64,000 nt of DNA from a virus (IMGVR_UViG_3300032401_000008:1-64000), one strand, 5' to 3'. Numbered from the stretch's first letter, positions 1 through 64,000 are shown. A program made the numbers and translations. The notes: generated by a model not told the origin, from the letters alone.

Positions 1-580
1 TATACCAAGGAGAAGCATCAAAGTAATTTCTAAAGTTGCCGTAAATAGTTTCCGCAGCCTGCTTACCAGTAGACGCTACGAAACTTATTTCCAATTCTTG
101 ATTTTTTACTAAACCAAGTTTTTCTTGCAGGTTTTCTACACACAAGTACGCATGAAGTTCCCAGGCAACCATACCTGCTACAAGAACAGATTTACCACCA
201 CGCATGCCTACAACGCCAACTAAAGAATTATAGTTTACTACTCTAGCAGGATCTTCATATTTAAAATATCCACAATTTGGGCAATAGTCATGTTCAAACA
301 AAACCTGAGTTTCTCTTGGCACATCGTCTCTTATTAATATTCTTTCTACATTATTGCAAACAGGGCAAAGAAGCTCATAAAAATCTCTAACAACTCGGTA
401 TTGGGCAGGATTCAAAGAGTATGCATTTAAATATCTATCTCCTTCTATAAAAGCTATTGCATTAGGGGCTTTCTCTACAGAGACAAGCCCACCAGTAATT
501 ACTCTTTTTTTATCTGGAATTTTGCCTTCTAAGAGGTCATTAAGAGATTCGAAGGGATCTTTTAGGTCAAGGTCAGCCAC
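1..580 (-). CDS. Terminase large subunit, N-terminal part (cut by the window edge)
   Basis: This is the ATPase half of the DNA-packaging motor, which docks on the portal, cuts concatemers and pumps DNA into the prohead. The 193 visible residues contain two CxxC pairs (C72/C75 and C100/C103), a likely zinc ribbon, followed by a Walker A-like loop GMRGGKS at 125-131 and a hydrophobic helix. The start is the GTG at 580: it is the first start after an in-frame TAG at 596-598, with a weak GGAAAAG upstream. The nuclease half lies beyond position 1, where portal and capsid genes probably follow. The Walker loop and phage setting make terminase the best reading; another zinc-bearing phage ATPase is the alternative. 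Confidence 0.85.
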   Translation of the reverse strand, partial: MADLDLKDPFESLNDLLEGKIPDKKRVITGGLVSVEKAPNAIAFIEGDRYLNAYSLNPAQYRVVRDFYELLCPVCNNVERILIRDDVPRETQVLFEHDYCPNCGYFKYEDPARVVNYNSLVGVVGMRGGKSVLVAGMVAWELHAYLCVENLQEKLGLVKNQELEISFVASTGKQAAETIYGNFRNYFDASPWY

Positions 581-595
581 GTCTTTTCCGTTTCG

Positions 596-856
596 CTATA
601 TTTTGTTTTTTCTAAAGTAGTCAACTAAATACATACCCAAATAAGTACCTATTCCATTACCGCTAGCATACCCAATTAGGACAAAATAATCTTTAGTAGA
701 AATAAATTTATCCGCTACAAATAAAGCTATTACTGTTATCAGTATAGATACAGTAGAAGCCCCTATTCTGTAAGAGTGTATCACACACTTTTGGTGTACG
801 GTCACCAGAAAGTCCATCACTAGTCCAAGCAAAAAGTATAGCACGAACAACAGCAC
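596..856 (-). CDS. Small two-helix membrane protein upstream of terminase
   Basis: An 86-residue, very hydrophobic protein with a membrane segment at about 2-22 and a second at about 34-50, then a Gly-rich stretch (GYASGNGIGTYLG) and a basic tail. The layout resembles small phage membrane proteins of unknown function such as the DUF5698-type group, but I cannot confirm the family by eye. The start is a GTG preceded by GGAGTAGGG. It lies 15 bases ahead of the terminase start in the same frame, so the two are probably co-transcribed. Its job is unknown. Confidence 0.6.
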   Translation of the reverse strand: MLLFVLYFLLGLVMDFLVTVHQKCVIHSYRIGASTVSILITVIALFVADKFISTKDYFVLIGYASGNGIGTYLGMYLVDYFRKNKI

Positions 857-944
857 GTTTTACCCTACTCCAACACGATGGGGGTTCGTCAGACATTAAA
901 TCTAACCTATCCTTTCTTCCTAGTTTAGTACAACTATACAACAA

Positions 945-957
945 ATTATAAATTATA
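945..957 (-). promoter_or_regulatory. Candidate -10 region for the leftward terminase transcript
   Basis: Two TATAAT words on the minus strand (952-957 and 945-950) lie upstream of the small membrane protein and terminase. No good -35 hexamer is present at the right distance, so this is a weak call that rests on the exact -10 matches and the divergent gene arrangement. Confidence 0.35.
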
Positions 958-996
958 CCTAAACTTTTGATTGGCTAAACGCCCCTTAAATCTTTA

Positions 997-1025
997 TTGC
1001 ATAATCTATATTATACTATTTTATA
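997..1025 (+). promoter_or_regulatory. Candidate sigma-70-type promoter for the rightward envelope cassette
   Basis: TTGCAT at 997-1002 is followed after 17 bases by TTTATA at 1020-1025, 33 bases ahead of the first gene of the plus-strand cassette. The spacing is ideal and both hexamers are fair matches. It forms a divergent pair with the -10 words at 945-957. Confidence 0.4.
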
Positions 1026-1058
1026 CAGGGAATATTCTCTGCTTTTTTGGAAAATAAA

Positions 1059-1283
1059 ATGTTATCTAAAGCAGCTAAATTTTTAGGTAAAAAAGGCGTA
1101 TTTGCGGCATTGGGATTACTTGTAATCACACTTTTGTTAATTAAAAATTACATAAACCAAGATACATTTTCTACTTTATACATGTTCTCTTTAGGTGGTA
1201 TATTAGTAACACATGCCGCTACAGATATATCAAATAATTTAAAAACTAAAAAACCAGAAGAAAAAGACGGGTCGGCAGAGTGA
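1059..1283 (+). CDS. Small membrane protein, holin-like in size and topology
   Basis: A 74-residue protein with two hydrophobic segments (about 14-31 and 39-54) flanked by lysines and a charged C-terminus. I take the ATG at 1059 rather than the upstream TTG because an AAAATAAA spacer sits next to a GGA. Size and topology fit class II holins, and it opens a cassette of membrane and periplasmic proteins, but no endolysin is visible beside it. Its stop overlaps the GTG start of the next gene (GTGA), which implies translational coupling. Holin is an inference from context only. Confidence 0.5.
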   Translation: MLSKAAKFLGKKGVFAALGLLVITLLLIKNYINQDTFSTLYMFSLGGILVTHAATDISNNLKTKKPEEKDGSAE

Positions 1284-1681
1284 TCAAAAAAGCACAACAA
1301 ACTGGTTTAGAACCTATCTTATTGCGCCCAATCCTAGAAGAATTGGATCAAAACGACATACAAAAAATTCTGGAAGAAGACGTTGCTGAAGAAACAGACG
1401 AGCCTAAGTTAAAAAGAATGTATGATGAGCTAGGAAATCCCGACCGTATTCGTATTTTAGATGATTCAGGTAATCTGTACGATATTATTGCCCTTCCCAA
1501 TGGACGAGTAGGCGTAGAACAAATAGAAGCAGTATTAATATACAAGGGTATAAAACAATATGACAGCTGGTTTGAAGCTCAAAACGCAATACCGAATACT
1601 TGGGTTAAACAGAAAGCAATTTTCAGCGCACTAGAAAACGAAAAGAATCTCGAAGATGTTATCGAGAAAGAAAAAAAGTAG
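1280..1681 (+). CDS. Acidic soluble protein of unknown function in the envelope cassette
   Basis: 133 residues, strongly charged, without membrane segments or recognised motifs. The N-terminal third is Glu/Asp-rich; the middle (about 45-95) looks like a small mixed alpha/beta domain; the tail is Lys/Glu-rich. It starts at a GTG that overlaps the stop of the preceding membrane protein by four bases. I do not recognise a family. Confidence 0.6.
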   Translation: MIKKAQQTGLEPILLRPILEELDQNDIQKILEEDVAEETDEPKLKRMYDELGNPDRIRILDDSGNLYDIIALPNGRVGVEQIEAVLIYKGIKQYDSWFEAQNAIPNTWVKQKAIFSALENEKNLEDVIEKEKK

Positions 1682-1744
1682 TCTTTTCCATTACTCTTCG
1701 TTTTCCCTAAAAACAATAAGTAAATCTGTGCGCTGGAGGCTGCT

Positions 1745-2515
1745 GTGAAAAAGTTTAGTGCTATCCTTTTGTCCGTGGTTGTACTTTTGAGTCTTGCCCT
1801 TATTTTTGTTCTTGGTATGAGCTTGGCAAACACTAAGCCTAAAACAGTTAGCCCAAGTACCGCACCTGCGACCAAAGAAAAAGTAAGTGTAGATTACTCA
1901 ATAAAGTCTAAAGAACTTCTGGAAGAGTACAATGTTATTGTGCTCAACGATGAAAAAAGAAAGGTTTGTGGTGGCACAGTAATTGAGTCTTCAGAGGAAG
2001 CAATTAGAGTTTTAACTGCCTTTCATTGTATTAATACTGATGATGAAAAAATAATACCGTTTGGTTTTATAAAAATAGAAGAAGAAGTTTATAGAGTAGA
2101 GATAGAACACTTTAGAAGATCTCAAGATTTAGCTTTACTAAAAGTTACTGATAGCATATCTCCGTTACCAAAAGCAGCAAATATTGGTAATGAAATTGTA
2201 TACGGTGAAAACGTATGGATTGTTGGTTACGGTGCTGCAGAAGAAGACATTATTTCCCACGGAACAGTTGCTAAAGTAAATTCCACCAGTCGTTGGTCAG
2301 GAACACACGTTAGCATAATTGATGGCACTGCCTACTATGGAAACTCCGGTGGCGGTATTTATAACGAAGAAGACGAAATTATCGGTGTTCTAATAGAGTT
2401 TGGGCCTGCTGGTCCGGGTCTTTGGATGTACGCTGTTCACGTTGATGAAGTTCACAAACTAATAGAAGAAGCAAACAATCTTCCTCTATCAATAAGCATA
2501 GAGTTTTCGGAGTAA
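1745..2515 (+). CDS. Membrane-anchored trypsin-like serine protease
   Basis: A 256-residue endopeptidase of the chymotrypsin/HtrA fold. Residues 5-27 form an uncleaved-looking signal anchor, followed by a Ser/Thr/Pro-rich linker and the protease domain from about 55. The full catalytic triad is visible: H94 in TAFHC, D128 in QDLALL and S201 in GNSGGG. There is no PDZ domain, and at about 200 residues the catalytic part is compact. The start is GTG with GGAGG six bases upstream. The anchor should place the active site on the periplasmic side. It sits between a holin-like and spanin-like proteins, so a role in envelope remodelling or lysis is possible; cleavage of a virion or host surface protein is the alternative. 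Confidence 0.85.
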   Translation: MKKFSAILLSVVVLLSLALIFVLGMSLANTKPKTVSPSTAPATKEKVSVDYSIKSKELLEEYNVIVLNDEKRKVCGGTVIESSEEAIRVLTAFHCINTDDEKIIPFGFIKIEEEVYRVEIEHFRRSQDLALLKVTDSISPLPKAANIGNEIVYGENVWIVGYGAAEEDIISHGTVAKVNSTSRWSGTHVSIIDGTAYYGNSGGGIYNEEDEIIGVLIEFGPAGPGLWMYAVHVDEVHKLIEEANNLPLSISIEFSE

Positions 2516-2518
2516 AAC

Positions 2519-2869
2519 GTGCTAGACAAATTGAAACTAGTGTTTTCTTGGGTGAAAGAGCACTTAACGCTTACGTTATCTATTTTAGCAGGAATTGTAG
2601 TAGTAACCTTTATCATATGGATAAGTGTTAAACTGAACAAAATAGAATCCCTTGAAACTGAAGTTTTCAATTTGAAAAATCAGATAGCGCTAACCGAGCT
2701 AAAAATACAAGAAGTAAATAAAGAAAAAGAGATTGCAGCATTACAAAGTAAAGATAAAGAATTAGAAAAGAAAATTAAAGATATAAAAAAGTCGTTGGAA
2801 ACGGAAATAATTCCTCCAAATATTACCACTGACGAGATTGTAAAAAAGTTTAAAGAAATTTTCCCTTGA
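2519..2869 (+). CDS. Inner-membrane coiled-coil protein, i-spanin-like
   Basis: 116 residues with one N-terminal membrane segment (about 17-38) and then a long charged heptad-type coiled coil (about 40-95). This is the architecture of i-spanins such as lambda Rz: cytoplasmic N-terminus, one membrane helix, periplasmic coiled coil. It starts at a GTG three bases after the protease stop. No sequence signature proves the role; a generic membrane-tethered coiled coil is the alternative. Confidence 0.5.
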   Translation: MLDKLKLVFSWVKEHLTLTLSILAGIVVVTFIIWISVKLNKIESLETEVFNLKNQIALTELKIQEVNKEKEIAALQSKDKELEKKIKDIKKSLETEIIPPNITTDEIVKKFKEIFP

Positions 2870-2876
2870 GTCAAAA

Positions 2877-3062
2877 ATGGCTTGGATCAAACCTGTAGAA
2901 AATGACGAACACTATAAATTTCTAATAAAAGAAATAGATAAGCTGGTAGACCTTATAAAAAGAACTACATTTGAAGAATACATACTTGAAGTTTACATGG
3001 AACTAGTTGGCGAATACGAAGACAAAATGGAAGAGGGGTGGTTCAGTGAAAAGCTTATATAG
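2877..3062 (+). CDS. Short acidic helical protein overlapping the u-spanin-like gene
   Basis: 61 residues, predicted almost wholly helical, rich in Glu and Lys, without Cys or membrane segment. The ATG at 2877 follows the previous stop by seven bases. The last 17 bases overlap the start of the next gene in another frame. The function is unknown; the nested overlap resembles the tight overlap of spanin pairs, but this protein has no export signal. Confidence 0.5.
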   Translation: MAWIKPVENDEHYKFLIKEIDKLVDLIKRTTFEEYILEVYMELVGEYEDKMEEGWFSEKLI

Positions 3063-3447
3063 CATAATTGCAGTAGTGTTTCTGTGTTCTTCTACTTATG
3101 CTTCTGATATCATGGCAACAAAGATAGAAGAAAAGGATTTTGTTTGCTTTGATGTAGATACAAGTAAGATACTATTACAACAAAGTATAAACTACCCAAA
3201 ACTAAATCTTGAGCTTGGTTTACTTGAACAACAAATGGAAACTATTAGAGAACAACTAAAAGTAAAAGATGATTTAATAGTAATAAAAGAAAAAGAATTC
3301 ACAGTTGTGTCTAACCTTGCCGCTGATTTACAACACAGGGTTGATTCTGCTAACGCTTGGTACAAATCCCCGTATTTATGGACTGCTGTAGGTTTTGTGG
3401 TTGGAGTTGGAGTGTCTATTGGAATCTACTACGCGGTAGAGAACTGA
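3046..3447 (+). CDS. Exported protein with C-terminal membrane anchor, u-spanin-like
   Basis: 133 residues from the GTG at 3046, which has GAGGGG upstream; an in-frame ATG at 3007 would hide the signal sequence. Residues 1-19 form a signal peptide with C14 in VFLC, a poor lipobox because Leu precedes the Cys. Residues 50-100 are coiled coil and 108-130 a membrane helix close to the C-terminus. An N-terminal export or lipid signal with a C-terminal membrane helix in about 130 residues matches unimolecular spanins such as T1 gp11, which fuse inner and outer membranes at lysis. The weak lipobox is the main doubt. It ends directly against the stop of the convergent minus-strand gene. Confidence 0.5.
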   Translation: MKSLYSIIAVVFLCSSTYASDIMATKIEEKDFVCFDVDTSKILLQQSINYPKLNLELGLLEQQMETIREQLKVKDDLIVIKEKEFTVVSNLAADLQHRVDSANAWYKSPYLWTAVGFVVGVGVSIGIYYAVEN

Positions 3448-4077
3448 TTACTCATCATCCCAGTCAAAGAAGTCGTCTTCTGCCTTAGCCTCTGTAGCAG
3501 GGCTTTCTTCAACAGACTCCGAAACTTCCTCTGCTTCTGCAGGTTCCGGTTCTGGTTTTGGCTTCGGTTTTGCTTCCTGCTTAGGAGCCGGTTTCAGATC
3601 TGCCTTTGGTTCTGGCTTTTTATCCTGTACGGGTTCTTCTTTTGGCGCAGGCTTCTCTGCTTGCGCTGGCCGTGCTCTACGCTTCGCAGGGTTCACGTCG
3701 CTAACGAAGTTCTTCTTAGCCCCACTCTTTTCAACTAGAGTAACAGTAATCTTTACTGGTTTTCCAATAACCTCTTCGAGGTCTATAGTATCTCCTACTT
3801 GAACATCCAATCCTGCAGCAACAGACCACTTTCCAAGCTTTGACTTGTCAGAAAACTTCATCGAAGTCAGACCAACTACACTAACCTCAAGATCCACTAC
3901 TTCGTTGTTCTTTGTTACCTCTTCCGCAATCTTAAAAATCCACATAAGATACGGATCTGCCTTACCCCAGCGGTCAGGTTTTCCCTCTTGCTGCTTAATG
4001 CCTGTAACAACTGCATCGTATACACCCGCATCAATCCAAGGAAATTCATCTGTAGTTTTCGTAACCGGAATTGCCAT
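3448..4077 (-). CDS. Phage single-stranded DNA-binding protein with acidic tail
   Basis: 209 residues. Residues 1-125 form a beta-rich OB-like domain of the phage DUF669/gp2.5-like type. A long low-complexity Pro/Lys/Glu linker (about 135-185) follows, and the protein ends in an acidic aromatic tip, DDFFDWDDE. Such tips recruit replication partners in bacterial and phage SSBs. It is the last gene of the leftward replication block that contains RecA and polymerase, which fits a role in coating displaced single strands. I assign it from the domain layout and acidic tip rather than an exact motif. Confidence 0.65.
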   Translation of the reverse strand: MAIPVTKTTDEFPWIDAGVYDAVVTGIKQQEGKPDRWGKADPYLMWIFKIAEEVTKNNEVVDLEVSVVGLTSMKFSDKSKLGKWSVAAGLDVQVGDTIDLEEVIGKPVKITVTLVEKSGAKKNFVSDVNPAKRRARPAQAEKPAPKEEPVQDKKPEPKADLKPAPKQEAKPKPKPEPEPAEAEEVSESVEESPATEAKAEDDFFDWDDE

Positions 4078-4080
4078 TTT

Positions 4081-4434
4081 TTACTCTCCTTTTTCTTTAT
4101 AGTAGTTACTAATTGCTTTTACAATTTTGTCTTTCTTATCTTGCTTTTGCTTTTTCTTCTCTTCTAAATCTTCTTTTGTAACTAAAAATGTTCTTGGAGT
4201 ATATTTTGTATTATTGTGATATTCAAACATTAGTTCCAAAACATGGTCTTTATTTTCTTTTGAAACAGAGTTTAGACACCTAGAAAGACAAGAAAGAAGG
4301 TCTAAAACATTCTCAAATAGTACTATATCCTGAATCAGGAGAGCCCTAAAATGCTTCAAGCTATCCTTTAGGTCGTCTGTTAAACTAGAATCATTTATTA
4401 CGGTATCTAATCTCTCTAAGGTTGTTGGGTCCAT
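4081..4434 (-). CDS. Helical protein of unknown function in the replication block
   Basis: 117 residues, predicted all helical, with a very basic Lys/Glu-rich stretch at about 88-105 that could contact nucleic acid. It lies three bases upstream of the SSB-like gene and eight bases after the next coiled-coil gene, so it is part of the same transcript. No family recognised. Confidence 0.6.
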   Translation of the reverse strand: MDPTTLERLDTVINDSSLTDDLKDSLKHFRALLIQDIVLFENVLDLLSCLSRCLNSVSKENKDHVLELMFEYHNNTKYTPRTFLVTKEDLEEKKKQKQDKKDKIVKAISNYYKEKGE

Positions 4435-4442
4435 TTTTACTC

Positions 4443-5033
4443 CTATAACTTTCTGGTAGCATCGTACTCAATTGCTATAACTTTTACTTGTCTAGATAAA
4501 TTTGTAACAACTGACAACAAATCCTTCTTTTTGATAGAAACCATATTCATAAAACTTTCAGCCTCGTGTGTCTTCTCTTGAATTTTGGATAGTCGTTCAA
4601 AATCTTTTTTTAATCTAATTCTAACCGTTGCTTCTTGTTGTTTTACCTTTAGGGCCTGAACTTCATCTTCTAACAAAATTTCGCTCTTGTAATCTTCTAT
4701 ATAACTTAGCATATAATTCTGAATTCTTTGCCAACGTGATAAATTATCTACAGCCAGCATTTCAATAGCCGAGGTACGCGATAATGCGCTTTGTGCAATA
4801 GCATATTTCTCAGATAGTATACCTAAATGCATAATGTCTGGATTTGTAGGTAAATCAATGTAGTAAGAATCCATTTCTTCTTTTAACGTTGTGTAGTTTA
4901 ACTCTGCTACTCGGGCTTGCTGTATTAAATTTTTTATAATACGTAATTTTTCTTCTTTGGCCAATTGGGCAGATTCCAACAAGGCTTTTACAGAAGAATC
5001 TTTACCTTCACTCTTTGTCAACGGTATCGCCAT
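4443..5033 (-). CDS. Coiled-coil protein of unknown function
   Basis: 196 residues, nearly all heptad-type helix, with no Cys or catalytic motif. Its first residues, MAIPLTK, closely match the SSB-like protein's MAIPVTK. The start overlaps the previous gene by 26 bases. A structural or scaffolding role in the replication complex is possible but unproven. Confidence 0.6.
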   Translation of the reverse strand: MAIPLTKSEGKDSSVKALLESAQLAKEEKLRIIKNLIQQARVAELNYTTLKEEMDSYYIDLPTNPDIMHLGILSEKYAIAQSALSRTSAIEMLAVDNLSRWQRIQNYMLSYIEDYKSEILLEDEVQALKVKQQEATVRIRLKKDFERLSKIQEKTHEAESFMNMVSIKKKDLLSVVTNLSRQVKVIAIEYDATRKL

Positions 5034-5310
5034 TTTTTTTCTTCATATCCTCTAGTAATTTCTCTACTTTCATTTCTTTTTTGATACAATTCTTTACATT
5101 ATTCCATAAACTTTTTACAACAGGATCTATAGACACCGTTTTCTTTATGTCTTCCATAGTGGAATTATACACAGCTTCAAACAATTCTTCCGGACCAAGT
5201 ATAGAAGAATCTTCATCTAAGCGCGAAAAAAATTCTATTGATACAATAGACCCATCATCAAACTTTTTTGTTATTCCTAATTTGTAACCTTTTGTAATTA
5301 GCTTTTCCAT
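5008..5310 (-). CDS. Small protein of unknown function next to recA
   Basis: 100 residues; the N-terminal half is beta-like with acidic patches and the C-terminal half helical and basic. It starts 12 bases after the recA stop and overlaps the downstream coiled-coil gene by 26 bases, so it is probably translated with recA. No family recognised. Confidence 0.6.
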   Translation of the reverse strand: MEKLITKGYKLGITKKFDDGSIVSIEFFSRLDEDSSILGPEELFEAVYNSTMEDIKKTVSIDPVVKSLWNNVKNCIKKEMKVEKLLEDMKKKNGDTVDKE

Positions 5311-5322
5311 GGTGTTGCTTTT

Positions 5323-6345
5323 CTATACGACAGAATTTTTTTCCAAGTTAATATCAGCTAATAGACGATCAAAGAGTTCCTTGTTGTTTGAAAAGAGATC
5401 AAACCCTGCTTGTCTTCCTTGAAACTTTGTATCCCCGTAAGAATACCAAGCTCCTGCTTTTTGAATAACCTCTAAAGACTCAGCAATATCCAGAACTTCA
5501 CCAACCTTATTTAGTCCTTTTCCAAAAACAATTTCTGTTTCAATTTTTTTGAATGGAGGAGCAAGCTTATTCTTGACTACCTTTATTGACACCTTATTTC
5601 CTACGGACTCTTCCCCTTCTTTTACAGATCCAATTCTCTTTATTTCCAAGCGTACACTCGCATAAAACTTTAGTGCATTTCCTCCTGCTGTTACAGTAGG
5701 ATCCCCATACCCGTAAGCATTAATCTTTTGTCTAACTTGGTTGATAAAAATAACACAAGTATTTGTTTGAGAAACAGAGGCTGCTAACTTTCTCATAGCT
5801 TGAGACATTAGTCGTGCTTGCAAACCCATGTGCGAATCACCCATCTCACCCTCTAGTTCGGCTTTTGGAACTAGTGCTGCAACTGAATCAATAACAGCAA
5901 TACTAATTTTCTTGCTTTTTATTAGAAGATCAAGAAGCTCAAGGGCCTGTTCACCACAATCAGGTTGCGAAACAAGCAAGTTTGCTGTATCAACACCAAG
6001 GTTTTTAGCGTAGGTAAGGTCCAAGGCGTGTTCGGCGTCAATAAATGCCGCACAACCTCCTACTTTTTGGCACTCCGCAATAGCATGCAGGGCTAGGGTT
6101 GTTTTACCACTAGACTCTGGGCCATATACCTCCACAATCCTACCACGAGGATAGCCCATAATACCTAGCGCCCTATCCAAAAGATAACTTCCTGTAGTAA
6201 ACACTTCTACTTGTACCGGTGTAGAATCTCCTAAACGTCTAATACAGCCTGCACCATGTTGTTTTTCCGCCAAACGAATAAGGGAATCAATAGAATTCAG
6301 TTCTTCTTTTTCATTTTCAGATTCTTTTTTTAGTTTTAGTGCCAT
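5323..6345 (-). CDS. recA: RecA recombinase
   Basis: A 340-residue RecA, near the usual bacterial length. It forms filaments on single-stranded DNA and drives strand exchange for repair, recombination-dependent replication and concatemer formation. The Walker A loop GPESSGKT is at 75-82, Walker B VIDS at about 151-154, and the DNA-binding loop region FINQVRQKI at about 200-208. Compared with cellular RecA the C-terminal domain is short. The ATG at 6345 has a strong AGGAGG. Upstream lies a dedicated TGTGTATAAT promoter and a hairpin that covers the ribosome site. The polymerase gene ends 65 bases upstream, so read-through from it is also likely. Confidence 0.96.
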
Positions 6346-6350
6346 AAATA

Positions 6351-6377
6351 TAATCCTCCTGTTATCTAGGAGTATTA
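6351..6377 (-). promoter_or_regulatory. Hairpin over the recA ribosome-binding site
   Basis: Bases 6351-6360 pair with 6368-6377 (nine pairs, one C/T mismatch at 6355/6373), leaving a seven-base loop at 6361-6367. The 3' arm on the minus strand contains AGGAGG, the recA ribosome site. The 5' arm overlaps the -10 element at 6374-6379, so transcripts started there would lack that arm, whereas read-through transcripts from the polymerase gene would keep it. Confidence 0.55.
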
Positions 6378-6384
6378 TACACAG
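6374..6384 (-). promoter_or_regulatory. Phage-type promoter of recA (CTGTGTATAAT)
   Basis: Reads CTGTGTATAAT on the minus strand in the 64-base gap between polymerase and recA, 28 bases ahead of the recA ATG. The same word recurs at 9696-9706 and 24148-24158 and, with small changes, elsewhere. No -35 hexamer is evident. Confidence 0.6.
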
Positions 6385-6409
6385 AACGTAGCTGGGTTAG
6401 ATATTAATT

Positions 6410-8917
6410 TTAGTCTTTAACAGACGCAAAAGTACCAAAAGTTTTTCCTACCTCAAAATCAAGCTGCATTTTACACTTTAACTCTGTAAATTCTGTCTTC
6501 ACAACTTCTTCCATTATTCTAATCATATCTGTTACTTTATCATCTTTAACCATAATAAAATTTGCGTCATGAACTGTAGCTACTGGATAACACTCTATAC
6601 CTTCTTCTCTGGCGCGAATAATGCTCATTCGCATATAGTGGTTGTTCAAGTCTGTGCTTAACCCTTGAATAGGGGAGTTAACAGCCTGTCTTTCAGCCTC
6701 AGCAGCTACTCCTGGCTCATTGCTATCAATTTCTGGAAGTCTACGGTATCTACCGAGATAACCTCTAACATATCCGTGTGATTTAACAAAATATTTTTGA
6801 CTAGTAATCCACATTTTTGCTTTGGGGTATCTTGAAAAGAAAATATTTTTTATGTCTTCCGCTTGCTCGTAAGAAATATTATACTGAGAAGCAATTGCTG
6901 CTGCACCTCTTCCGAAAAGAATACCAAAGGTTGCTGCTTTCGCGGCTGTTCTTCTTGGGTCATCTTTTGTTATTTCCTCTATCGGAACACCAAAAACCTC
7001 AGAGGCTGTTCTCTTATGAATGTCTAACCCTGAATGAATATCTGCAATTAAATCTTCGTCACCAGAATAACTAGCCCAACATCTAAATTCTGCTTGTGCA
7101 AGGTCTGCCTTTACAAAAGTAAACCCTGGGTCGGAAATAAAACATTTCTTGAAATCTTTCGCGTCTCTAGGCAGATTTTGTAGATTGGGGTTGCGAGAGG
7201 CCAAACGGCCAGTTACGGTTCCGGTTTGCAAAAACTCCCCATGAACTCTTCCATCAAAAGCAGATTTTTCATAAGTAGAAATAAGATACGTGCTAAGGTA
7301 TTTTACTAATTTTCTATAGTCTAAAAGTAACTGCGCTACACCTACGCCCGCCTTATCCAACTCCTCTAAAACAGACTCGTCTACACTTATTGCGCCCTTA
7401 TCTGTAACCTTTATTGGTGCCCTTTTAGGGATTTCAAAGAGAAGTTCTCCAAGCTGTTTTGGAGAAGACATGTTAAACTTATAATCTTTTTCTTTTATAG
7501 CTTGTTCCGCATAAGTATCAAAATCTGCGTATCTTGACTTAAGTATCTTAGAATCTTCAAATTTACTTCTTATAGCTTCTTTTGCATGTTCTTTTCTATA
7601 TTTTTCATACTCTAAAACTTCTGAATTCTCATAAACTTTGACTTCAAACTCTTCTTTCTTTTTAGTATATTCTTCTATTAGGTTTTTTAGTTGATCTCTA
7701 TCACAAGCTATCCCTAGGTGTTCCATTTCTACAATAACAGATAAATATGGAATAACATAATTATAATAGAGATTGCTTAGTTTTTGCTGCTCTAATCTTG
7801 GATAAAGAGTAGAGAATGCTTGCAAAGTAGCATCTGCATCTTTACCGTTGTAAGGTAATAGAATTTTTTCAGGGATCAAATTGTAAGTAAATTTATCTTT
7901 TTCTAACTTATTATCTTTACAATACTTTTCTATAAATAGATCTATTTCTTTCCAGTATTCACCCAACTTAGTAAACCTAAGAGTGAGAACATCCAACCCA
8001 TGTTTGCTATTTTCATCTAGTAAATGATGAATTAGCATAGTATCTTCATAAGGAGGATTTAATTCTAAATTATTAGCCTTGCAAATGTGCATCTCAAATT
8101 TTATATTTTGTGCTATCTTAATTATGTTTTTGTTTGCTAAAATATTATTTAGCCTTTTAAGGGTTTCTTTCGTATGCAACGCCCATGGAATAACTGTAGC
8201 TGTACCTGCTTTCCAAGAAAAGGCAATGGATAAGATCTTTGCTTCTAAATAGCGCAGGCTACTTGTCTCAAAGTCGAAGGAAAACTTTTTTACTCCTTCT
8301 AATTTTTCTAATATCTTATTAATATCTTCTTCGTTTTTTGCCGTAAAAACTTTTGTCTCTTCGGTATCTTGCCCCTTGCCGCTAAGTTCTTTAGCTAAAA
8401 GTTCAAACCCTTTTTTGATTGCAGGAATAACTCCTGGGTTTCTTAGTCCATAAGCAGGATGGTAAATTGGAAGAACTTTTACATTAAATTCTTCAGAAGT
8501 AAAAATATTATTGTTTATTGTTGCAATACCAGTCCTATTTAGAACTGCTTCAAGAGCTTTTGCACCAAGGGTTACAATAATCTCTGGTTTTACTTCTTTT
8601 ATTTCTTCGATAAGGTACTGTTTACAAATCTTTATTTCTTTTTTAGAGGGTGGGGCATTCTCGCCCGGTGTTCCACATTTTACTGCGTTTGTAATATAAA
8701 TTTGCGAGCGATCCAACCCTGCTGCTCTAAGACAATCATCAATCAAATTACCAGAAGCTCCAACAAAAGGAACACCAACCTCGTCTTCTTTTTGTCCTGG
8801 GCTTTCCCCTACGATCATAACCCTAGCAGGAATCGGACCAACCCCAGGAAGACAAGGTGTTCTAACCCCGTTGTTATAACGCGGGCACTTTTCAGAACAG
8901 AATTGTTTCAACTCCAT
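6410..8917 (-). CDS. Uracil-DNA glycosylase / family A DNA polymerase fusion
   Basis: 835 residues from the ATG at 8917 (a GTG at 8929 lacks a spaced ribosome site). Residues 1-178 are a family 4 uracil-DNA glycosylase: iron-sulphur cysteines C7, C11, C81 and C98, GESPG at 37-41 and HPAY at 153-156. Residues 205-375 are a 3'-5' proofreading exonuclease with D215/E217, N271-KFE and Y356-D360. Residues 390-835 are the polymerase: motif A D605...E610, motif B R656-K660-F664-G, motif C H783-D784. Oddities are Glu for Asp in exo II (E275) and VHDA instead of VHDE in motif C. This is the replicative polymerase; the glycosylase domain could remove or sense uracil. Phage SPO1 polymerase is the namesake of a similar fusion. 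Confidence 0.95.
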   Translation of the reverse strand: MELKQFCSEKCPRYNNGVRTPCLPGVGPIPARVMIVGESPGQKEDEVGVPFVGASGNLIDDCLRAAGLDRSQIYITNAVKCGTPGENAPPSKKEIKICKQYLIEEIKEVKPEIIVTLGAKALEAVLNRTGIATINNNIFTSEEFNVKVLPIYHPAYGLRNPGVIPAIKKGFELLAKELSGKGQDTEETKVFTAKNEEDINKILEKLEGVKKFSFDFETSSLRYLEAKILSIAFSWKAGTATVIPWALHTKETLKRLNNILANKNIIKIAQNIKFEMHICKANNLELNPPYEDTMLIHHLLDENSKHGLDVLTLRFTKLGEYWKEIDLFIEKYCKDNKLEKDKFTYNLIPEKILLPYNGKDADATLQAFSTLYPRLEQQKLSNLYYNYVIPYLSVIVEMEHLGIACDRDQLKNLIEEYTKKKEEFEVKVYENSEVLEYEKYRKEHAKEAIRSKFEDSKILKSRYADFDTYAEQAIKEKDYKFNMSSPKQLGELLFEIPKRAPIKVTDKGAISVDESVLEELDKAGVGVAQLLLDYRKLVKYLSTYLISTYEKSAFDGRVHGEFLQTGTVTGRLASRNPNLQNLPRDAKDFKKCFISDPGFTFVKADLAQAEFRCWASYSGDEDLIADIHSGLDIHKRTASEVFGVPIEEITKDDPRRTAAKAATFGILFGRGAAAIASQYNISYEQAEDIKNIFFSRYPKAKMWITSQKYFVKSHGYVRGYLGRYRRLPEIDSNEPGVAAEAERQAVNSPIQGLSTDLNNHYMRMSIIRAREEGIECYPVATVHDANFIMVKDDKVTDMIRIMEEVVKTEFTELKCKMQLDFEVGKTFGTFASVKD

Positions 8918-8972
8918 AAGGCACCACACTCTTTAGAAAAGGTTTGTAAAGTATTGAAGAAATTGAAAAGAT

Positions 8973-9674
8973 TTAGGAAACTAACTTCCACTTCTTCTCG
9001 TCGTTTGCAAGAATTCCACTCTTCTTAAGCACACTTAGTTGAACAGAAATATGTGCTTCTAGCCGCTTTAGATCCTCTGGCGCGGTACCTCTAGCGCTAG
9101 CAACTACCATTGTAATGTCTTTACGGGTCATTTCCCCGCGTTCTTTTAGTGTATCAAGAACAAGGGTTCGAACAGACTTTTGGTTAGAACCGGACTCTTC
9201 TTTTACGCTTCCGTCTTCCATAATTTTCTCCTCTTCTCTTACTGTTTCTGATACAGCTTCAGTGATTATTTCAGGTACGGTTTCAAGCACTGGCTCTGGC
9301 TCTGGCTCTGGCTTACACACCGGGCTTGGCACAGGTTCTACAACAACGTCAGAAGTACTTTCTTCTTCCAAAAAGAGAGAAGCAGCAATAACTAACTCGT
9401 TTTTCTCTTCTTCAGGAACAGCTGCCTCAACAACAAGTTCTGTAGCATCTTCTTCTTTTCGAATATCCTCTAAAATCTCAGCCTCTACTGGATCCTCTTC
9501 AGATCCAACATACGGACGTAACGGATAATTAAGTGGGACTTGTGTAACTCTATCTGTAGCCAATACCCTAAGAGAAACTTCATTTTTTATAGAAACAATT
9601 TCTACTAGTTTATCTAATCTGGTCACATAAACTTGTCCTACGGTAGTTTCTTTAGCGGGAATATAGTCATGCAT
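8973..9674 (-). CDS. Likely internal gene: C-terminal winged-helix fragment of the sigma-like protein
   Basis: An in-frame ATG at codon 167 of the sigma-like gene is preceded by AAGGAG with a nine-base spacer and, upstream of that, by CTGTGTATAAT at 9696-9706. The product would be 233 residues: a small beta-like domain, the acidic linker and the winged helix, without the sigma-like part. The signals are as good as those of stand-alone genes here, so a shorter isoform is well supported at sequence level, though expression is unproven. Confidence 0.5.
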   Translation of the reverse strand: MHDYIPAKETTVGQVYVTRLDKLVEIVSIKNEVSLRVLATDRVTQVPLNYPLRPYVGSEEDPVEAEILEDIRKEEDATELVVEAAVPEEEKNELVIAASLFLEEESTSDVVVEPVPSPVCKPEPEPEPVLETVPEIITEAVSETVREEEKIMEDGSVKEESGSNQKSVRTLVLDTLKERGEMTRKDITMVVASARGTAPEDLKRLEAHISVQLSVLKKSGILANDEKKWKLVS

Positions 9675-10172
9675 TTTTTTATTCTCCTTTGCTCTATTAT
9701 ACACAGAATTTAATGGCTTCTTCGAGTAAAAAACAAAGTCGGAATCCAAAATCTTAGGTAGCGCACGGGATTCTCCTTCATTATCAACTTGGAGCGCCTC
9801 AAAAGAAGAGCTAATAACGTTTAGTTTTCCTTTATCAGAAAAAAGATAGCGAGCACGGTTGGTTAAGGAGTTGTTAGTTTTCAAGTTTAATAGATAAGTA
9901 AAATCATTTCCTAGGGGGCGAGGACCATACTTTCTAAAAGCAACCCAAACAGACGATAAGACATCGAGATAAGCATCTTCTGGATCCCATCTTCCAAACT
10001 TATACAAAAATTGACGTTCAGATTTATAGGATGCTTTTTTTACATAATTAGAAATTAGTTTAATAAACTTTTCTTCCTTTTTAGAATCAAATATCCATTG
10101 GTACCCATGCCCATCAACAGCAATGGAGGACATATCATCAGCGAGGTTCTGTATTTCTTCCTTTTTCCACAT
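8973..10172 (-). CDS. Sigma-factor-like / winged-helix regulatory protein
   Basis: 399 residues. Residues 35-125 resemble sigma-70 region 2 (YLDVLSSVWVAFRKYG, then a NSLTNRAR helix), which in sigma factors binds core RNA polymerase and the -10 element. Residues 167-225 form a small beta-like domain, 226-330 an acidic Glu/Val/Pro linker with EPEPEP, and 333-399 a winged helix. The ATG at 10172 has GGAGG upstream and overlaps the primase-like gene by 35 bases. Inside the gene, a TGTGTATAAT word, AAGGAG and an in-frame ATG at 9674 suggest that residues 167-399 are also made separately. The sigma assignment is inference from pattern only; an alternative is a phage transcription modulator. Confidence 0.55.
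   Translation of the reverse strand: MWKKEEIQNLADDMSSIAVDGHGYQWIFDSKKEEKFIKLISNYVKKASYKSERQFLYKFGRWDPEDAYLDVLSSVWVAFRKYGPRPLGNDFTYLLNLKTNNSLTNRARYLFSDKGKLNVISSSFEALQVDNEGESRALPKILDSDFVFYSKKPLNSVYNRAKENKKMHDYIPAKETTVGQVYVTRLDKLVEIVSIKNEVSLRVLATDRVTQVPLNYPLRPYVGSEEDPVEAEILEDIRKEEDATELVVEAAVPEEEKNELVIAASLFLEEESTSDVVVEPVPSPVCKPEPEPEPVLETVPEIITEAVSETVREEEKIMEDGSVKEESGSNQKSVRTLVLDTLKERGEMTRKDITMVVASARGTAPEDLKRLEAHISVQLSVLKKSGILANDEKKWKLVS
9696..9706 (-). promoter_or_regulatory. Phage-type promoter word inside the sigma-like gene
   Basis: CTGTGTATAAT on the minus strand, identical to the recA and HD-gene copies, within codons that read SVYN. It lies 21 bases from the internal ATG at 9674. Confidence 0.55.
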
Positions 10173-10620
10173 CGCCTGCCTCCTTTTTTAACTTATTGAA
10201 TTTCGTAAAGAAATAGTCAATAAGTACGGCCTCTGATTTATTAAGTGCTTCTAAATAAGCTACTTCTATTCTTAATTTTTCAAACTTACATAAAAACGCC
10301 TTTTTTTCCTCCGTTGTTTTATTTTTCAGCAGAGAAGAAAACTTTTCAAAGTAGTCTGTCTTAACCTTTTCAGAAGAAAACAATTGTGGTAATTTTATTG
10401 TTTCATAATTTAAGCTTGGAACAAACTCAATCCCTATAGACTCTGCTAATTTTGCATATGTTCCAGCCTTTTTACAACCGAAACAGTAATAGCTTAGATC
10501 AGGATAAACAACAAAAGATCCCTCTGCTTCAGCATGAAAGGGGCATAAACCATTATAATATCTACCTTTTTTAGAGATAGAAATTCCTAATTTCTTATAT
10601 GCTAAAACTGGGTCTAACAT
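10138..10620 (-). CDS. Primase-type zinc-finger protein (CHC2), lacking a catalytic domain
   Basis: 160 residues. The N-terminal domain is the CHC2 zinc finger of DnaG-type primases, with ligands C26, H29, C46 and C49 in CPFHAE and YCFGCKKAG. The remaining residues are helical and there is no TOPRIM polymerase domain. In primases this finger reads the template start site. The gene is directly upstream of the sigma-like gene and follows the helicase by one base, so it is part of the replisome operon. It may work with a catalytic primase outside the window or recruit the host enzyme. Confidence 0.8.
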   Translation of the reverse strand: MLDPVLAYKKLGISISKKGRYYNGLCPFHAEAEGSFVVYPDLSYYCFGCKKAGTYAKLAESIGIEFVPSLNYETIKLPQLFSSEKVKTDYFEKFSSLLKNKTTEEKKAFLCKFEKLRIEVAYLEALNKSEAVLIDYFFTKFNKLKKEAGDVEKGRNTEPR

Positions 10621-12020
10621 CAGTTTGTCTTAAGAACAGAAGCGTTTGGTAAAAACCTATCTAATTCTGGGCAACGATCTCCGACATAGGTAAGTTTCCA
10701 AATACAAACAAGTTCCAGCCTACCTGTTTTTCCAGTACGATTTTTATCGCTGTACACAAAAAGACGATTTTGCATATAATCTTCCCACGTTTGCTTCAAA
10801 CGCATAATGGTTTCGCAATGTGGGGCAATGTAGTTTGATGCTCCAATATTGTGTGTACCCTCTTGATCTTCTTCGTCATTCTTTTTCTTTTTAGCTTCAG
10901 CCTTTGATTTTTCTCTGGACTCCTGCACTGCCGTAATAATAGCTACGTTATAAGCTCTAGCCATTTTGTGGAATTCTTCAAACAAATTATCAAACCTTGT
11001 TGACCTATCCCCAGGAGTATATTTACGCAAGGGTTCAACTAAATGTGCATAATCTATAATAACTAAGTCGGGGTAATATCCATGGAGAGCTTTGTATGTT
11101 TCTATTTCTTTTCTTATAGTTATTGTTGTAGCACCCTCTGGAATATCTACTAACCAAATATCATTTTCTGGGGATTTTTCTTTTAGCCTCTTCAGGTGAT
11201 CTCTATAGGTGTTTTCTCCTTCTTTCTGCAACTTACCAAAAATAATATCATGTGAATCTAACAAGGTCACACGACTATCAAAACAAGACCCAACTAAATC
11301 GAAGTCCATTTCTAATGTAAGATATAATACTCTCGTGCCTAATAAAGAGGAGGAAATTGCAATGTTCATCATTGTTCTTGTTTTTCCACCACCTGTCTTA
11401 GAGTATATAAGTGTCAAAAAAGAACGTTTCATTCCTCCAAAAAAATTATCTAAAATCTTTATCCCATAGGGAACCAAACTAGATGTTTTTCCTCTTTTTG
11501 CATCTAAATAATTTTTAGCTCGTTTTTCAATACTTTCTTTTGAGTTAACATACCCGCGTCTTACATTAGACGACATGCTAGAAATACTTAGAATATCGTG
11601 TGTAATACCTTGTAATACCTTCTTATAACTATCTTTTCCTGACTCTAATTTTACCTGAATCTCTTCTCCAAAAGAGTATAATTTTCTTCCACACAAGAGA
11701 TCTTCTGCTTTTGAGAACCAATAAGGCGCTTCGTCTGGATTAGCTTCTGGAAGACTTAAAAAAACTTCTATAAGTGCATATTTTTTATCTAGATCTTCGG
11801 TATCTTTTGCTATATCTTTTATAAAACCTTTTAGGGCATCCTCTGTTGGTGGAGTTTGATATTTTTTTATGTAAGAAATAAAAAGACTAGCCAAGGCAAT
11901 GTTTTCTGGAACTTGAAATAATTCTATATCCAGTTCCAGTGCTTTTAGGTATGTAGGCTTAACACACAAAAGTGCTAATATCTTTTTTTCTGTATGGTCG
12001 TCGTGCAGTTCTGTATACAT
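10620..12020 (-). CDS. Replicative DNA helicase, DnaB-like
   Basis: 466 residues, the usual size for DnaB-type hexameric helicases. Residues 1-110 are the helical N-terminal domain; from about 180 the RecA-like motor follows, with Walker A SKTGGGKT at 206-213 and a Walker B LVIIDYAHL. An insert rich in Lys/Glu (KKKKNDEEDQEG) lies before the arginine-finger region. The enzyme unwinds DNA ahead of the polymerase. Its stop overlaps the primase-like start and its start follows the loader stop directly, so helicase, loader and primase finger form one coupled unit. Confidence 0.92.
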   Translation of the reverse strand: MYTELHDDHTEKKILALLCVKPTYLKALELDIELFQVPENIALASLFISYIKKYQTPPTEDALKGFIKDIAKDTEDLDKKYALIEVFLSLPEANPDEAPYWFSKAEDLLCGRKLYSFGEEIQVKLESGKDSYKKVLQGITHDILSISSMSSNVRRGYVNSKESIEKRAKNYLDAKRGKTSSLVPYGIKILDNFFGGMKRSFLTLIYSKTGGGKTRTMMNIAISSSLLGTRVLYLTLEMDFDLVGSCFDSRVTLLDSHDIIFGKLQKEGENTYRDHLKRLKEKSPENDIWLVDIPEGATTITIRKEIETYKALHGYYPDLVIIDYAHLVEPLRKYTPGDRSTRFDNLFEEFHKMARAYNVAIITAVQESREKSKAEAKKKKNDEEDQEGTHNIGASNYIAPHCETIMRLKQTWEDYMQNRLFVYSDKNRTGKTGRLELVCIWKLTYVGDRCPELDRFLPNASVLKTN

Positions 12021-12710
12021 TTATCTTCGTCCGGATTTTCCACTAAAAGATATACTAAGAGAGGCTTCTAACCTATCTTGTATATATGCAGGAAATTTGC
12101 TTACACACCCTACAAGAGGAACATTAGAACTAATCAGTAGTGTTTTCTTCATGTCGTACACATCGGAAAACAAATCATAAAACTGACTTGTAACAAAATT
12201 ATCCAGGTTAAGATAAACTTTATCTATCTCATCTATTGCTAAAATATCTACTCTATTTAAAATGTAATCTAACTCTTCTTTTTTATCTTCGCGTCTAAGC
12301 GCATCCAGCTTAAGCTGAAGAAGCTGTGTAGCTCTACTAAAATAAGGAATATACCCAAGAGACAGGGCGTAAGTAATTCCCCAAACCATAAGACAAGATT
12401 TTGCTAACCCTGGGGGAGAGTGCAACCAAACAATCTTACCTTCATTATCTTTTAGGTTATAAATAAAATTAGTAAACAGTTCCAAGTAATACTTATTTTC
12501 TGATTTAAATTCTTCAGTAAGATCTTCCAGTTTAAACTTTGTATACACAAGAGGTATATTAGCCTCTAAAATTCTTTGCTCTTTTTCTATAATTTTTAAG
12601 CATTCACAATCAACAAATTGCTTGTTTATAAAAAGTGCCCCTAAACCCCCGCATTTTGCACAATTTTCTTTTATAGCAGACAGCCTTTCTCTATCCTTTC
12701 GGCTTAGCAT
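12021..12710 (-). CDS. DnaC-like helicase loader ATPase
   Basis: 229 residues. An N-terminal zinc-binding motif (C17, C20, C35, C37) precedes an AAA+ domain with Walker B ILAIDE at about 156-161 and a sensor-like LLISSNVP. The Walker A loop is SPPGLAKS (98-105), with Ala where the second Gly of GxxGxGKS is expected. This layout matches DnaC/DnaI-type loaders that place DnaB-type helicase on DNA, and the gene abuts the helicase gene. The start has GGAGG and overlaps the preceding gene by 20 bases. Confidence 0.85.
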   Translation of the reverse strand: MLSRKDRERLSAIKENCAKCGGLGALFINKQFVDCECLKIIEKEQRILEANIPLVYTKFKLEDLTEEFKSENKYYLELFTNFIYNLKDNEGKIVWLHSPPGLAKSCLMVWGITYALSLGYIPYFSRATQLLQLKLDALRREDKKEELDYILNRVDILAIDEIDKVYLNLDNFVTSQFYDLFSDVYDMKKTLLISSNVPLVGCVSKFPAYIQDRLEASLSISFSGKSGRR

Positions 12711-13263
12711 TGTATTCCTCCATACGACGCTTTATATCTCTTAAAGTCATCCCTGGAGTAATCCCATATTTCTCTTGCTCCCTTTTAATTTTTTCATTTT
12801 CTCTTGCTAGTTGAATATCTAAATCATGAAAGTCCTTTGGCAGAATTTCTCTAGCAGATGTTTTCATAATTGTTGAGTATAACTTAGCATTACAAATAGA
12901 CCCAACGGAAGGCTTTGAAAGAGAATTAAAAATTACAAAAGCTTTTTCTATAAATGTTTTATAGTCTTCATTCTGTATTTTATTTGCTAAAATAAACGTT
13001 TCTATCTTCTCATACCAATGAAACAAATTTCCTTTTTGAATAAAAGGCTCTCCAAATTTACTTTCATATAACTTACAGAAAAAGTGGTAAAAATCGAAAG
13101 GGACCCAACTCTTTATAGGTTTATCTTCAACCCAATTTTTAGTTCGTTTTATTTGTTCTTTCAATTGCTTATTTTGGTTTACTAACTTTCCAAGGTGTCT
13201 AATAATATGCTCTTCTACAGGATCTTCTGTAAGAGCAACACCTAAAATTAGCTTCTTAGGCAT
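12691..13263 (-). CDS. Replication-block protein of unknown function
   Basis: 190 residues, mostly helical and basic, with no recognised catalytic motif. It sits directly before the helicase loader and overlaps it by 20 bases; TAGGAG precedes the ATG. By position it may be an origin-binding or loader-accessory protein, but nothing in the sequence proves that. Confidence 0.6.
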   Translation of the reverse strand: MPKKLILGVALTEDPVEEHIIRHLGKLVNQNKQLKEQIKRTKNWVEDKPIKSWVPFDFYHFFCKLYESKFGEPFIQKGNLFHWYEKIETFILANKIQNEDYKTFIEKAFVIFNSLSKPSVGSICNAKLYSTIMKTSAREILPKDFHDLDIQLARENEKIKREQEKYGITPGMTLRDIKRRMEEYNAKPKG

Positions 13264-13271
13264 GCTAACTC

Positions 13272-14729
13272 CTAGCTATCTTTATTGTCAAAATAACTAC
13301 CAGGTACAACTTTTCGTTTTACAATAAACTCTTTATGCTTAGTATATTGTTTTAACCTATCTATGCTATGGTCATAAAGGTACTTACCCTTATCAATAAA
13401 GTCGATAACAATACCATATTTTTTTCCTTCTGCCGCTGTAAGCGATCTCATTTTCTGCACTGTTGCGACCTGAGAAGAAAGGCCCTCTGCGTTGATCACA
13501 GCATCCAGTTTTGGAATATTTAGTCCCTCCTTGCCCACAGTACTAATTATACAAGGAAGGCGTCCCGCGTTAATCTCTTCATAGTACCATTTTCTGCGCT
13601 CTGTTCTGCAATCCCCCTCAATGTATACGCTTTCTGGAAGTAATTGTTGTAAAATATCTCCGTGGTCTCGTCTACGCACAATAATATATACTCTCTTTTT
13701 CTTTTCCATTAAAGATTTTGCAGCTTCAGCAATAAATCTGTTCCTCAATTCGTTTGTAACTACACGAGACCAATAGATATCTTGATACTCAAAAGAATAA
13801 GTTACAGAAGGAAACCAATCTTCTGGTAAATCATAAATAAATACAAGTGGTTTGGCTAGCCTTCCTGATTTGATGAGAGAATTAAAATTTCCCTTAGCAA
13901 TTATTGGGCCTATGCCAGATTCTACTTCTAGTTTAGTAGCCCCTGTAGGCTTAGGAGTACCGCTTAACCCTATTTTGTATCCTATATTCTTAAAAAGACT
14001 AATTATTTTATTGCTTTTATCAGAAAAGGCGTGGTGACACTCGTCCAAAAGCAAAACTTTTGCTGACACAACAGATTCCAATATCTTTTCGTTTCTTTCC
14101 AACAATCTTTCTGATTTTTTCTTGTCTTTTTTAGGAATTAGGTGTTTTAAAGCTTCGTAGCTAGTAACAACAATGTCACTCTCCTCAAAACGTCCTTCGG
14201 AGAATAACCCAATCGGTCTTCCTAAGCGTAAAGAAATGTTTCGCTGCGTTTGCGTAACAACTTCTTTCCCACCTTGCGAAGCACTGGTAACTACCCAAAC
14301 CGGATATTGATTTATGGAATTTATAATTCCAGAAATTATTTCTGTCTTTCCGGAGCGAATTGGTGCATGAATAATTCCGTAGCGATTATCTATTGCCGCA
14401 CGAATAGATTTTAATTGAAAATCATCTAGTTGTATTCCGATTAAATTAGCATTTCCGCAAGGTGGGTAATCTTTAAGAAACTTAATGTTTATGTGGTAAT
14501 TTTTTTCTTCAAAAAATCTAGTTATTCTTCTTGATAAACCTGCTGGAGCAGTTTGATCTTGGTAAAAAAGACACTTTTTACCATCCCAAGCATAATTTTT
14601 GTATGCCTGTGTAAACATGTAGTTTTTTACAGTATAAGTAAGCTCTTCTTTTAATTCTTCCTTCAAATCATTAGGTAATGAAGGAAAAACCTGTAATTTA
14701 TGTGGCCCTATTATTACTGTAATTATCAT
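13272..14729 (-). CDS. SF2 DNA helicase (UvsW/RadD-like)
   Basis: 485 residues. An N-terminal domain of about 95 residues precedes a two-lobe superfamily 2 motor: Walker A HAPIRSGKT at 121-129, DECH box at 229-232, SGTPKPTGA motif III and a C-terminal QKMRSLTAAEG in the motif VI place. Enzymes of this type remodel branched DNA and R-loops in recombination-dependent phage replication (T4 UvsW is the model). No good ribosome site precedes the ATG, but a near-consensus promoter lies 72-100 bases upstream. Confidence 0.85.
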   Translation of the reverse strand: MIITVIIGPHKLQVFPSLPNDLKEELKEELTYTVKNYMFTQAYKNYAWDGKKCLFYQDQTAPAGLSRRITRFFEEKNYHINIKFLKDYPPCGNANLIGIQLDDFQLKSIRAAIDNRYGIIHAPIRSGKTEIISGIINSINQYPVWVVTSASQGGKEVVTQTQRNISLRLGRPIGLFSEGRFEESDIVVTSYEALKHLIPKKDKKKSERLLERNEKILESVVSAKVLLLDECHHAFSDKSNKIISLFKNIGYKIGLSGTPKPTGATKLEVESGIGPIIAKGNFNSLIKSGRLAKPLVFIYDLPEDWFPSVTYSFEYQDIYWSRVVTNELRNRFIAEAAKSLMEKKKRVYIIVRRRDHGDILQQLLPESVYIEGDCRTERRKWYYEEINAGRLPCIISTVGKEGLNIPKLDAVINAEGLSSQVATVQKMRSLTAAEGKKYGIVIDFIDKGKYLYDHSIDRLKQYTKHKEFIVKRKVVPGSYFDNKDS

Positions 14730-14762
14730 GCTTAAACTTAAAGACTACCTAATTAACACCTA

Positions 14763-14775
14763 CTCTCCTAGAGAG
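14763..14775 (-). promoter_or_regulatory. Leader hairpin of the SF2 helicase transcript
   Basis: A perfect five-pair stem, CTCTC/GAGAG, with a three-base loop, lies between the promoter at 14801-14829 and the helicase ATG. No U-tract follows, so it is not a terminator; a role in RNA stability is possible. Confidence 0.4.
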
Positions 14776-14800
14776 GTGCGGTTTTCCTGGCTCTTTTAGT

Positions 14801-14829
14801 AATATACAGGACGGTTAGCGGGTTGTCAA
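14801..14829 (-). promoter_or_regulatory. Near-consensus sigma-70 promoter for the replication block
   Basis: On the minus strand TTGACA (14824-14829) is followed after exactly 17 bases by TATATT (14801-14806). It is the best full -35/-10 promoter I found. The -35 box overlaps the stop codon of the upstream glycosyltransferase gene, so it can start a new leftward transcript at the border between the sugar and replication blocks. Confidence 0.75.
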
Positions 14830-15629
14830 GAAGAAAGTTCGCTTAACGCCTTCTTTTTTTCCTTCAGCAGCTTGAAAGCGCGTCTGTGCATGCTGTCAAC
14901 ATCCATTCTAGTGGCCTTGAAGGTAGTTCTATGCTTGTGAAAAACAAAGGATCCTAGGCTCAACATCACCTTAAAACCAGCAGTACGAAGCACAGAGCAG
15001 TAGTGGTCATCCTCTCCCAAACCCATTCCAAAGTCTTCGTCAAGAAAACCCAAATCAGAAAATGTTTTTCTTTGAAAAGCTGCACAAAAAAAGGCTAAAG
15101 GAATTTTGCCTACATCAATGTATTTATCTTTATTGCTTTCATACAGTTTTCTAGAATAAGCTTCTACCCCATCTTGATAACGAGGCAAGTTCAAATTCCA
15201 ACGTAAGTTCAAATTCGTAGCTTCTTGCCAAGAAATCCTTGAATTTGTTACAGGACCAACAACTCCAATTTTTTCTTCCGTAACAAAAGGTTTTATTAGG
15301 GCTTGGTCCCAACGATAACCAACTTCAGTATCATTATTCAATAAAATTACATAATCCCCCTCAGCTTCTTTTATTCCTTGATTTGTAGCCTTTACGAAGC
15401 CTAAATTCCTTAGATTCTTTACTAATTTAGTATGGACGTTTGGTTTTTTTGCCTGCCTTAAAATTAATTTAAATTGATCTACTGAAGAACCATTGTCTAC
15501 CCAAACGATCTCGTAGGGAATAGTAGTGTACTTACGAATACTAGAAAAGCATCTTACTGTAAGTTCAGATTGGTTATATACAGGTACTACAATACTAATA
15601 ATAGGTTTAAATCCATCTTTATGAGGCAT
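14826..15629 (-). CDS. Family 2 glycosyltransferase
   Basis: 267 residues with the GT-A fold pattern: VVPVYN at 14-19, WVDNGS at 43-48, a nucleotide-sugar/metal motif LLNNDTE at 96-102 and the acceptor-side MGLGEDDHY near 220. There is no membrane segment, so it should act in the cytoplasm. It would transfer one sugar from a nucleotide donor; donor and acceptor cannot be read from sequence. It is the last of seven sugar-transfer genes read leftwards. Confidence 0.88.
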   Translation of the reverse strand: MPHKDGFKPIISIVVPVYNQSELTVRCFSSIRKYTTIPYEIVWVDNGSSVDQFKLILRQAKKPNVHTKLVKNLRNLGFVKATNQGIKEAEGDYVILLNNDTEVGYRWDQALIKPFVTEEKIGVVGPVTNSRISWQEATNLNLRWNLNLPRYQDGVEAYSRKLYESNKDKYIDVGKIPLAFFCAAFQRKTFSDLGFLDEDFGMGLGEDDHYCSVLRTAGFKVMLSLGSFVFHKHRTTFKATRMDVDSMHRRAFKLLKEKKKALSELSS

Positions 15630-15646
15630 AAGCTAACTCCTAAAAA

Positions 15647-16396
15647 CTAAACATGCTTTTTTCCACAAGCACGATTAAGCTCTTTGTCTTTCCAAGCTCG
15701 TTTTTCTCGTGTATCTCGTCCGTAATGAACTACCAAATCTCCTAACGAGCTAGGGCTAAAATAACCTATTGTATATCCCTGCTTAGCTGCTGCACAACTT
15801 ACAGCATAGTCTACTCCGTATTTTAGTCCCTTTGGGTGTCCTCCTAGAGATAAAAAAGTATCTTTTCTAGACAACCTACAAACCCCATTTATCATCCACT
15901 TATTAGGGTTAAAAGATATAAGAACTTTTCCTTTATTTTTTATTTCAACAATTTTTCCCATTGGGGGTTTATACAACTTAAGCCCAGATCTTGTTGCAAA
16001 GGTTCCACCATTCCAAGACATATCCCAACCCAAAAAGGCTATCTTTGGATCATCCAAATATTCATAAATTTTTACTAAACGAGACCCAAATTGTTTTGGA
16101 ACATCTACGTCATCATCTACTTTCAATATGTATTTTCCTCTGGCATATTCTGCTAAAATATTAGTTGCTTCAACACCTAAGTTATCGTCTAAACAAACAA
16201 CCTTATGTACTCTACAATCCGCCATCCCATATGAGTATACCCAATCACAACTACCATCTATGGACCCGTTATCGCAAAGTAAAACCTCAAAAGGAATATC
16301 CCCAACAGAATCTACTATTTTTGGTATATAGTTACTTGACAGATCTATTCTGTTGTGGGTCAAAATAAGAACAGAAAGTGTTGGGCAAGTTAACAC
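15647..16396 (-). CDS. Family 2 glycosyltransferase
   Basis: 249 residues, GT-A fold: LILTHNR at 10-16, CDNGSIDGS at 41-49 and KVDDDVDVP at 92-100, the DxD-type metal site. The C-terminal part has a GVDYAVSCAA segment in place of the usual ED motif and a basic Cys-containing tail. It overlaps the next upstream gene by seven bases. No membrane segment. The acceptor is unknown. Confidence 0.85.
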   Translation of the reverse strand: MLTCPTLSVLILTHNRIDLSSNYIPKIVDSVGDIPFEVLLCDNGSIDGSCDWVYSYGMADCRVHKVVCLDDNLGVEATNILAEYARGKYILKVDDDVDVPKQFGSRLVKIYEYLDDPKIAFLGWDMSWNGGTFATRSGLKLYKPPMGKIVEIKNKGKVLISFNPNKWMINGVCRLSRKDTFLSLGGHPKGLKYGVDYAVSCAAAKQGYTIGYFSPSSLGDLVVHYGRDTREKRAWKDKELNRACGKKHV

Positions 16397-17316
16397 AGGG
16401 TTTTTAAATAGGTTTCAAAGTTCTTTGAAATTACATCCCAAGAAAATCTTTCTTCTTTTGCTGTCTTTAATCCTCCTGCTTTTAGCTTTTTGCACAAAGC
16501 AGTATTGTTTAGTAGCGTAGAAATTCCATGTTTAATTCCTTCTACGGTCCTTTTTACAACAAAGGCATTTACGCCATTAATCACATAGTCTCTACTACCG
16601 CCGTCATCCGCAGTTACAACGGGGCAACCACAAGCCATTGCTTCCAATTGGGTTAAAGAAAAGCCTTCTGCCTGGTTTGCGCAGCAATACAAGCTAGAAT
16701 GATTATACAGAGTATACAAACCTTCTTGCGTAGTATTTGTTCCTTCCATCTTTAGATATTTTATATTCGGTAAACTATGAACGGCTTTTAGAATAAGCTC
16801 TGTTCCTTTCCAAGGACGAGCAGACCCGTAAAGTAAAACGTGGTATGCTTTAGGTATTTTTTCATCACACTTAAAAAGACTAGGGTCTATTCCTCCAGGA
16901 AAAACAGGTATATCATACTTTACCTTTACGTATTTAAGAATGTACTCTTTTGTAAAAGTAGAGTTAGTAGCAAGGTGAAATCCTTGCCGTAAAGCAGCAA
17001 GAGGTATATCCGGGTTTTTATAAAGCCCTTCAGGAGCTAAAACCCAAAAAACTTTTGCTTTTGCTTGAACAGCTAAAACCTCCCTGTACTGCTCTGCTAA
17101 GTTGAAAATTACTACATCTGCTTTGGAATAACTACTCAGTTTACTTATTTTATGTGTTGGTATTTTATTATGCAGCCAAAGACACGGGGTGCCTTTTGGA
17201 GTAAAAATTCTAACTTCATGTCCATATTTTTGAAGTCTATTAGCTACTTCTATAATTCTACGAATCCCACCGACAACTAACAAATGGGGTTCTATAAAGT
17301 ATATAATCACGAGCAT
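16390..17316 (-). CDS. Family 4 glycosyltransferase
   Basis: 308 residues with GT-B fold signs: GG at 16-17 in the N-terminal Rossmann lobe, then a C-terminal lobe with LLYGSARPWKGTEL at about 161-174 and the retaining-enzyme EX7E motif E217GFSLTQLE225 before MACGCPVV. It overlaps the adjacent family 4 gene by ten bases, and the two look like diverged paralogues. Confidence 0.88.
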   Translation of the reverse strand: MLVIIYFIEPHLLVVGGIRRIIEVANRLQKYGHEVRIFTPKGTPCLWLHNKIPTHKISKLSSYSKADVVIFNLAEQYREVLAVQAKAKVFWVLAPEGLYKNPDIPLAALRQGFHLATNSTFTKEYILKYVKVKYDIPVFPGGIDPSLFKCDEKIPKAYHVLLYGSARPWKGTELILKAVHSLPNIKYLKMEGTNTTQEGLYTLYNHSSLYCCANQAEGFSLTQLEAMACGCPVVTADDGGSRDYVINGVNAFVVKRTVEGIKHGISTLLNNTALCKKLKAGGLKTAKEERFSWDVISKNFETYLKTLC

Positions 17317-18293
17317 ATCTCTTTCAAACGTTGTTCAAATAGTCTGGAAGACTTATCCCAAGTAAAAGATTTTGCTAAGTTGATACCTTCTGCTATTAGC
17401 CTACCGCGCAAGGAACTATCTTTTTGCAAAGTAAAAAGATGCTCTAAAATTTCTTTTTCGTTTCTAGCCATAAGACAATTTTTACCAGAAACAACGTAAC
17501 CATCCAATCCCTTATTTGGCATATAAATTACAGGCACACCACACGCCATCGCCTCAAGAACGGTTAAACCAAAACCTTCATTAGATGATGTAGAAATCCA
17601 AACAGACAAAGAGGAGTACACATCAGGAAGAATTTTTTGTGGCGCATTTATTATTAACGAAAAAGGGCACGTAAACTTATCTAATAAAGTATTATTCTTA
17701 TCATACTTTGAAGAAATAAGAAGGGGAATAACCTCTCCGTGTGTTGCAGCATAAAAGCTATTAGCAACGTTTATAAAGGTGTGTGTATTTTTACTAGAGC
17801 TTCTATGATATAAACCACCTATATGAAAATAGAATTTTTTAGCTATTTTAGGTTTAAAAATATTGTCGATTCCTGGAGGAACTATAAATACGTTTCTTTT
17901 TTTTCTATGTATAGCAAGATCATATAACCATTTAGAAGTAGTAATAACACCATCAAAATCTCTAGATAAATTCTCTTCCTCTTTATCTTTATCTTGAGTC
18001 CCATAACCCTGTAAAAATAGTACACGCTTTGTTTTTTTCGGTATGGGGTGTAGACCTCCATCAAGGAAATCTACTACAACATCAGTATCTTTTTCAATAT
18101 ATTCTGTATAAGAACTTCCAACACGAAGAATAGGAAATTCAGGCTTAGGAAATAACCAAAACGCCCCTGCGCCGGTTTTGTTTGCCAAAACGTTTACAGT
18201 ATGTCCTAATCTTGTAAGATACTGCGCCAAACGAAGAATTACGCGAACACCCCCACAGACATTTAAATGAGGAGAAATAAAAGAGATTTTCAT
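17307..18293 (-). CDS. Family 4 glycosyltransferase (paralogue of its neighbour)
   Basis: 328 residues, GT-B fold: CGGVRVILRLA at 13-23 in the N-lobe, IVPPGIDNIF at 137-146 and EX7E motif E239GFGLTVLE247, then MACGVPVI. Layout and motif order match the neighbour at 16390-17316, pointing to a tandem duplication. The start overlaps the stop of the upstream family 2 gene by four bases. Donor and acceptor unknown. Confidence 0.88.
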   Translation of the reverse strand: MKISFISPHLNVCGGVRVILRLAQYLTRLGHTVNVLANKTGAGAFWLFPKPEFPILRVGSSYTEYIEKDTDVVVDFLDGGLHPIPKKTKRVLFLQGYGTQDKDKEEENLSRDFDGVITTSKWLYDLAIHRKKRNVFIVPPGIDNIFKPKIAKKFYFHIGGLYHRSSSKNTHTFINVANSFYAATHGEVIPLLISSKYDKNNTLLDKFTCPFSLIINAPQKILPDVYSSLSVWISTSSNEGFGLTVLEAMACGVPVIYMPNKGLDGYVVSGKNCLMARNEKEILEHLFTLQKDSSLRGRLIAEGINLAKSFTWDKSSRLFEQRLKEICS

Positions 18294-18928
18294 TTTTTTC
18301 TTTCCGACCAGTACAATTTTTTAGCCTTATCTCTTTCTTTTGTAGTATTTAAACCAGATTCTTTAACACTAACCTCACCGTGGTGAAAAACAAATGCACT
18401 CTTTACCCAAACAGATTTGTAACCAAGACGGTGCCCACGATCACAAAAATCAGATTCTTGCCCATATAGCTTATACCTAGAATCAAAACCTTTTAATTCT
18501 TCCCAAACCTTTTTTCTAAAGCATAAACAAAACCCACTCAGGGGATCCTTAGAAAACTGTACGCCCTCTTCTAAGTTTGCTATCTCTAATGTTGGAATTG
18601 TTTTTTGTACACTATGACAATTGTTTGTGCTTGGCCCAGTAAACCCAACTTCTTTCTTTTCTAAAGGAAGCAACAATTTATCTAACCATTCAGGTTGTAC
18701 TATTTTGGTATCGTTGTTTAAAAGACAAATATACTTGCCCTTGCTTGTAAAAATTAGCTTATTCCAAGCTTCTGTTAAAGTTAATCCAGAGGTATAGTTA
18801 TCAAGATAAGTAATAAGGTATTCTTTATTTTTTGTTATAGAAATACTATCTAAACATTCTTGCTCAAGTTTAGCAACATATTCGTTTACTTTATAACCAA
18901 TAACTATTATGTTGGTTTTATCCTCCAA
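18290..18928 (-). CDS. Family 2 glycosyltransferase, short form
   Basis: 212 residues, GT-A type, with an LLNNDTKI metal/nucleotide motif at 69-76 and a YGQESDFCDRG motif in the acceptor half (about 160-170), the usual ED position. It is shorter than the other family 2 enzymes here and keeps little beyond the core. It is coupled to the next gene by a four-base overlap. Confidence 0.82.
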   Translation of the reverse strand: MEDKTNIIVIGYKVNEYVAKLEQECLDSISITKNKEYLITYLDNYTSGLTLTEAWNKLIFTSKGKYICLLNNDTKIVQPEWLDKLLLPLEKKEVGFTGPSTNNCHSVQKTIPTLEIANLEEGVQFSKDPLSGFCLCFRKKVWEELKGFDSRYKLYGQESDFCDRGHRLGYKSVWVKSAFVFHHGEVSVKESGLNTTKERDKAKKLYWSERKK

Positions 18929-18938
18929 AAAAAATATC

Positions 18939-19493
18939 CTAAAATAGAGAACTGTCTAAACCCATGTCTTTTATGTATTTATCCAACGCCTGTATTTTAT
19001 TTTTTGCTAAGTCTAACTTTTTGTTGTTAAGTCTTGCCTCTATAGCCATTCCAAATTGGCATAAAGCAAAAGCGTCTACCTCGTCTGTTGTTTTTAAAAC
19101 TTCAGAACCTTTGCCATAAGCACGGTAAACATACTCTCTCATTAAATCTTTAGGTGCAATTCCTTTTCCAATTATAAACTTTTTCAAAACAGTAGGTGGC
19201 ACAATAAAAAATTTATACTCTTCTTCGAATAATTTTACTTTTAAAACTCCACCCAACTCACCTAAATCAAATACTCTGCCTCGCGCACCAAAGGCATACC
19301 CCTCATAAAAAATATAATTTGGCTTATGCTCCACTAAAATAGAAGTTACCTTATTTCTAATTTCTATAAGTCTAGCTTCTCCTCTCTTTGTGCTTTTAAT
19401 GGCAAAAGATTCAAGATAGTCTGACTCTTCGTTGTTGGTAATACATACCCCAGTAGAAGAAAGCGACGGGTCTATACCACAAAACTTAAGCAT
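18939..19493 (-). CDS. RuvC-like Holliday junction resolvase
   Basis: 184 residues with the RNase H-like RuvC core: GIDPSLSSTG with catalytic D8, FYEGY with E64, and TTDEVDAFAL with D137/D140. RuvC-type enzymes cut four-way junctions and here would resolve branched, recombination-made DNA before packaging, together with RecA and the SF2 helicase. It is embedded in the glycosyltransferase block and shares its transcript. Confidence 0.88.
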   Translation of the reverse strand: MLKFCGIDPSLSSTGVCITNNEESDYLESFAIKSTKRGEARLIEIRNKVTSILVEHKPNYIFYEGYAFGARGRVFDLGELGGVLKVKLFEEEYKFFIVPPTVLKKFIIGKGIAPKDLMREYVYRAYGKGSEVLKTTDEVDAFALCQFGMAIEARLNNKKLDLAKNKIQALDKYIKDMGLDSSLF

Positions 19494-19505
19494 CGCTTCT
19501 TTTCC

Positions 19506-20084
19506 TTAACTGGTTGTATTTGATTTAATTAGTGCATAGTGATCATCAAAAGTCAACGGAGGAAAACTACAAGCATCTTCAATTAGATCATGAAACACAT
19601 CAGGATCTTCAATTGCATAAAATTCAGAATCCAACAAAAACCTGAGTAAAGACATTATAACGCTTTTGCTTATATCTCCGGTCTTATCTTTATTGTTGTA
19701 AAAACTTTTTGCTGTACTATCATTAATGCCTAAATTGAGATCTGAAATAGATAGGTCAAAGTCCAAACTAGCACTTGGTAGAATTACTCTAACCGGATTA
19801 TCTAATCCTATCTTGTCCTTTATAGAAACAAAACGATAACACACCTTTTGAACGTTTAACGCAGTATGCGTGCTAATCAAAAGCCTAAAACCCGTAGGTC
19901 TGTTCTTGTGAACAAGCAAAGAACCCCGGCATTCTTCAACGTAGGCTTCTGTTTCTATTGTATGGAAAATAGGTAATGCATTATACTGATCTACTCCGTC
20001 CCAAGTAACAGTTTCTCCAAAAACCATAAAATTAAGCATGTCCAAAATGTAACGTTTAGTTGCAGTAACAACCTGATCTTGCAT
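19506..20084 (-). CDS. Protein of unknown function
   Basis: 192 residues from the ATG at 20084, which has GGGG six bases upstream; a GTG at 20096 is less well placed. The protein is mixed alpha/beta, slightly acidic, with no recognised motif. It overlaps nothing but follows the stop of the upstream gene by two bases, so it is probably coupled to it. Confidence 0.55.
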   Translation of the reverse strand: MQDQVVTATKRYILDMLNFMVFGETVTWDGVDQYNALPIFHTIETEAYVEECRGSLLVHKNRPTGFRLLISTHTALNVQKVCYRFVSIKDKIGLDNPVRVILPSASLDFDLSISDLNLGINDSTAKSFYNNKDKTGDISKSVIMSLLRFLLDSEFYAIEDPDVFHDLIEDACSFPPLTFDDHYALIKSNTTS

Positions 20085-20085
20085 A

Positions 20086-20517
20086 TTATTCCCCACTATC
20101 CCGCAAAGATTTTACAACATCCTTTACATTTTTCGACCAAAGCTCTTCTAGGTGCTTGCTAGCAGCATCCACCATATTATACAAAGAGTCAATATGCTCA
20201 ACAACAGCTTTAAGGTCTCTATTCTTCAGGTCATTAGGGTTTTTTGATTTATATTTCATATACCCATAAATTGCAGATTTTATATCTGGATAAAAAAACT
20301 TTGCTCCCCATACTGTCTTTTTTTCTTTAGTTACGCGGTCTTCTACCTCTTTCTTTATTTCTATATTTATGCTGTGTGCAGAACAAACAAGTCTGGTGTT
20401 TGAATCCAGGTCCCCTAAAAAGTATACAGTTTTTCCCTTCCTCTTCTTCCTCTTTTTTCCTTCTTCTTCGTTTTCCTCTTCGTTTTCCTCTTCGTTTTCG
20501 TTTTCGTTTTCGTTCAC
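20086..20517 (-). CDS. Protein with an Asn/Glu repeat N-terminus and basic patch, unknown function
   Basis: 143 residues. Residues 2-19 are an Asn-Glu/Glu-Glu repeat encoded by tandem GAAAAC/GAAGAG hexamers, followed at once by a basic KKRKKRKGK patch and then a compact alpha/beta domain of about 110 residues. The start is GTG with AGAGGTG upstream. The repeat can lengthen or shorten in steps of two residues without breaking the frame. Function unknown. Confidence 0.6.
   Translation of the reverse strand: MNENENENEEENEEENEEEGKKRKKRKGKTVYFLGDLDSNTRLVCSAHSINIEIKKEVEDRVTKEKKTVWGAKFFYPDIKSAIYGYMKYKSKNPNDLKNRDLKAVVEHIDSLYNMVDAASKHLEELWSKNVKDVVKSLRDSGE
20461..20514 (-). repeat. Hexamer tandem repeat (GAAAAC/GAAGAG)
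   Basis: About eight imperfect six-base units on the minus strand encode the Asn/Glu-rich N-terminus of the gene that starts at 20517. Unit size is a multiple of three, so copy-number change alters length only. Confidence 0.75.
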
Positions 20518-20527
20518 GACAACACCT

Positions 20528-20953
20528 CTATTTATCTACTAAGTGTAGATTAAGTTTTTTCCCCATGATTGCTTTTACTTCATCCCCAGAGGGTTGAGCA
20601 ATTCTGGATGTCTGCATTTTCCACTGACGAATACTTTCCTTGTATGAATCATACATTTGTTTGTTTTCTGACATAGGGTCAAGTTCAACGAATTCTGACC
20701 CCACTACATCACCAAGATGCTCTAAGGCAATTGGCATAAGAAACAGTTCCTTTTGACTAGACTCTGTTGGAAAAATAGGGGTAAGGACAGCTCTAGAACT
20801 TTTTTCACTTACAGGAATTACTCGTAACGCCCTAGGTTCTTCAATCTTCACGCACAAAGATGTAGAGTGCTGATTTGGCAAAAAGCGTGGCTCAATCAAA
20901 CCCACAATGTTAGTCCCGTCTGCAATAGTTACAATAACAAAATGCTTTTCCAT
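20528..20953 (-). CDS. Small beta-rich protein, possibly LSm-like
   Basis: 141 residues. The first 75 residues are beta-strand-like (HFVIVTIADGTNIVGLIE, then CVKIEEPRALRVI) and recall the strand order of Sm/LSm folds; the C-terminal half is helical and ends in a basic stretch. The resemblance is by eye only. It sits alone between the Asn/Glu-repeat gene and a glycosyltransferase. Confidence 0.5.
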   Translation of the reverse strand: MEKHFVIVTIADGTNIVGLIEPRFLPNQHSTSLCVKIEEPRALRVIPVSEKSSRAVLTPIFPTESSQKELFLMPIALEHLGDVVGSEFVELDPMSENKQMYDSYKESIRQWKMQTSRIAQPSGDEVKAIMGKKLNLHLVDK

Positions 20954-20978
20954 TTTTTCTCCTAAAAGTTAAAGATTT

Positions 20979-21983
20979 TTAAGAAGAAATCTCGTCGAAA
21001 GCCTTTTTCCACAAAAGACAATTCTTGTCTATGTCAAAGTTTTCTTTAACATAATTATACGCATTTTCTCCTAAACGAATTCTTTCCTCTTCATGGTCTA
21101 ATAAAAATCTAACTGACTTGTACCATTCATCAACAGAGTCAACAAGAATACCTGTTTCTCCATTCTTTATTGTTTCTTTGTATGGACCAAAATTAGACGC
21201 AATTGTTGGAATCTTTAGTGCTGAGTATTCCAAAAACTTTAGATTACTTTTACATCTATTAAATTTGTTTGGTGCTATTGGTGCAAGACCAATATCAATA
21301 TCTAGCAAAGGGAAAACGGTAAAAAAGGATTCAAAATGTACAAGATTTACTTTTTGCGCCCCTGGAAAATCCATACTCCATAATTTTATATATGCGTCCC
21401 CATCTTGAACTAGTCTGTGAAGGCTCTTCCTTATTAGAGCAAGATCCTTTTCGTGTGTGTTAGATCCTTGCCAACAAACAACAGGCTTCTTTGATTGTCT
21501 TGGGCGAGGCTGATTTAGAACCTTAAAATCTATTGAGTTTGGAAGAATATATATATTTTTATTATAGTCATAGTAAACATCAGCTAAATATTCCTGAGTT
21601 ACAAAAATAGCATCAACATTAGACAAAAACGCTCTAATGTACCCTTGAACAGTTTCATTACTAAAAACCTTATGCGCCGGGTTCCATTTAGGAACATCAA
21701 ACAAATTATCATCTATTTCGTAAATTAGTTTGGTTCCATTTTGCTTCATCTTCATCATAGGTGAAAATACTTCAGGTCTATACTGCCGTTGAAAAACAGC
21801 AATATCATACTTGAAGTCTACATATTTTTTGTCAAAAATTCCTGTATTTTCATAGATGTATTCGCCTGTAGTGTTACCACCAGTCATAGCATGAAGAGGG
21901 GCAAGCCCTCGGTAAAAAGAACAAGCAGACCTGTCTCCCTGAAAAAACACTATTCGTTTCTTACCCTCAAAATTTTCAGCCAT
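20979..21983 (-). CDS. GT-B type glycosyltransferase
   Basis: 334 residues. The N-lobe has FFQGDRSACSFYRGLAPL (13-30) and a characteristic LIYEIDDNLFDVP at 86-98; the C-lobe has VCWQGSNTHEKDL, then LKFLEYSALKIPTIAS and a GETGILVD segment typical of family 4-like enzymes. No export signal. It overlaps the family 9-like gene by eight bases. Donor and acceptor unknown. Confidence 0.82.
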   Translation of the reverse strand: MAENFEGKKRIVFFQGDRSACSFYRGLAPLHAMTGGNTTGEYIYENTGIFDKKYVDFKYDIAVFQRQYRPEVFSPMMKMKQNGTKLIYEIDDNLFDVPKWNPAHKVFSNETVQGYIRAFLSNVDAIFVTQEYLADVYYDYNKNIYILPNSIDFKVLNQPRPRQSKKPVVCWQGSNTHEKDLALIRKSLHRLVQDGDAYIKLWSMDFPGAQKVNLVHFESFFTVFPLLDIDIGLAPIAPNKFNRCKSNLKFLEYSALKIPTIASNFGPYKETIKNGETGILVDSVDEWYKSVRFLLDHEEERIRLGENAYNYVKENFDIDKNCLLWKKAFDEISS

Positions 21984-22989
21984 TCCGTGCCTCTTCCAGC
22001 GTTTTAAATGGGCCGGTTTTATTTTCTTCTTTTACAGCCTGTAAAAATACTTCTTCCAACTGATCTGCTGTTAGCTTGTTACACACCATTTTAGGGCAAC
22101 GCCACTGCATATGCTCAGAAGTTTTCAAATTGAGATATCCAGGCAAAAATCTATTAAGTGTCCCAATAGGTCTATTGCATGGATGGTCTGCACAACCCCC
22201 GCTAAAACTAACATTAAAATTATTGCTATATCCAAAAAAGTTTTTATCCGTAGCGTTAAAGGTAACAACTGCCTGAATTCCTAGTGCGTTAGTACAATGT
22301 GCAAATAGGCTCTCTATCATTATACACGTCTTAGCATGAGGCAGAACACTAATTGTGTCCCTAATCGGCATTCCAAGAGCACTTATAACGCCTTCTTCCT
22401 TGATTGGTTCATCCTTGGCAGACCCAATTTGAACAAACTCAAACTTATCCTTGTACTTTTTTACTATGGGTAAAATGGTTTCGAACGGCAAATTTTTCAT
22501 AGGCAAAACACCTGTAAGGTGTAAAAATACAACAGGTTTTGAGAATTGTTCCATAAAAGCCTTAGCCGCACATTTTTCCCACTCTGTTATGCTATAGTCT
22601 AAAGGCTTACCATCATAAACACAGTTATATAAATTACAAATTGCTTCTGGCAAGGTTTTTGCAGTTTGAAACGGGGAGTCTAAATAAGCATCATAAGGAA
22701 AATGATGTTTGAAAAATCTAATTTTTTCCTTTTTTGAAACAAACTCATCAAACAAAAGCTTAGTATCGTTATTAGAGTTAAACTGCGGATCATAAGTTAT
22801 AAGCATGTCAATGTAAGGATTATGTGCCAACATATAGGGGTGTGTAGCTAAAACTATAAGCCGATCTCTTGGGTAAGTATTTTTCATAGATCTAATCATA
22901 GGGGTTGCTGCTAGAACATCACCAGCCCCACCCTGCACTACAAGAACAATTGATTGATCGTAATTTTTAACTCGCTCCTCGCCAATCAT
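21976..22989 (-). CDS. Family 9-like glycosyltransferase (heptosyltransferase type)
   Basis: 337 residues. The start VVQGGAGDVLAATPMIRSM (17-35) is the N-lobe signature of ADP-heptose:LPS heptosyltransferase-type enzymes; a PVVFLHLTG segment opens the C-lobe. The C-terminal quarter carries a Cys cluster (GCADHPC and WRCPKMVC) that could bind a metal and is not part of the core family. With a heptose-kinase-like gene at 61549 it hints at heptose chemistry, but family 9 enzymes can use other donors. Confidence 0.75.
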   Translation of the reverse strand: MIGEERVKNYDQSIVLVVQGGAGDVLAATPMIRSMKNTYPRDRLIVLATHPYMLAHNPYIDMLITYDPQFNSNNDTKLLFDEFVSKKEKIRFFKHHFPYDAYLDSPFQTAKTLPEAICNLYNCVYDGKPLDYSITEWEKCAAKAFMEQFSKPVVFLHLTGVLPMKNLPFETILPIVKKYKDKFEFVQIGSAKDEPIKEEGVISALGMPIRDTISVLPHAKTCIMIESLFAHCTNALGIQAVVTFNATDKNFFGYSNNFNVSFSGGCADHPCNRPIGTLNRFLPGYLNLKTSEHMQWRCPKMVCNKLTADQLEEVFLQAVKEENKTGPFKTLEEARNG

Positions 22990-23002
22990 ACTTTTCTCCT
23001 AA

Positions 23003-23542
23003 TCACAGAACATTCCTCGAAAGTAGATAATCCACTACGGAACTTTTTAGTCTATTTACTTCACCTGTTTTTACAGAAACAGTTAGGTCTACTAATGATC
23101 CAAAACTATCTACATCATTTTCACTTATATGCTGTGCTTCTTTTCCCCCAATACAAAAGTCTTCTCTTACTAATCTAATAAGAATTCCTTTATTGTTTTT
23201 TACAAACTCAGCTTCATTTTTGTATCTAACATCAGAAATAACAACTCGATGGTGATTATATATCTTTCGTTCAATCTGATCAACCCAAATATTGGGGTAC
23301 ACTCCTCTGAGAGCCTCTCCTGTTTTTTGAAGAAGTTCTCTAGGTGTTTTTCCATAGTGTTTATCTAACGTACTTTTTCCTTCTGGAGTATTTAGTTGGC
23401 TCGAGGATAAACAATACAGATTCAAACAAAATTGTTTTAAAGCTGTAGCAAAGGCAAATTTTTCAAACCTAAAATTTTCTACTAAATAATCTGCAACAGT
23501 ATCTTTTCCTACTTGTGCTTTTCCTGCTAGGCCAATAATCAT
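23003..23542 (-). CDS. Deoxynucleoside monophosphate kinase
   Basis: 179 residues, P-loop kinase with GKAQVGKDT at 7-15, a YGKTPRELLQKTGEALR segment (about 68-84) and VVISDVRYKNEAEF (about 102-115), the layout of T4 gene 1-type dNMP kinases. It converts dNMPs to dNDPs, feeding dNTP synthesis from host DNA breakdown. It follows the HD gene directly, and the B12-dependent reductase at the right edge would feed the same pool. Confidence 0.85.
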   Translation of the reverse strand: MIIGLAGKAQVGKDTVADYLVENFRFEKFAFATALKQFCLNLYCLSSSQLNTPEGKSTLDKHYGKTPRELLQKTGEALRGVYPNIWVDQIERKIYNHHRVVISDVRYKNEAEFVKNNKGILIRLVREDFCIGGKEAQHISENDVDSFGSLVDLTVSVKTGEVNRLKSSVVDYLLSRNVL

Positions 23543-24106
23543 TTAAATCCTCTTTTTTGTTGTTTTATAAGGGGTTAGGTTATTTCCAAAAAGATCCTTA
23601 AACCTATTTATAAAAAGAAACTTTGCTTCATCACAAGAAGGATAAGGAGATACAACAATTCCCCTAGCATCAGTAAAATCTATAACGGATTCCCAATCAT
23701 AATAAGAATCAAACAAATTTATCATTTCTGCTTTTCTAAGAAGCAGGTCTGCTTCCAGCACAGGTTCAGGGATGGGGTATTCTAAATCAAATTTTTTTGC
23801 TATTACTTTCAACGCATTTTCTTCTAGTTCTACATACTGCGGTAAAAGCTTCTTTATAGGAGCAGCGAGATCTGAAAGATAAGCTTCAGCAGCGTCGTGT
23901 AAAAGAGCCCATTTTTGATATTTCTTTTCAACCATGTTAGATAGCAGCACACAGTGCTGTGCAACACTGTAAAACTCAGAACAGTTACCAAAAAATCTGC
24001 ACTGCTTTGACAGTGAGTTAGCTATTGCTAGTATGTCCACATCCTCAACAGTCAAGCTACAAGCATCAAATAAAAACCCAGAAGAAGACATTAGTCTAGC
24101 TTGCAT
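23543..24106 (-). CDS. HD-domain phosphohydrolase (probable nucleotidase)
   Basis: 187 residues with the metal ligands of the HD fold: H51 in VAQH, H70-D71 in LLHDAAEAYLSDL and D120 in EADLLL. Phage members of this family hydrolyse deoxynucleotides; some, such as DatZ, act on dATP in phages with modified purines, but no PurZ is visible here, so substrate is open. First gene of the leftward transcript, with a TGTGTATAAT promoter 42 bases upstream and AAGAGG ahead of the ATG, the latter inside a short hairpin. Confidence 0.82.
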   Translation of the reverse strand: MQARLMSSSGFLFDACSLTVEDVDILAIANSLSKQCRFFGNCSEFYSVAQHCVLLSNMVEKKYQKWALLHDAAEAYLSDLAAPIKKLLPQYVELEENALKVIAKKFDLEYPIPEPVLEADLLLRKAEMINLFDSYYDWESVIDFTDARGIVVSPYPSCDEAKFLFINRFKDLFGNNLTPYKTTKKRI

Positions 24107-24112
24107 TAAATA

Positions 24113-24129
24113 CCTCTTAGGATTAGAGG
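24113..24129 (-). promoter_or_regulatory. Hairpin over the HD-gene ribosome site
   Basis: CCTCT (24113-24117) pairs with AGAGG (24125-24129) around a seven-base loop. The AAGAGG ribosome site of the HD gene lies in the 3' arm on the minus strand. Unlike the recA case, both arms lie inside transcripts from the nearby promoter. Confidence 0.45.
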
Positions 24130-24147
24130 AAAATTACACCTAACGAA

Positions 24148-24158
24148 ATTATACACAG
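24148..24158 (-). promoter_or_regulatory. Phage-type promoter of the HD/dNMP kinase/sugar block
   Basis: CTGTGTATAAT on the minus strand, identical to the recA copy, 41 bases ahead of the HD-gene ATG. No matching -35. Confidence 0.6.
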
Positions 24159-24229
24159 GATCTAAGAAAATAGAGCATTAAACTTAATTAAAAAACTCAA
24201 GACAGATCTCGGTCTTTGATATTATAATA

Positions 24230-24405
24230 ATTATTTCTATTGTTTTACAAAGATAAAGTAAATAACGTTTATTTTATACTAACTTATGTCTATCTATGAC
24301 CTGTGAGATACTGCGTATCTCCCAAGCATGCTGCTTACTTCCTGTAGCTTCCTTTCCTTCGGAAACTCTTCTTTCGGAAGCAAGCAATGCGAATCGAAGT
24401 TTTTA
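24230..24405 (-). ncRNA. Possible structured non-coding RNA with three GNA-loop hairpins
   Basis: Leftward from the -10 word at 24412-24421 there is no gene for 300 bases, but three hairpins occur: 24305-24321 (seven pairs, loop GCA on the minus strand), 24324-24336 (five pairs, loop GCA) and 24353-24365 (five pairs, loop GAA), the last enclosed by a GCTTCC/GGAAGC stem (24347-24352 with 24376-24381). Ends are guesses; the structure could equally act as DNA. Confidence 0.35.
24305..24381. repeat. Cluster of inverted repeats with three-base loops
   Basis: GAGATAC-TGC-GTATCTC, AAGCA-TGC-TGCTT and TTTCC-TTC-GGAAA follow one another within 61 bases, all perfect and all with three-base loops, inside a segment visibly GC-richer than its flanks. 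A wider GCTTCC/GGAAGC stem surrounds the third. Confidence 0.8.
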
Positions 24406-24411
24406 ACGGTA

Positions 24412-24421
24412 GTATACACAG
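24412..24421 (-). promoter_or_regulatory. Phage-type promoter word facing the hairpin cluster
   Basis: Minus-strand CTGTGTATAC followed by T, one base different from the recA copy. Nothing protein-coding lies within 300 bases downstream. Confidence 0.45.
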
Positions 24422-24497
24422 AATTTTTACATTCGTGACATAATTTTTAAAAATTAATTTTTTCATCTTTTCTTTTTAGTTTCAACTACGTATAAGA

Positions 24498-24507
24498 ATA
24501 ATACACA
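24498..24507 (-). promoter_or_regulatory. Second leftward promoter word, TGTGTATTAT
   Basis: Minus-strand TGTGTATTAT, a variant of the phage promoter word, 77 bases upstream of the copy at 24412-24421. The same ten bases also occur at 34681-34690. Confidence 0.35.
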
Positions 24508-24658
24508 AAAAGTAGATAAAAAGTAAGAAACTAACTAAAAATAAGCGGTAAAGAGGTCACTAAGTTCTAACTTTGTTCCTAAAAGATCTTTAGTTGGATC
24601 TCCGTTTATAATGCACCGCGTCATATCCTGAATTAAATTTTTTCAAATCAGGCAAAGG

Positions 24659-24668
24659 TGTGTATAAT
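24659..24668 (+). promoter_or_regulatory. Phage-type promoter of the rightward virion block
   Basis: TGTGTATAAT ends 15 bases before the ATG at 24684, giving a very short leader in which AGAGAG is the ribosome site. A weak TTTTCA lies 17 bases upstream of TATAAT. Confidence 0.55.
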
Positions 24669-24683
24669 CTCAAGAGAGATAAC

Positions 24684-24863
24684 ATGAGAAAACCACCCAA
24701 AAAAATATACCTGGTGTACGACTTTATGGACGTGGCGTTCTTCTACACAAGAAGACACGCGGAGCAGTGCATCAGAATGTGGGAAGCAGAAAACAAAAAA
24801 TGTAAAGATAACCATAAGATACACGGACCAATAGAGTACATTCTTAATAAAAAAGGAGAATAA
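24684..24863 (+). CDS. Small basic protein of unknown function
   Basis: 59 residues from the ATG at 24684; the GTG at 24660 is part of the promoter word and not a start. The protein is basic with an aromatic middle (FFYTRRHAEQC). It is the first gene of the rightward block and ends two bases before the metallopeptidase start. No family recognised. Confidence 0.6.
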   Translation: MRKPPKKIYLVYDFMDVAFFYTRRHAEQCIRMWEAENKKCKDNHKIHGPIEYILNKKGE

Positions 24864-24864
24864 A

Positions 24865-25395
24865 ATGCCACGAGGGCGTCCCAAGGGTTCTAAAAGCGGA
24901 ATGCAAACAAAGGCAGTGCCAACTCAGTATGATCCAGCAGGAGAACTAGTAGAGAAGATTGCCCTAGACTTGATTAGGCAATACCATACACATCTTGTAA
25001 ACGCTAAGATTGCTTATCTGTATATCAACAAGGATATTACTGTTCGTGGTAAAAAGGCTGTAGCTACAGCCGAGAAGTGTGGTCCAAAAACAAAAGCACT
25101 AAGCGGTTATGACTTTATTGTCACAATTGTTTATGAAAAATGGAACCAACTAGAAGATAAGCAAAAGTACGCTATTTTAGATCATGAACTATGCCATTGT
25201 TGGGTTGAGGATAACGATCAAACAGGTGAGACACGCTTTAGAATTCTTCCTCATGACTTTGAGGACTTTGGTGACGTTCTTAAAAGGCACGGGCTGTATT
25301 CAGAGCCTGCAAAGGCTATTGGAAAGGTAGTTTCAACAGCAACAGAAACTACAAGCGTTGTAACAGATACTGAGCCAAAAACAACAACAAAGTAG
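24865..25395 (+). CDS. Putative phage metallopeptidase
   Basis: 176 residues with a zinc HExxH motif H107-E-L-C-H111 in ILDHELCHCWV, the hallmark of the 'putative phage metallopeptidase' family often found beside tail genes. The N-terminus is basic (RGRPKGSK, AT-hook-like) and the C-terminus a Thr/Ser-rich tail. Its substrate is unknown; such genes sit near structural operons and may process a virion protein. AAAGGAG precedes the ATG. Confidence 0.75.
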   Translation: MPRGRPKGSKSGMQTKAVPTQYDPAGELVEKIALDLIRQYHTHLVNAKIAYLYINKDITVRGKKAVATAEKCGPKTKALSGYDFIVTIVYEKWNQLEDKQKYAILDHELCHCWVEDNDQTGETRFRILPHDFEDFGDVLKRHGLYSEPAKAIGKVVSTATETTSVVTDTEPKTTTK

Positions 25396-25403
25396 GGGTC
25401 TGG

Positions 25404-25619
25404 ATGCTACAATCACTACTTGGAACTCTAGTACAGGTATGTATAACTGAAAACATAATACTTGAAGGAACATTAACAGACATCAAAGATGACTTACTAA
25501 TTATAGTTAATAAAAACGAAATAAAATTAGTTAAAAATTTCTTATATATTTCTCCTGTATACCCGTCAAGTGCCTACACCTCTGCTCTTTGCTTTTCTAC
25601 AAATCTTCCCAACAGTTAA
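25404..25619 (+). CDS. Small LSm/Hfq-like protein
   Basis: 71 residues. LGTLVQVCITENIILEGTL followed by DLLIIVNKNEIKLV has the short-strand order of an Sm-like barrel, with the variable loop after TLTD. AGGGG precedes the ATG. It may bind RNA or form a ring in the virion; the fold is inferred by eye. Confidence 0.5.
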   Translation: MLQSLLGTLVQVCITENIILEGTLTDIKDDLLIIVNKNEIKLVKNFLYISPVYPSSAYTSALCFSTNLPNS

Positions 25620-25652
25620 ATTTACAAATACAAAATAGTATAAAATAGGTGT

Positions 25653-26561
25653 ATGCCACTATGGTCAAAACCATATCTTATTCGTAGAAGTACGAATATT
25701 CTAACTTTTGGTGTTAGACAAAACTGGGATGCCCTCAATATAATGGGGGAAGCCTGTTATCTTCTTAAAAGAAAAGCTAGAGCAAACTCTACCTTTCACT
25801 TTGAAGATAGACGAGTAAGTACAATAACAAAAGTAGCTTCTGCTTATGACACTGATCCAGATACAGGATATTGGCGTTATAAAATTTGGGGAGAAAATAC
25901 TGATCCAATAACGGAGTACCCAGATATAGGCGTCCTTACAGCAACTGTGCAGGGAAGCGGTGGAATTTCCTCTGTTTGGGAAGCAAGCGTTGATAAGTAC
26001 TCATTTATTCCTGATAGAGATGAATATGCCTTTGACATTTACAGAAATCAACTAGATTCTGCTGGAAATAAAGTTGAAAATGCTGTTTACATGATTTTTA
26101 ATACTCCTCCGTTTTATCCAACATACATAACCACTTTAGTTTATGGAATAATTAGCCCAGCAACAAACTTTGATATGCTACAGCCAGACGTAGACAACGA
26201 TCCTGGATATTATGGATCCCTGTTCTCTTATGAACAATGGCTAAACCCTACTGCTGTTATACGTTCAAGGGTTGCACCAAATAAGTTTCTGTTGGCTTTC
26301 CCAGGAACGCTGTCAGACCTAACTGTGCAAGAAGGTGGTTTTGTAAAAGAAGAAAAAGCCACTTATTGGACGACCCCACCAAATTACTCGCCTACAGTCA
26401 GAGAGTGGGATGTTGTGGTAAGAGCAGCTACAGGTGAGCGTTTTCAGGTAGTTGATTACACTCCGATTTACATTGAAGATATTGTTGTCTCTCAACATTT
26501 TGACTTAGTAGAAGTTGACCCAAGATCATCTATTTATAACTTTAGTGTGCAAGTAGATTAA
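25653..26561 (+). CDS. Virion structural protein, probably neck or head-tail region
   Basis: 302 residues, beta-rich, soluble, without Cys clusters or membrane segments. It opens the run of virion genes two places ahead of the sheath gene, the usual place of neck, head-completion or tail-terminator proteins. No diagnostic motif is visible, so the role rests on position. Confidence 0.55.
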   Translation: MPLWSKPYLIRRSTNILTFGVRQNWDALNIMGEACYLLKRKARANSTFHFEDRRVSTITKVASAYDTDPDTGYWRYKIWGENTDPITEYPDIGVLTATVQGSGGISSVWEASVDKYSFIPDRDEYAFDIYRNQLDSAGNKVENAVYMIFNTPPFYPTYITTLVYGIISPATNFDMLQPDVDNDPGYYGSLFSYEQWLNPTAVIRSRVAPNKFLLAFPGTLSDLTVQEGGFVKEEKATYWTTPPNYSPTVREWDVVVRAATGERFQVVDYTPIYIEDIVVSQHFDLVEVDPRSSIYNFSVQVD

Positions 26562-26564
26562 ACT

Positions 26565-27182
26565 ATGGCTATACAAACCTTTTATAGAGGTATTCGTTTT
26601 TCTAAAGAGTATATTATAAAATATATTAAATCTATCTTTATAGCCGCTGAAAGAGGTCAACTAGTTCTAACTGATGGTACTGTACAAATAGAATTTTCAA
26701 ATACACCTTTTGTAAATAGCCTTTTTTCTTGGGATGAACAACACCTCCCAGCCGTTCTAATTGGGGACGGTAACGTAATCTCTAAACCAATTTCTATAGC
26801 TAAAGATTTTGCTCTTTCTGTTGAGAGTGAAATAGAGGCAGATGATCAATGGGATCACTATAGTGGTAATTTCTATATAGACTTTACTATATCTGTTAGA
26901 GCAAGAAGTATGCCAGAAAGAGATAATTTAGTAGACATTGTTACTTTATATTTATCTCACCCTATGGCAAAAGATTTTCTTGAACAACATGGAATACAGA
27001 TAAACAAACATCCTACGGTTGGTGGGCATAGTCAGCTGCGCTTACCTGGTATAGATTTTCCATTGTATACTTCTTCAATCACTTTTGGAATTATTTCTAC
27101 TTGGGATTATAGGGAAGAAATTAGTGGGGCGCGATTAAGAGATATCTGTGTAGACATCATTGCTCAAATTTCTTTAGATTAG
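26565..27182 (+). CDS. Virion structural protein, probable tail terminator or completion protein
   Basis: 205 residues with an alpha/beta pattern and a central DWDHYSGNFYIDFTISVRARS-like strand region typical of phage tail-completion folds. It starts three bases after its neighbour and lies directly upstream of the sheath gene. Assignment by gene order and fold impression. Confidence 0.5.
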   Translation: MAIQTFYRGIRFSKEYIIKYIKSIFIAAERGQLVLTDGTVQIEFSNTPFVNSLFSWDEQHLPAVLIGDGNVISKPISIAKDFALSVESEIEADDQWDHYSGNFYIDFTISVRARSMPERDNLVDIVTLYLSHPMAKDFLEQHGIQINKHPTVGGHSQLRLPGIDFPLYTSSITFGIISTWDYREEISGARLRDICVDIIAQISLD

Positions 27183-27251
27183 CACCAATAGTTAAAGAAG
27201 CAAAAGAAAAATAAAGTATTATTGTCTGTAACTAGGCAGGAGAATTTTACA

Positions 27252-28610
27252 ATGGCTGAAAGAATTCCTGGATTAATTATACGAATCGTCAATGATACCG
27301 GCATTATAGCTCCCCCATTATACGAGCGATATCCGACAATCGTAGGAACAGGAGATCCTTATTGTAGTATTCAAAACTACAAAATGACAAAGGGTGCTGG
27401 AACTACGGACACAATACCAACAGTAACTACCGTAAATGAGATAGTTTCTATTGGGGACCTTCCTGGTGTTGCTAAGTATGTAGACGGCGTTGATTACCAA
27501 TTAGCTACTGGGGATGTTTCCTGGCTTCCGGCGGGATCCGCCCCAACTAATGGTAATAACTATTATATTACTTATACAGAAACCAGAGCGGCTTCTGCTT
27601 ATGAGCCTATCCTGTACTTTGATGAAAACTTAATTTATAGTGATCACGGAAATAAACTTCGTACAAATGGTGCTGTAAACGATGTTTCCGTTAGTGGTTC
27701 TTTAGTTCTAAACGCTGGCGGGCGTGGGGTTATTATTTGTCAATTAGACCCAAGTACTTGGGTAGACCCAGACGTTCCAACTAATTCAGAGTTAGAAACT
27801 GCTTACATTGCTGCTAGAGAGAAGCTAAATAAAATAACAGGATATAAACTATTTTTAATCCCTATGGATGTAGGAACACTAAATACAACTACGGCGGCAG
27901 ACATTCTTTTCAACCACGCTGTTATAGTATCACAACCAGAACGAGCACAGGAACGGACTGTTATTGCTCCTCTAGCAGATGGAACAACTTACCAACAGTT
28001 TGCTGCCTATGCTCAAGGGTACGCGAATGAACGCATGGTTGTTCCTGCAACCCCCGGTGGAGAATGCACAGTGGCTGGGGTTTCCGGAACGTTCAACACT
28101 AAGTTCCATTGTGCAGCATTAGCTGGAAAACTTTGTTCTGTTGGTATTGGTAACACAATTTCTAATGAGGTTATTCCAAACGTGTATATGACCGATACCT
28201 TTACACCAGATGAGTTAGATTATTTAGTAAAGCGCGGTGTATCTCCAGCAAACATAAGCGGAACCTCTACCAGAAACATTTTAGCTATTACAACTGATAC
28301 CACTAGTGCTCTAACTGAAGATCTTGGTGTGCAAGATGTAAAGGATTATGTAAAGAAATACTGGAGAGATGGCCTATATCCTGTATTCCAAAACAAGAAA
28401 ATTACAACTAAACTAATCCGCTCTATAGTATTTTCTTCCGAAAATATTCTTGAATATCTTATCTCGCAAGAGATTATAGAAGATTTTAAAGCTGTTTCAG
28501 CTGCGCAGGATCCTGTGGAACCAAGAAAAGTAAATATCAGCGGAAAAGTAAAGCCAGCGTTTTGTCTACAATGGATCGATGTAGTGTTTACGTTTGTTCT
28601 TAATTTCTAG
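27252..28610 (+). CDS. Contractile tail sheath protein
   Basis: 452 residues from the ATG at 27252 with CAGGAG upstream (a TTG at 27222 would put the ribosome site inside the gene). The C-terminal 150 residues have the sheath pattern: an FTPDELDYLVKRG helix, a TRNILAITTDTT strand, then the conserved DVKDYVKKYWRDGLYPVF helix and a C-terminal strand that threads into the neighbouring subunit. It forms the contractile outer cylinder and establishes that this is a myovirus. The tube gene follows ten bases later. Confidence 0.88.
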   Translation: MAERIPGLIIRIVNDTGIIAPPLYERYPTIVGTGDPYCSIQNYKMTKGAGTTDTIPTVTTVNEIVSIGDLPGVAKYVDGVDYQLATGDVSWLPAGSAPTNGNNYYITYTETRAASAYEPILYFDENLIYSDHGNKLRTNGAVNDVSVSGSLVLNAGGRGVIICQLDPSTWVDPDVPTNSELETAYIAAREKLNKITGYKLFLIPMDVGTLNTTTAADILFNHAVIVSQPERAQERTVIAPLADGTTYQQFAAYAQGYANERMVVPATPGGECTVAGVSGTFNTKFHCAALAGKLCSVGIGNTISNEVIPNVYMTDTFTPDELDYLVKRGVSPANISGTSTRNILAITTDTTSALTEDLGVQDVKDYVKKYWRDGLYPVFQNKKITTKLIRSIVFSSENILEYLISQEIIEDFKAVSAAQDPVEPRKVNISGKVKPAFCLQWIDVVFTFVLNF

Positions 28611-28620
28611 GAGTTAGCAC

Positions 28621-29082
28621 ATGGCCTACCCACAAACTGCAGTTCCTGAAACCCAAGCATCGGTTTTTTATGCATACACTATAACTATCAACAATGAAGA
28701 AATAGGTACACTAGAAAAGTTTTCTTCAAAATCAACCCGTAACGTCGAAAGAATACGTGAAGTTCTTTTTTCTCGTGGTCCGGAAACTAAAGAGATAGTT
28801 TGGGGCGGTACAGATACTTCAGTTGATATTGAAAAGGTTGAATTGTATCAAAAGTCTCTCCTTGAACTTGTTGGAAGAGAAATACATACATTAGAAGACT
28901 TTACCTTTCCAGTGAACATTGTAGAAATAATGCAGCTTCCTGCTGGACTAGGCGGAGGAACCAGGGTTCTAACCTTCGTAGATGCAGTGTGTTCAAACTG
29001 GGGCAAATCACAATCTACTGGCCAAGCTCGCGTAGTAGAGAGCATGACTTTTGAAGTACGTACTGTTCGTGGTTTTAGATAG
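28621..29082 (+). CDS. Tail tube protein
   Basis: 153 residues, all beta with one helix, the size and placement of myovirus tube subunits, immediately after the sheath. The inner tube carries DNA into the cell. GGAGT precedes the ATG. Assigned from gene order, size and strand-rich content. Confidence 0.8.
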   Translation: MAYPQTAVPETQASVFYAYTITINNEEIGTLEKFSSKSTRNVERIREVLFSRGPETKEIVWGGTDTSVDIEKVELYQKSLLELVGREIHTLEDFTFPVNIVEIMQLPAGLGGGTRVLTFVDAVCSNWGKSQSTGQARVVESMTFEVRTVRGFR

Positions 29083-29118
29083 TAGTAACTAACTTTCGAA
29101 ACGAAAAAGAAGGCGAGT

Positions 29119-29604
29119 ATGACCGACATTCCAGAACCGGCTGTAAAAGAAACTCCACACTATTTATCGGACGTAACTACCTTAGAAGATTTGTTTACTC
29201 TTGGGTATGTAGAGTCAAAACCTATTCTTGTATTTGATAATCAAGAAAAAAATATAAGGATAGAAGTTATCTTTAGAACACTTCTTCCATATGAAATTAG
29301 GGACATTTTTGAATTTGCTAGCAATTTTAACTCGTTATTTGCACAACAAATAGCAGAAAAGTTAGAAACCTTAGCTAGAGCAGTAAAAACAATAAACAAT
29401 AGACCTCTTTTTCTTGGTAGTGATGACAGGAAAGTATTTAAAGATAAACACGGAAGAGAACCAACTGCTCTGGATGAGGCTAAAGTTATTCTATCTGAAA
29501 AGATAAAATCACCTTTAGTAATCGATGCTTTATGGAAAGAGTACGAAAAGTTTAAGACTGACGTTGCTAAAATTTTTGAAGAAGATCTTAAAAAAAAATT
29601 TTAG
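29119..29604 (+). CDS. Tail assembly chaperone, short (zero-frame) product
   Basis: 161 residues, acidic and helical, ending in DLKKKF just after a run of nine A. It corresponds to the G-type product of tail chaperone genes. It sits between tube and tape measure, the classical place for chaperones that fold the tape measure during tail assembly. Confidence 0.82.
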   Translation: MTDIPEPAVKETPHYLSDVTTLEDLFTLGYVESKPILVFDNQEKNIRIEVIFRTLLPYEIRDIFEFASNFNSLFAQQIAEKLETLARAVKTINNRPLFLGSDDRKVFKDKHGREPTALDEAKVILSEKIKSPLVIDALWKEYEKFKTDVAKIFEEDLKKKF

Positions 29605-30065
29605 AGTCTAGTCTTCTTCAATTAGACTTACAGATAATTACACACTTCAAAGTTCTCCCAACAGACCCAAAATTTCGCGAATTAAACATATTACAGAAAT
29701 TGGTACTATTATATAGTATTAGTAAAGACAAGGATGATCATATGTCTTTGGCTAATAACCTATTGGATCATCTTAAGTTTTATATAAACCCACATATGTA
29801 CAAAGCTGAAAAAGAAATAGATAATAAAGAATACAGACAAGTAAACGCAGTATTTGCTGAACAGTCTAGAATAGGAAGAGCAACAGGAAAGCTTTCGTCT
29901 CCAAAAATAGTAAAAGACGCTTTAGAAAAAATAAGAGCAGAAAAAAGCAAAGAGCTGCAGAAGGAAAAAAGGAAAAGAATAGTAATAACAACGACTGATA
30001 GTGGAGATCTTAAAGAAGAAGTAATAGAAGACTTCTACGCAGAAGACGAGGAAGTTCTTGGCTGA
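29119..30065 (+). CDS. Tail assembly chaperone, long product by -1 frameshift
   Basis: The zero frame reads AAA AAA AAA TTT TAG at 29590-29604; A AAA AAA is a canonical -1 slippery heptamer. Shifting at 29598 gives ATT TTA GAG and an open frame without stops to 30065, joining the first 160 residues to a 155-residue helical basic part. This GT-type extension is standard for tail chaperones, and the downstream frame has no good start of its own. The long product ends eight bases inside the tape measure gene. Confidence 0.85.
29590..29604 (+). promoter_or_regulatory. -1 ribosomal frameshift site of the tail chaperone gene
   Basis: Nine A followed by TTTTAG, in register for A AAA AAA slippage with a stop six bases beyond. 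Downstream frame -1 stays open for 155 codons. Confidence 0.85.
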
Positions 30066-31986
30066 TTTTACCGTAGACAGCGCTGCTTTTGATAACTGGG
30101 CAAGTACTCTTCAAAATTCAGTAGAGTACACGTCTCAAGCAAAGACAAACTTAGCAGAAATGCAAAGTGCTGCTAGCGCCCTATCAAAAGAATTTGCATC
30201 TTTGAGTGTTGGTGGCGATCTTATGAATCAGCTAAAAGAATTACAAAACGCCTTTTCTACTATATCTGGAGATATATCTAACTTTTCTAGTGCTTTGTCT
30301 AATATGTCTCTAGGTTCTACTCTTGCTAAAGAACTACAGCAGATAAAAACCACACTTGAAACAATTCAAAAACATAATACTAAAGGTGCTGAGGATAAAA
30401 AAAAGCAGGAAGAATCACAAAAGAAACTAGAAAAGATTCTAAAAGAACAATTAAAACAAACAGCTTCTTGGATACTAGGTCTAGCAGGCGTTCAATTTAG
30501 CCTTGTAGGTATTTTAAAATTATTTTTAGAAATTGCTAATGAAAACAAAAAGATAACCGCCTATTCTAAACAGATATCTGCTCAAATGGGTGGCCCATTC
30601 GTGGCAAACGCTAAAGCGTCTAAAAGCACAATATTTGAAATGCGCGATGCTTTTGCTATGAATTTTGATGAGATAGGAAAAAATCTAAATGCTTTAGCAC
30701 AAACTGGTATGGAGATGGACACACTAAGAAAATCAGCAGTAGAATTACATGCAAATCAGGTAGCAGGAGGAACAAGCGCACAACAACAAGCAGAAAGCAT
30801 AAACAGAATGATGACTGAATTCAATATGGCAGGAGACAGAGCTAGGGATTATAATACTGTATTACAAAAAACAGGTAAAACTATAGACGGGTTATCTATA
30901 AGTCAAGTAGCTGATGACTGGAGTCAAATGGGGGATTCTGTTCGCGGATTCAATACCGACCTCTTAGGAACAGTATCTTTATATAATGTCTTAGTAAGAA
31001 AAGGTGGTGCATTAGGGCTTGGGGAAGTGCCACAAGAATTTAAAAGAGATCTAGCAAAAACCGCAGCGCGTTTTGGCCAAAACATGGAAGATGGTTGGAA
31101 AGTATTTCTTGGAGAAGGTGAAACAGCTATAGATAAGCTGTTTGATTTTGAAAAACAAGAACCAGGAGAAAAATTAGCTAGAGCAATAGAAGGAGCACAA
31201 AAATTAGCTGGACAGTCTGGTGTAAGCATGAATGAAGCTATGTTTAAAATGAGGAAAATTTTTGCTGCTATGGGGATGGACGAAAGCACTGTAGCAAGAA
31301 GCCTAGCTAGTGCAACCGTAAGTGGGGAGATTAACGCTGATAAATTGAGAGCAGAGTTAAAAAAAGCACAAGACGAAGCTAAAAAAGAACTAGAGGATAC
31401 AAAAAAATCCAGAGCCGCAATGATAAATCTTGGTTCAACCATAGCAAGGGGAATAAAAAGCTACGAAGAACTACTTAATCAATGGGTAAAAAATTCTTTA
31501 CGCCCATTGGTTACAGAAATAGTACAGGCTATAAATAAATTAGTAGAGGCTTTAACTGCAAAGGAGATGAAAGAACTAGGTAAAGCTCCAGGACAAATAA
31601 AGGAGGGTATGGCTCATCGGACTAATGTAAAACAAAGGGAAGCGGCTTGGGAAGCAACTTCACAATATAGACACTCTGGTGAGCACCGTTTTGAAGCACC
31701 TACTGCAAATTTCTTGAAGGCTATGGAGGAGTCCCCCAAATTTGCTGAACTCGAAAAAGCTTTACCAAAGGCATTAGATCCATCGAGTAAACAAAATGTA
31801 GTTATGGGTCTTTTCGTTGAGGCAGTTCGCGCAGTAGGAGATCAAAACATACATACTATAGAAGACCTTGATTTTGTAAAAACAGAGCTTGAGAGGCTAC
31901 TAAAAGATGATAGAGCGAGAAGAGCAATTCAGAAGGCTGTTGCACATATTTCTACAGAATATAATAATAACACTGCTGCCTTATGA
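30058..31986 (+). CDS. Tape measure protein
   Basis: 642 residues, nearly all helical: coiled coil at about 65-130, a hydrophobic stretch ASWILGLAGVQFSLVGILKL at about 137-156, more coiled coil at 440-470. It follows the chaperone and overlaps its frameshift product, as tape measures do. Length implies a tail of roughly 95 nm if 0.15 nm per residue holds. The start is TTG with GAGGAAG upstream. Confidence 0.88.
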   Translation: MADFTVDSAAFDNWASTLQNSVEYTSQAKTNLAEMQSAASALSKEFASLSVGGDLMNQLKELQNAFSTISGDISNFSSALSNMSLGSTLAKELQQIKTTLETIQKHNTKGAEDKKKQEESQKKLEKILKEQLKQTASWILGLAGVQFSLVGILKLFLEIANENKKITAYSKQISAQMGGPFVANAKASKSTIFEMRDAFAMNFDEIGKNLNALAQTGMEMDTLRKSAVELHANQVAGGTSAQQQAESINRMMTEFNMAGDRARDYNTVLQKTGKTIDGLSISQVADDWSQMGDSVRGFNTDLLGTVSLYNVLVRKGGALGLGEVPQEFKRDLAKTAARFGQNMEDGWKVFLGEGETAIDKLFDFEKQEPGEKLARAIEGAQKLAGQSGVSMNEAMFKMRKIFAAMGMDESTVARSLASATVSGEINADKLRAELKKAQDEAKKELEDTKKSRAAMINLGSTIARGIKSYEELLNQWVKNSLRPLVTEIVQAINKLVEALTAKEMKELGKAPGQIKEGMAHRTNVKQREAAWEATSQYRHSGEHRFEAPTANFLKAMEESPKFAELEKALPKALDPSSKQNVVMGLFVEAVRAVGDQNIHTIEDLDFVKTELERLLKDDRARRAIQKAVAHISTEYNNNTAAL

Positions 31987-31993
31987 GGCATAA

Positions 31994-32665
31994 ATGTCAA
32001 CAATAGGTGATTTAGCAAGAGGTGCTCTTGAGTTACTTACTCCAGAAAGTAACTTAGATAGGCTTACATTTAAAAAATATAAGGGAGAAACTATAGCTGC
32101 TGCTCTAGAAGAAGGCAATTTTGATGTGGAGCCAGAAGTAAGTATAGCCTTAAAAGTAAACCCACAATCTATAGACAGAAAAAAAGCAAAAATTACACAA
32201 AAAGTTCAAACAAACGCACCAGGAAGGTTTATAGTTTTTGACTGGGGTACAGATTTAGAAACAATAAGCATAAGCGGATGTACTGGAAATCTTCTTCCCA
32301 CGGTAGTTCAATCTGGAACTAATCCACTAGATTTCCTTGGTGTAGATAATAAAGATTTTAATAACCTTCTTTATGGAAAAATGACATATTTTGAACTACT
32401 AAATATGTCACCTAAATATAAGACTTTCAAAAAACTTGAAAACCTATTCAAAAACTTTGACGCGGATAGAGATGTGCTTATATTAGAACTAGGGGAAGAA
32501 ATTATGCGAATTTTCTTTACTGATTTTTCTTTTTCTATTGCGGCGGATTCTCCTTGGAATTGGAAATATAACATAACAGTAATAAACTTAGCAGATTTAA
32601 GAGATCAAGAAAAAAGAGAAGATACTGATTTTCCCAAAAACGGACTTATAGATCTAGGGGCATAA
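31994..32665 (+). CDS. Baseplate/tail-tip protein after the tape measure (LysM-type position)
   Basis: 223 residues, beta-rich, with VNPQSIDRKKAKI and GRFIVFDWGTDLETISISGCTG segments of the kind found in phage baseplate proteins that join tube and hub, the place occupied by LysM-type tail proteins in other myoviruses. It ends on the first base of the hub gene. Confidence 0.65.
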   Translation: MSTIGDLARGALELLTPESNLDRLTFKKYKGETIAAALEEGNFDVEPEVSIALKVNPQSIDRKKAKITQKVQTNAPGRFIVFDWGTDLETISISGCTGNLLPTVVQSGTNPLDFLGVDNKDFNNLLYGKMTYFELLNMSPKYKTFKKLENLFKNFDADRDVLILELGEEIMRIFFTDFSFSIAADSPWNWKYNITVINLADLRDQEKREDTDFPKNGLIDLGA

Positions 32666-34668
32666 TGGCAGACCCTATTTTTGAAACAATATTTCAAACT
32701 CTTTATAGGTACCGTATAGAGTGTGGTCCTAACAAGAGTGCTTATCAATATGTTCCAAAAGCATATAATATTTCTGTTTTTGATGTCCCATATATAGTCC
32801 CAGACCAAACTATTAAACCAAAAACAATAATCACTATAGATTTTAATCATACTTATGCTATTGGTGGTGAACGGTTAGTCTCAGAAACAACGTTAAGAAA
32901 TACTACAAAAGAATTACTAAATTTCTTCTATTATTATTTTGAATATGAGCTTTCTTATAACAAATCTTGGACTACGGGAAACACTTTATTTAAAGATGCA
33001 TTATCTAGGTCTAAAAAATTAGAAGACTTAGATTCTATGTCTGAATTTATAAACTATATTATGAATTTTTTTCTAACTAGCATTTCTGTGCAAAGAAAAA
33101 TATGTGAAGTAGGTACTGCTTCTTTTACGCTAAAAGACAACTGGAATGTCAAAACTAGTGAAAAAATAAGATTATTTTTTAACAAAACTGTTGGTATTTT
33201 AAATCAGCTTCTTGTACCTATGTTACCTGTCATGATTTGGTCACAAGGAAGAATTTATAAAGATTGGATATTCCCTCTGTTTGATGGTTTTATAACCTCA
33301 GTAACAGACGCAAACAGTGAGGGGTTTATATCAATTACTGTGAATTGTCGAGATGGTCTAGAGGTTGCCAGATTTAGTCATGAAATGGTAAATCCAGCAA
33401 TAGTACAATACGGTGAACGCGAAGGAAAAACACAAAACCAACTAAATATGTTTCAAATGCCTTTTTATAACATAGATCATTTCAAAATTGTTCAGGCAAT
33501 GTTTCTGGGCGGGTCTATAGTTTGGGATAGTGAAAAAGGTAAAACCAGAGATGTTATTGTTGGTAAGAAAAAATCTGGATTCCAATCATTTGATGGAATA
33601 GGCAATTATGAACTAATAGCAGATTTTTATGAAGACGAGTCCTATACAGATAGGGTTCTAGACAAAACCCCAGTTACCTTAGCAGAAGATAGGGCTATAA
33701 AAAAAGATGAATTTTGTATTTATACTGCTTTAGCAAAAACATCGCACAAAAGACCTAGAAATGTAGTTACTTGGGGAGCACAAATAACCCCTTATAGAGT
33801 TTTTAGCTTTACTGGAATAGACGTATTTCAATCAAATTTTGATTCTCGTTTATCTATATTGCAAGATGTAGCAAGGCTTGTTTACTATCAACTCTACGTA
33901 GATTCTTGGGGAAACATACAATACCACCCATATAGACTAGCTACTAATTTTATAAAGTATGATTTACTCTATTTTATTGATGGAGAAAAAATAGAGCATG
34001 AAAATATTTTTCCTGGAGCACAAATAATTGGGCCAGAAGAATCCTTTAGCTCAAGCGCTATGTATAATATAGAAGAGCTTATTACTCATTTACGTTTAGT
34101 TGGTGTAGAAAATACTACGCAAATTACTCCTGAATTAGGAAGTCTAATTGGCGGCGCTACAGCAACTACTTTAGAAAGCAGATTTGGATACAGGCGTGCA
34201 GAACTTACTTGTCCCCTAATAAACGATCCTATTTGGGTAGAAGACGATTCAGGGGAAATTATGCGTTTTCCGGATTTCGCTGCACGGGAATTACTTATGT
34301 TTATGAACGCAGAATTATATAGTAGATCTGACACAATTGTTTTTAGACCTGAATTAGAATTAGCTATGCCTATTTGTATTATGCCTGGAAGAGAAATATT
34401 TTATGTGCAGTCTATAACACATACTATAGAAATAGGTGGTACAGCCAGAACAGAAATAAGTAGTAACTTTGGGAGAGACTTTTTATCACAACCTCCAGAT
34501 GTTCATAATTTGATGATACAGGCAGACCAATATTTCAAAGGAAACAAACCTTTAGATCTTTCTTCACCAATAAGGAAGATTGCAGGGACATTTATTAATA
34601 CAATTACAACAAAATACGAAGCATTTCAAAAAGAGGTAATTAACATATTTGATTTTAAAAAGGTCTAA
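32665..34668 (+). CDS. Baseplate hub protein (gp27/gpD-like)
   Basis: 667 residues. An N-terminal helical region is followed by a beta-rich body with GFITSVTDANSEGFISITVNC (two-barrel hub fold) and a C-terminal part with VQSITHTIEIGGTARTEI, the usual final hairpin of hub proteins (HTIEVGG-type). Hubs cap the tube and hold the spike. Located between the tape measure neighbour and the spike gene. Confidence 0.72.
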   Translation: MADPIFETIFQTLYRYRIECGPNKSAYQYVPKAYNISVFDVPYIVPDQTIKPKTIITIDFNHTYAIGGERLVSETTLRNTTKELLNFFYYYFEYELSYNKSWTTGNTLFKDALSRSKKLEDLDSMSEFINYIMNFFLTSISVQRKICEVGTASFTLKDNWNVKTSEKIRLFFNKTVGILNQLLVPMLPVMIWSQGRIYKDWIFPLFDGFITSVTDANSEGFISITVNCRDGLEVARFSHEMVNPAIVQYGEREGKTQNQLNMFQMPFYNIDHFKIVQAMFLGGSIVWDSEKGKTRDVIVGKKKSGFQSFDGIGNYELIADFYEDESYTDRVLDKTPVTLAEDRAIKKDEFCIYTALAKTSHKRPRNVVTWGAQITPYRVFSFTGIDVFQSNFDSRLSILQDVARLVYYQLYVDSWGNIQYHPYRLATNFIKYDLLYFIDGEKIEHENIFPGAQIIGPEESFSSSAMYNIEELITHLRLVGVENTTQITPELGSLIGGATATTLESRFGYRRAELTCPLINDPIWVEDDSGEIMRFPDFAARELLMFMNAELYSRSDTIVFRPELELAMPICIMPGREIFYVQSITHTIEIGGTARTEISSNFGRDFLSQPPDVHNLMIQADQYFKGNKPLDLSSPIRKIAGTFINTITTKYEAFQKEVINIFDFKKV

Positions 34669-34680
34669 TTAAAATGTATG

Positions 34681-34690
34681 ATAATACACA
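34681..34690 (-). promoter_or_regulatory. Promoter-like word TGTGTATTAT, antisense in the hub-spike gap
   Basis: Minus-strand TGTGTATTAT, the same ten bases as at 24498-24507. It points leftward into the hub gene. In an AT-rich gap this may be chance. Confidence 0.2.
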
Positions 34691-34731
34691 AAGTTAAAAA
34701 ACCACGTATAGCGAAACCCAGTAGGTAATTT

Positions 34732-35868
34732 ATGCCCTATTCTACTCAAAAACTTACATTAGCTCCTGCTAAAGTAACTTCTACAAATATAAATGACAGA
34801 TTAGTAAACGTAGCTTGGATTGGAAGATCTGCTGGCGTAAATAATGTATTAGTTTTAGGAAGCCATGGAAATCTATCTTTTCCAAAAGTAGGAGATGTGG
34901 GATTAGTAGCTAGATTTGAAAACTGGGCTTACTATTTAGGTAATATAGAATATGGCTATGCAAAAAAGGTAGCAGGAGAGATAAAAGACGAAAGAACAGG
35001 AGAAACTATTCTTACAAAATTGGTAAAAGATGGAGAAGTTTTTATAACTAATATGCTAAAACAAACCTTCCTGTCTTTTCCAAATTCTGGAGATATGGGT
35101 CTTCTAAATGGCCTAAGCGAAGGAATAAAATATCTAAGTAAATATAGGTTGTTAAAAACAGCTGCATTAACTTTACAGTTTGCAGGTAACGGAGTTATGG
35201 CAGCCTTGGGTTCTGTAATAAGAGATCTTCCTGGGCAAGGACCAACAGTGAGTCTGGGAGATAGCCTAACACCTGCGGTAGAAGCCTATATAGAAGTAAA
35301 AGAAAACGGTGTTAAATTAGGAAGAGCCCATTTGGGATATGTAAAAGATACTACTCTTGGAATTGACGAAATAAGTTCTTTTGGTTCTAGGCTACGAGGT
35401 ATTCTAGAGGTAACTGCTGGTCCTGCTCCTCTAGCTTCACTAAAGATAGATGAAGTAAGCAATATTGAACTTACCTCTATGACTGGAAAACTAAAGCAAT
35501 CCGCGCCACTAGGTATAGAACTAACCGCTGCGTCTGGGTCTATAAAACAAACAGCTCTTTCTAGTATAGAGCACTCTGTACTCGCGGGTAACTTTATGGC
35601 AGACGGGGTACAAATTAAACTAGGAGGGGCGTCCGCAAATCAGTCCGTAATAAAAGGAACCACGTATACTACAGCAGAAAGTGCCTTTATGGACGCCCTA
35701 ACTGTGTTCTCTTCTGCTCTTCTAACGTTTGTTTCTGGGCTAAATCCAGCTACTTTAACAGCACAAGCGGTTCCCATGGTAGCAGCTACCACCACTCTGA
35801 AAACAGCAATTAGTAATTTTAAAGTAGCCCTGACATCTGCACTATCTGCAAAAACGTTCACGGTCTAG
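34732..35868 (+). CDS. Baseplate central spike (OB-fold plus repeats)
   Basis: 378 residues. Residues 15-80 form an OB-like barrel with PKVGDVGLVARFENWAYYLG, the start of gpV/gp5-type spikes. The middle (about 180-300) has short beta repeats with Lys/Thr/Ser that fit a trimeric needle, and the last 60 residues are a helical hydrophobic tail. The spike pierces the outer membrane on contraction. A 63-base gap precedes it. Confidence 0.75.
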   Translation: MPYSTQKLTLAPAKVTSTNINDRLVNVAWIGRSAGVNNVLVLGSHGNLSFPKVGDVGLVARFENWAYYLGNIEYGYAKKVAGEIKDERTGETILTKLVKDGEVFITNMLKQTFLSFPNSGDMGLLNGLSEGIKYLSKYRLLKTAALTLQFAGNGVMAALGSVIRDLPGQGPTVSLGDSLTPAVEAYIEVKENGVKLGRAHLGYVKDTTLGIDEISSFGSRLRGILEVTAGPAPLASLKIDEVSNIELTSMTGKLKQSAPLGIELTAASGSIKQTALSSIEHSVLAGNFMADGVQIKLGGASANQSVIKGTTYTTAESAFMDALTVFSSALLTFVSGLNPATLTAQAVPMVAATTTLKTAISNFKVALTSALSAKTFTV

Positions 35869-35908
35869 AGTTAAAGCACTTTTAGGTTTTTAGGGTAGAC
35901 TGTTTTTC

Positions 35909-36415
35909 ATGGCTTATACAGATAACTCTGACGAATCTATTGCTTGTCTTTGTGCTTTTATCGCAACCTTTGGTGAAAACCAAAAAAAGCAATTAAAAGC
36001 ACTAGTTGAAAATTTAAATGCTCTTATAGATGTTGCAGAATTGGCAGTTAAGATAATTAGTCAACTAGTCGCGGTAGAAGACCAGCTACGTTTGGCTGGG
36101 TTAAAAATACTAGAACAGTTGTTATCTACAGCTGTTGACACAGTTAAAAAACCTGTTGCGTTTCTTTTTGCAGCAACAAAAAACTTTGCGGATTGCCCTC
36201 CTGTTGCTAATGTATCGGCAGTAACAAAAACTGTCCAGGATTTTTTATTTTCTGACGTAGAGGATTTGCAATTTCAAATTAGGCTATATCAAGAAGCACT
36301 AAATAAAAAGAACTATGATTTAGCTCTGTTACGGCAGGCAAGAGACATACTAAATGACCTGGTAGAAGCAATAGATTCTTGCGACCTAAAAAAAATAAAA
36401 AGTAACGTGATATAA
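35909..36415 (+). CDS. Helical baseplate-region protein of unknown function
   Basis: 168 residues, predicted all helical, with paired Cys (CLC at about 13-15 and single Cys near 96 and 160). It lies between spike and baseplate J genes, where wedge or gp25-like genes are often found, but it lacks a gp25-like pattern. Function unknown. Confidence 0.6.
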   Translation: MAYTDNSDESIACLCAFIATFGENQKKQLKALVENLNALIDVAELAVKIISQLVAVEDQLRLAGLKILEQLLSTAVDTVKKPVAFLFAATKNFADCPPVANVSAVTKTVQDFLFSDVEDLQFQIRLYQEALNKKNYDLALLRQARDILNDLVEAIDSCDLKKIKSNVI

Positions 36416-36419
36416 AACG

Positions 36420-36429
36420 TGTGTATAAT
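36420..36429 (+). promoter_or_regulatory. Phage-type promoter of the baseplate J / fibre genes
   Basis: TGTGTATAAT, identical to the word at 24659-24668, 14 bases ahead of the ATG at 36444, again with GAGAGAG between. Confidence 0.55.
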
Positions 36430-36443
36430 AGAAGAGAGAGCCT

Positions 36444-37859
36444 ATGGCCGAAATAAAAACTATACAAACAATTCTGGCTGAACTTAGAACATTTCTAAGA
36501 TCTTTTAATAGAAGCTTAGACACTGGGGATAACAGCCTATCAAAAGACCTACTGCTTACACCCTATTCGTTAGCCGGAAAAGTAATTTTGGATCAAGTAG
36601 GTACCTTTAAAGACCTACATATTTTAGACTCGCTTTCCGGAACAGACTTAGATAATGAAGCATCAAACTATAAATTAGAAAGAAATACAGGTATAACTTC
36701 TACAGTTACACTTACATTTTATACAACGACAAGACCTATAGCAAACCTAACAATACCTGCCGCAACGCAAGTACAAACAGCAGGAACTACCTTATCTACA
36801 CCAATTTCTTTTTCTACAAACGGTGACACCACTTTTTTGTTATCTGATGTAGACAGTTATTACTCTTACGATAGATCCAGGTATGAGTTTTCTGCGGCTG
36901 CTACATGTATTACAACAGGAACACTTGGAAATGTGGGTATTGGGTATATAGCAAAACTAACTTCTTCTGTAACGGAAATTAGTGGTGTTACAAACTTAGT
37001 ATCAGCTATAGGTGGTGCGGATCAAGAAATAGATGATGACCTTAGAGAACGTATTCGTCAAATAGCTACGGGAAGAGATCTAAACATAGTTCGCGGGCTA
37101 AACGCAGAACTAAAAAGTTTAGGTTTTCTAGACGCCTATGCTGTGCGCTCCGAGGAGAGCGAAGCAGAAAGGGCTACCGGAGCAGAAGTTTATGTTATAG
37201 ATAACTCTATAGCAACCTATGTAGAAACGTTTACATATGATCCATCTAAATCTAGATATTACTTTTCTTTTAGGCCAATTTTAGATGTGTCTTATGTAAT
37301 TACTTCAGGAGGAGTATTATCCATTGCTAATTATTCAGTAAATAAAGATTCAACCTCCCCACTTCGTAGAAGTGTTCAAGCGTTGGATTATATTGAGATA
37401 TATGGAACAGCTGGGTTAGTCGCTGGAGAAACTTTTACTGTAACTTATTCATACTCTAATCAAATATATGCTTCCCAACAAACATTAGATTTGTCTGAAA
37501 ATAAAATTCTAACTTCTGACTTGCTAATAAAAAAAGCATATCCTATGTATTTATACATAAATGCTACCCTAACTCTTTTACAAAACGCAGATGCTCCTAC
37601 GACAAGAAACAGAGTTAGAAATGCTTTATCTCAATATGTATCTACAGAGTACAGACTAAATACAGATATTCAGAAAAGCGATTTGGTTAATATTCTACAA
37701 GAAGGTTATGGTGATTATCCAGTAACAACTGTTGATGCTGTAATTATTAATAATTATTATGTAAAAGATGAAAATGGTGTTGCATCTTTACCGATAAACG
37801 AAACTATAAGTATTAGCAAAAAACAACATGTTGTTCTTGCTAGTGCTGTGCTAATTTAG
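36444..37859 (+). CDS. Baseplate J-like protein
   Basis: 471 residues with the gpJ/gp6 layout: helical N-terminus, a DLDNEASNYKLERN segment, beta body with TIPAATQVQTAG, AAATCITTGTLGNVGIGYIAKL and the IGGADQEIDDDLRERIRQ motif that marks baseplate J proteins. It builds the baseplate wedge or rim that links hub and fibres. Preceded by its own promoter word. Confidence 0.85.
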   Translation: MAEIKTIQTILAELRTFLRSFNRSLDTGDNSLSKDLLLTPYSLAGKVILDQVGTFKDLHILDSLSGTDLDNEASNYKLERNTGITSTVTLTFYTTTRPIANLTIPAATQVQTAGTTLSTPISFSTNGDTTFLLSDVDSYYSYDRSRYEFSAAATCITTGTLGNVGIGYIAKLTSSVTEISGVTNLVSAIGGADQEIDDDLRERIRQIATGRDLNIVRGLNAELKSLGFLDAYAVRSEESEAERATGAEVYVIDNSIATYVETFTYDPSKSRYYFSFRPILDVSYVITSGGVLSIANYSVNKDSTSPLRRSVQALDYIEIYGTAGLVAGETFTVTYSYSNQIYASQQTLDLSENKILTSDLLIKKAYPMYLYINATLTLLQNADAPTTRNRVRNALSQYVSTEYRLNTDIQKSDLVNILQEGYGDYPVTTVDAVIINNYYVKDENGVASLPINETISISKKQHVVLASAVLI

Positions 37860-37867
37860 GCGAAACA

Positions 37868-40498
37868 ATGGCGACAAGAACAAGCGTACAAAGTGGCCCC
37901 TGGTCAGATGCTGCTACATGGGGAGCAGCTGCTCCAGGGGTTGGGGATTTAGCTGTTATTACTGGTGGTCACAGCGTATGGATTGACGGAGACATTACTG
38001 TCGGAGACGGATCAGCCAGCACTGCAACCCCAGCAATTAAAGTATACGGGGACTTATTATGGCGTAACCAAGTTGGGGATGCTGCTGCAAACTGGACATT
38101 GACCCTGAATGGTTGGTTATATTTTAGTAGCGATACAACTGATCCACTTCAAAGTTCAGGTAGGTGGTTTATTGGTTCAAGTGGTGTCCATACTGTAGGT
38201 CCTACTACTGTTTCAGTTGGGCCAATCCCAAATACTAGAACAGCTACTGTGTATTTTAATCTTGCTGCTAACTATCATGATATTTATATTCTTAAAGCAA
38301 ATGCAACACACGCAGGGCAACCCGCCTTTTATTTCTATGGTACACAAAAAGGTTTTGATGTTGCACCAAGTACAAGCGGAACAGTAGATTCTGCCTCTGA
38401 TAAAATTTCGTTTGTTGATAGTACCCTTACTGGTGCTGACGATTTATGGCGTGGGGCGTGGTTGGAAATTACCGGAGGCACAAATCTGGGTGAGTGTAGA
38501 GAAATTACGGCATACAATTCTGTTACAGACACACTTTCCTGGTCCCAATACGAACCAATGCCTGTTGCGTGTGACAATACTACAACATACACATTAGTAC
38601 ATAACTATCAGCGCGCTTATCTGACAAATCATATCTCTGTATCTGGTGCGGGCAAAGCAATGACCGTTGACAGGCCCGTTAACTGGACAATTGGTCAACG
38701 AGTCGCAATTAGTGCAGGTGCTAATCAATCCGCCGCTCAGGTCGGTTACCGTGGTGAAGTTGCCACGATCGATGGTAAAGTTGACGAAAAAACCTATACT
38801 GTCAACTGTTCTTGGTTACATGATGTAGGCAACTTTGTTACCGTTATGGATAGAAATATTGTTTTCAATTCTACTGTTCCTGCTGGTGCGGGCGCGGCAA
38901 GAGGATTTAGGTTTAACTTAGCTGCTGGGGTGGCTACAACAATACCAACGTTTGTCTTTTCCTGGTGTCAATTTAGAAACTGCGGGTATAGTGGTGCGTT
39001 AATTTACACACAACAAATACCAAACTTTCCAACTATACAAAATTGTTCTGTAGAAGGACAACTTTATAACGGGAATGCCAGCGTTACTGGTCCTGTAGTT
39101 TTTCTTGGTGGTATTAGTAGTTGTATGCCTGCAACAGCTTATCAACTGGATAATATTCATTGTGCTATGGTTCGTGGTATTTTGAATATGCAGAATGACT
39201 GGCAATCTGTAGTCAGCGGAGATACGGTTGAAAAACAAAAAGCTGCTTTATTTAGAGACCTAACAATTACAAGTACAGATGGCGGTGCAGGGTATCTAGG
39301 AGCTTGTTATAATAGTTTTATCTATCCTCCTACATTTAAAAATACATGGTATTCAGGAATCACTCCTATAGCTACTACTGGTGGTGGTGGGTGTTTTACT
39401 GGAAGTATAAATATTGAAACATTACGTGTATTATGTATAACTAGCGGTAGTGGTATTGTTCTTGTTGGAGATAGTTTTAGTGTATCCCAGCCAAGTGCAG
39501 GTAGAGTAATAAAAATAAATAATGTCAATATGGTAGGAATCAATAGTACTTATTTTGCTATTCAACTGGCGGGAGTTGGTTGCAAAGCAACTAATATTTA
39601 TATACAAAACTGCCGTATGCGTAACTGGGGAGCAGGCATATATTTATATGTGGCAGGATTAGCGGATATATATCTTACCAACAATATGTATGATGAGATA
39701 AAAAGTACTACATACGGGGCTTTGTTTTTCGGAAGCGAGGAGATGTGTTGTAATGTATATGAGGCAAATAGCAAATATGGTACTGTAGTACCGAATGTTT
39801 CAAAGAATGTAGGTATGATTAATACATATAATACTCGAACACAAGGAAGATATGTGTCTAATAACTGTACGTATGTAAATCCTTCTTCCCTTCTTTTAGG
39901 ACCGGCACAAACAAATGCTGTGTTCAATATCCTTTCTTACACTCTTGTCAACCCACAAGGCACTTGGAATTATCTTATAGCTCCTATGGAACATTTTTGT
40001 GTAGAAGTAGCTAATGCAACCGTAAATGGTACTCCTAATAAGTTTTTGGCCGTTGGTCAGGGTGGTATGATTATCACTAAAGAGGCGCACCCGATCGACC
40101 CACGAGTAAATACCAATATACAACTTAAAGTAGTTCCAGGTAGTAGTGTTGGTCAATGTGCGGTCAATAATCGTGCGCCTATTACTTATTATAAGGCTGC
40201 TGGGCAAACAATTACTGCTAGCGTATATGTTTTGAAAACTGTTTCACAGGTAACTGGTAAACGGCCACAATTGCATATGTTTATTGATGGCGCAGATCAC
40301 GTATGTGAAATGTCAGATGTTACCGACACATGGGAGCAACTTACCCTAACACGTACTATAACGAATAATGATGTTGCCAAAATTTGGTTTACTTGTTGTA
40401 ATAATCCTCGTTATGTGGATAGTCATGCAAGTAGTTTTGCGGGTGAACCATTAATCAATAGTGTAACTGTTTATTTTGATGAGTTAGATATTTCTTAG
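37868..40498 (+). CDS. Tail spike/fibre protein with G8-like and beta-helix domains
   Basis: 876 residues. Residues 10-110 have the G8 pattern (SDAATWG...GDLAVITGGHSVWIDG, then VYGDLLW and a GRWFIGSSGVH strand). The centre is a parallel beta-helix with Gly/Asn/Cys-rich strands, and the last 150 residues are a jelly-roll-like ending. Such proteins bind or cleave surface polysaccharide. It is the first of the large fibre-type genes and follows baseplate J by eight bases. Confidence 0.7.
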   Translation: MATRTSVQSGPWSDAATWGAAAPGVGDLAVITGGHSVWIDGDITVGDGSASTATPAIKVYGDLLWRNQVGDAAANWTLTLNGWLYFSSDTTDPLQSSGRWFIGSSGVHTVGPTTVSVGPIPNTRTATVYFNLAANYHDIYILKANATHAGQPAFYFYGTQKGFDVAPSTSGTVDSASDKISFVDSTLTGADDLWRGAWLEITGGTNLGECREITAYNSVTDTLSWSQYEPMPVACDNTTTYTLVHNYQRAYLTNHISVSGAGKAMTVDRPVNWTIGQRVAISAGANQSAAQVGYRGEVATIDGKVDEKTYTVNCSWLHDVGNFVTVMDRNIVFNSTVPAGAGAARGFRFNLAAGVATTIPTFVFSWCQFRNCGYSGALIYTQQIPNFPTIQNCSVEGQLYNGNASVTGPVVFLGGISSCMPATAYQLDNIHCAMVRGILNMQNDWQSVVSGDTVEKQKAALFRDLTITSTDGGAGYLGACYNSFIYPPTFKNTWYSGITPIATTGGGGCFTGSINIETLRVLCITSGSGIVLVGDSFSVSQPSAGRVIKINNVNMVGINSTYFAIQLAGVGCKATNIYIQNCRMRNWGAGIYLYVAGLADIYLTNNMYDEIKSTTYGALFFGSEEMCCNVYEANSKYGTVVPNVSKNVGMINTYNTRTQGRYVSNNCTYVNPSSLLLGPAQTNAVFNILSYTLVNPQGTWNYLIAPMEHFCVEVANATVNGTPNKFLAVGQGGMIITKEAHPIDPRVNTNIQLKVVPGSSVGQCAVNNRAPITYYKAAGQTITASVYVLKTVSQVTGKRPQLHMFIDGADHVCEMSDVTDTWEQLTLTRTITNNDVAKIWFTCCNNPRYVDSHASSFAGEPLINSVTVYFDELDIS

Positions 40499-40506
40499 GT
40501 AAATTC

Positions 40507-40773
40507 ATGGCAACTTTAACCTTTTTGTGGGGAACAGAACCCCAAGTTACCACAGGAACCAAAGTTTTCCTATGTGGCACTGAACCGCAATACCGTCTTG
40601 GAGATTCTCCTATCCCGCCTGGTCCCACTACCAATTATATTTTTGAAATACTTATAGATAATGCTGTTGTTTACTCATGTACTAATAACATGGCACAGGA
40701 CGATGTTACAATAAACACAGAGGACTATTTAGGACTACATACTCTTACGTTTAGAATCAGAGGTATCTCGTGA
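40507..40773 (+). CDS. Small fibre-block protein with internal repeat
   Basis: 88 residues. The start contains two copies of a short repeat, FLWGTEPQ and FLCGTEPQ, followed by a Pro-rich hinge and an Ig-like beta part. It overlaps the next gene by four bases, so the two are coupled. Function unknown; probably a fibre or adaptor part. Confidence 0.6.
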   Translation: MATLTFLWGTEPQVTTGTKVFLCGTEPQYRLGDSPIPPGPTTNYIFEILIDNAVVYSCTNNMAQDDVTINTEDYLGLHTLTFRIRGIS

Positions 40774-41354
40774 AAATAATTTGGGTGGCAACAACTGGGG
40801 ATGATACTACGGGAAACGGAGCACGAGAAACTCCTTACAAAACTATAGAAAAGGCATTAACTGTCTTTGATAGTGGAGATCAAATACGTTTACTTTCAGG
40901 AACTTATATTACAACAGACTCCGTAGTAATTCAAGGAAAAGATGGATCTATTTTTGCAGAAGACCCGCAGGGTGCATACATACAACCAGAAAAAACAACG
41001 TTACATCAGGCAGGAATAGCTATTTTAGAGGCAGACAGATTTACTCTTCAAGGGATAAACGTAATTCAAGCAGCAGACAGTACAAATAACTTAATAGGTA
41101 TCTTTGCAAGTAATATTGACAATTTTTTGTGTTATACCTGTTCTGTAAGTAACTTTGAGTCCCCTTCTGGAGACGGGTATGGTATTTTTGCCACAGGGTC
41201 TTTAGGTCGTGTAGAAGATTGTCATGTGTCAAATTTAATTTTTGGTGGAAATGTTTACGGAATTAGAGTAATTGGACTAGATGTTATTGACTGTGAAGTA
41301 GAAAATTTATCTGGTGGACAAAATTGTTATTCTATATACGCAAGCCATGCTTAA
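40770..41354 (+). CDS. Beta-helix fibre protein, short
   Basis: 194 residues. WVATTGDDTTGNG...TPYKTIEKAL is the DUF1565-like N-cap that begins many right-handed beta-helices, and the rest is helix rungs with Cys and Asn ladders. GTG start overlapping the previous stop. It ends within an eight-base overlap of the next gene, so these may be segments of one fibre assembly. Confidence 0.65.
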   Translation: MKIIWVATTGDDTTGNGARETPYKTIEKALTVFDSGDQIRLLSGTYITTDSVVIQGKDGSIFAEDPQGAYIQPEKTTLHQAGIAILEADRFTLQGINVIQAADSTNNLIGIFASNIDNFLCYTCSVSNFESPSGDGYGIFATGSLGRVEDCHVSNLIFGGNVYGIRVIGLDVIDCEVENLSGGQNCYSIYASHA

Positions 41355-41964
41355 AATTTATTCTATAATTTCTGAAGGCTCTGGGACTTCACCAAAAGAA
41401 ATTTCTTTAAATTCCAATATATTACTGTACACAGATTCTTCTGGGGAAAATTTTGACTGGGAAGTTTTATCTCAACCTGAAAACTCAAACGCTGTATTAG
41501 TAAACCCAACAAGTTATAAAACCAGGTTTGGCCCTTTAGACACTTATGGAGTATATGTAATACAATTATGGGTAGATAGAAACTTATCAACACAAAAAAT
41601 GAATACTATTGCGCTATCTGTTCCAGAAGCGAAGTCTATTGTTACTCCAGCTGAACCAAAAACAGAGTATCATGGAAAAGTAAAAAATGGTGGTTTTGAA
41701 ATAGCTGGGGATAGCCTCGGTTTAGCTGCTTTTTGGAACATTGTGGATACCGCAGGGATTTTAGTTGTACCTTACGCAGGAACTACAAGAGGAAGAATCA
41801 AACCCGTAAATTTTACACCAACAGAAGAATATTCTATGTGTCTTGGTGATGATTTAGGAAACGTTTCTTCTTTTGTGGCGGGGGATGAATTTTCTATATC
41901 ACAAGAAATAGATTTTACAAATACAAAACAACTAATTTTGAAATTCAAATATACTAAAAGTTAA
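41347..41964 (+). CDS. Fibre protein with Ig-like domain and a truncated carbohydrate-binding-like domain (probable 5' part of a broken gene)
   Basis: 205 residues from the ATG at 41347. Residues 15-90 are Ig/PKD-like (NFDWEVLSQPENSNAVL, YGVYVIQLWVDR). Residues 112-205 begin a jelly-roll carbohydrate-binding-like domain (NGGFEIAGDSLGLAAFWNI) but stop at a strand, LKFKYTKS, short of the final strands. The missing last strand, AAYIDNVRL, opens the next gene in the same frame, so the gene appears broken by two single-base A-tract changes between 41955 and 41998. Confidence 0.6.
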   Translation: MLKIYSIISEGSGTSPKEISLNSNILLYTDSSGENFDWEVLSQPENSNAVLVNPTSYKTRFGPLDTYGVYVIQLWVDRNLSTQKMNTIALSVPEAKSIVTPAEPKTEYHGKVKNGGFEIAGDSLGLAAFWNIVDTAGILVVPYAGTTRGRIKPVNFTPTEEYSMCLGDDLGNVSSFVAGDEFSISQEIDFTNTKQLILKFKYTKS

Positions 41965-41997
41965 CTACAAGTACAACTAAAGCAGTAGAATTAAAAA

Positions 41998-43659
41998 ATG
42001 CCATTACCCGCTGCATATATAGATAATGTTCGCTTAGTAAGCAGTAAAACTATTTCCGTTCGTGGGAATATTGTATATGATTGCTACGGAGAAAATATTA
42101 CTGGGATAAAGATAGATTCTTGTGAAGATGTAATTGTAAAAAATAATAAATGTGTAAGGCTACGTTCTAATGGCGGAATTGGTAGAGGATACCATATTTC
42201 TAACTGTGAAGAAACAAATTTAATTTACAACGTATCAAGTAGGGTTGATGTAGGTTTTGACTTTAGTTCACTAACAGAACTAATTATTTACAACTTAACG
42301 TCAAATAACACAGATATTTGTATTAGAACAGATAGTGATTGTACTATACGCAATTTAGCTCTGTCTTCAAGCAAAGAATGGAAATTATATAAAAATAACT
42401 TAGGTATATTTACGTTAGGAAGTTCCTCTGCAGATGTTGACTACTTAATTTATTCCGGAATAGGAACTCTATACTCTGGGTCTGCCACTTTTGGTTCAAC
42501 AGTAAGTGAAAAAAGAATTTTATATATTGACGAAGAAAATGATGATCTAACTCCTGATTATATTTCAGTTTTAGTAAATACAGGAACAGCAAACACAGTC
42601 TACTCTACTTACGTAGATACGGGTGGTGTAAGATCTCCTGTCACTGTAGAACAAACTGCAAAAATAAAATATTTTTATAGTTTGTTAGATAATGATTTTT
42701 GGGACGTAGAAAACGAAGAGTCTGCAGAAGTTTCTTTCATAAAGTCTATACAAAGTCGTGCTTTTGCATCAGCAGAAACAGAATTTAATGTCTCAAAAAA
42801 TGATTATTACATAAAAACAATGACCTCTTCAAACGGGTTTGCTTCCTTATTTCCCGCTAATATGCGCTATCAAAATGCAAGCAAATTCAATAAAAGAGTA
42901 GCAGATTTATTTTACGCAACACAAGGACCTGGTGTAGTAGCCTCTATGCAAACAGGAATAGGCGGGTATAACGTATATCCGTCGTTCTTTAGAAGAATAG
43001 AAGATGCTACTTTTGGGTGGATTTTAGCACAATCAGCAGTAGATGTAGATAACTGGTTATTAGGGTACGATGGAATACGCTATGGTATTTATGTTGACGT
43101 TTTAGGTACATCAACGTTATCTACAGCAACAAGCGGAGAATGTTATAATAATGTTATGGATTGTGTAGCCGATATAGCTCCAGTAAAATGGTTCCTCCAT
43201 AATGAACCACAACCAACAGGTTACAAATTATTTACAGATATGTGGAACGGTTTTGAAAATTGTACTTTATCAAATATGCAGTACAATGATGATTTTGCTA
43301 TATCCCCTACACAAGAAGATCAAGATGGAAATATAACAACGCCGCTTATATCTACTATAGGAGTAGTTGTTACAGGAACTAGCGTTTCTGGAGATAATGT
43401 AGAAATTTCATTATTAGATCGTATTTGGAGTGAAAATATTAGAAGAAAGCTGTATTATAGACAAGGTACAAGTTCTTCTAATCTAACAGCCTGGGAAGAG
43501 ATAAGAGAAACAATAGGTGGACACTTTTTAATAACAAACCCTTATATACAATTTAAAATAACTATAGAAAATTTACCTAGAAAAAATGATTACGAGTTTA
43601 TAGGTTTATGTTTTAGGGAGTATTCTATAGCAAGGGACTTTACTTTGCCGCAATCGTAG
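41998..43659 (+). CDS. Beta-helix fibre protein (probable 3' part of the broken gene)
   Basis: 553 residues. It opens with PAAYIDNVRLV, the final strand of a carbohydrate-binding-type jelly roll that is otherwise in the preceding gene, then right-handed beta-helix rungs (about 20-150), a linker and a C-terminal globular region with a beta-sandwich look. The ATG at 41998 has no ribosome site; a run of A precedes it. Best read as the downstream part of one fibre protein. Confidence 0.6.
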   Translation: MPLPAAYIDNVRLVSSKTISVRGNIVYDCYGENITGIKIDSCEDVIVKNNKCVRLRSNGGIGRGYHISNCEETNLIYNVSSRVDVGFDFSSLTELIIYNLTSNNTDICIRTDSDCTIRNLALSSSKEWKLYKNNLGIFTLGSSSADVDYLIYSGIGTLYSGSATFGSTVSEKRILYIDEENDDLTPDYISVLVNTGTANTVYSTYVDTGGVRSPVTVEQTAKIKYFYSLLDNDFWDVENEESAEVSFIKSIQSRAFASAETEFNVSKNDYYIKTMTSSNGFASLFPANMRYQNASKFNKRVADLFYATQGPGVVASMQTGIGGYNVYPSFFRRIEDATFGWILAQSAVDVDNWLLGYDGIRYGIYVDVLGTSTLSTATSGECYNNVMDCVADIAPVKWFLHNEPQPTGYKLFTDMWNGFENCTLSNMQYNDDFAISPTQEDQDGNITTPLISTIGVVVTGTSVSGDNVEISLLDRIWSENIRRKLYYRQGTSSSNLTAWEEIRETIGGHFLITNPYIQFKITIENLPRKNDYEFIGLCFREYSIARDFTLPQS

Positions 43660-43667
43660 GAGCTATA

Positions 43668-46415
43668 ATGGAACGTTCAAAATACTTTAATTATACTAGA
43701 CCAACCGCAACACAGTTAAATCATACAGAAGATTCCAGGTCTAGGTCTATTTTGCGAAGAATAGACAGCGCATGTCAAATGGGAATAGTTTCTGGATTTA
43801 GGGTTTTCGTAAACTCGCTAGATCCTACTCTTATAGACATTGGTGCAGGAACTGGATATACAGGCGGAAAATACGCCTCCTTAGACATTGGTGATGATGG
43901 TTCTGGAGAGCGCATTTCTACAATTACTTCAGGTACAACAGTAGTTGGGCAGGCTTTAGCAGATTATACATCTGGGGTAAAAAACTATATTTCTTTAATC
44001 TATACGGAAACAGAAGTGGATCCGCTAACAGAAATTTTTTATCCTTTTACTGCTCATGACACTGTTGTTTCAGAAGATTTTACGGTATCTTCTTTGTCAG
44101 AAACAGACTGGAATTTACTTACTGTAGACCAAAAAAGAAATAGAATTTTGGTGGCTATAGTTACCGCACAGGGTGCAGGAAATGCATTAACTTCTGCGGA
44201 CATTCAACAAGTAGTTCAACCACTAAATCATCCTACCCCGTCTGCAACATCAAATGTTACTGGGGTTACTTTTGTTGGTATAGCCAAAACTACGCTTATG
44301 GGGTCTGCAACACTGCGGTTTGAATCGGCATCAAAAAAATTATTCTGGACTGCGCCTGGAGATACGGAAGGCGCTGGTGTTACTTTTACTTCTTCTAGTA
44401 CTGCTGTTCTATATTCCAATGATACTACATATTGGATACAAGTCTCTGTAGTCTATGCTAGTTTACCTGCTGCAGACGCTACAGATACTATAAATATTTC
44501 ATCTCTTTATGGAAAAACAATCCCTAGGTTTAGTGCGGACGATACACTACACAGAGACCTGTTAGGGTCTGGAACACCCACAGCAACAAACCCGCATGGG
44601 ATGACACTAAATGACATAGAGGGAGGAACATTTGACCATGCAGATTTGTACCATAAAAATGGAATATCAATAGAGGCAGATAGTACCCAATTACTTTGTT
44701 CTATAAATTTGATAAATGATTATATTGAAGTAAACAATATTGGCGGGTTCAGAAATAGTTTTCTAGTTGACGGGCTTTCATATGAAACACTAACGGGATA
44801 TGCCGCAGGTACTGATGGGATATTAGCTTTTTCATCCACGACACCATCCGCAGATTATTTGATATATGTAGATTCTGCTGGAGCGCCCCAAAAAGTAAGG
44901 ATAGCAAGTTATGTACCAGCAGGTGCAGGAGATTTAAATGTTTTATGGTCTGCAAATATTTCAATTTTAGATATTCACAACACTCTTGCCGGGAGCGGAA
45001 TTATTTCCTGGGACGGAACAAATTTAACTTATCAAGCACCATTAGACGGTACACCCGGATCACAAGTTTTAGTTTTACCCATAGGCACTCCGTCTGGAAT
45101 ATATAAATTATATTCTGATACTACTAGTGAATACATTATAGTTTCTATTAGTGGTAGTCTTGGTGGTGCAAATAGTTCTACGTTTACTACAGATAAAAAT
45201 GAAACTACATATGCAGATGAAAACATACTAAAACTAGCCACAGTAACTTGGAACGCTACAGGAGAACTTCTAGGAAATCTTCGGGATATACGCCAATTTA
45301 GAACAGCGGATGTACGTGATGATTTACTAGAAGAACATGATGCTACTGGAAAACATACACGAGTTATACCAAATACACTAAAGGTTGGGGTTGCCAGTGG
45401 GCCTGCTGTATATGCGGTTGCCGATGGAAGTTTGGGTGTTTGGGCACGCGCTAAAGATCAAGCCGGATATTTTACTGCCTCTGGATCAACCAACGTTACT
45501 GTACACGGCGTATCCGCAACGGCTAGAAATACGTCACAAGCAGCTAAGGCAATAGCAGTAAAAGCGGAGGCGGAAAGCGGAACTGGTGTGTGGGCCTCTG
45601 GTGTTGTTGGCGCTTATTGCATTGGAAGTGCTGGTAATGGCGTATGTGCTTCTGGAATTCCAGCTGTTTATGGTGCGGCCAATGCGGCGGGGTTTTTTGG
45701 ATCTATTGGTGTTCTGGGTGTGGCGAATGATATAGCTGTATGGGGTCAAGGAAGCGCTATAGGTGTTCTAGGTATAGCAGACGAAATAGGCGGAGGCTTT
45801 AACGCAACCGTTTCCGGTGTTGGTGTAAGTGCTTATGCTAATCAAGGTATAGGAGCAGATATTGGTGCTGCGAATGGAACTGGAATATATGTTAGTGTTC
45901 TAACTGGTAGAGGCGGCGCTTTTACAGTAGACAAGGGCGTGTATGGTCTAGAGGTGAAAAATTCTAACTCTTCTGCTGTAGATATATACGGAGCCAGTTT
46001 TTTAGCGATAAACGCATCAAATCATGCAGATGCTAGCGCTATAGGAGTATATGGCTCGGGATCAGCAGCAGGTGCGCTAGGAACAGGCATCGGAGTAATT
46101 GGCATCGGCGAGATCGGTGTTTCTGCTAATGGTGTAAGTGTTGGTGTTCTTGGTGGACAATACATTGGACCAACTGTTCTTGTCGGCGTAGCTGGGTATG
46201 GTAGTTCGACTGGAGGTGCGTTTGGTGGTAAAACTGCAGTACAAGCACTTGGTAACACCGTAGCTATCGATGGCCAGGCCCCACAGTTTTTAAGGTGGTC
46301 TTCCGCTTGGGTTGTGCCAAACGCATTAGATACAGGTAGTGCCATACCTATTAGCGTGTTTATTGGTGGGGGTTGGACAACTATGTGTATTCCTATTTAT
46401 AATATAGCCCCATAG
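43668..46415 (+). CDS. Large tail fibre with Gly-rich beta-repeat tip
   Basis: 915 residues. The N-terminal 330 residues resemble fibre base domains (FRVFVNSLDPTLIDIGAGTGY). The middle is mixed beta. From about 575 to 880 there are many short repeats of GVxGxG or GIGVxA type that fit a trimeric parallel beta tip, followed by a C-terminal cap GGWTTMCIPIYN. Likely a receptor-binding fibre; repeats are where such genes usually vary. Confidence 0.75.
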   Translation: MERSKYFNYTRPTATQLNHTEDSRSRSILRRIDSACQMGIVSGFRVFVNSLDPTLIDIGAGTGYTGGKYASLDIGDDGSGERISTITSGTTVVGQALADYTSGVKNYISLIYTETEVDPLTEIFYPFTAHDTVVSEDFTVSSLSETDWNLLTVDQKRNRILVAIVTAQGAGNALTSADIQQVVQPLNHPTPSATSNVTGVTFVGIAKTTLMGSATLRFESASKKLFWTAPGDTEGAGVTFTSSSTAVLYSNDTTYWIQVSVVYASLPAADATDTINISSLYGKTIPRFSADDTLHRDLLGSGTPTATNPHGMTLNDIEGGTFDHADLYHKNGISIEADSTQLLCSINLINDYIEVNNIGGFRNSFLVDGLSYETLTGYAAGTDGILAFSSTTPSADYLIYVDSAGAPQKVRIASYVPAGAGDLNVLWSANISILDIHNTLAGSGIISWDGTNLTYQAPLDGTPGSQVLVLPIGTPSGIYKLYSDTTSEYIIVSISGSLGGANSSTFTTDKNETTYADENILKLATVTWNATGELLGNLRDIRQFRTADVRDDLLEEHDATGKHTRVIPNTLKVGVASGPAVYAVADGSLGVWARAKDQAGYFTASGSTNVTVHGVSATARNTSQAAKAIAVKAEAESGTGVWASGVVGAYCIGSAGNGVCASGIPAVYGAANAAGFFGSIGVLGVANDIAVWGQGSAIGVLGIADEIGGGFNATVSGVGVSAYANQGIGADIGAANGTGIYVSVLTGRGGAFTVDKGVYGLEVKNSNSSAVDIYGASFLAINASNHADASAIGVYGSGSAAGALGTGIGVIGIGEIGVSANGVSVGVLGGQYIGPTVLVGVAGYGSSTGGAFGGKTAVQALGNTVAIDGQAPQFLRWSSAWVVPNALDTGSAIPISVFIGGGWTTMCIPIYNIAP

Positions 46416-46423
46416 GTTAAAAA

Positions 46424-46657
46424 ATGTCTAATATTGATCTAGAAGAAAAAGAAAAAGAAATAGTAGAATTACACAACAAAATTTTAGACTACATAACAGC
46501 TCTTTGTAAAGACAAAAACTATTCCGCACAAGATCTATACATTGCTTTAGCCTACACAAAGTATAAAATTTCTAAATGCTTAGGCCCAAAACTAACTAAA
46601 GTTTTGGATGAGTCTTTCATAATTGATCTAGGAGAAACGAAAGGGGAACCATGTTAG
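46424..46657 (+). CDS. Small helical acidic protein, unknown function
   Basis: 77 residues, helical and charged, with KISKCLG near the middle. It follows the large fibre by eight bases and overlaps the next gene by seven. Possibly a fibre chaperone by position, but no motif supports it. Confidence 0.55.
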   Translation: MSNIDLEEKEKEIVELHNKILDYITALCKDKNYSAQDLYIALAYTKYKISKCLGPKLTKVLDESFIIDLGETKGEPC

Positions 46658-46881
46658 ACGAGCTACCAACCGCTGAAGACATAGAAATTGAAGAAAGAAT
46701 AAAAGAGCTAACTAGTGAAGAAGGAAACTTAAGAATTCTTATAGCAAAGTTTCTATGCACAATACTAAATTCTGGTATTGGTGAAGAAACAAATAAACTT
46801 TTAGAAGAAAATAGGAATAATAAAGAGTTTATTTCACTAGCAAAAACAATGCTTGAGTTGCACAATTATACTAGGTATTAA
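46651..46881 (+). CDS. Small helical acidic protein, unknown function
   Basis: 76 residues, acidic, helical. Overlaps the previous gene by seven bases and the stop of the convergent minus-strand gene by four (46878-46881). End of the rightward tail block. No terminator hairpin is visible at this convergent junction. Confidence 0.55.
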   Translation: MLDELPTAEDIEIEERIKELTSEEGNLRILIAKFLCTILNSGIGEETNKLLEENRNNKEFISLAKTMLELHNYTRY

Positions 46882-47525
46882 TTTTTCAAAGCCCACTGAT
46901 TTTGTTTATCCACTAACCATTGATTCGCTTCTTCTTCTGTTAGATCTCCGCTTGCTACCAACTCTGCCACTATTTGAGACAACTCTGCATATAACCGATC
47001 AAGTCTTTGCTGATGTAATCTATCAAATTCTTCTTTGGTCATGGCTTTTTTAACTTTGGAGGTTTTTGCCTTTTTACCTTGAATATTTTGGAAAGCCTGG
47101 TCTACCTCTTGCTCCATTTGGGGAACTTCTTCCGCAGGAACAAGCTCATCTCTAAATTGCTGAAATTGTGCATCTAGTTCTGCTTTTAAAGCATCCAATT
47201 CTTCAGGAGTAGTAATATTTTTTACGTCAAGCTCCCTAAGCCAATCACCTAGGTTTACAGCCGTTTGCTCAGGCCGAACTTCCGTATATTGAGCCTTTTT
47301 AGCTTTTCCATCCTCTACTTTGTAAACCTCCTCAGTCTTTGCCGGAAGTTCTTCTTTTACAGTACTCAATCTAGGAGTTTCATCTTTATGAGGAAATGCC
47401 TTTTTCTTTTCTTCCTTTGCTTCAGCAAAGGACAAAGGTTCTGAATACTTATCAGAAATTACAGCGGGTTGGTCCCAAACAGCTAAATACTTAGCAACCA
47501 ACTTTAAACGATCTACAGTTTTCAT
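46878..47525 (-). CDS. Charged helical protein, unknown function
   Basis: 215 residues, rich in Lys, Glu and Gln. The start TVDRLKLVAKYLA resembles the HVVNRLKLVIEKLS segment of the ADP-ribosyltransferase-like protein in the same block. The C-terminal 55 residues are a charged helical bundle (MTKEEFDRLHQQRLDRLYAEL). Last gene of the five-gene leftward block; function unknown. Confidence 0.6.
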   Translation of the reverse strand: MKTVDRLKLVAKYLAVWDQPAVISDKYSEPLSFAEAKEEKKKAFPHKDETPRLSTVKEELPAKTEEVYKVEDGKAKKAQYTEVRPEQTAVNLGDWLRELDVKNITTPEELDALKAELDAQFQQFRDELVPAEEVPQMEQEVDQAFQNIQGKKAKTSKVKKAMTKEEFDRLHQQRLDRLYAELSQIVAELVASGDLTEEEANQWLVDKQNQWALKN

Positions 47526-47535
47526 CTATTTTCTC

Positions 47536-47943
47536 CTAATTATTTTGGTTCGTATCGGTAACATTTTGTTGTGGTTCTTTTTTTAGAATCGATTCTGTAA
47601 GAGACTTAGTAACGCCTTCTATATCTTGTTGTTCAAAACCTAATTGATTTAGTAAATCAGAAACTTGTTTTACAGAGTTTTCATCAAACCCATTTTTTAC
47701 AATTTTATCAAGGTCTAAACTTCCGATATACTTGTTATAGGTATACTCCTCCAAAGGAGTATTTGTTAAATTTAAAGTAACCATGCTTTCCAGATCTTCC
47801 TCTTTAGATTCTTTTTCTTTTTTATTCTTTTTATCTCGTTCTTTTTTTCCTGATACTGGAGTTCTTTCCGCTGCATCAGGATTAGTATCTGTTGGTTCTA
47901 GGGGCCATTGATCGAAAGGCCCAGCACCCTTACACGTATTCAT
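47536..47943 (-). CDS. Low-complexity charged protein, unknown function
   Basis: 135 residues. A Lys/Glu-rich low-complexity segment (about 32-52) separates an N-terminal Pro-rich part from a C-terminal helical part (LDLDKIVKNGFDENSVKQ). No Cys beyond C4. TAGGAGA-like and GGAGT signals flank it. Function unknown. Confidence 0.55.
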   Translation of the reverse strand: MNTCKGAGPFDQWPLEPTDTNPDAAERTPVSGKKERDKKNKKEKESKEEDLESMVTLNLTNTPLEEYTYNKYIGSLDLDKIVKNGFDENSVKQVSDLLNQLGFEQQDIEGVTKSLTESILKKEPQQNVTDTNQNN

Positions 47944-47974
47944 AGGAAACTCCAGATTTTATGTCCTAAGATTT

Positions 47975-48832
47975 TTATTTTATTAAATCTACCAATGCTA
48001 ATAAATCATCAAATAGAATTTCTACACTTCCAATAAAGGGAATTTCACTTCCCCCTTTAATTAATTTGCGAAGGTCTTCTGGAATTATTTTATTTAGAAG
48101 ATCCATTGCTTCTTGTTCTGAAGTAGAGCTAATCCCTAAAATTAAATTTTCTTTGATAGTTTCTTCCTCTTTCCATTGAGCAAAAGAAACATGAACAATA
48201 TCATTTGGTTGTGCTGTATCCCCATCTACGTGTACTTTTATATCAACAAGATTACTTGACGAAAGAAGAGATCTGATTAGATCTTCCGTACTGCCTTCTT
48301 CTTCAGCTAGGATCTTTTGAGCACTCTCATACGCTTTGGTCATCGCATTCCACCTATACTGTTTTTTGGCTTGTTTACAAGCAGCATTTTCCATTTTTAG
48401 CAATCTTGTATAGTAGTCAGGTAGTTCTTTCAAATGTGCCCAAGCAATTTTTGCTGTAGCAAAAATGTCGTCGTCTGTAACGTTAGTCTCTTCACCTACG
48501 AAACCATGTTCTAACTCTACCTCGAAACCCATTTGAAGGTCTCTTGGAGTAAACTCTACAGAAGACCAATCTATGCCAAGCTCTTCTCCAAGGTCTTTTA
48601 CTTCTTCCTCGGTTAGGATATATTCTTTGGAAATAAGATAAACATTTCCAATTTTTTTCAAATTAGAATCAATAAAAGATATAATTTTTTCTAAGTTAGA
48701 ATATCTCTTATTAATAGTATTCATGTCTAATTCAACCAGGGTAGAGTTTCTATTGTGGATAATGTTTACAGCAGACTCATCTAAGCCTAAATCATCCAAA
48801 CAAGAATAAATTTTGTCTAACGTATCAATCAT
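47975..48832 (-). CDS. Protein with DUF5661-like segment
   Basis: 285 residues. Residues 97-155 contain MGFEVELEHG...TAKIAWAHLKELPDYYTRLLKME, the pattern of DUF5661 domains seen in phage and metagenomic proteins. An N-terminal helical part and a C-terminal hydrophobic-strand region flank it. The start overlaps the ADP-ribosyltransferase-like gene by eight bases. Function unknown; such domains often occur in multi-domain virion or injected proteins. Confidence 0.65.
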   Translation of the reverse strand: MIDTLDKIYSCLDDLGLDESAVNIIHNRNSTLVELDMNTINKRYSNLEKIISFIDSNLKKIGNVYLISKEYILTEEEVKDLGEELGIDWSSVEFTPRDLQMGFEVELEHGFVGEETNVTDDDIFATAKIAWAHLKELPDYYTRLLKMENAACKQAKKQYRWNAMTKAYESAQKILAEEEGSTEDLIRSLLSSSNLVDIKVHVDGDTAQPNDIVHVSFAQWKEEETIKENLILGISSTSEQEAMDLLNKIIPEDLRKLIKGGSEIPFIGSVEILFDDLLALVDLIK

Positions 48833-49850
48833 GAGAGTGTGCTGGAATGCTATCCCAAAATCCCGTTGGGACTTTTCCTTTTGTAAGTTTTTCTATCTTA
48901 TTGGCTAACTCTAAAGAAGGTCTTCTAACAGACGAGCAAAGCCTGTCTAAAGAATTTGGTGTAATACCTAACTCGCTAGCAAACTCTGTTCTATTTGTAC
49001 TAGTCTCTTTCAAGTACTTTGAAAGTAGATTTTCACCTGCCATTACTTTTGAAAGTTTTTCTATAACTAATTTTAGCCTATTCACAACGTGCCCCTTAAT
49101 TGATTTAGCAGTATCAATCATTTCTTCTATAGTAACATTATTTTCGTCAAAAACTAAAATTTCGTCCCCGATAGAACCTGCCCGTTCAAAGTACAAAGCT
49201 TTGTAACCAGCTGCTTCTACTTCTTGCCCTATTTCATCTAAGGATAAAATAAGAGCAGAATTTTCTTCCGCCCAGGCATTTGCTTCGTCTATATAAGGCT
49301 TTACTTTGTTTAGTACTTCTACTATTTGTTCTTCTGATAGTTCTTCCGGACTAAAATTATTCTCTAAAACAATCTGTACATCATCGAGATCCGGTATACC
49401 TTCCTTTTGTTCTAAATCATACAAAATAGCATCTTTGCTTGCTGCAGGTGGTGGAATAAACTCTTCAATAGAGTCTATTAACATTGCTTTTGCTTTATTA
49501 ACAGCACCAGTATCAAAATCTGCCCTGGTTACTAAATATGCTTGATCTTTTATATAAAAATAAAAAGGGGGAATAAATTCTCCAACTAAAATAGAATTCC
49601 CTTCTTCTCCCTCAACCTGATTTTGATTTTCTGCTGATAGATCATACACTTCTGTCTTATCTATATTTACAGATACTCTATACACATATTTACCATAAGC
49701 ATTGGCGGTTTCAAAATTTTCGCTAACGTAAACCCCGTATCCAATATCCCCACCGTGCTTAAGATCAGGCTGGTTTGCTTCTAGTTTTTCAATATCAGGC
49801 GTATCTGAACCATGATAGGCAGTAAAACTTGCTTTTCTTTTCAGTACCAT
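48825..49850 (-). CDS. ADP-ribosyltransferase-like / XRE-type HTH fusion protein
   Basis: 341 residues. The N-terminal part has an H-Y-E ADP-ribosyltransferase pattern: H13 in AYHGSD, GGDIGYGVYVSEN with Y41, a strand YRVSVNI at 57-63, and E230 in GDEILVFDENNV. Residues 274-333 are a helix-turn-helix of XRE/Cro type (RTEFASELGITPNSLDRLC, RRPSLELANKIEK). Phages inject such enzymes to modify host RNA polymerase or ribosomes; the HTH is unusual and could regulate or target DNA. The protein between these domains (about 110-215) is helical. The reading rests on motifs by eye; the triad spacing should be tested by structure prediction. Confidence 0.65.
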   Translation of the reverse strand: MVLKRKASFTAYHGSDTPDIEKLEANQPDLKHGGDIGYGVYVSENFETANAYGKYVYRVSVNIDKTEVYDLSAENQNQVEGEEGNSILVGEFIPPFYFYIKDQAYLVTRADFDTGAVNKAKAMLIDSIEEFIPPPAASKDAILYDLEQKEGIPDLDDVQIVLENNFSPEELSEEQIVEVLNKVKPYIDEANAWAEENSALILSLDEIGQEVEAAGYKALYFERAGSIGDEILVFDENNVTIEEMIDTAKSIKGHVVNRLKLVIEKLSKVMAGENLLSKYLKETSTNRTEFASELGITPNSLDRLCSSVRRPSLELANKIEKLTKGKVPTGFWDSIPAHSHD

Positions 49851-49851
49851 G

Positions 49852-50589
49852 CTATTGGCCTATTGGTTTTACGGAATCGCTAGACAAACTAACTAAATTT
49901 CCGGTTAGATCCTCTACAGTAACCTGCACAACCATTTTACGAGGATCTGAATCTGGCCTATAAGTAGAAATCTTTTTTATTTTATTTATAAGCTCAGATC
50001 CTTTAAACTTTCTGTTGAAATCTACATAAAAAGTAACACGTTGATTGCTGTTTAAAGCACAAACAGTTTTTCCAGTAATGATAGTATAGTTTGATGCAAG
50101 TTGAGAAGGGGTAATTAACATAGTTTCTAAAAACGCTGTTTCAAAAACACTTTTGTATATTTTTGTAATTGCGTATTGATATGTAACCCCGTTTGTTAGT
50201 CCAGTATCAACAAATTTCCAGGTAACGGCTTTTCCAGAAATTCTTGTATAGTTTTCGTCCGTTCCAGCAGACCTTCTCCAAATAGCAAAACCAGTAAGAG
50301 ATGGGTCGTACCTATTTACCTCATCTAGTTGATTTTGCCGCATATTTCTTATTATTAAGTTTACTAGGGTTTCTATATGTGTGTATCTTACTCCCTTTTT
50401 ATTCATTAACCCTTTGATTTTTGTTTGTTCGTTTACTAAAGCCCTAAGTAGTTGTGTTGTAAGCTTTTCATGTCCTTCACAGAGGACTATATCCCCTGTA
50501 GGTGACAACTTCAAAGTTGCTTTTCTAGTATCAGATAGACTAGAAGAGGTTGTTATTTTAAAATCTTCTTGGTAGGGAGTATCGGCCAT
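49852..50589 (-). CDS. Virion-associated protein with an FN3-like domain
   Basis: 245 residues from the ATG at 50589. About 100-165 form an FN3-like domain (LTGFAIWRRSAGTDENYTRI then YVDTGLTNGVTYQYAITKIY-type spacing). An N-terminal helical part and a C-terminal beta part surround it. First gene of the leftward block; a TATACT word lies close upstream. FN3 domains are common on phage surface proteins. Confidence 0.6.
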   Translation of the reverse strand: MADTPYQEDFKITTSSSLSDTRKATLKLSPTGDIVLCEGHEKLTTQLLRALVNEQTKIKGLMNKKGVRYTHIETLVNLIIRNMRQNQLDEVNRYDPSLTGFAIWRRSAGTDENYTRISGKAVTWKFVDTGLTNGVTYQYAITKIYKSVFETAFLETMLITPSQLASNYTIITGKTVCALNSNQRVTFYVDFNRKFKGSELINKIKKISTYRPDSDPRKMVVQVTVEDLTGNLVSLSSDSVKPIGQ

Positions 50590-50594
50590 GCAAG

Positions 50595-50600
50595 TAGTAT
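50595..50600 (-). promoter_or_regulatory. Candidate -10 of the leftward five-gene block
   Basis: Minus-strand TATACT six bases before the ATG at 50589, divergent from the promoter at 50646-50655. A transcript from it would be nearly leaderless, so this is weak. Confidence 0.25.
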
Positions 50601-50645
50601 AGTTGAAAAAAAATTCAAACATTTAAGTATCAAATGTAGTAAAGG

Positions 50646-50655
50646 CGTGTATATT
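50646..50655 (+). promoter_or_regulatory. Phage-type promoter word CGTGTATATT
   Basis: GTGTATATT at 50647-50655, a close variant of TGTGTATAAT, 29 bases ahead of the ATG at 50685, with TGGAG as ribosome site between. No -35. Confidence 0.5.
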
Positions 50656-50684
50656 AGGAATAGAAACCCTTTTTGGAGCTTGCT

Positions 50685-50990
50685 ATGTTACGAATAGTTT
50701 ATTTCGTTTGTATTTTTAGTATTTTGTTAGACATGTCAACAACATACGTAGCATTGAATTTTTACCCGCACATTTTCACAGAAGGAAATGATTATATTTC
50801 GTGTATTTATCAAGGCTGCGGTGTAGATTTTTTTGTCTCTTTTTTTCTTATTTTTAGAATTCTGATTACTCTATTAGTAAAAAATTTGGCTGCAATAGAC
50901 GAAGTAAAATTGTTTTTGCTTACCTTGTGGGCTATGCCTGGGTTACTTTGTGGTACGCTGAACTTTGTAAAATTATTTTCAATAGGGTAA
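50685..50990 (+). CDS. Small multi-span membrane protein
   Basis: 101 residues with three or four hydrophobic segments (about 2-23, 47-67, 75-97) and a LDMSTTYVAL motif typical of DUF5658-like small membrane proteins. The ATG at 50685 has TGGAG upstream; a TTG at 50673 overlaps that ribosome site. Function unknown. Confidence 0.6.
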   Translation: MLRIVYFVCIFSILLDMSTTYVALNFYPHIFTEGNDYISCIYQGCGVDFFVSFFLIFRILITLLVKNLAAIDEVKLFLLTLWAMPGLLCGTLNFVKLFSIG

Positions 50991-51044
50991 CAATAATTAA
51001 TCCTAAAACGAAGTTGTAGTATATCATTTAGAAAATTGCACAAT

Positions 51045-51060
51045 TCTGTCTTTTGACAGA
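51045..51060. repeat. Inverted repeat TCTGTC-TTTT-GACAGA
   Basis: Perfect six-pair hairpin with a four-base loop in the 97-base gap before the Cys-rich gene. No U-tract on either side, so probably an operator or leader element rather than a terminator. Confidence 0.5.
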
Positions 51061-51087
51061 AAAGGTTTCAGACAAAAGAGCTAAACA

Positions 51088-51351
51088 ATGTATTTTTGGA
51101 CATATACAAGCAAAAACGACGAAGATGACGATTGTGGAAGCTGCTCAAAAGGTTGTTGTTCCAGTAAAAATAATTCAAAAAAAGATTGTAAGTGTTCTGG
51201 ATCTTGCGGAGATGCTTGTAAGTGTAATAAGCCTATAAAAAATAATGATGGAAGAGACACTTGTTTTGTATGTGGAAATGACACCTACATAGCGGGCGGG
51301 GGCCAGTATAGGCTTTGTAAAAATAAAAGTTGCAAATGGTACAATAATTAG
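51088..51351 (+). CDS. Cys-rich metal-binding protein (metallothionein-like plus zinc ribbon)
   Basis: 87 residues with 13 Cys. Residues 16-46 hold nine Cys in CxxC, CC and CxC arrangements (CGSCSKGCC, CKCSGSCGDACKC), a density like metallothioneins, within Ser/Asn/Lys-rich sequence. Residues 58-87 form a zinc ribbon: CFVCGND then RLCKNKSCKW. It could bind zinc or copper. It precedes a decoration-type gene by eight bases; its last codons are repeated 4 kb downstream. Confidence 0.65.
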   Translation: MYFWTYTSKNDEDDDCGSCSKGCCSSKNNSKKDCKCSGSCGDACKCNKPIKNNDGRDTCFVCGNDTYIAGGGQYRLCKNKSCKWYNN

Positions 51352-51364
51352 GAAAAGCTATGTC
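51324..51364 (+). repeat. 41-base direct repeat, copy 1
   Basis: Covers the last codons of the Cys-rich gene and the start of the following gene. It matches 55380-55420 at 39 of 41 positions by my count, including an unbroken 33-base match. Confidence 0.9.
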
Positions 51365-51821
51365 AGTAAAAACATATAACTGGGATTTAGCTGCAAATGA
51401 TTCATTTAGAAGTATAGAGACCTTGTTATATAACATAAATACTATTCTTCAAGATACAATAGCCGAAAATAGTGTACTAGTAGCCAGTGTTGTTAATCAA
51501 GCTACTGGAACTTATAACTACTACATTGACATGTCTGGTTACAGACGCTTAGGTGTTCAGCTGTATTTACCTACTTTTACAGATGGGTCTACTATAAAAG
51601 TCTATGGCACTATGCAAAATGATGGGACTGTAGCAGCCTCCTGTGCTTATGCCGACATAACGGTCCCGGCATTCGGGGAAAGCAGTTTTACTGATACGGC
51701 ATTTTTACTGGATGACCTAGGTACTTGTGGTCTATTTCATTATATTAATATACGGGTAGTTATTGGTGCTGGTGGCGGCGGTGTTGATGCCTACACAATC
51801 TGGGCCAAGAAAACAAATTGA
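51360..51821 (+). CDS. Small decoration- or receptor-type protein, paralogue 1
   Basis: 153 residues. The start MSVKTYNWD and the C-terminal domain (YNYYIDMSGYRRLGVQLYLP, STIKVYG, DDLGTCG, YTIWAKKTN) recur in the genes at 55416 and 56005. All beta, jelly-roll-like. In the fibre block, so a virion surface part is likely; the middle differs between copies. Confidence 0.6.
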   Translation: MSVKTYNWDLAANDSFRSIETLLYNINTILQDTIAENSVLVASVVNQATGTYNYYIDMSGYRRLGVQLYLPTFTDGSTIKVYGTMQNDGTVAASCAYADITVPAFGESSFTDTAFLLDDLGTCGLFHYINIRVVIGAGGGGVDAYTIWAKKTN

Positions 51822-51874
51822 GTATACATATTTTAAAAAAGAACAACCTTACTATAAGAAAGGAAGCAAGTTTG

Positions 51875-51894
51875 CCTTGGCGTGCATGCTAAGG
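51875..51894 (+). terminator. Terminator-like hairpin after paralogue 1
   Basis: CCTTGGC (51875-51881) pairs with GCTAAGG (51888-51894) with one G-T wobble and a six-base loop, followed by TTTACTTACT. The U-tract is poor, so a weak terminator or a processing site. Confidence 0.35.
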
Positions 51895-51913
51895 TTTACT
51901 TACTGAAGTCCCC

Positions 51914-52429
51914 ATGAAAAAATTAATATTGTTTCTTGCCTTCTTTGTTGGGTGTTTTTCGTTTATTCAAGCAGACACAGGAAGGGCGGCTAATCTTCCC
52001 ATTAGAAGCACATCCATTACAGATGGAAATTCTAAAGCTATTCGTTCAACCGCTCTTGGAGATCTACTAACCATAGGGTATCCTTTGCTGCTTTCTGTTA
52101 ATGCTTCTAACTGTGTAGCGGCAACTGCGATCAGCACACAGTTTACACTACCAACTACCCCAAGTAAAGTATTTAGAATCTGTGGCGGCGGCGGTCTTTC
52201 GTCCTACGCTTTTATTTCTTGTGGGACGAACCCAACGGCTACAACAACCGCAGCTAGCGGGTTTGTACTGCCTCCTTTAGCAGACGGACAATGCCTGCCC
52301 GCCATGGAAATACAGGCGGCAAAATGTGCAGTGATAGGAGGATCTTCTGTTGGAGGAGCCTCCGCAGCTGGTGGGGCGGTATGCTTTCTTCAGCTGGTTA
52401 ACCCCACTGGACTTCCTGTAGGGTCGTGA
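51914..52429 (+). CDS. Exported protein of unknown function, first gene of the secreted pair
   Basis: 171 residues with a clear signal peptide: MKK, hydrophobic 4-18, then FIQA with a cut likely after A20; C14 after VG gives a near-lipobox as an alternative. The mature part is Gly/Ala/Ser-rich beta with several Cys (C48, C69, C82, C101, C110, C129 approx). The stop overlaps the GTG/ATG start region of the next gene. The GC-richer composition begins here. Confidence 0.65.
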   Translation: MKKLILFLAFFVGCFSFIQADTGRAANLPIRSTSITDGNSKAIRSTALGDLLTIGYPLLLSVNASNCVAATAISTQFTLPTTPSKVFRICGGGGLSSYAFISCGTNPTATTTAASGFVLPPLADGQCLPAMEIQAAKCAVIGGSSVGGASAAGGAVCFLQLVNPTGLPVGS

Positions 52430-52431
52430 AT

Positions 52432-55353
52432 ATGATGCGTACTGCAATAGTCTGTTTGCTTTTGCTTGTAGGACTAGCTGCAAAAGCAAATGACGATGAA
52501 GAAGGATATTCCCCAAACCTGCTGGTTATGTCCTATGATTTTACATACAACGGTAGATACACTACCTATAGTGGGATACCTTCTGGTTGTTGGACATTCG
52601 AAACTTCTGTTGGGGCGACCCTGCCCGCTGAATGCGCCGGGACTACTGTGCTTACCGTCGCAGGTAATCCTAGCAAAGTAACCGATGCGACCTATCCTAC
52701 CGGAATTGGAGCCACTTCTCCGCAAGGCTACGCCTATCGCCTGGACGGAACCGGAGACTATCTCTCAGTTTCTAATGGCGCGGGCGGATCAATATACAAC
52801 CCAGCAGGAGCATTCAGCATCTTTGTTGTAATAACACCGACTACAGGATTTACTACCGGGGATACAATTGTGTCCAAAGGCACGCCTACTGCCAACCAGC
52901 GCGGATGGCGCTTATATGCTAGCACGGCTACTACGGCTGCGTTTGCTGTCACTGATGATGGAACTTCTGGTGTTGGGCACATGACAACACTTACTAGATC
53001 TACAGCTTTTGCAGTCGGACGCCAGGCGTGTATTGTAGCCAGTTATTCTGGTGGAGTAGATGGTGCAATATCTGGCTTTTTGCTGGTTGACTCACTAGCG
53101 GCTACAACTAGTGCTGTCATGGATGGGCCTGTCTACGCTAATTCTGGGCCACTAACTCTAGGTGCGGATGGCGATACTACCGGGGATGCACCAATGGAGA
53201 TACACCATTTCGAGTACCTAGGGGGTGCAGCTCTAACTCAGGCCGAAGCACTTTATAAGTGTAGATACTGGTACGGGACTACTGCCGTTAAAGGATCAGC
53301 ATTGGCTATCACCTATTCAGTACCCGCAGCTTTTCCTTATGCTCCTCCTGATTCAGGGACTGAGCCTTGGCTGCTTACCCCCGCACCTAACTGCGCACGG
53401 GTTGGATCACCTGAAACTGGTAGAGGGGGCCTCTACGGTAGCTCGTCAATAACAAACAACCTGTACAGGGCGCAGATCTGCAAGACCGTCTCTGGAGGTC
53501 ACCCCTCTACAGGCGGTTGGGCAGTTCCAACTGAGGCTCCTGGGGATGGGTCTGCTGATGTGGTCTGTAGTACTACGAGATATGCTGAGGGCTATGAATC
53601 CCTGCGAATGGACCTAGTGGGTACAACCAGCGTGGCGCAGCAATGTTCGATTTGTTACACCTCTGCATCCGTAATTGCGGCCAAAACATATTTTAGTGCT
53701 CAAGTTTTACCCTCTGCTAACTCGACCCCAGTATTGACCCTAGAAGAATACGATACGGCGGCTTGTGGCACCTTGCTGGCGACAAATACTGCGACCTTGG
53801 TACTGGACACACCTGGCTGGGATTCCTATGGTGGGGCTATTGCGGCGGCGTCTTGGAACGCCTCCACCTCTAGTTATCGGATTTGCATGACTGAAACTTG
53901 TAATGGGGGCTGCACAACATATTGGGACGCTCCACAACTGCGGGCCTCAGGTACCCCGTCTGGGACCAGCGCTATCCCAACAGACGGGTTCTGCGGCGGG
54001 AATGCAGATTCGACAGCAGCTTGTGGACCCAGCAACTACGCTTTCGTAAACCCAATCCCTCCAGTTGGAAAATTTGAGATCGAACAGGTTCGGTCGTCAC
54101 CGTCAGACGGTACCGATACAGTATATACTTTGGTGGTCCCAAAAACTGGGGGGTCCTTTAATAACAGAATACAATGGGTGTTCTCTACCTTCACCCTGTA
54201 TGATTCTTTGGGCGTAGCCCATTCTGTATCTCCAGGGGTCTCATATAGTTATGCGAGCAACCATGAATTCAAAGCTGTAGCCTGGAGAGATACAAACCTT
54301 ATAGTGTCTACATCGGTTGACGACTATGAAGACGGAACTGTATTCTCTGGAGGAGCAACCGATGCTATGTCTGCAACTGGCTATATTGGAGGTACTGCCG
54401 CTAATTATAATGTCTGGACTAGATACCTGAAGATCCGCAAGAAGGTTACCGGAACTACTCTTAGTGGAGATCCCAACTGGTATCCTGACACCAACTATTG
54501 GTCGGTGGTTCAACTGGCAGACACACAGATTGTGGCAGAGTCCTGGCCTGCGGAACTAGCTCCTCAAGTTGAGTGGATCATAAACCACGCTACAGAACAG
54601 AAAACAGGAATGGTCATGCACCTAGGTGACGTAGTTAACACCGAGAATATAGTAGCTCAATGGACTGTCAGTGACACAGAGTTTTCCAAGTTTGATGCAG
54701 CCTCTTTAGCCTGGATGGTAACTCCTGGCAACCACGATTACGTAACCCCTTGGTCCTCTGATCCTTCAGCGGTGCCAACAACTTTTCTATCGTACTTCGG
54801 TCCAACGCGGTTCGAGCTAAAACCATACTGGGGTGGGCGCAGCCTCAACGAATTAAATACTTGGACAACAATTAGTCTAGGGGGAGTTACTTATATATTC
54901 CTTATGCTTGAGTTAGACACTCCCGCAGCTGCTATCACATGGGCAGAGTCTATTATCACTGCTCACCTCGGTGTGCCTGTGATTGTTGGGACTCACCAGT
55001 ATCTTCTCGACAACACACAGGCACGAAGCACAGTACCTGTTATTCGTACTGGCGGGGTTGGTGGAGACACATTATGGGCTATGCTAAAAACCCACGATGA
55101 AGTTAGAATGGTTTTGTGTGGTCACTATGTTAATGCTAGTGGTGATGGGCACTTAACTTCACTCAATGATGCAGGACACGATGTTCACCAGATAATTTCC
55201 AACTACCAAGAGCGTTACCACGGAAGTAATCAGCTTGTTCGGTTGTATAGAATATATCCAGCCCTCAATATGATGCAAGTTAGAACTTATTCGGTTAGGA
55301 CAGGCATGTGGGGCTTAGGATCACTAGAACGTTGGGATACCACTTGGCGATAG
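52432..55353 (+). CDS. Secreted LamG-like / metallophosphoesterase protein
   Basis: 973 residues from the ATG at 52432 (TAGGG eight bases upstream). Residues 1-19 are a signal peptide cut near AKA. About 50-270 is a LamG/concanavalin-like sandwich, 300-520 more beta domains with Cys pairs, and 690-960 a calcineurin-like phosphoesterase: D697 in LADTQ, D733 in LGDVV, N767-H768 in GNHD, H855 in GTHQY and H898 in GHY. The first metal motif reads D-x-Q rather than D-x-H. Base composition reaches about 55% GC in places against 25-35% around it, which points to acquisition from another source. A signal peptide on a fibre-block protein is unusual. The substrate is unknown. Confidence 0.75.
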   Translation: MMRTAIVCLLLLVGLAAKANDDEEGYSPNLLVMSYDFTYNGRYTTYSGIPSGCWTFETSVGATLPAECAGTTVLTVAGNPSKVTDATYPTGIGATSPQGYAYRLDGTGDYLSVSNGAGGSIYNPAGAFSIFVVITPTTGFTTGDTIVSKGTPTANQRGWRLYASTATTAAFAVTDDGTSGVGHMTTLTRSTAFAVGRQACIVASYSGGVDGAISGFLLVDSLAATTSAVMDGPVYANSGPLTLGADGDTTGDAPMEIHHFEYLGGAALTQAEALYKCRYWYGTTAVKGSALAITYSVPAAFPYAPPDSGTEPWLLTPAPNCARVGSPETGRGGLYGSSSITNNLYRAQICKTVSGGHPSTGGWAVPTEAPGDGSADVVCSTTRYAEGYESLRMDLVGTTSVAQQCSICYTSASVIAAKTYFSAQVLPSANSTPVLTLEEYDTAACGTLLATNTATLVLDTPGWDSYGGAIAAASWNASTSSYRICMTETCNGGCTTYWDAPQLRASGTPSGTSAIPTDGFCGGNADSTAACGPSNYAFVNPIPPVGKFEIEQVRSSPSDGTDTVYTLVVPKTGGSFNNRIQWVFSTFTLYDSLGVAHSVSPGVSYSYASNHEFKAVAWRDTNLIVSTSVDDYEDGTVFSGGATDAMSATGYIGGTAANYNVWTRYLKIRKKVTGTTLSGDPNWYPDTNYWSVVQLADTQIVAESWPAELAPQVEWIINHATEQKTGMVMHLGDVVNTENIVAQWTVSDTEFSKFDAASLAWMVTPGNHDYVTPWSSDPSAVPTTFLSYFGPTRFELKPYWGGRSLNELNTWTTISLGGVTYIFLMLELDTPAAAITWAESIITAHLGVPVIVGTHQYLLDNTQARSTVPVIRTGGVGGDTLWAMLKTHDEVRMVLCGHYVNASGDGHLTSLNDAGHDVHQIISNYQERYHGSNQLVRLYRIYPALNMMQVRTYSVRTGMWGLGSLERWDTTWR

Positions 55354-55379
55354 CCTAAAAAGTTTTCCAGTTTATTAAC

Positions 55380-55420
55380 TAAAAGTTGCAAATGGTACAA
55401 TAATTAGGAAAATCTATGTC
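55380..55420 (+). repeat. 41-base direct repeat, copy 2
   Basis: Repeats the end of the Cys-rich gene and the start of paralogue 1, here right after the phosphoesterase gene and running into paralogue 2. Confidence 0.9.
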
Positions 55421-55898
55421 GCTAAAAAAGTTTAACTGGGATGAAGATGAAAGTCTTTCTATTGATATAACACAATTAGGGGGGAATACTATTGCAACAG
55501 GATCAGGAGAAGTTACCGCAGGAACAATAAGAGTTGCAGTAGCATCGGAGAATAGCTCACTAGTATCAGAAACTGATCAAACAGCAGGCACTTACCATTA
55601 TTATATAGATATGTCTGGTTATAATAAGTTAAGTTTACAATTATATCTACCTACGTTTACAGCAGGATCTACAATAAAAGTGTATGGAACTAATCAAAGT
55701 AACGAGGCAGCTGACTCATGTGTTTACGGCGATATAACCTCCTCGGTATTTGGTATAAATAGTGTCATATCAACATCTTTCCTTGTAGATGACGTTGGTA
55801 CTTGTGGAATGTTTCGCTTTATACGAGTAACAGTAGCAATAGGTGCGGGCGGAAGTGGAATTGATGATTATACTATTTGGAGCAAGAAGTCTAACTAA
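55416..55898 (+). CDS. Small decoration- or receptor-type protein, paralogue 2
   Basis: 160 residues. The same plan as the gene at 51360: start MSLKKFNWD, an inserted variable part (about 12-50), then YHYYIDMSGYNKLSLQLYLP, STIKVYGTN, VGTCGMFRF and YTIWSKKSN. Its first codons and ribosome site lie in the 41-base repeat. Likely a virion surface protein. Confidence 0.6.
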   Translation: MSLKKFNWDEDESLSIDITQLGGNTIATGSGEVTAGTIRVAVASENSSLVSETDQTAGTYHYYIDMSGYNKLSLQLYLPTFTAGSTIKVYGTNQSNEAADSCVYGDITSSVFGINSVISTSFLVDDVGTCGMFRFIRVTVAIGAGGSGIDDYTIWSKKSN

Positions 55899-55913
55899 CA
55901 AAGAGCTTACACA

Positions 55914-55988
55914 ATGGCTTCTATAGTAAGTCAGAGAACAGTTCAAATTGTTAAAGGAATCCTTTCAAGAAGGCTTTTTGAAACGTAG
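55914..55988 (+). CDS. Very short basic peptide, doubtful
   Basis: 24 codons starting MASIVSQRTVQIV between paralogues 2 and 3, with AGAG upstream. It may be a leader peptide or chance. An AAAGG-AAT-CCTTT hairpin lies inside it. Confidence 0.25.
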   Translation: MASIVSQRTVQIVKGILSRRLFET

Positions 55989-56004
55989 AGATTAAGGAGA
56001 TATA

Positions 56005-57264
56005 ATGTCAATTGCTAAATTTAGTTGGGACGCTTCTGGCGCTACAGGTACAGCGATTATACAAGGTGAGTATACACCTCCAGCGGGTGATACGCAAATA
56101 ACTAATATACAAACAGATATAACCGGAAGATTAATTGTAGCTGGTGGCAGCGATGCTAATATCGTAGAGATTGGCGGTAACGCAATTGGTTCTGACGCAG
56201 GAGCCAGTACTGCGGGTACCTTGCGAACCGTAACTGCAAGCGATTCACCCGAGGTGACAGCACTGCAAATTATTGACGACTGGGATGAGGGTGACAGAGC
56301 CAAAGTCAACGTGATAGTTGGGCAGGCTGGAATAACCGCAGGTGTGGGCGCCGTAGCAGCTAACACCCCTCGCGTGACTCATGCCTCGGATGATCCTGTT
56401 ACGACCTCTGTGCAGATTATGGACGACTGGGACGAATCAGACCGCGCCAAAGTAAATCTTATTGCTGCTCAAGCAGGTATCACTGGTGGAAACGGCGCCG
56501 TAGCAGCTAACACCCCTCGCGTGACTCATGCCTCGGATGACCCCGTAACCACCGCTGTGCAGATTATGGATGATTGGGATGAATCGGACCGCTGCAAAGT
56601 CAACATCAATCTAAACGCAGGTGTGGCAGTATCGGTGAACTCAGGAGCTACTGATGCAGGGACTATCCGTGTTACTCTAGCAACAGACGGGCCTATTGGC
56701 TCTTGCACAAATACCGATGATTCAGCTATCGGAACTAAGGGTCTATCTATCGTCGCCAAAGCCAAGACCGCTCAGAGAGCAGCCGTAGCTGATGTTGACG
56801 CAGTACAAATAGTTTCTAATGAGTATGGTGAGTTAGTTGTCTCTGGTCATACTTGGGCTACTAGGTCTATTCGCTGTGAAGAAATTGACCCGCTCGATCA
56901 AAAGTATGTTGGTGAAACTATTGCAGTAGTAACAAATGCTACAGGCGCACCAACTACTTATAACTACTATGTTGATATGGGTGGATATACAAGTATTGGT
57001 TTCCAATGGGTATTATCTTTTAGCGCGGGAAGTACAATAAAAGTATATGGTTCACTACAAGATGATGGAACAGCTCCCGCTAGCTGCTCGTATAGCGATT
57101 TAACTACTGCCCTTTGGGGTGTAGCTTCAATAACCGCTAGCGGAACTAACTTTGATACTACGGGAACACTCGGTTTATGTAAATATGTGAAAATAGAAGT
57201 AATTATTGGTGTTGCGGGATCGGGGGCAGACGATTATACAATTTATTGTAAAAGAGCTTGGTAA
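56005..57264 (+). CDS. Decoration- or receptor-type protein with tandem repeats, paralogue 3
   Basis: 419 residues. Start MSIAKFSWD, like paralogues 1 and 2. Residues 90-215 are tandem units of about 49 residues with VQIMDDWDESDR, AGITxGxGAVAANTPRVTH. The last 120 residues repeat the paralogue C-domain (YNYYVDMGGYTSIGFQ, STIKVYG, YTIYCKRAW). AAGGAGA precedes the ATG. A longer arm built from the same tip domain. Confidence 0.65.
   Translation: MSIAKFSWDASGATGTAIIQGEYTPPAGDTQITNIQTDITGRLIVAGGSDANIVEIGGNAIGSDAGASTAGTLRTVTASDSPEVTALQIIDDWDEGDRAKVNVIVGQAGITAGVGAVAANTPRVTHASDDPVTTSVQIMDDWDESDRAKVNLIAAQAGITGGNGAVAANTPRVTHASDDPVTTAVQIMDDWDESDRCKVNINLNAGVAVSVNSGATDAGTIRVTLATDGPIGSCTNTDDSAIGTKGLSIVAKAKTAQRAAVADVDAVQIVSNEYGELVVSGHTWATRSIRCEEIDPLDQKYVGETIAVVTNATGAPTTYNYYVDMGGYTSIGFQWVLSFSAGSTIKVYGSLQDDGTAPASCSYSDLTTALWGVASITASGTNFDTTGTLGLCKYVKIEVIIGVAGSGADDYTIYCKRAW
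56347..56540 (+). repeat. 147-base tandem repeat within paralogue 3
   Basis: 47 identical bases at 56347-56393 recur at 56494-56540, a period of 147 bases (49 codons). The bases between are diverged but encode the same protein pattern. The two identical stretches keep the same codons, implying recent duplication or gene conversion. Confidence 0.85.
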
Positions 57265-57289
57265 ATACTTTTATATTTAGGAGCTAACC

Positions 57290-58066
57290 ATGGCAGATCT
57301 AATTGCAAGTCAACTAGTTAACTTAGACAATAGGGTATCCCTGGGACTTTCTGGAACAATTGAATCAACGAATTATGTACTAGAAGTTATAGAAAATCAC
57401 TTTCATACTGCACAACAGTGCTACGGTGCTTCTAGTAATAACTTCTCACGAGGGTCTACAGCAGCCTTTACTATCAACGCTGGAAGCGGAGCCTATGCCG
57501 AAGAAATCCAGCTTCACGACGGTACAGTAATAGAATCAGGAAGCACTACTAAGTATTTTGATATGAATACAATATATGCCTATAGCGTTGCTACAGCAAA
57601 TAGACTTATATTTCTTCAGTTTATGTACGGTACACAAAATACAGGCGTTACATGCACCTTTACAAATGCTACAGAAAAAGTTAACAAGGTTGCCCACGGG
57701 CTAACAAATGATACCAAAATAATGTTCTCCAACACGGGAGGAGCATTACCTACTGGGTTTGTTAACTATATTGTATACTATGTGGTCAATAAAAATAACG
57801 ATGATTTCCAAGTATCTCTGACAATTGGCGGTGCGGCTGTCACCATTTCTGATGATGGATCCGGAACAAATAAATATCACACGCTCAATCAAACTATACT
57901 CACAGAAACGTATATAGGTTTCGCTTCTACTTCTGCCGATTCGTACCCATTTGTTCTAAGCGCACTGAGGACTACATGTAACAATAGAGTATGGGTACGC
58001 GCTAAGGCAGAGGGTGGAACTAACAGTATCACATGTTTGTTTGGATTGCACACATACGGTGCGTAA
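57290..58066 (+). CDS. Virion surface protein, unknown
   Basis: 258 residues, beta-rich with Thr/Asn/Ser-rich strands; no repeats in common with the paralogues. It lies between paralogue 3 and the LamG-like proteins. TTAGGAG precedes the ATG. A decoration or fibre part is likely by position. Confidence 0.6.
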   Translation: MADLIASQLVNLDNRVSLGLSGTIESTNYVLEVIENHFHTAQQCYGASSNNFSRGSTAAFTINAGSGAYAEEIQLHDGTVIESGSTTKYFDMNTIYAYSVATANRLIFLQFMYGTQNTGVTCTFTNATEKVNKVAHGLTNDTKIMFSNTGGALPTGFVNYIVYYVVNKNNDDFQVSLTIGGAAVTISDDGSGTNKYHTLNQTILTETYIGFASTSADSYPFVLSALRTTCNNRVWVRAKAEGGTNSITCLFGLHTYGA

Positions 58067-58104
58067 TGCGTATTTTAAATTAGGCTATTTTAGGAGACAC
58101 ATAG

Positions 58105-58152
58105 ATGCATAGCTTTGTATTGTTTAGTATGCCTGCCTCAAATGAGGTATAA
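58105..58152 (+). CDS. Fifteen-codon leader-type peptide, doubtful
   Basis: ATG at 58105 preceded by TTAGGAG, then MHSFVLFSMPASNEV and a stop two bases before the GTG of the LamG-like gene. The ribosome site is good for so short a frame, which may couple translation of the following GTG gene. Confidence 0.3.
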   Translation: MHSFVLFSMPASNEV

Positions 58153-58154
58153 CC

Positions 58155-60161
58155 GTGGCCCTAATCGATACCTTAAGATCGAGTGGTGCGCTGGTACTTT
58201 ACCTTGACCTACGCTCAGGTAATACCTATGACTACAGTGGAAATGCTGCTACTGTTACGCTGACAAGTCCTATTTGGAATAGCCGGAACGGATTGAGTTT
58301 TGCTGGTAGTACGTCAAAAATAGTAGTCACCGATAAAGCTAGTCTTAGATTAACGACTGGGTCTATCGTAGCGCTTAGCATGTTTAAAATAGTCTCTGGC
58401 TCACCACAAATAGTAGATAAATCATCTGCTGGTGGAATCAATTATAGGTTTTATTTTGACACAGCAAATATATATTTACAAGATAATACTGTAAGCAGAT
58501 CCATCGCCTATTCGTCTATAGCTGGAAAGAAATCCTTGGCAGTCAACTTCGGTGACGGAACAGCACCAGAGTTTTTCGTTAACGGAGTCAGTATAGGATC
58601 GGCAGTAGGAAATAACACAGTTTCAACTACTGTAGATAACGTAACTATAGGTAACGCCTACGATAGTTCTAACCATTTACGTAATAATCTAAGTGCTGTT
58701 GTTATTATCAACCGTAAACTAACAGCAGCAGAACACGCTCAAATATTTGGTGAACTACAGGCCATGAAGTGGCCCACTAAAACCATTTCTAGAATAAAGC
58801 CTGTCAAAAACATAGGGCTACCCGAAGCTAACTTACTTAGCGCGTTTGAGTTACAGCAGAATGGTGCTACAGTATATGATAACGGTTCGGTAATGAATAA
58901 TGCTACAAACATAGGTCCACCTTGGTTCAGTAAAGACCGCATGGGTAAAACGGCTGAATTTTATACTCCAATTAACAACGGATCCATTCAGAATGCTGAT
59001 AACGCCGCATATACATTTGAATTCCCGGTAAGTATGTCGGCCTGGTATAGACCCAAAACCGTTGGATCCCCCACCCAAGCCCAAATAGTAGGCAGAGGTT
59101 ATAGGTCTGTGGAAGGTTCTACTTCACCACTCAACCAAGGTCTCTATGTGGCGAGTGACCAAAAAGCATATTTCAAAATGAATTCAAGCAATCTAAATCT
59201 GGGCTGTGCTGCCGCTGATATCTTTCGGGTTGGCGTCTGGACACACGTAGCAGCTACTTATGACGGTGTAAACGCTACACTTTATATCAATGGTCAGCAA
59301 TCAGCTCAAACACCGTACTCCACGGCTTGGGTAGAGACAAACAGGCGAATAGTTATAGGCGGTGAAATCTCTGCTGCCGGTGAATGCCCTGGGCACATAG
59401 CAGACTGTAAATACTATCAGCGAGCGCTGAGTGCTGCTGAGATACTACAGGAGTATAAACGTGGAGCACCGGCAGGCTTTACGGTCGGAGCCGCTAAGCA
59501 ACAGTCACTAGCAGCTACGGGTAATATCCTTTCCAACTTCTGGACAAACAGAACTTCAACCGGTGTTACTGGAGTAGAAGTATCGGGTGCGAAAATAATT
59601 ACCTATGCTCAGGCTAGCGCTGCAAGCATACTTAGGTTAGTCTCTTATACAACGTCCAATAGATTAAGTTCAACTTATGGCACTTCTTGGCCTGGTCAAA
59701 TAACTCGCGGACAAGCTTGTTTTGGTACCTGGCAGTGGTACATAAATAAAACGTCCGACACGTCAACCGTGCGGCTAGTGCCTATGCTAAACTCTTCTTC
59801 TGAATGGGATAGTGGTGGGGGTGTAAACGGTTACCTGTTAGAAATAGATGCAAACGAAGCTATCGGAGTATACAGAGTAACCACAGCGGCCAAAGCAAGC
59901 ACAATTATGGTATCGGCCAATGGCTATATTACGCGCAACGTCTGGCACAAGATCAAACTAACACGCGCCGTCAAGGGTACTTTTACTCTATACGTTGATG
60001 ATGTACTTGTTCCCGCTAGCGCAGGAGCTAATCCGGGTTCGGACACCACTTATCTTACGGGAGTTGACATAACCCAGGTTAGCTTAACAGACGGGGACAA
60101 ATTTGCTTTGTCATGCAATACAGGGGCATGTAATTTCCTTCATAGTTACGGGGTGATATAG
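58155..60161 (+). CDS. Fibre-block protein with two LamG-like domains
   Basis: 668 residues. Residues 5-215 and 225-445 are concanavalin-type sandwiches, each opening with a DYSGN or YDNGS turn and containing GxWTHVAATYDG...LYINGQQ, the LamG core. Residues 455-668 form a third beta domain. LamG folds bind glycans. GTG start with GAGGT. It ends directly before the next gene. Confidence 0.75.
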   Translation: MALIDTLRSSGALVLYLDLRSGNTYDYSGNAATVTLTSPIWNSRNGLSFAGSTSKIVVTDKASLRLTTGSIVALSMFKIVSGSPQIVDKSSAGGINYRFYFDTANIYLQDNTVSRSIAYSSIAGKKSLAVNFGDGTAPEFFVNGVSIGSAVGNNTVSTTVDNVTIGNAYDSSNHLRNNLSAVVIINRKLTAAEHAQIFGELQAMKWPTKTISRIKPVKNIGLPEANLLSAFELQQNGATVYDNGSVMNNATNIGPPWFSKDRMGKTAEFYTPINNGSIQNADNAAYTFEFPVSMSAWYRPKTVGSPTQAQIVGRGYRSVEGSTSPLNQGLYVASDQKAYFKMNSSNLNLGCAAADIFRVGVWTHVAATYDGVNATLYINGQQSAQTPYSTAWVETNRRIVIGGEISAAGECPGHIADCKYYQRALSAAEILQEYKRGAPAGFTVGAAKQQSLAATGNILSNFWTNRTSTGVTGVEVSGAKIITYAQASAASILRLVSYTTSNRLSSTYGTSWPGQITRGQACFGTWQWYINKTSDTSTVRLVPMLNSSSEWDSGGGVNGYLLEIDANEAIGVYRVTTAAKASTIMVSANGYITRNVWHKIKLTRAVKGTFTLYVDDVLVPASAGANPGSDTTYLTGVDITQVSLTDGDKFALSCNTGACNFLHSYGVI

Positions 60162-61463
60162 ATGTCTCTCCTAAATAAATACAGTACGCCCGCAGAAAGG
60201 CAACGCAAGTGCTCGTTCGCTGAGCGCTTTGACGGACCAGCAGAAGTAGCTAGGAATGGCGGAGTTCCTACCGGATCTGTTACATGGGTTAATAACGGTC
60301 TACAGCTTAATACAACAACATCCTATGTTGAGTATTCAACCCGTTCTGCAAACGCGAATCAGCCCTGGACAGTATATGGGGGAGTCGTTGAATTTACTCC
60401 TACCTTTGCTCCTGATGATGGCCTTTCTCATTACTTGGTCTCAACTTCAGCTAACTCATACGGGGTCTATAAGCACTCTGCCAGCTCACTTCGGGTTCTA
60501 GTCGGCGGAACACAGGTTATTAGTGCGGCGATTGCTGAGTATTCCGCTTACTGGAAAATAAACGAAGTAAACCGATTAGCCTGGGCTTGCATAAATGCGT
60601 CTAGCTATCTATACCTAAACGGCACACTAATCAAATTCTCTAACACCGCATGGACTGCGGCAGCAATTACATCCTTCACTATCGGAGCCAGCGCAAACTC
60701 CTTTGTTGGCATTATTCATTCGGTAAAGATTTTTACTTCTGCGTCAACAGCTCAAAACCTTACAACCAGAGACTTAGAAGTCCTAAGTGCAGGTACTACT
60801 TACACTTATTGGCAATCTGCTACTTGTATTATGGACGGTATGGCTGCAAATTACGACATAGCAAACTATAGACACCTGGATCTATCTGGCAATGGTAATC
60901 ACGTTTTGCTTGGAAACGGGGCAGGCACAGGTACGCCGACAAAGCTATCGACACAGGGTTATAACTTTGTCTCTGCTAGTTCCCAGTATATGTCTGTACC
61001 TTTAGCCGCATGGCCTGGAACTGCCGGGACCCTGTTGCTTGATGTGAGCGTGAGCACGAACGCTGCAGCCCATAGCCTATTTGGAACAGATCATACTAGT
61101 GGCGGGAACTTCGAAGTATTTTCTAGTGTCTCAGGGGCAAATGACCGGATTATTATGGGTAACGGTACCGGACAAACCGCGTGCAACTTGGGAGCAGACT
61201 TTAGGTGGAATAAAATTATAGTAGGCACAACATGGCTAACTAGTAGTACCGTCAAGGGCTACACACAGGGGGCATTTGTAGCCTCTAGCAATATCGGGGC
61301 TACAACACCTTACACACCTACTACCTCCTGGTGGCTTGGAAGGTATGATTCTTCCTATCTCACGGGCACCCTGCGTAGCTTCCTATCTTTCTCTCGTGAA
61401 CTAAGTTCTATTCAAATCGCTGACGCAACATTACAAATGCAAAAGTGGAGAAATAAAATTTAA
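60162..61463 (+). CDS. Fibre-block protein with two LamG-like domains
   Basis: 433 residues. Two concanavalin-type halves (about 35-210 and 230-430); the second opens with DLSGNGNHV and ends SFSREL followed by an IADATLQMQKW helix that matches LamG C-caps. It is coupled to the preceding LamG-like gene with no gap. Probably a surface or glycan-binding part. Confidence 0.7.
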   Translation: MSLLNKYSTPAERQRKCSFAERFDGPAEVARNGGVPTGSVTWVNNGLQLNTTTSYVEYSTRSANANQPWTVYGGVVEFTPTFAPDDGLSHYLVSTSANSYGVYKHSASSLRVLVGGTQVISAAIAEYSAYWKINEVNRLAWACINASSYLYLNGTLIKFSNTAWTAAAITSFTIGASANSFVGIIHSVKIFTSASTAQNLTTRDLEVLSAGTTYTYWQSATCIMDGMAANYDIANYRHLDLSGNGNHVLLGNGAGTGTPTKLSTQGYNFVSASSQYMSVPLAAWPGTAGTLLLDVSVSTNAAAHSLFGTDHTSGGNFEVFSSVSGANDRIIMGNGTGQTACNLGADFRWNKIIVGTTWLTSSTVKGYTQGAFVASSNIGATTPYTPTTSWWLGRYDSSYLTGTLRSFLSFSRELSSIQIADATLQMQKWRNKI

Positions 61464-61515
61464 TTTTTTAGCTAACAACCCCTCTAAAATTAATCCCCTC
61501 CAAAACCCAAAATCT

Positions 61516-61525
61516 TGTGTATATT
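61516..61525 (+). promoter_or_regulatory. Phage-type promoter word TGTGTATATT
   Basis: One base different from TGTGTATAAT, 23 bases ahead of the ATG at 61549, with CAGGAG between. No -35 is present. Confidence 0.55.
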
Positions 61526-61548
61526 ACCTTTAGAACTCAGGAGCACGC

Positions 61549-62457
61549 ATGGCAAAAACTTTAGTTTTTGGTGATATTATTGTAGATAAGTACACTTATT
61601 GTAAAACAAAAAGAACGTCAAGAGAAGCCCCTATTTCCATTTTTGAAAAAGAAAAACAGGAACTTAAACTAGGTGGAGCAGCAAACGTTGCTGCTAATAT
61701 AAAATCTTTAGGTGGAAACCCTGTTTTATTTGGAATTATCGTAGATGATGAATATGGAAAATTTGTAATAGACACATTAAACAAATTAGAAATACCCTTT
61801 ATAGGTATTATTCTTAATAAAAATGAAAATATTCAAACTATAGTAAAAGAAAGATTTTGTAACGAAAATAAGCACTTATTTAGGGTTGACTCAGGAATAC
61901 CTTTTGATCCCAGTTTTTTTTCATTAGAAGATATTACAAAATGCTTAACAAAATTTGAAACAGCACTACAAAACGTATCATCTTTAGTTGTATCTGATTA
62001 CGGATATAAAACAATCGAGTTAGTTTCTATTCCAATAATAAATAAACTGTATGCTAAATACAATATTCCAGTTTTCGTGGATTCCCGATATCAAATTAAT
62101 AAGTTTAATTCTGTACACACCCTTCTTCCAAGTGTAGAAGATTTAAGTTTAGACTCAGGTGACAACGTAGTAAATTTTTGTAAAAAACTAATACTAGAAT
62201 CCAACAGTAATTATTTACTACTAAAAGCAGGAAAAAACGGGTTACTTTTATTTACAAAAGAAAAAGAAATTTATAAGTCTACAAGTAAGTCCAACGTTGT
62301 GGTGGACTCGTGCGGTGCTGGGGATTCAGTACTTGCCGCTTGGGTTGTAGCTACACTAGAAAATAAATCCAACGAAGAAAAGTTAACTTTTGCTCAAGAA
62401 GCTGGAGATGAAAAAGTAAAATTTTGGGGAACGCATGCTGTAAAATTGGGAGAGTAA
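61549..62457 (+). CDS. PfkB-family sugar kinase, heptose-7-phosphate kinase-like
   Basis: 302 residues, ribokinase fold: VFGDIIVDKYTYC at 5-17, EAPISIF and GGAANVAANIKSLGG at 42-56 typical of the RfaE/HldE kinase domain, VVSDYG near 145 and the catalytic CGAGDSV at 253-259. The HldE-type enzyme phosphorylates heptose-7-phosphate on the path to ADP-heptose. The cytidylyltransferase half is absent. With the family 9 transferase at 21976 it may serve glycan synthesis; ribose or fructose substrates are possible. Confidence 0.78.
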   Translation: MAKTLVFGDIIVDKYTYCKTKRTSREAPISIFEKEKQELKLGGAANVAANIKSLGGNPVLFGIIVDDEYGKFVIDTLNKLEIPFIGIILNKNENIQTIVKERFCNENKHLFRVDSGIPFDPSFFSLEDITKCLTKFETALQNVSSLVVSDYGYKTIELVSIPIINKLYAKYNIPVFVDSRYQINKFNSVHTLLPSVEDLSLDSGDNVVNFCKKLILESNSNYLLLKAGKNGLLLFTKEKEIYKSTSKSNVVVDSCGAGDSVLAAWVVATLENKSNEEKLTFAQEAGDEKVKFWGTHAVKLGE

Positions 62458-62458
62458 A

Positions 62459-62788
62459 GTGTATTATATTGCTTTAGTTACCGAAGAAGAAGGAAGATAT
62501 TGTATAGATTTTCCGTCTTGTCCTGGCTGCTGCACTTTCATAGAAGGAGACGGAGATCTTCAAGAAACAGCCTCAGAAGCGTTAGAAGGTTGGCTTGAGG
62601 CCAGTATAGCAGCTAGCTACGTAATATCTTTAGGCTACAATAATTACTATGTAGAAGAAGGAATATACGAACTTCCTTCAAAAGGTTGTTCTGCGCTTAT
62701 CCCTATTGCAATTTCTTCGGACGTTGCTGCAAAAGTAGTCGTGTATAAAATTACAAAAGATAATTTAAATATAGCAAAGGATTTTTAA
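62459..62788 (+). CDS. HicB-like protein, no HicA partner visible
   Basis: 109 residues. The N-terminus YYIALVTEEEGRYCIDFPSCPGC...TASEALEGWLEASI is the partial RNase H-like fold of HicB antitoxins. The C-terminal half replaces the usual DNA-binding domain with a beta part. GTG start, GGGAG upstream, one base after the kinase. No HicA-like gene is adjacent, so a function against a host toxin or an unrelated one is possible. Confidence 0.65.
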   Translation: MYYIALVTEEEGRYCIDFPSCPGCCTFIEGDGDLQETASEALEGWLEASIAASYVISLGYNNYYVEEGIYELPSKGCSALIPIAISSDVAAKVVVYKITKDNLNIAKDF

Positions 62789-62790
62789 TA

Positions 62791-64000
62791 ATGCTTAATC
62801 CGCTAGCAGAAAAAATTTTAAAGTCTAAATACTTACAAGAAAAAGATACCTGTGCAAATGACATTTTTACTCGTGTAGCAAAAGTTGCTGCTATTGTGGA
62901 TGTTATAGAAGCGCATTTAGTTCCACCAAGTTTGTTTGAAGAGTACCAAGAGCTTGCACAACGAGTATATGATCGTAGAAAACTTAAGGCAAAAAAGAAT
63001 AAAAATATAAAAGATTTCAAAGGCATTTGGGAAAAAGAAGCTAAAAAATACTATAATTTAATTTCTTCTTTAGATTTTATGGCAGCTTCCCCAATACTTC
63101 TAAACGCAGGAAAATTAGACAAAAAAGGGATGTTGGCAAGCTGTTTCTTCCTTAGAGTACAAGATTCTATGGAAGCAATTCTTGACAGAGCAAAAGACGT
63201 TGGGTTGATTTCTAAGCTAGGCGGCGGTGTTGGTCTTGACGTTTCCGACCTGAGACCAAAAGGCTCTACCGTAAAAGGAACAAACGGAAAAAGCAGCGGT
63301 CCTGTCTCTTTCCTAAAAGTTTATAACGAAATAGGAAATCAAGTAGAACAAGGTGGTCTTAGGCGCGCTGCTATGCTTGCCTGCATGTGCTGTGACCATC
63401 CAGATATTTTAGACTTCATCATGGCAAAGAAGGAAGAAGGAGTATTCAAAAATTTTAATTTTTCTGTTCTTCTTTCTGATCGCTTTATGACACAACTTAA
63501 AGACAGTCCTAGTTCTATCTGGATTTGTAATTTTGAAGGCACAGGATATATTATTTCAAAAAATAGAGAGATCGTTCCTACTTCTGACTATAAAAGCACA
63601 GAAAATTACTATTCTATACAAGATATTTGGAATCTTATTATAGAACACGCTCATGCAAACGGAGAACCTGGAATTTTATTTGATGATACAATTCAAAGAG
63701 CAGATCCTTTCAAGGGAAAATACGGAAAACTTTGTGTAAATCCCTGCTCAGAACTAACCTTATTGGATGGTGAATCGTGCATTTTAGGCTCTATAAATTT
63801 ATCAAACATGGTTGAAGAAAAAGAAAATCCTCGTTGTCATATTGAGTATGATAAATTAGATAAAACTATAGAGCTTGGTGTACGTTTTCTTGACAATATG
63901 GTAGATTTAAATTATTATCCGCTTAAAAGTATAGAAGAAACTACATTAAAATTTAGAAAACTTGGCCTTGGAACAATGGGTTTACATGATTTATTACTAA
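62791..64000 (+). CDS. Adenosylcobalamin-dependent (class II) ribonucleotide reductase, N-terminal part
   Basis: 403 codons visible, cut by the right edge. It reduces ribonucleotides to deoxyribonucleotides. Class II signs: FMAASPILLNAG then LASCFFL with the first redox Cys, the LGGGVGLDVSDLRPKG loop, and NPCSE holding the Asn/Cys/Glu active-site residues. The TGEPGILF-type segment (HANGEPGILFDD) also fits. It would need vitamin B12 from the host. It feeds the dNTP pool with the dNMP kinase. Confidence 0.88.
   Translation, partial: MLNPLAEKILKSKYLQEKDTCANDIFTRVAKVAAIVDVIEAHLVPPSLFEEYQELAQRVYDRRKLKAKKNKNIKDFKGIWEKEAKKYYNLISSLDFMAASPILLNAGKLDKKGMLASCFFLRVQDSMEAILDRAKDVGLISKLGGGVGLDVSDLRPKGSTVKGTNGKSSGPVSFLKVYNEIGNQVEQGGLRRAAMLACMCCDHPDILDFIMAKKEEGVFKNFNFSVLLSDRFMTQLKDSPSSIWICNFEGTGYIISKNREIVPTSDYKSTENYYSIQDIWNLIIEHAHANGEPGILFDDTIQRADPFKGKYGKLCVNPCSELTLLDGESCILGSINLSNMVEEKENPRCHIEYDKLDKTIELGVRFLDNMVDLNYYPLKSIEETTLKFRKLGLGTMGLHDLLL

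Follow-up and report, generated by a model that had tools for sequence, protein, structure and literature searches.

A recurring TATAAT-centred word without a −35 element and a candidate sigma-like gene in an uncultivated contractile-tailed phage

What reads a promoter that offers a −10 element and nothing at −35? This question is raised by a ten-base word, TGTGTATAAT, that recurs ahead of genes in the left 64 kb (the window, 64,000 bases of analysed DNA) of a 67,857-base IMG/VR phage record. The genome encodes a contractile tail, a family A DNA polymerase, UvsX, a DnaB-like helicase, a primase, a RuvC-like resolvase, a ribonucleotide reductase and a ligase, and its left end carries a truncated ORF that, judged by eye, resembles a large terminase. 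From a 0.5-kb intergenic region one block of genes runs leftward (24.1 to 3.4 kb) and another rightward (24.7 to 46.9 kb), with smaller units besides. There is no multisubunit RNA polymerase of the jumbo-phage type among the annotated proteins, an Rfam search gave no match, and a genome scan with the sheath alignment, run as an attempt at host assignment, found no relative.

The initial annotation had listed copies of the word and counted seven ahead of start codons. That count holds, at the distances given in Table 1, and consists of five exact copies and two TGTGTATATT-type variants (50646 and 61516); at the first of these variants, GTGTATATT occupies 50647-50655. The 11-base form CTGTGTATAAT is found on the minus strand at 6374-6384, 9696-9706 and 24148-24158, and the first of these sites faces uvsX (5323-6345). 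Nearly all of the listed sites were confirmed, with two corrections: TGTGTATTAT, which had been placed with the plus-strand sites, lies on the minus strand, and an exact copy at 5164 had been overlooked.

Table 1. Copies of the word and associated features, in window coordinates
Feature	Position	Strand	Context
TGTGTATAAT	6374..6383	−	28 nt before uvsX ATG (6345); followed by Shine-Dalgarno ACAGGAGG
TGTGTATAAT	9696..9705	−	Within ORF 8973-10172; 21 nt before in-frame internal start 9674, Shine-Dalgarno AAAGGAG
TGTGTATAAT	24148..24157	−	41 nt before first gene (24106) of 20-kb leftward operon
TGTGTATACT, one mismatch	24411..24420	−	Upstream tandem site, divergent intergenic region
TGTGTATTAT	24498..24507	−	Upstream tandem site
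TGTGTATAAT	24659..24668	+	15 nt before ATG (24684) opening rightward structural operon
TGTGTATAAT	36420..36429	+	14 nt before baseplate gene (36444)
CGTGTATATT, variant	50646..50655	+	29 nt before ATG 50685, divergent intergenic gap
TGTGTATATT, variant	61516..61525	+	23 nt before ATG 61549
TGTGTATAAT, sixth exact copy	5164..5173	−	Within ORF 5008-5310, 130 nt before gene starting 5033; doubtful
Sigma-region-2-like half of ORF 8973-10172	9675..10172	−	Segment found after region 2 in relatives is absent
C-terminal half of the same ORF	8973..9674	−	Conserved domain, acidic linker, winged-helix-like end; conserved internal start
TTGACA-17-TATATT	14801..14829	−	Ordinary sigma-A type promoter, gap before helicase gene

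The word is more frequent than composition predicts. The exact form occurs six times in the 67.9-kb genome against 0.35 expected under an order-3 Markov model, one-mismatch sites number 19 in the window compared with 7.6 after shuffling, and among the 98 TATAAT hexamers of the genome the commonest prefix is TGTG (six; the next reaches three). Enrichment over shuffled sequence, which the initial annotation had named as a check, is strongest next to genes: windows 8-45 nt before 78 start codons, a set that includes the internal start at 9674, added after inspection, hold five exact copies on the correct strand, versus 0.004-0.007 in dinucleotide shuffles, and only one of 2000 permuted words does as well there. 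This start-proximal position is the stronger evidence, since the raw 10-mer count becomes marginal once every 10-mer is corrected for. That marginal count, together with the fortuitous look of the copy at 5164 and of two intergenic near-copies antisense to their surroundings (34681-34690 and 66805-66814, both on the minus strand), is what can be said for chance recurrence in an AT-rich genome, an explanation that the excess before start codons makes barely credible. It is also highly improbable that the word is the binding site of another phage regulator, or a replication element, and not a −10. Four copies or near-copies do cluster at 24.1-24.7 kb, where the divergent region might contain an origin, but the orientation of the sites, their spacing of 14-41 nt to starts, the TATAAT core and the copies far from that region argue against it. 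A promoter class with a −10 alone is very probably real, with transcription predicted to begin at these sites.

The absence of a −35 hexamer noted at first reading is borne out. The best matches to TTGACA at spacers of 15-19 are on average no better than those at random AT-matched positions (P=0.29), and no site beats such DNA; the site at 24659 has weak matches, TTTTCA at 17 nt and TTCAAA at 15 nt. Statistics and relatives together make a promoter class without a −35 well supported. To call it phage-wide was too strong, because about seven start sites carry the word and several transcription units do without it, for example 1047-3447 and 50622-46878. The almost leaderless mRNAs suggested at first reading for the two spacings of 14-15 nt would have leaders of about 8-9 nt, given a transcription start 7 nt past the hexamer. 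A host-type promoter class is present in the same genome, as seen from TTGACA-17-TATATT at 14801-14829, downstream of which lie the genes for a helicase, DnaB, primase, the sigma-like protein and polymerase. The TGTGTATAAT class is distinct from the TTGACA class, which has one promoter here and is clearly separated in a relative, contig G014.

Relatives were collected as ten contigs at 54-62% identity by a sheath search and two more by an alignment search. Those that are syntenic have 30-62% protein identity, and G006 (121 kb) and G015 (145 kb) share most gene order with this phage. In the syntenic relatives the ten-base word is not conserved; in those sharing the sheath the exact word is not enriched, and the start-linked sites of G006 contain no TGTGTATAAT. 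Searches for relatives close enough for footprinting gave just one near-identical contig with the baseplate protein (L008), and none or one distant contig with the polymerase and nucleotidase. We compared, across twelve genomes or fragments, TATAAT followed by a Shine-Dalgarno and ATG with all other TATAAT; a simple script assigned the gene starts of the relatives, which makes individual sites there provisional. The clearest upstream difference is a G at −13, found in 38/77 start-associated hexamers versus 24% of the others (chi-square p=5e-5), and it remains when this phage is left out (34/67 versus 146/611, p=8e-6). In G014, the TTGACA promoters carry TATATT/TATACT or TACAAT, with G at −13 in 0/8, versus 7/9 of the exact TATAAT sites, which lack TTGACA (Fisher about 0.002, calculated by hand). 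The G014 contig yielded no sigma homologue; since it looks like a fragment with no polymerase gene, it was set aside as a test of a class without a sigma.

The canonical extended −10 element, TGnTATAAT, requires TG at −15/−14. In the word, TG stands at −16/−15 and at −14/−13, directly before TATAAT; with this shift of one base, TGTG does not qualify as the canonical extension. Nor is that extension favoured in the phage group, where it precedes 2/77 start-associated and 24/699 other TATAAT, and it was rejected as a candidate. The promoters resemble canonical extended −10 promoters in having a strong −10 and no −35, and differ in the TG being out of register and in TGn being unenriched in the phage group.

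The site at 9696 pointed to ORF 8973-10172, whose first 166 residues are about 32-43% identical to homologues in G006, G007, G013 and G015. The AlphaFold model of this half has a pLDDT of 70.5, and its more probable PDB matches are almost exclusively sigma factors (best E 0.012): sigma-B and sigma-H models, sigma-32, sigma-S, SigI, sigma-28 and the SigE N-terminal domain. The entries ‘RPSB’ and ‘RPSH’ we take to be Bacillus sigma-B and sigma-H. Sequence-level searches for sigma recognition gave nothing above the cut-off in PHROGs, Pfam and PDB profiles, and no PHROGs or Pfam match to a sigma or gp55 family even at E 10. The L049 homologue matches sigma-E region 2 structurally and gives a weak Pfam Sigma70_r2 match (E 0.085). 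With E-values of 0.012 at best and no profile above the cut-off, the assignment to sigma region 2 rests on the consistency of these matches. The relatives carry roughly 70-130 extra residues before the junction between the two halves, a segment absent in this phage and a candidate sigma region 4 only, its model being of low confidence. The winged helix of the C-terminal half was assigned by eye, with weak Pfam matches, and this half could hold an unrecognised polymerase-contacting domain. The sigma-like gene is flanked by primase and polymerase in this phage, G006 and G015; in G007 and G013, too, primase is just upstream of it.

The most likely reading, to which we would give an even chance, is that the sites are read mainly by this putative phage sigma-2 factor on host RNA polymerase. 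The sigma-like protein, as a candidate region-2-only factor, would bind the host RNA polymerase core and read the −10 region alone, as T4 gp55 does. Under this proposal, TGTGTATAAT and its one-base variants would be the −10 elements of the class without a −35, which would drive the leftward replication and rightward structural operons, uvsX, the baseplate gene and two units of the right arm, and the copy inside the sigma-like gene would drive the C-terminal half of that gene. Host sigma would handle a first wave from ordinary TTGACA/TATATT promoters, of which 14801-14829 is one. Two points count against this reading: the sigma gene is itself part of the operon behind the 24148 site and so needs another promoter to start it, and the word stands before replication and structural genes alike, which is no clean late class. 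For the sigma-like protein as reader, which the initial annotation had offered as one option, the case is plausible and circumstantial, resting on a sigma-region-2 fold that lacks the stretch coming next in relatives.

Known phage systems lend this reading its logic. T4 gp55 carries region 2, the late promoters of T4 lack a −35, and the sigma-4 site is taken by gp33 (PMC2988020). The likeness to T4 late promoters, served by gp55 with gp33 and gp45, would be recognition of a −10 alone, with no −35, by a specificity protein reduced to sigma region 2 (PMC2988020); unlike T4, the word here is the host TATAAT preceded by TGTG, an in-frame fusion joins the sigma-like half to a C-terminal half, and the word is not confined to late genes. 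A kayvirus, Staphylococcus phage 515A1, has −10-only late promoters, TGTTATATTA, in which a long −10 box without a −35 is attributed to a phage sigma, beside sigma-70 early promoters with TTGACW (PMC7698491). Its word is another one, and its sites were mapped by RNA-seq, whereas those described here are predicted. Phages phiEco32 and 7-11 also combine a phage-encoded sigma, a short −10-like motif (tAATGTAtA) and host sigma-70 early promoters (PMC4331800), and they differ in motif and genome architecture. The sigma sites of T4, kayvirus and phiEco32 deviate from the host sigma-A consensus, which the word here matches exactly, and this weakens the phage-sigma reading. It is weakened further by the ten-base word being unconserved in relatives, by the missing sigma homologue in G014 and by the weak fold matches.

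A serious alternative, with only slightly less than an even chance, is that host sigma-A reads these sites as ordinary promoters, a perfect −10 and upstream G/TG contacts making a −35 unnecessary, and that the sigma-like protein has another role or none. The Campylobacter jejuni cj0183 promoter contains exactly TGTGTATAAT and its −35 is dispensable: removal of the −35 region cuts activity about threefold and does not abolish it, and replacement of the −16 region abolishes it (PMC3824568). Unlike the sites here, it belongs to a bacterial gene, is read by host sigma and keeps a weak −35-like element at 19 bp. With the identical word at the core of an active promoter, reading by host polymerase is credible, so the earlier suggestion of host polymerase acting through a TGTG extension stands in that part and is unsupported in the usual TGn sense. 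A stronger −10 is also the expected compensation in promoters without a −35, and G014 has the class with no recognised sigma homologue on its contig. Against host sigma are the absence of canonical TGn, unenriched in relatives (2/77), the difference between the G014 classes in hexamer and −13 base, and the sigma-2 fold protein that is encoded and conserved beside the replication genes. Our near-even weighing of the two sets the perfect host hexamer and cj0183 against the logic of T4 and kayvirus.

The conserved internal start is a further point in favour of the phage-sigma reading. In 5/5 phages the C-terminal half opens with an in-frame ATG and a good Shine-Dalgarno. An exact GTATAAT lies before this internal start at 21 nt in this phage, 48 nt in G015 and 105 nt in G007; G013 has TGAGTATATT at 36 nt, and G006 has none. 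Since GTATAAT has a density of about 0.17 per kb and strand (range 0.14-0.20 per kb), a copy no more than 105 nt away should turn up in about 2% of cases, which makes its presence in 2/4 relatives suggestive (about 0.002, a hand estimate made after the fact). A doubtful but possible extension is that this phage group encodes a natural one-chain sigma, made of region 2, an acidic linker and a winged-helix-like half, from which a conserved nested promoter and start would also make the C-terminal half alone, so that one gene would yield a factor and its partner or competitor, reading G-TATAAT promoters without a −35. According to a 2010 review of T4, a naturally fused late sigma was yet to be found.

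Promoters with a −10 alone, read by reduced phage sigma factors, have precedents in a few cultured phages; in the uncultivated group described here, two promoter classes can be told apart and the gene for the candidate sigma has an unusual nested layout. The finding is real and useful, ordinary in kind as phage −10-only promoters go, and the associated gene is unusual. It becomes testable whether loss of everything after sigma region 2 accompanies loss of the −35, and whether nature has a working fused sigma.

Several further features were observed in these genomes. Between the 24411 and 24148 sites, the 247 nt at 24158-24404 (−) fold better than shuffled sequence (z −3.0) and could be a structured leader, a small RNA or an origin element. 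Several glycosyltransferase-like genes cluster at 14826-22989, within the replication block, and a 341-residue protein with a helix-turn-helix domain at its end, possibly a phage repressor, is encoded at 48825-49850 (−). The region 52001-60000, which includes a virion structural protein gene, has a G+C content of 0.44-0.47 versus about 0.36 elsewhere and was possibly acquired recently. In G006, the UvsX homologue has two in-frame insertions and the DNA polymerase one, with intein-like junctions (L025 5130-8246 and 8256-11333), and the alignment of the ribonucleotide reductase homologue falls into two parts separated by about 0.9 kb (L024 16345-19581), perhaps another intein.
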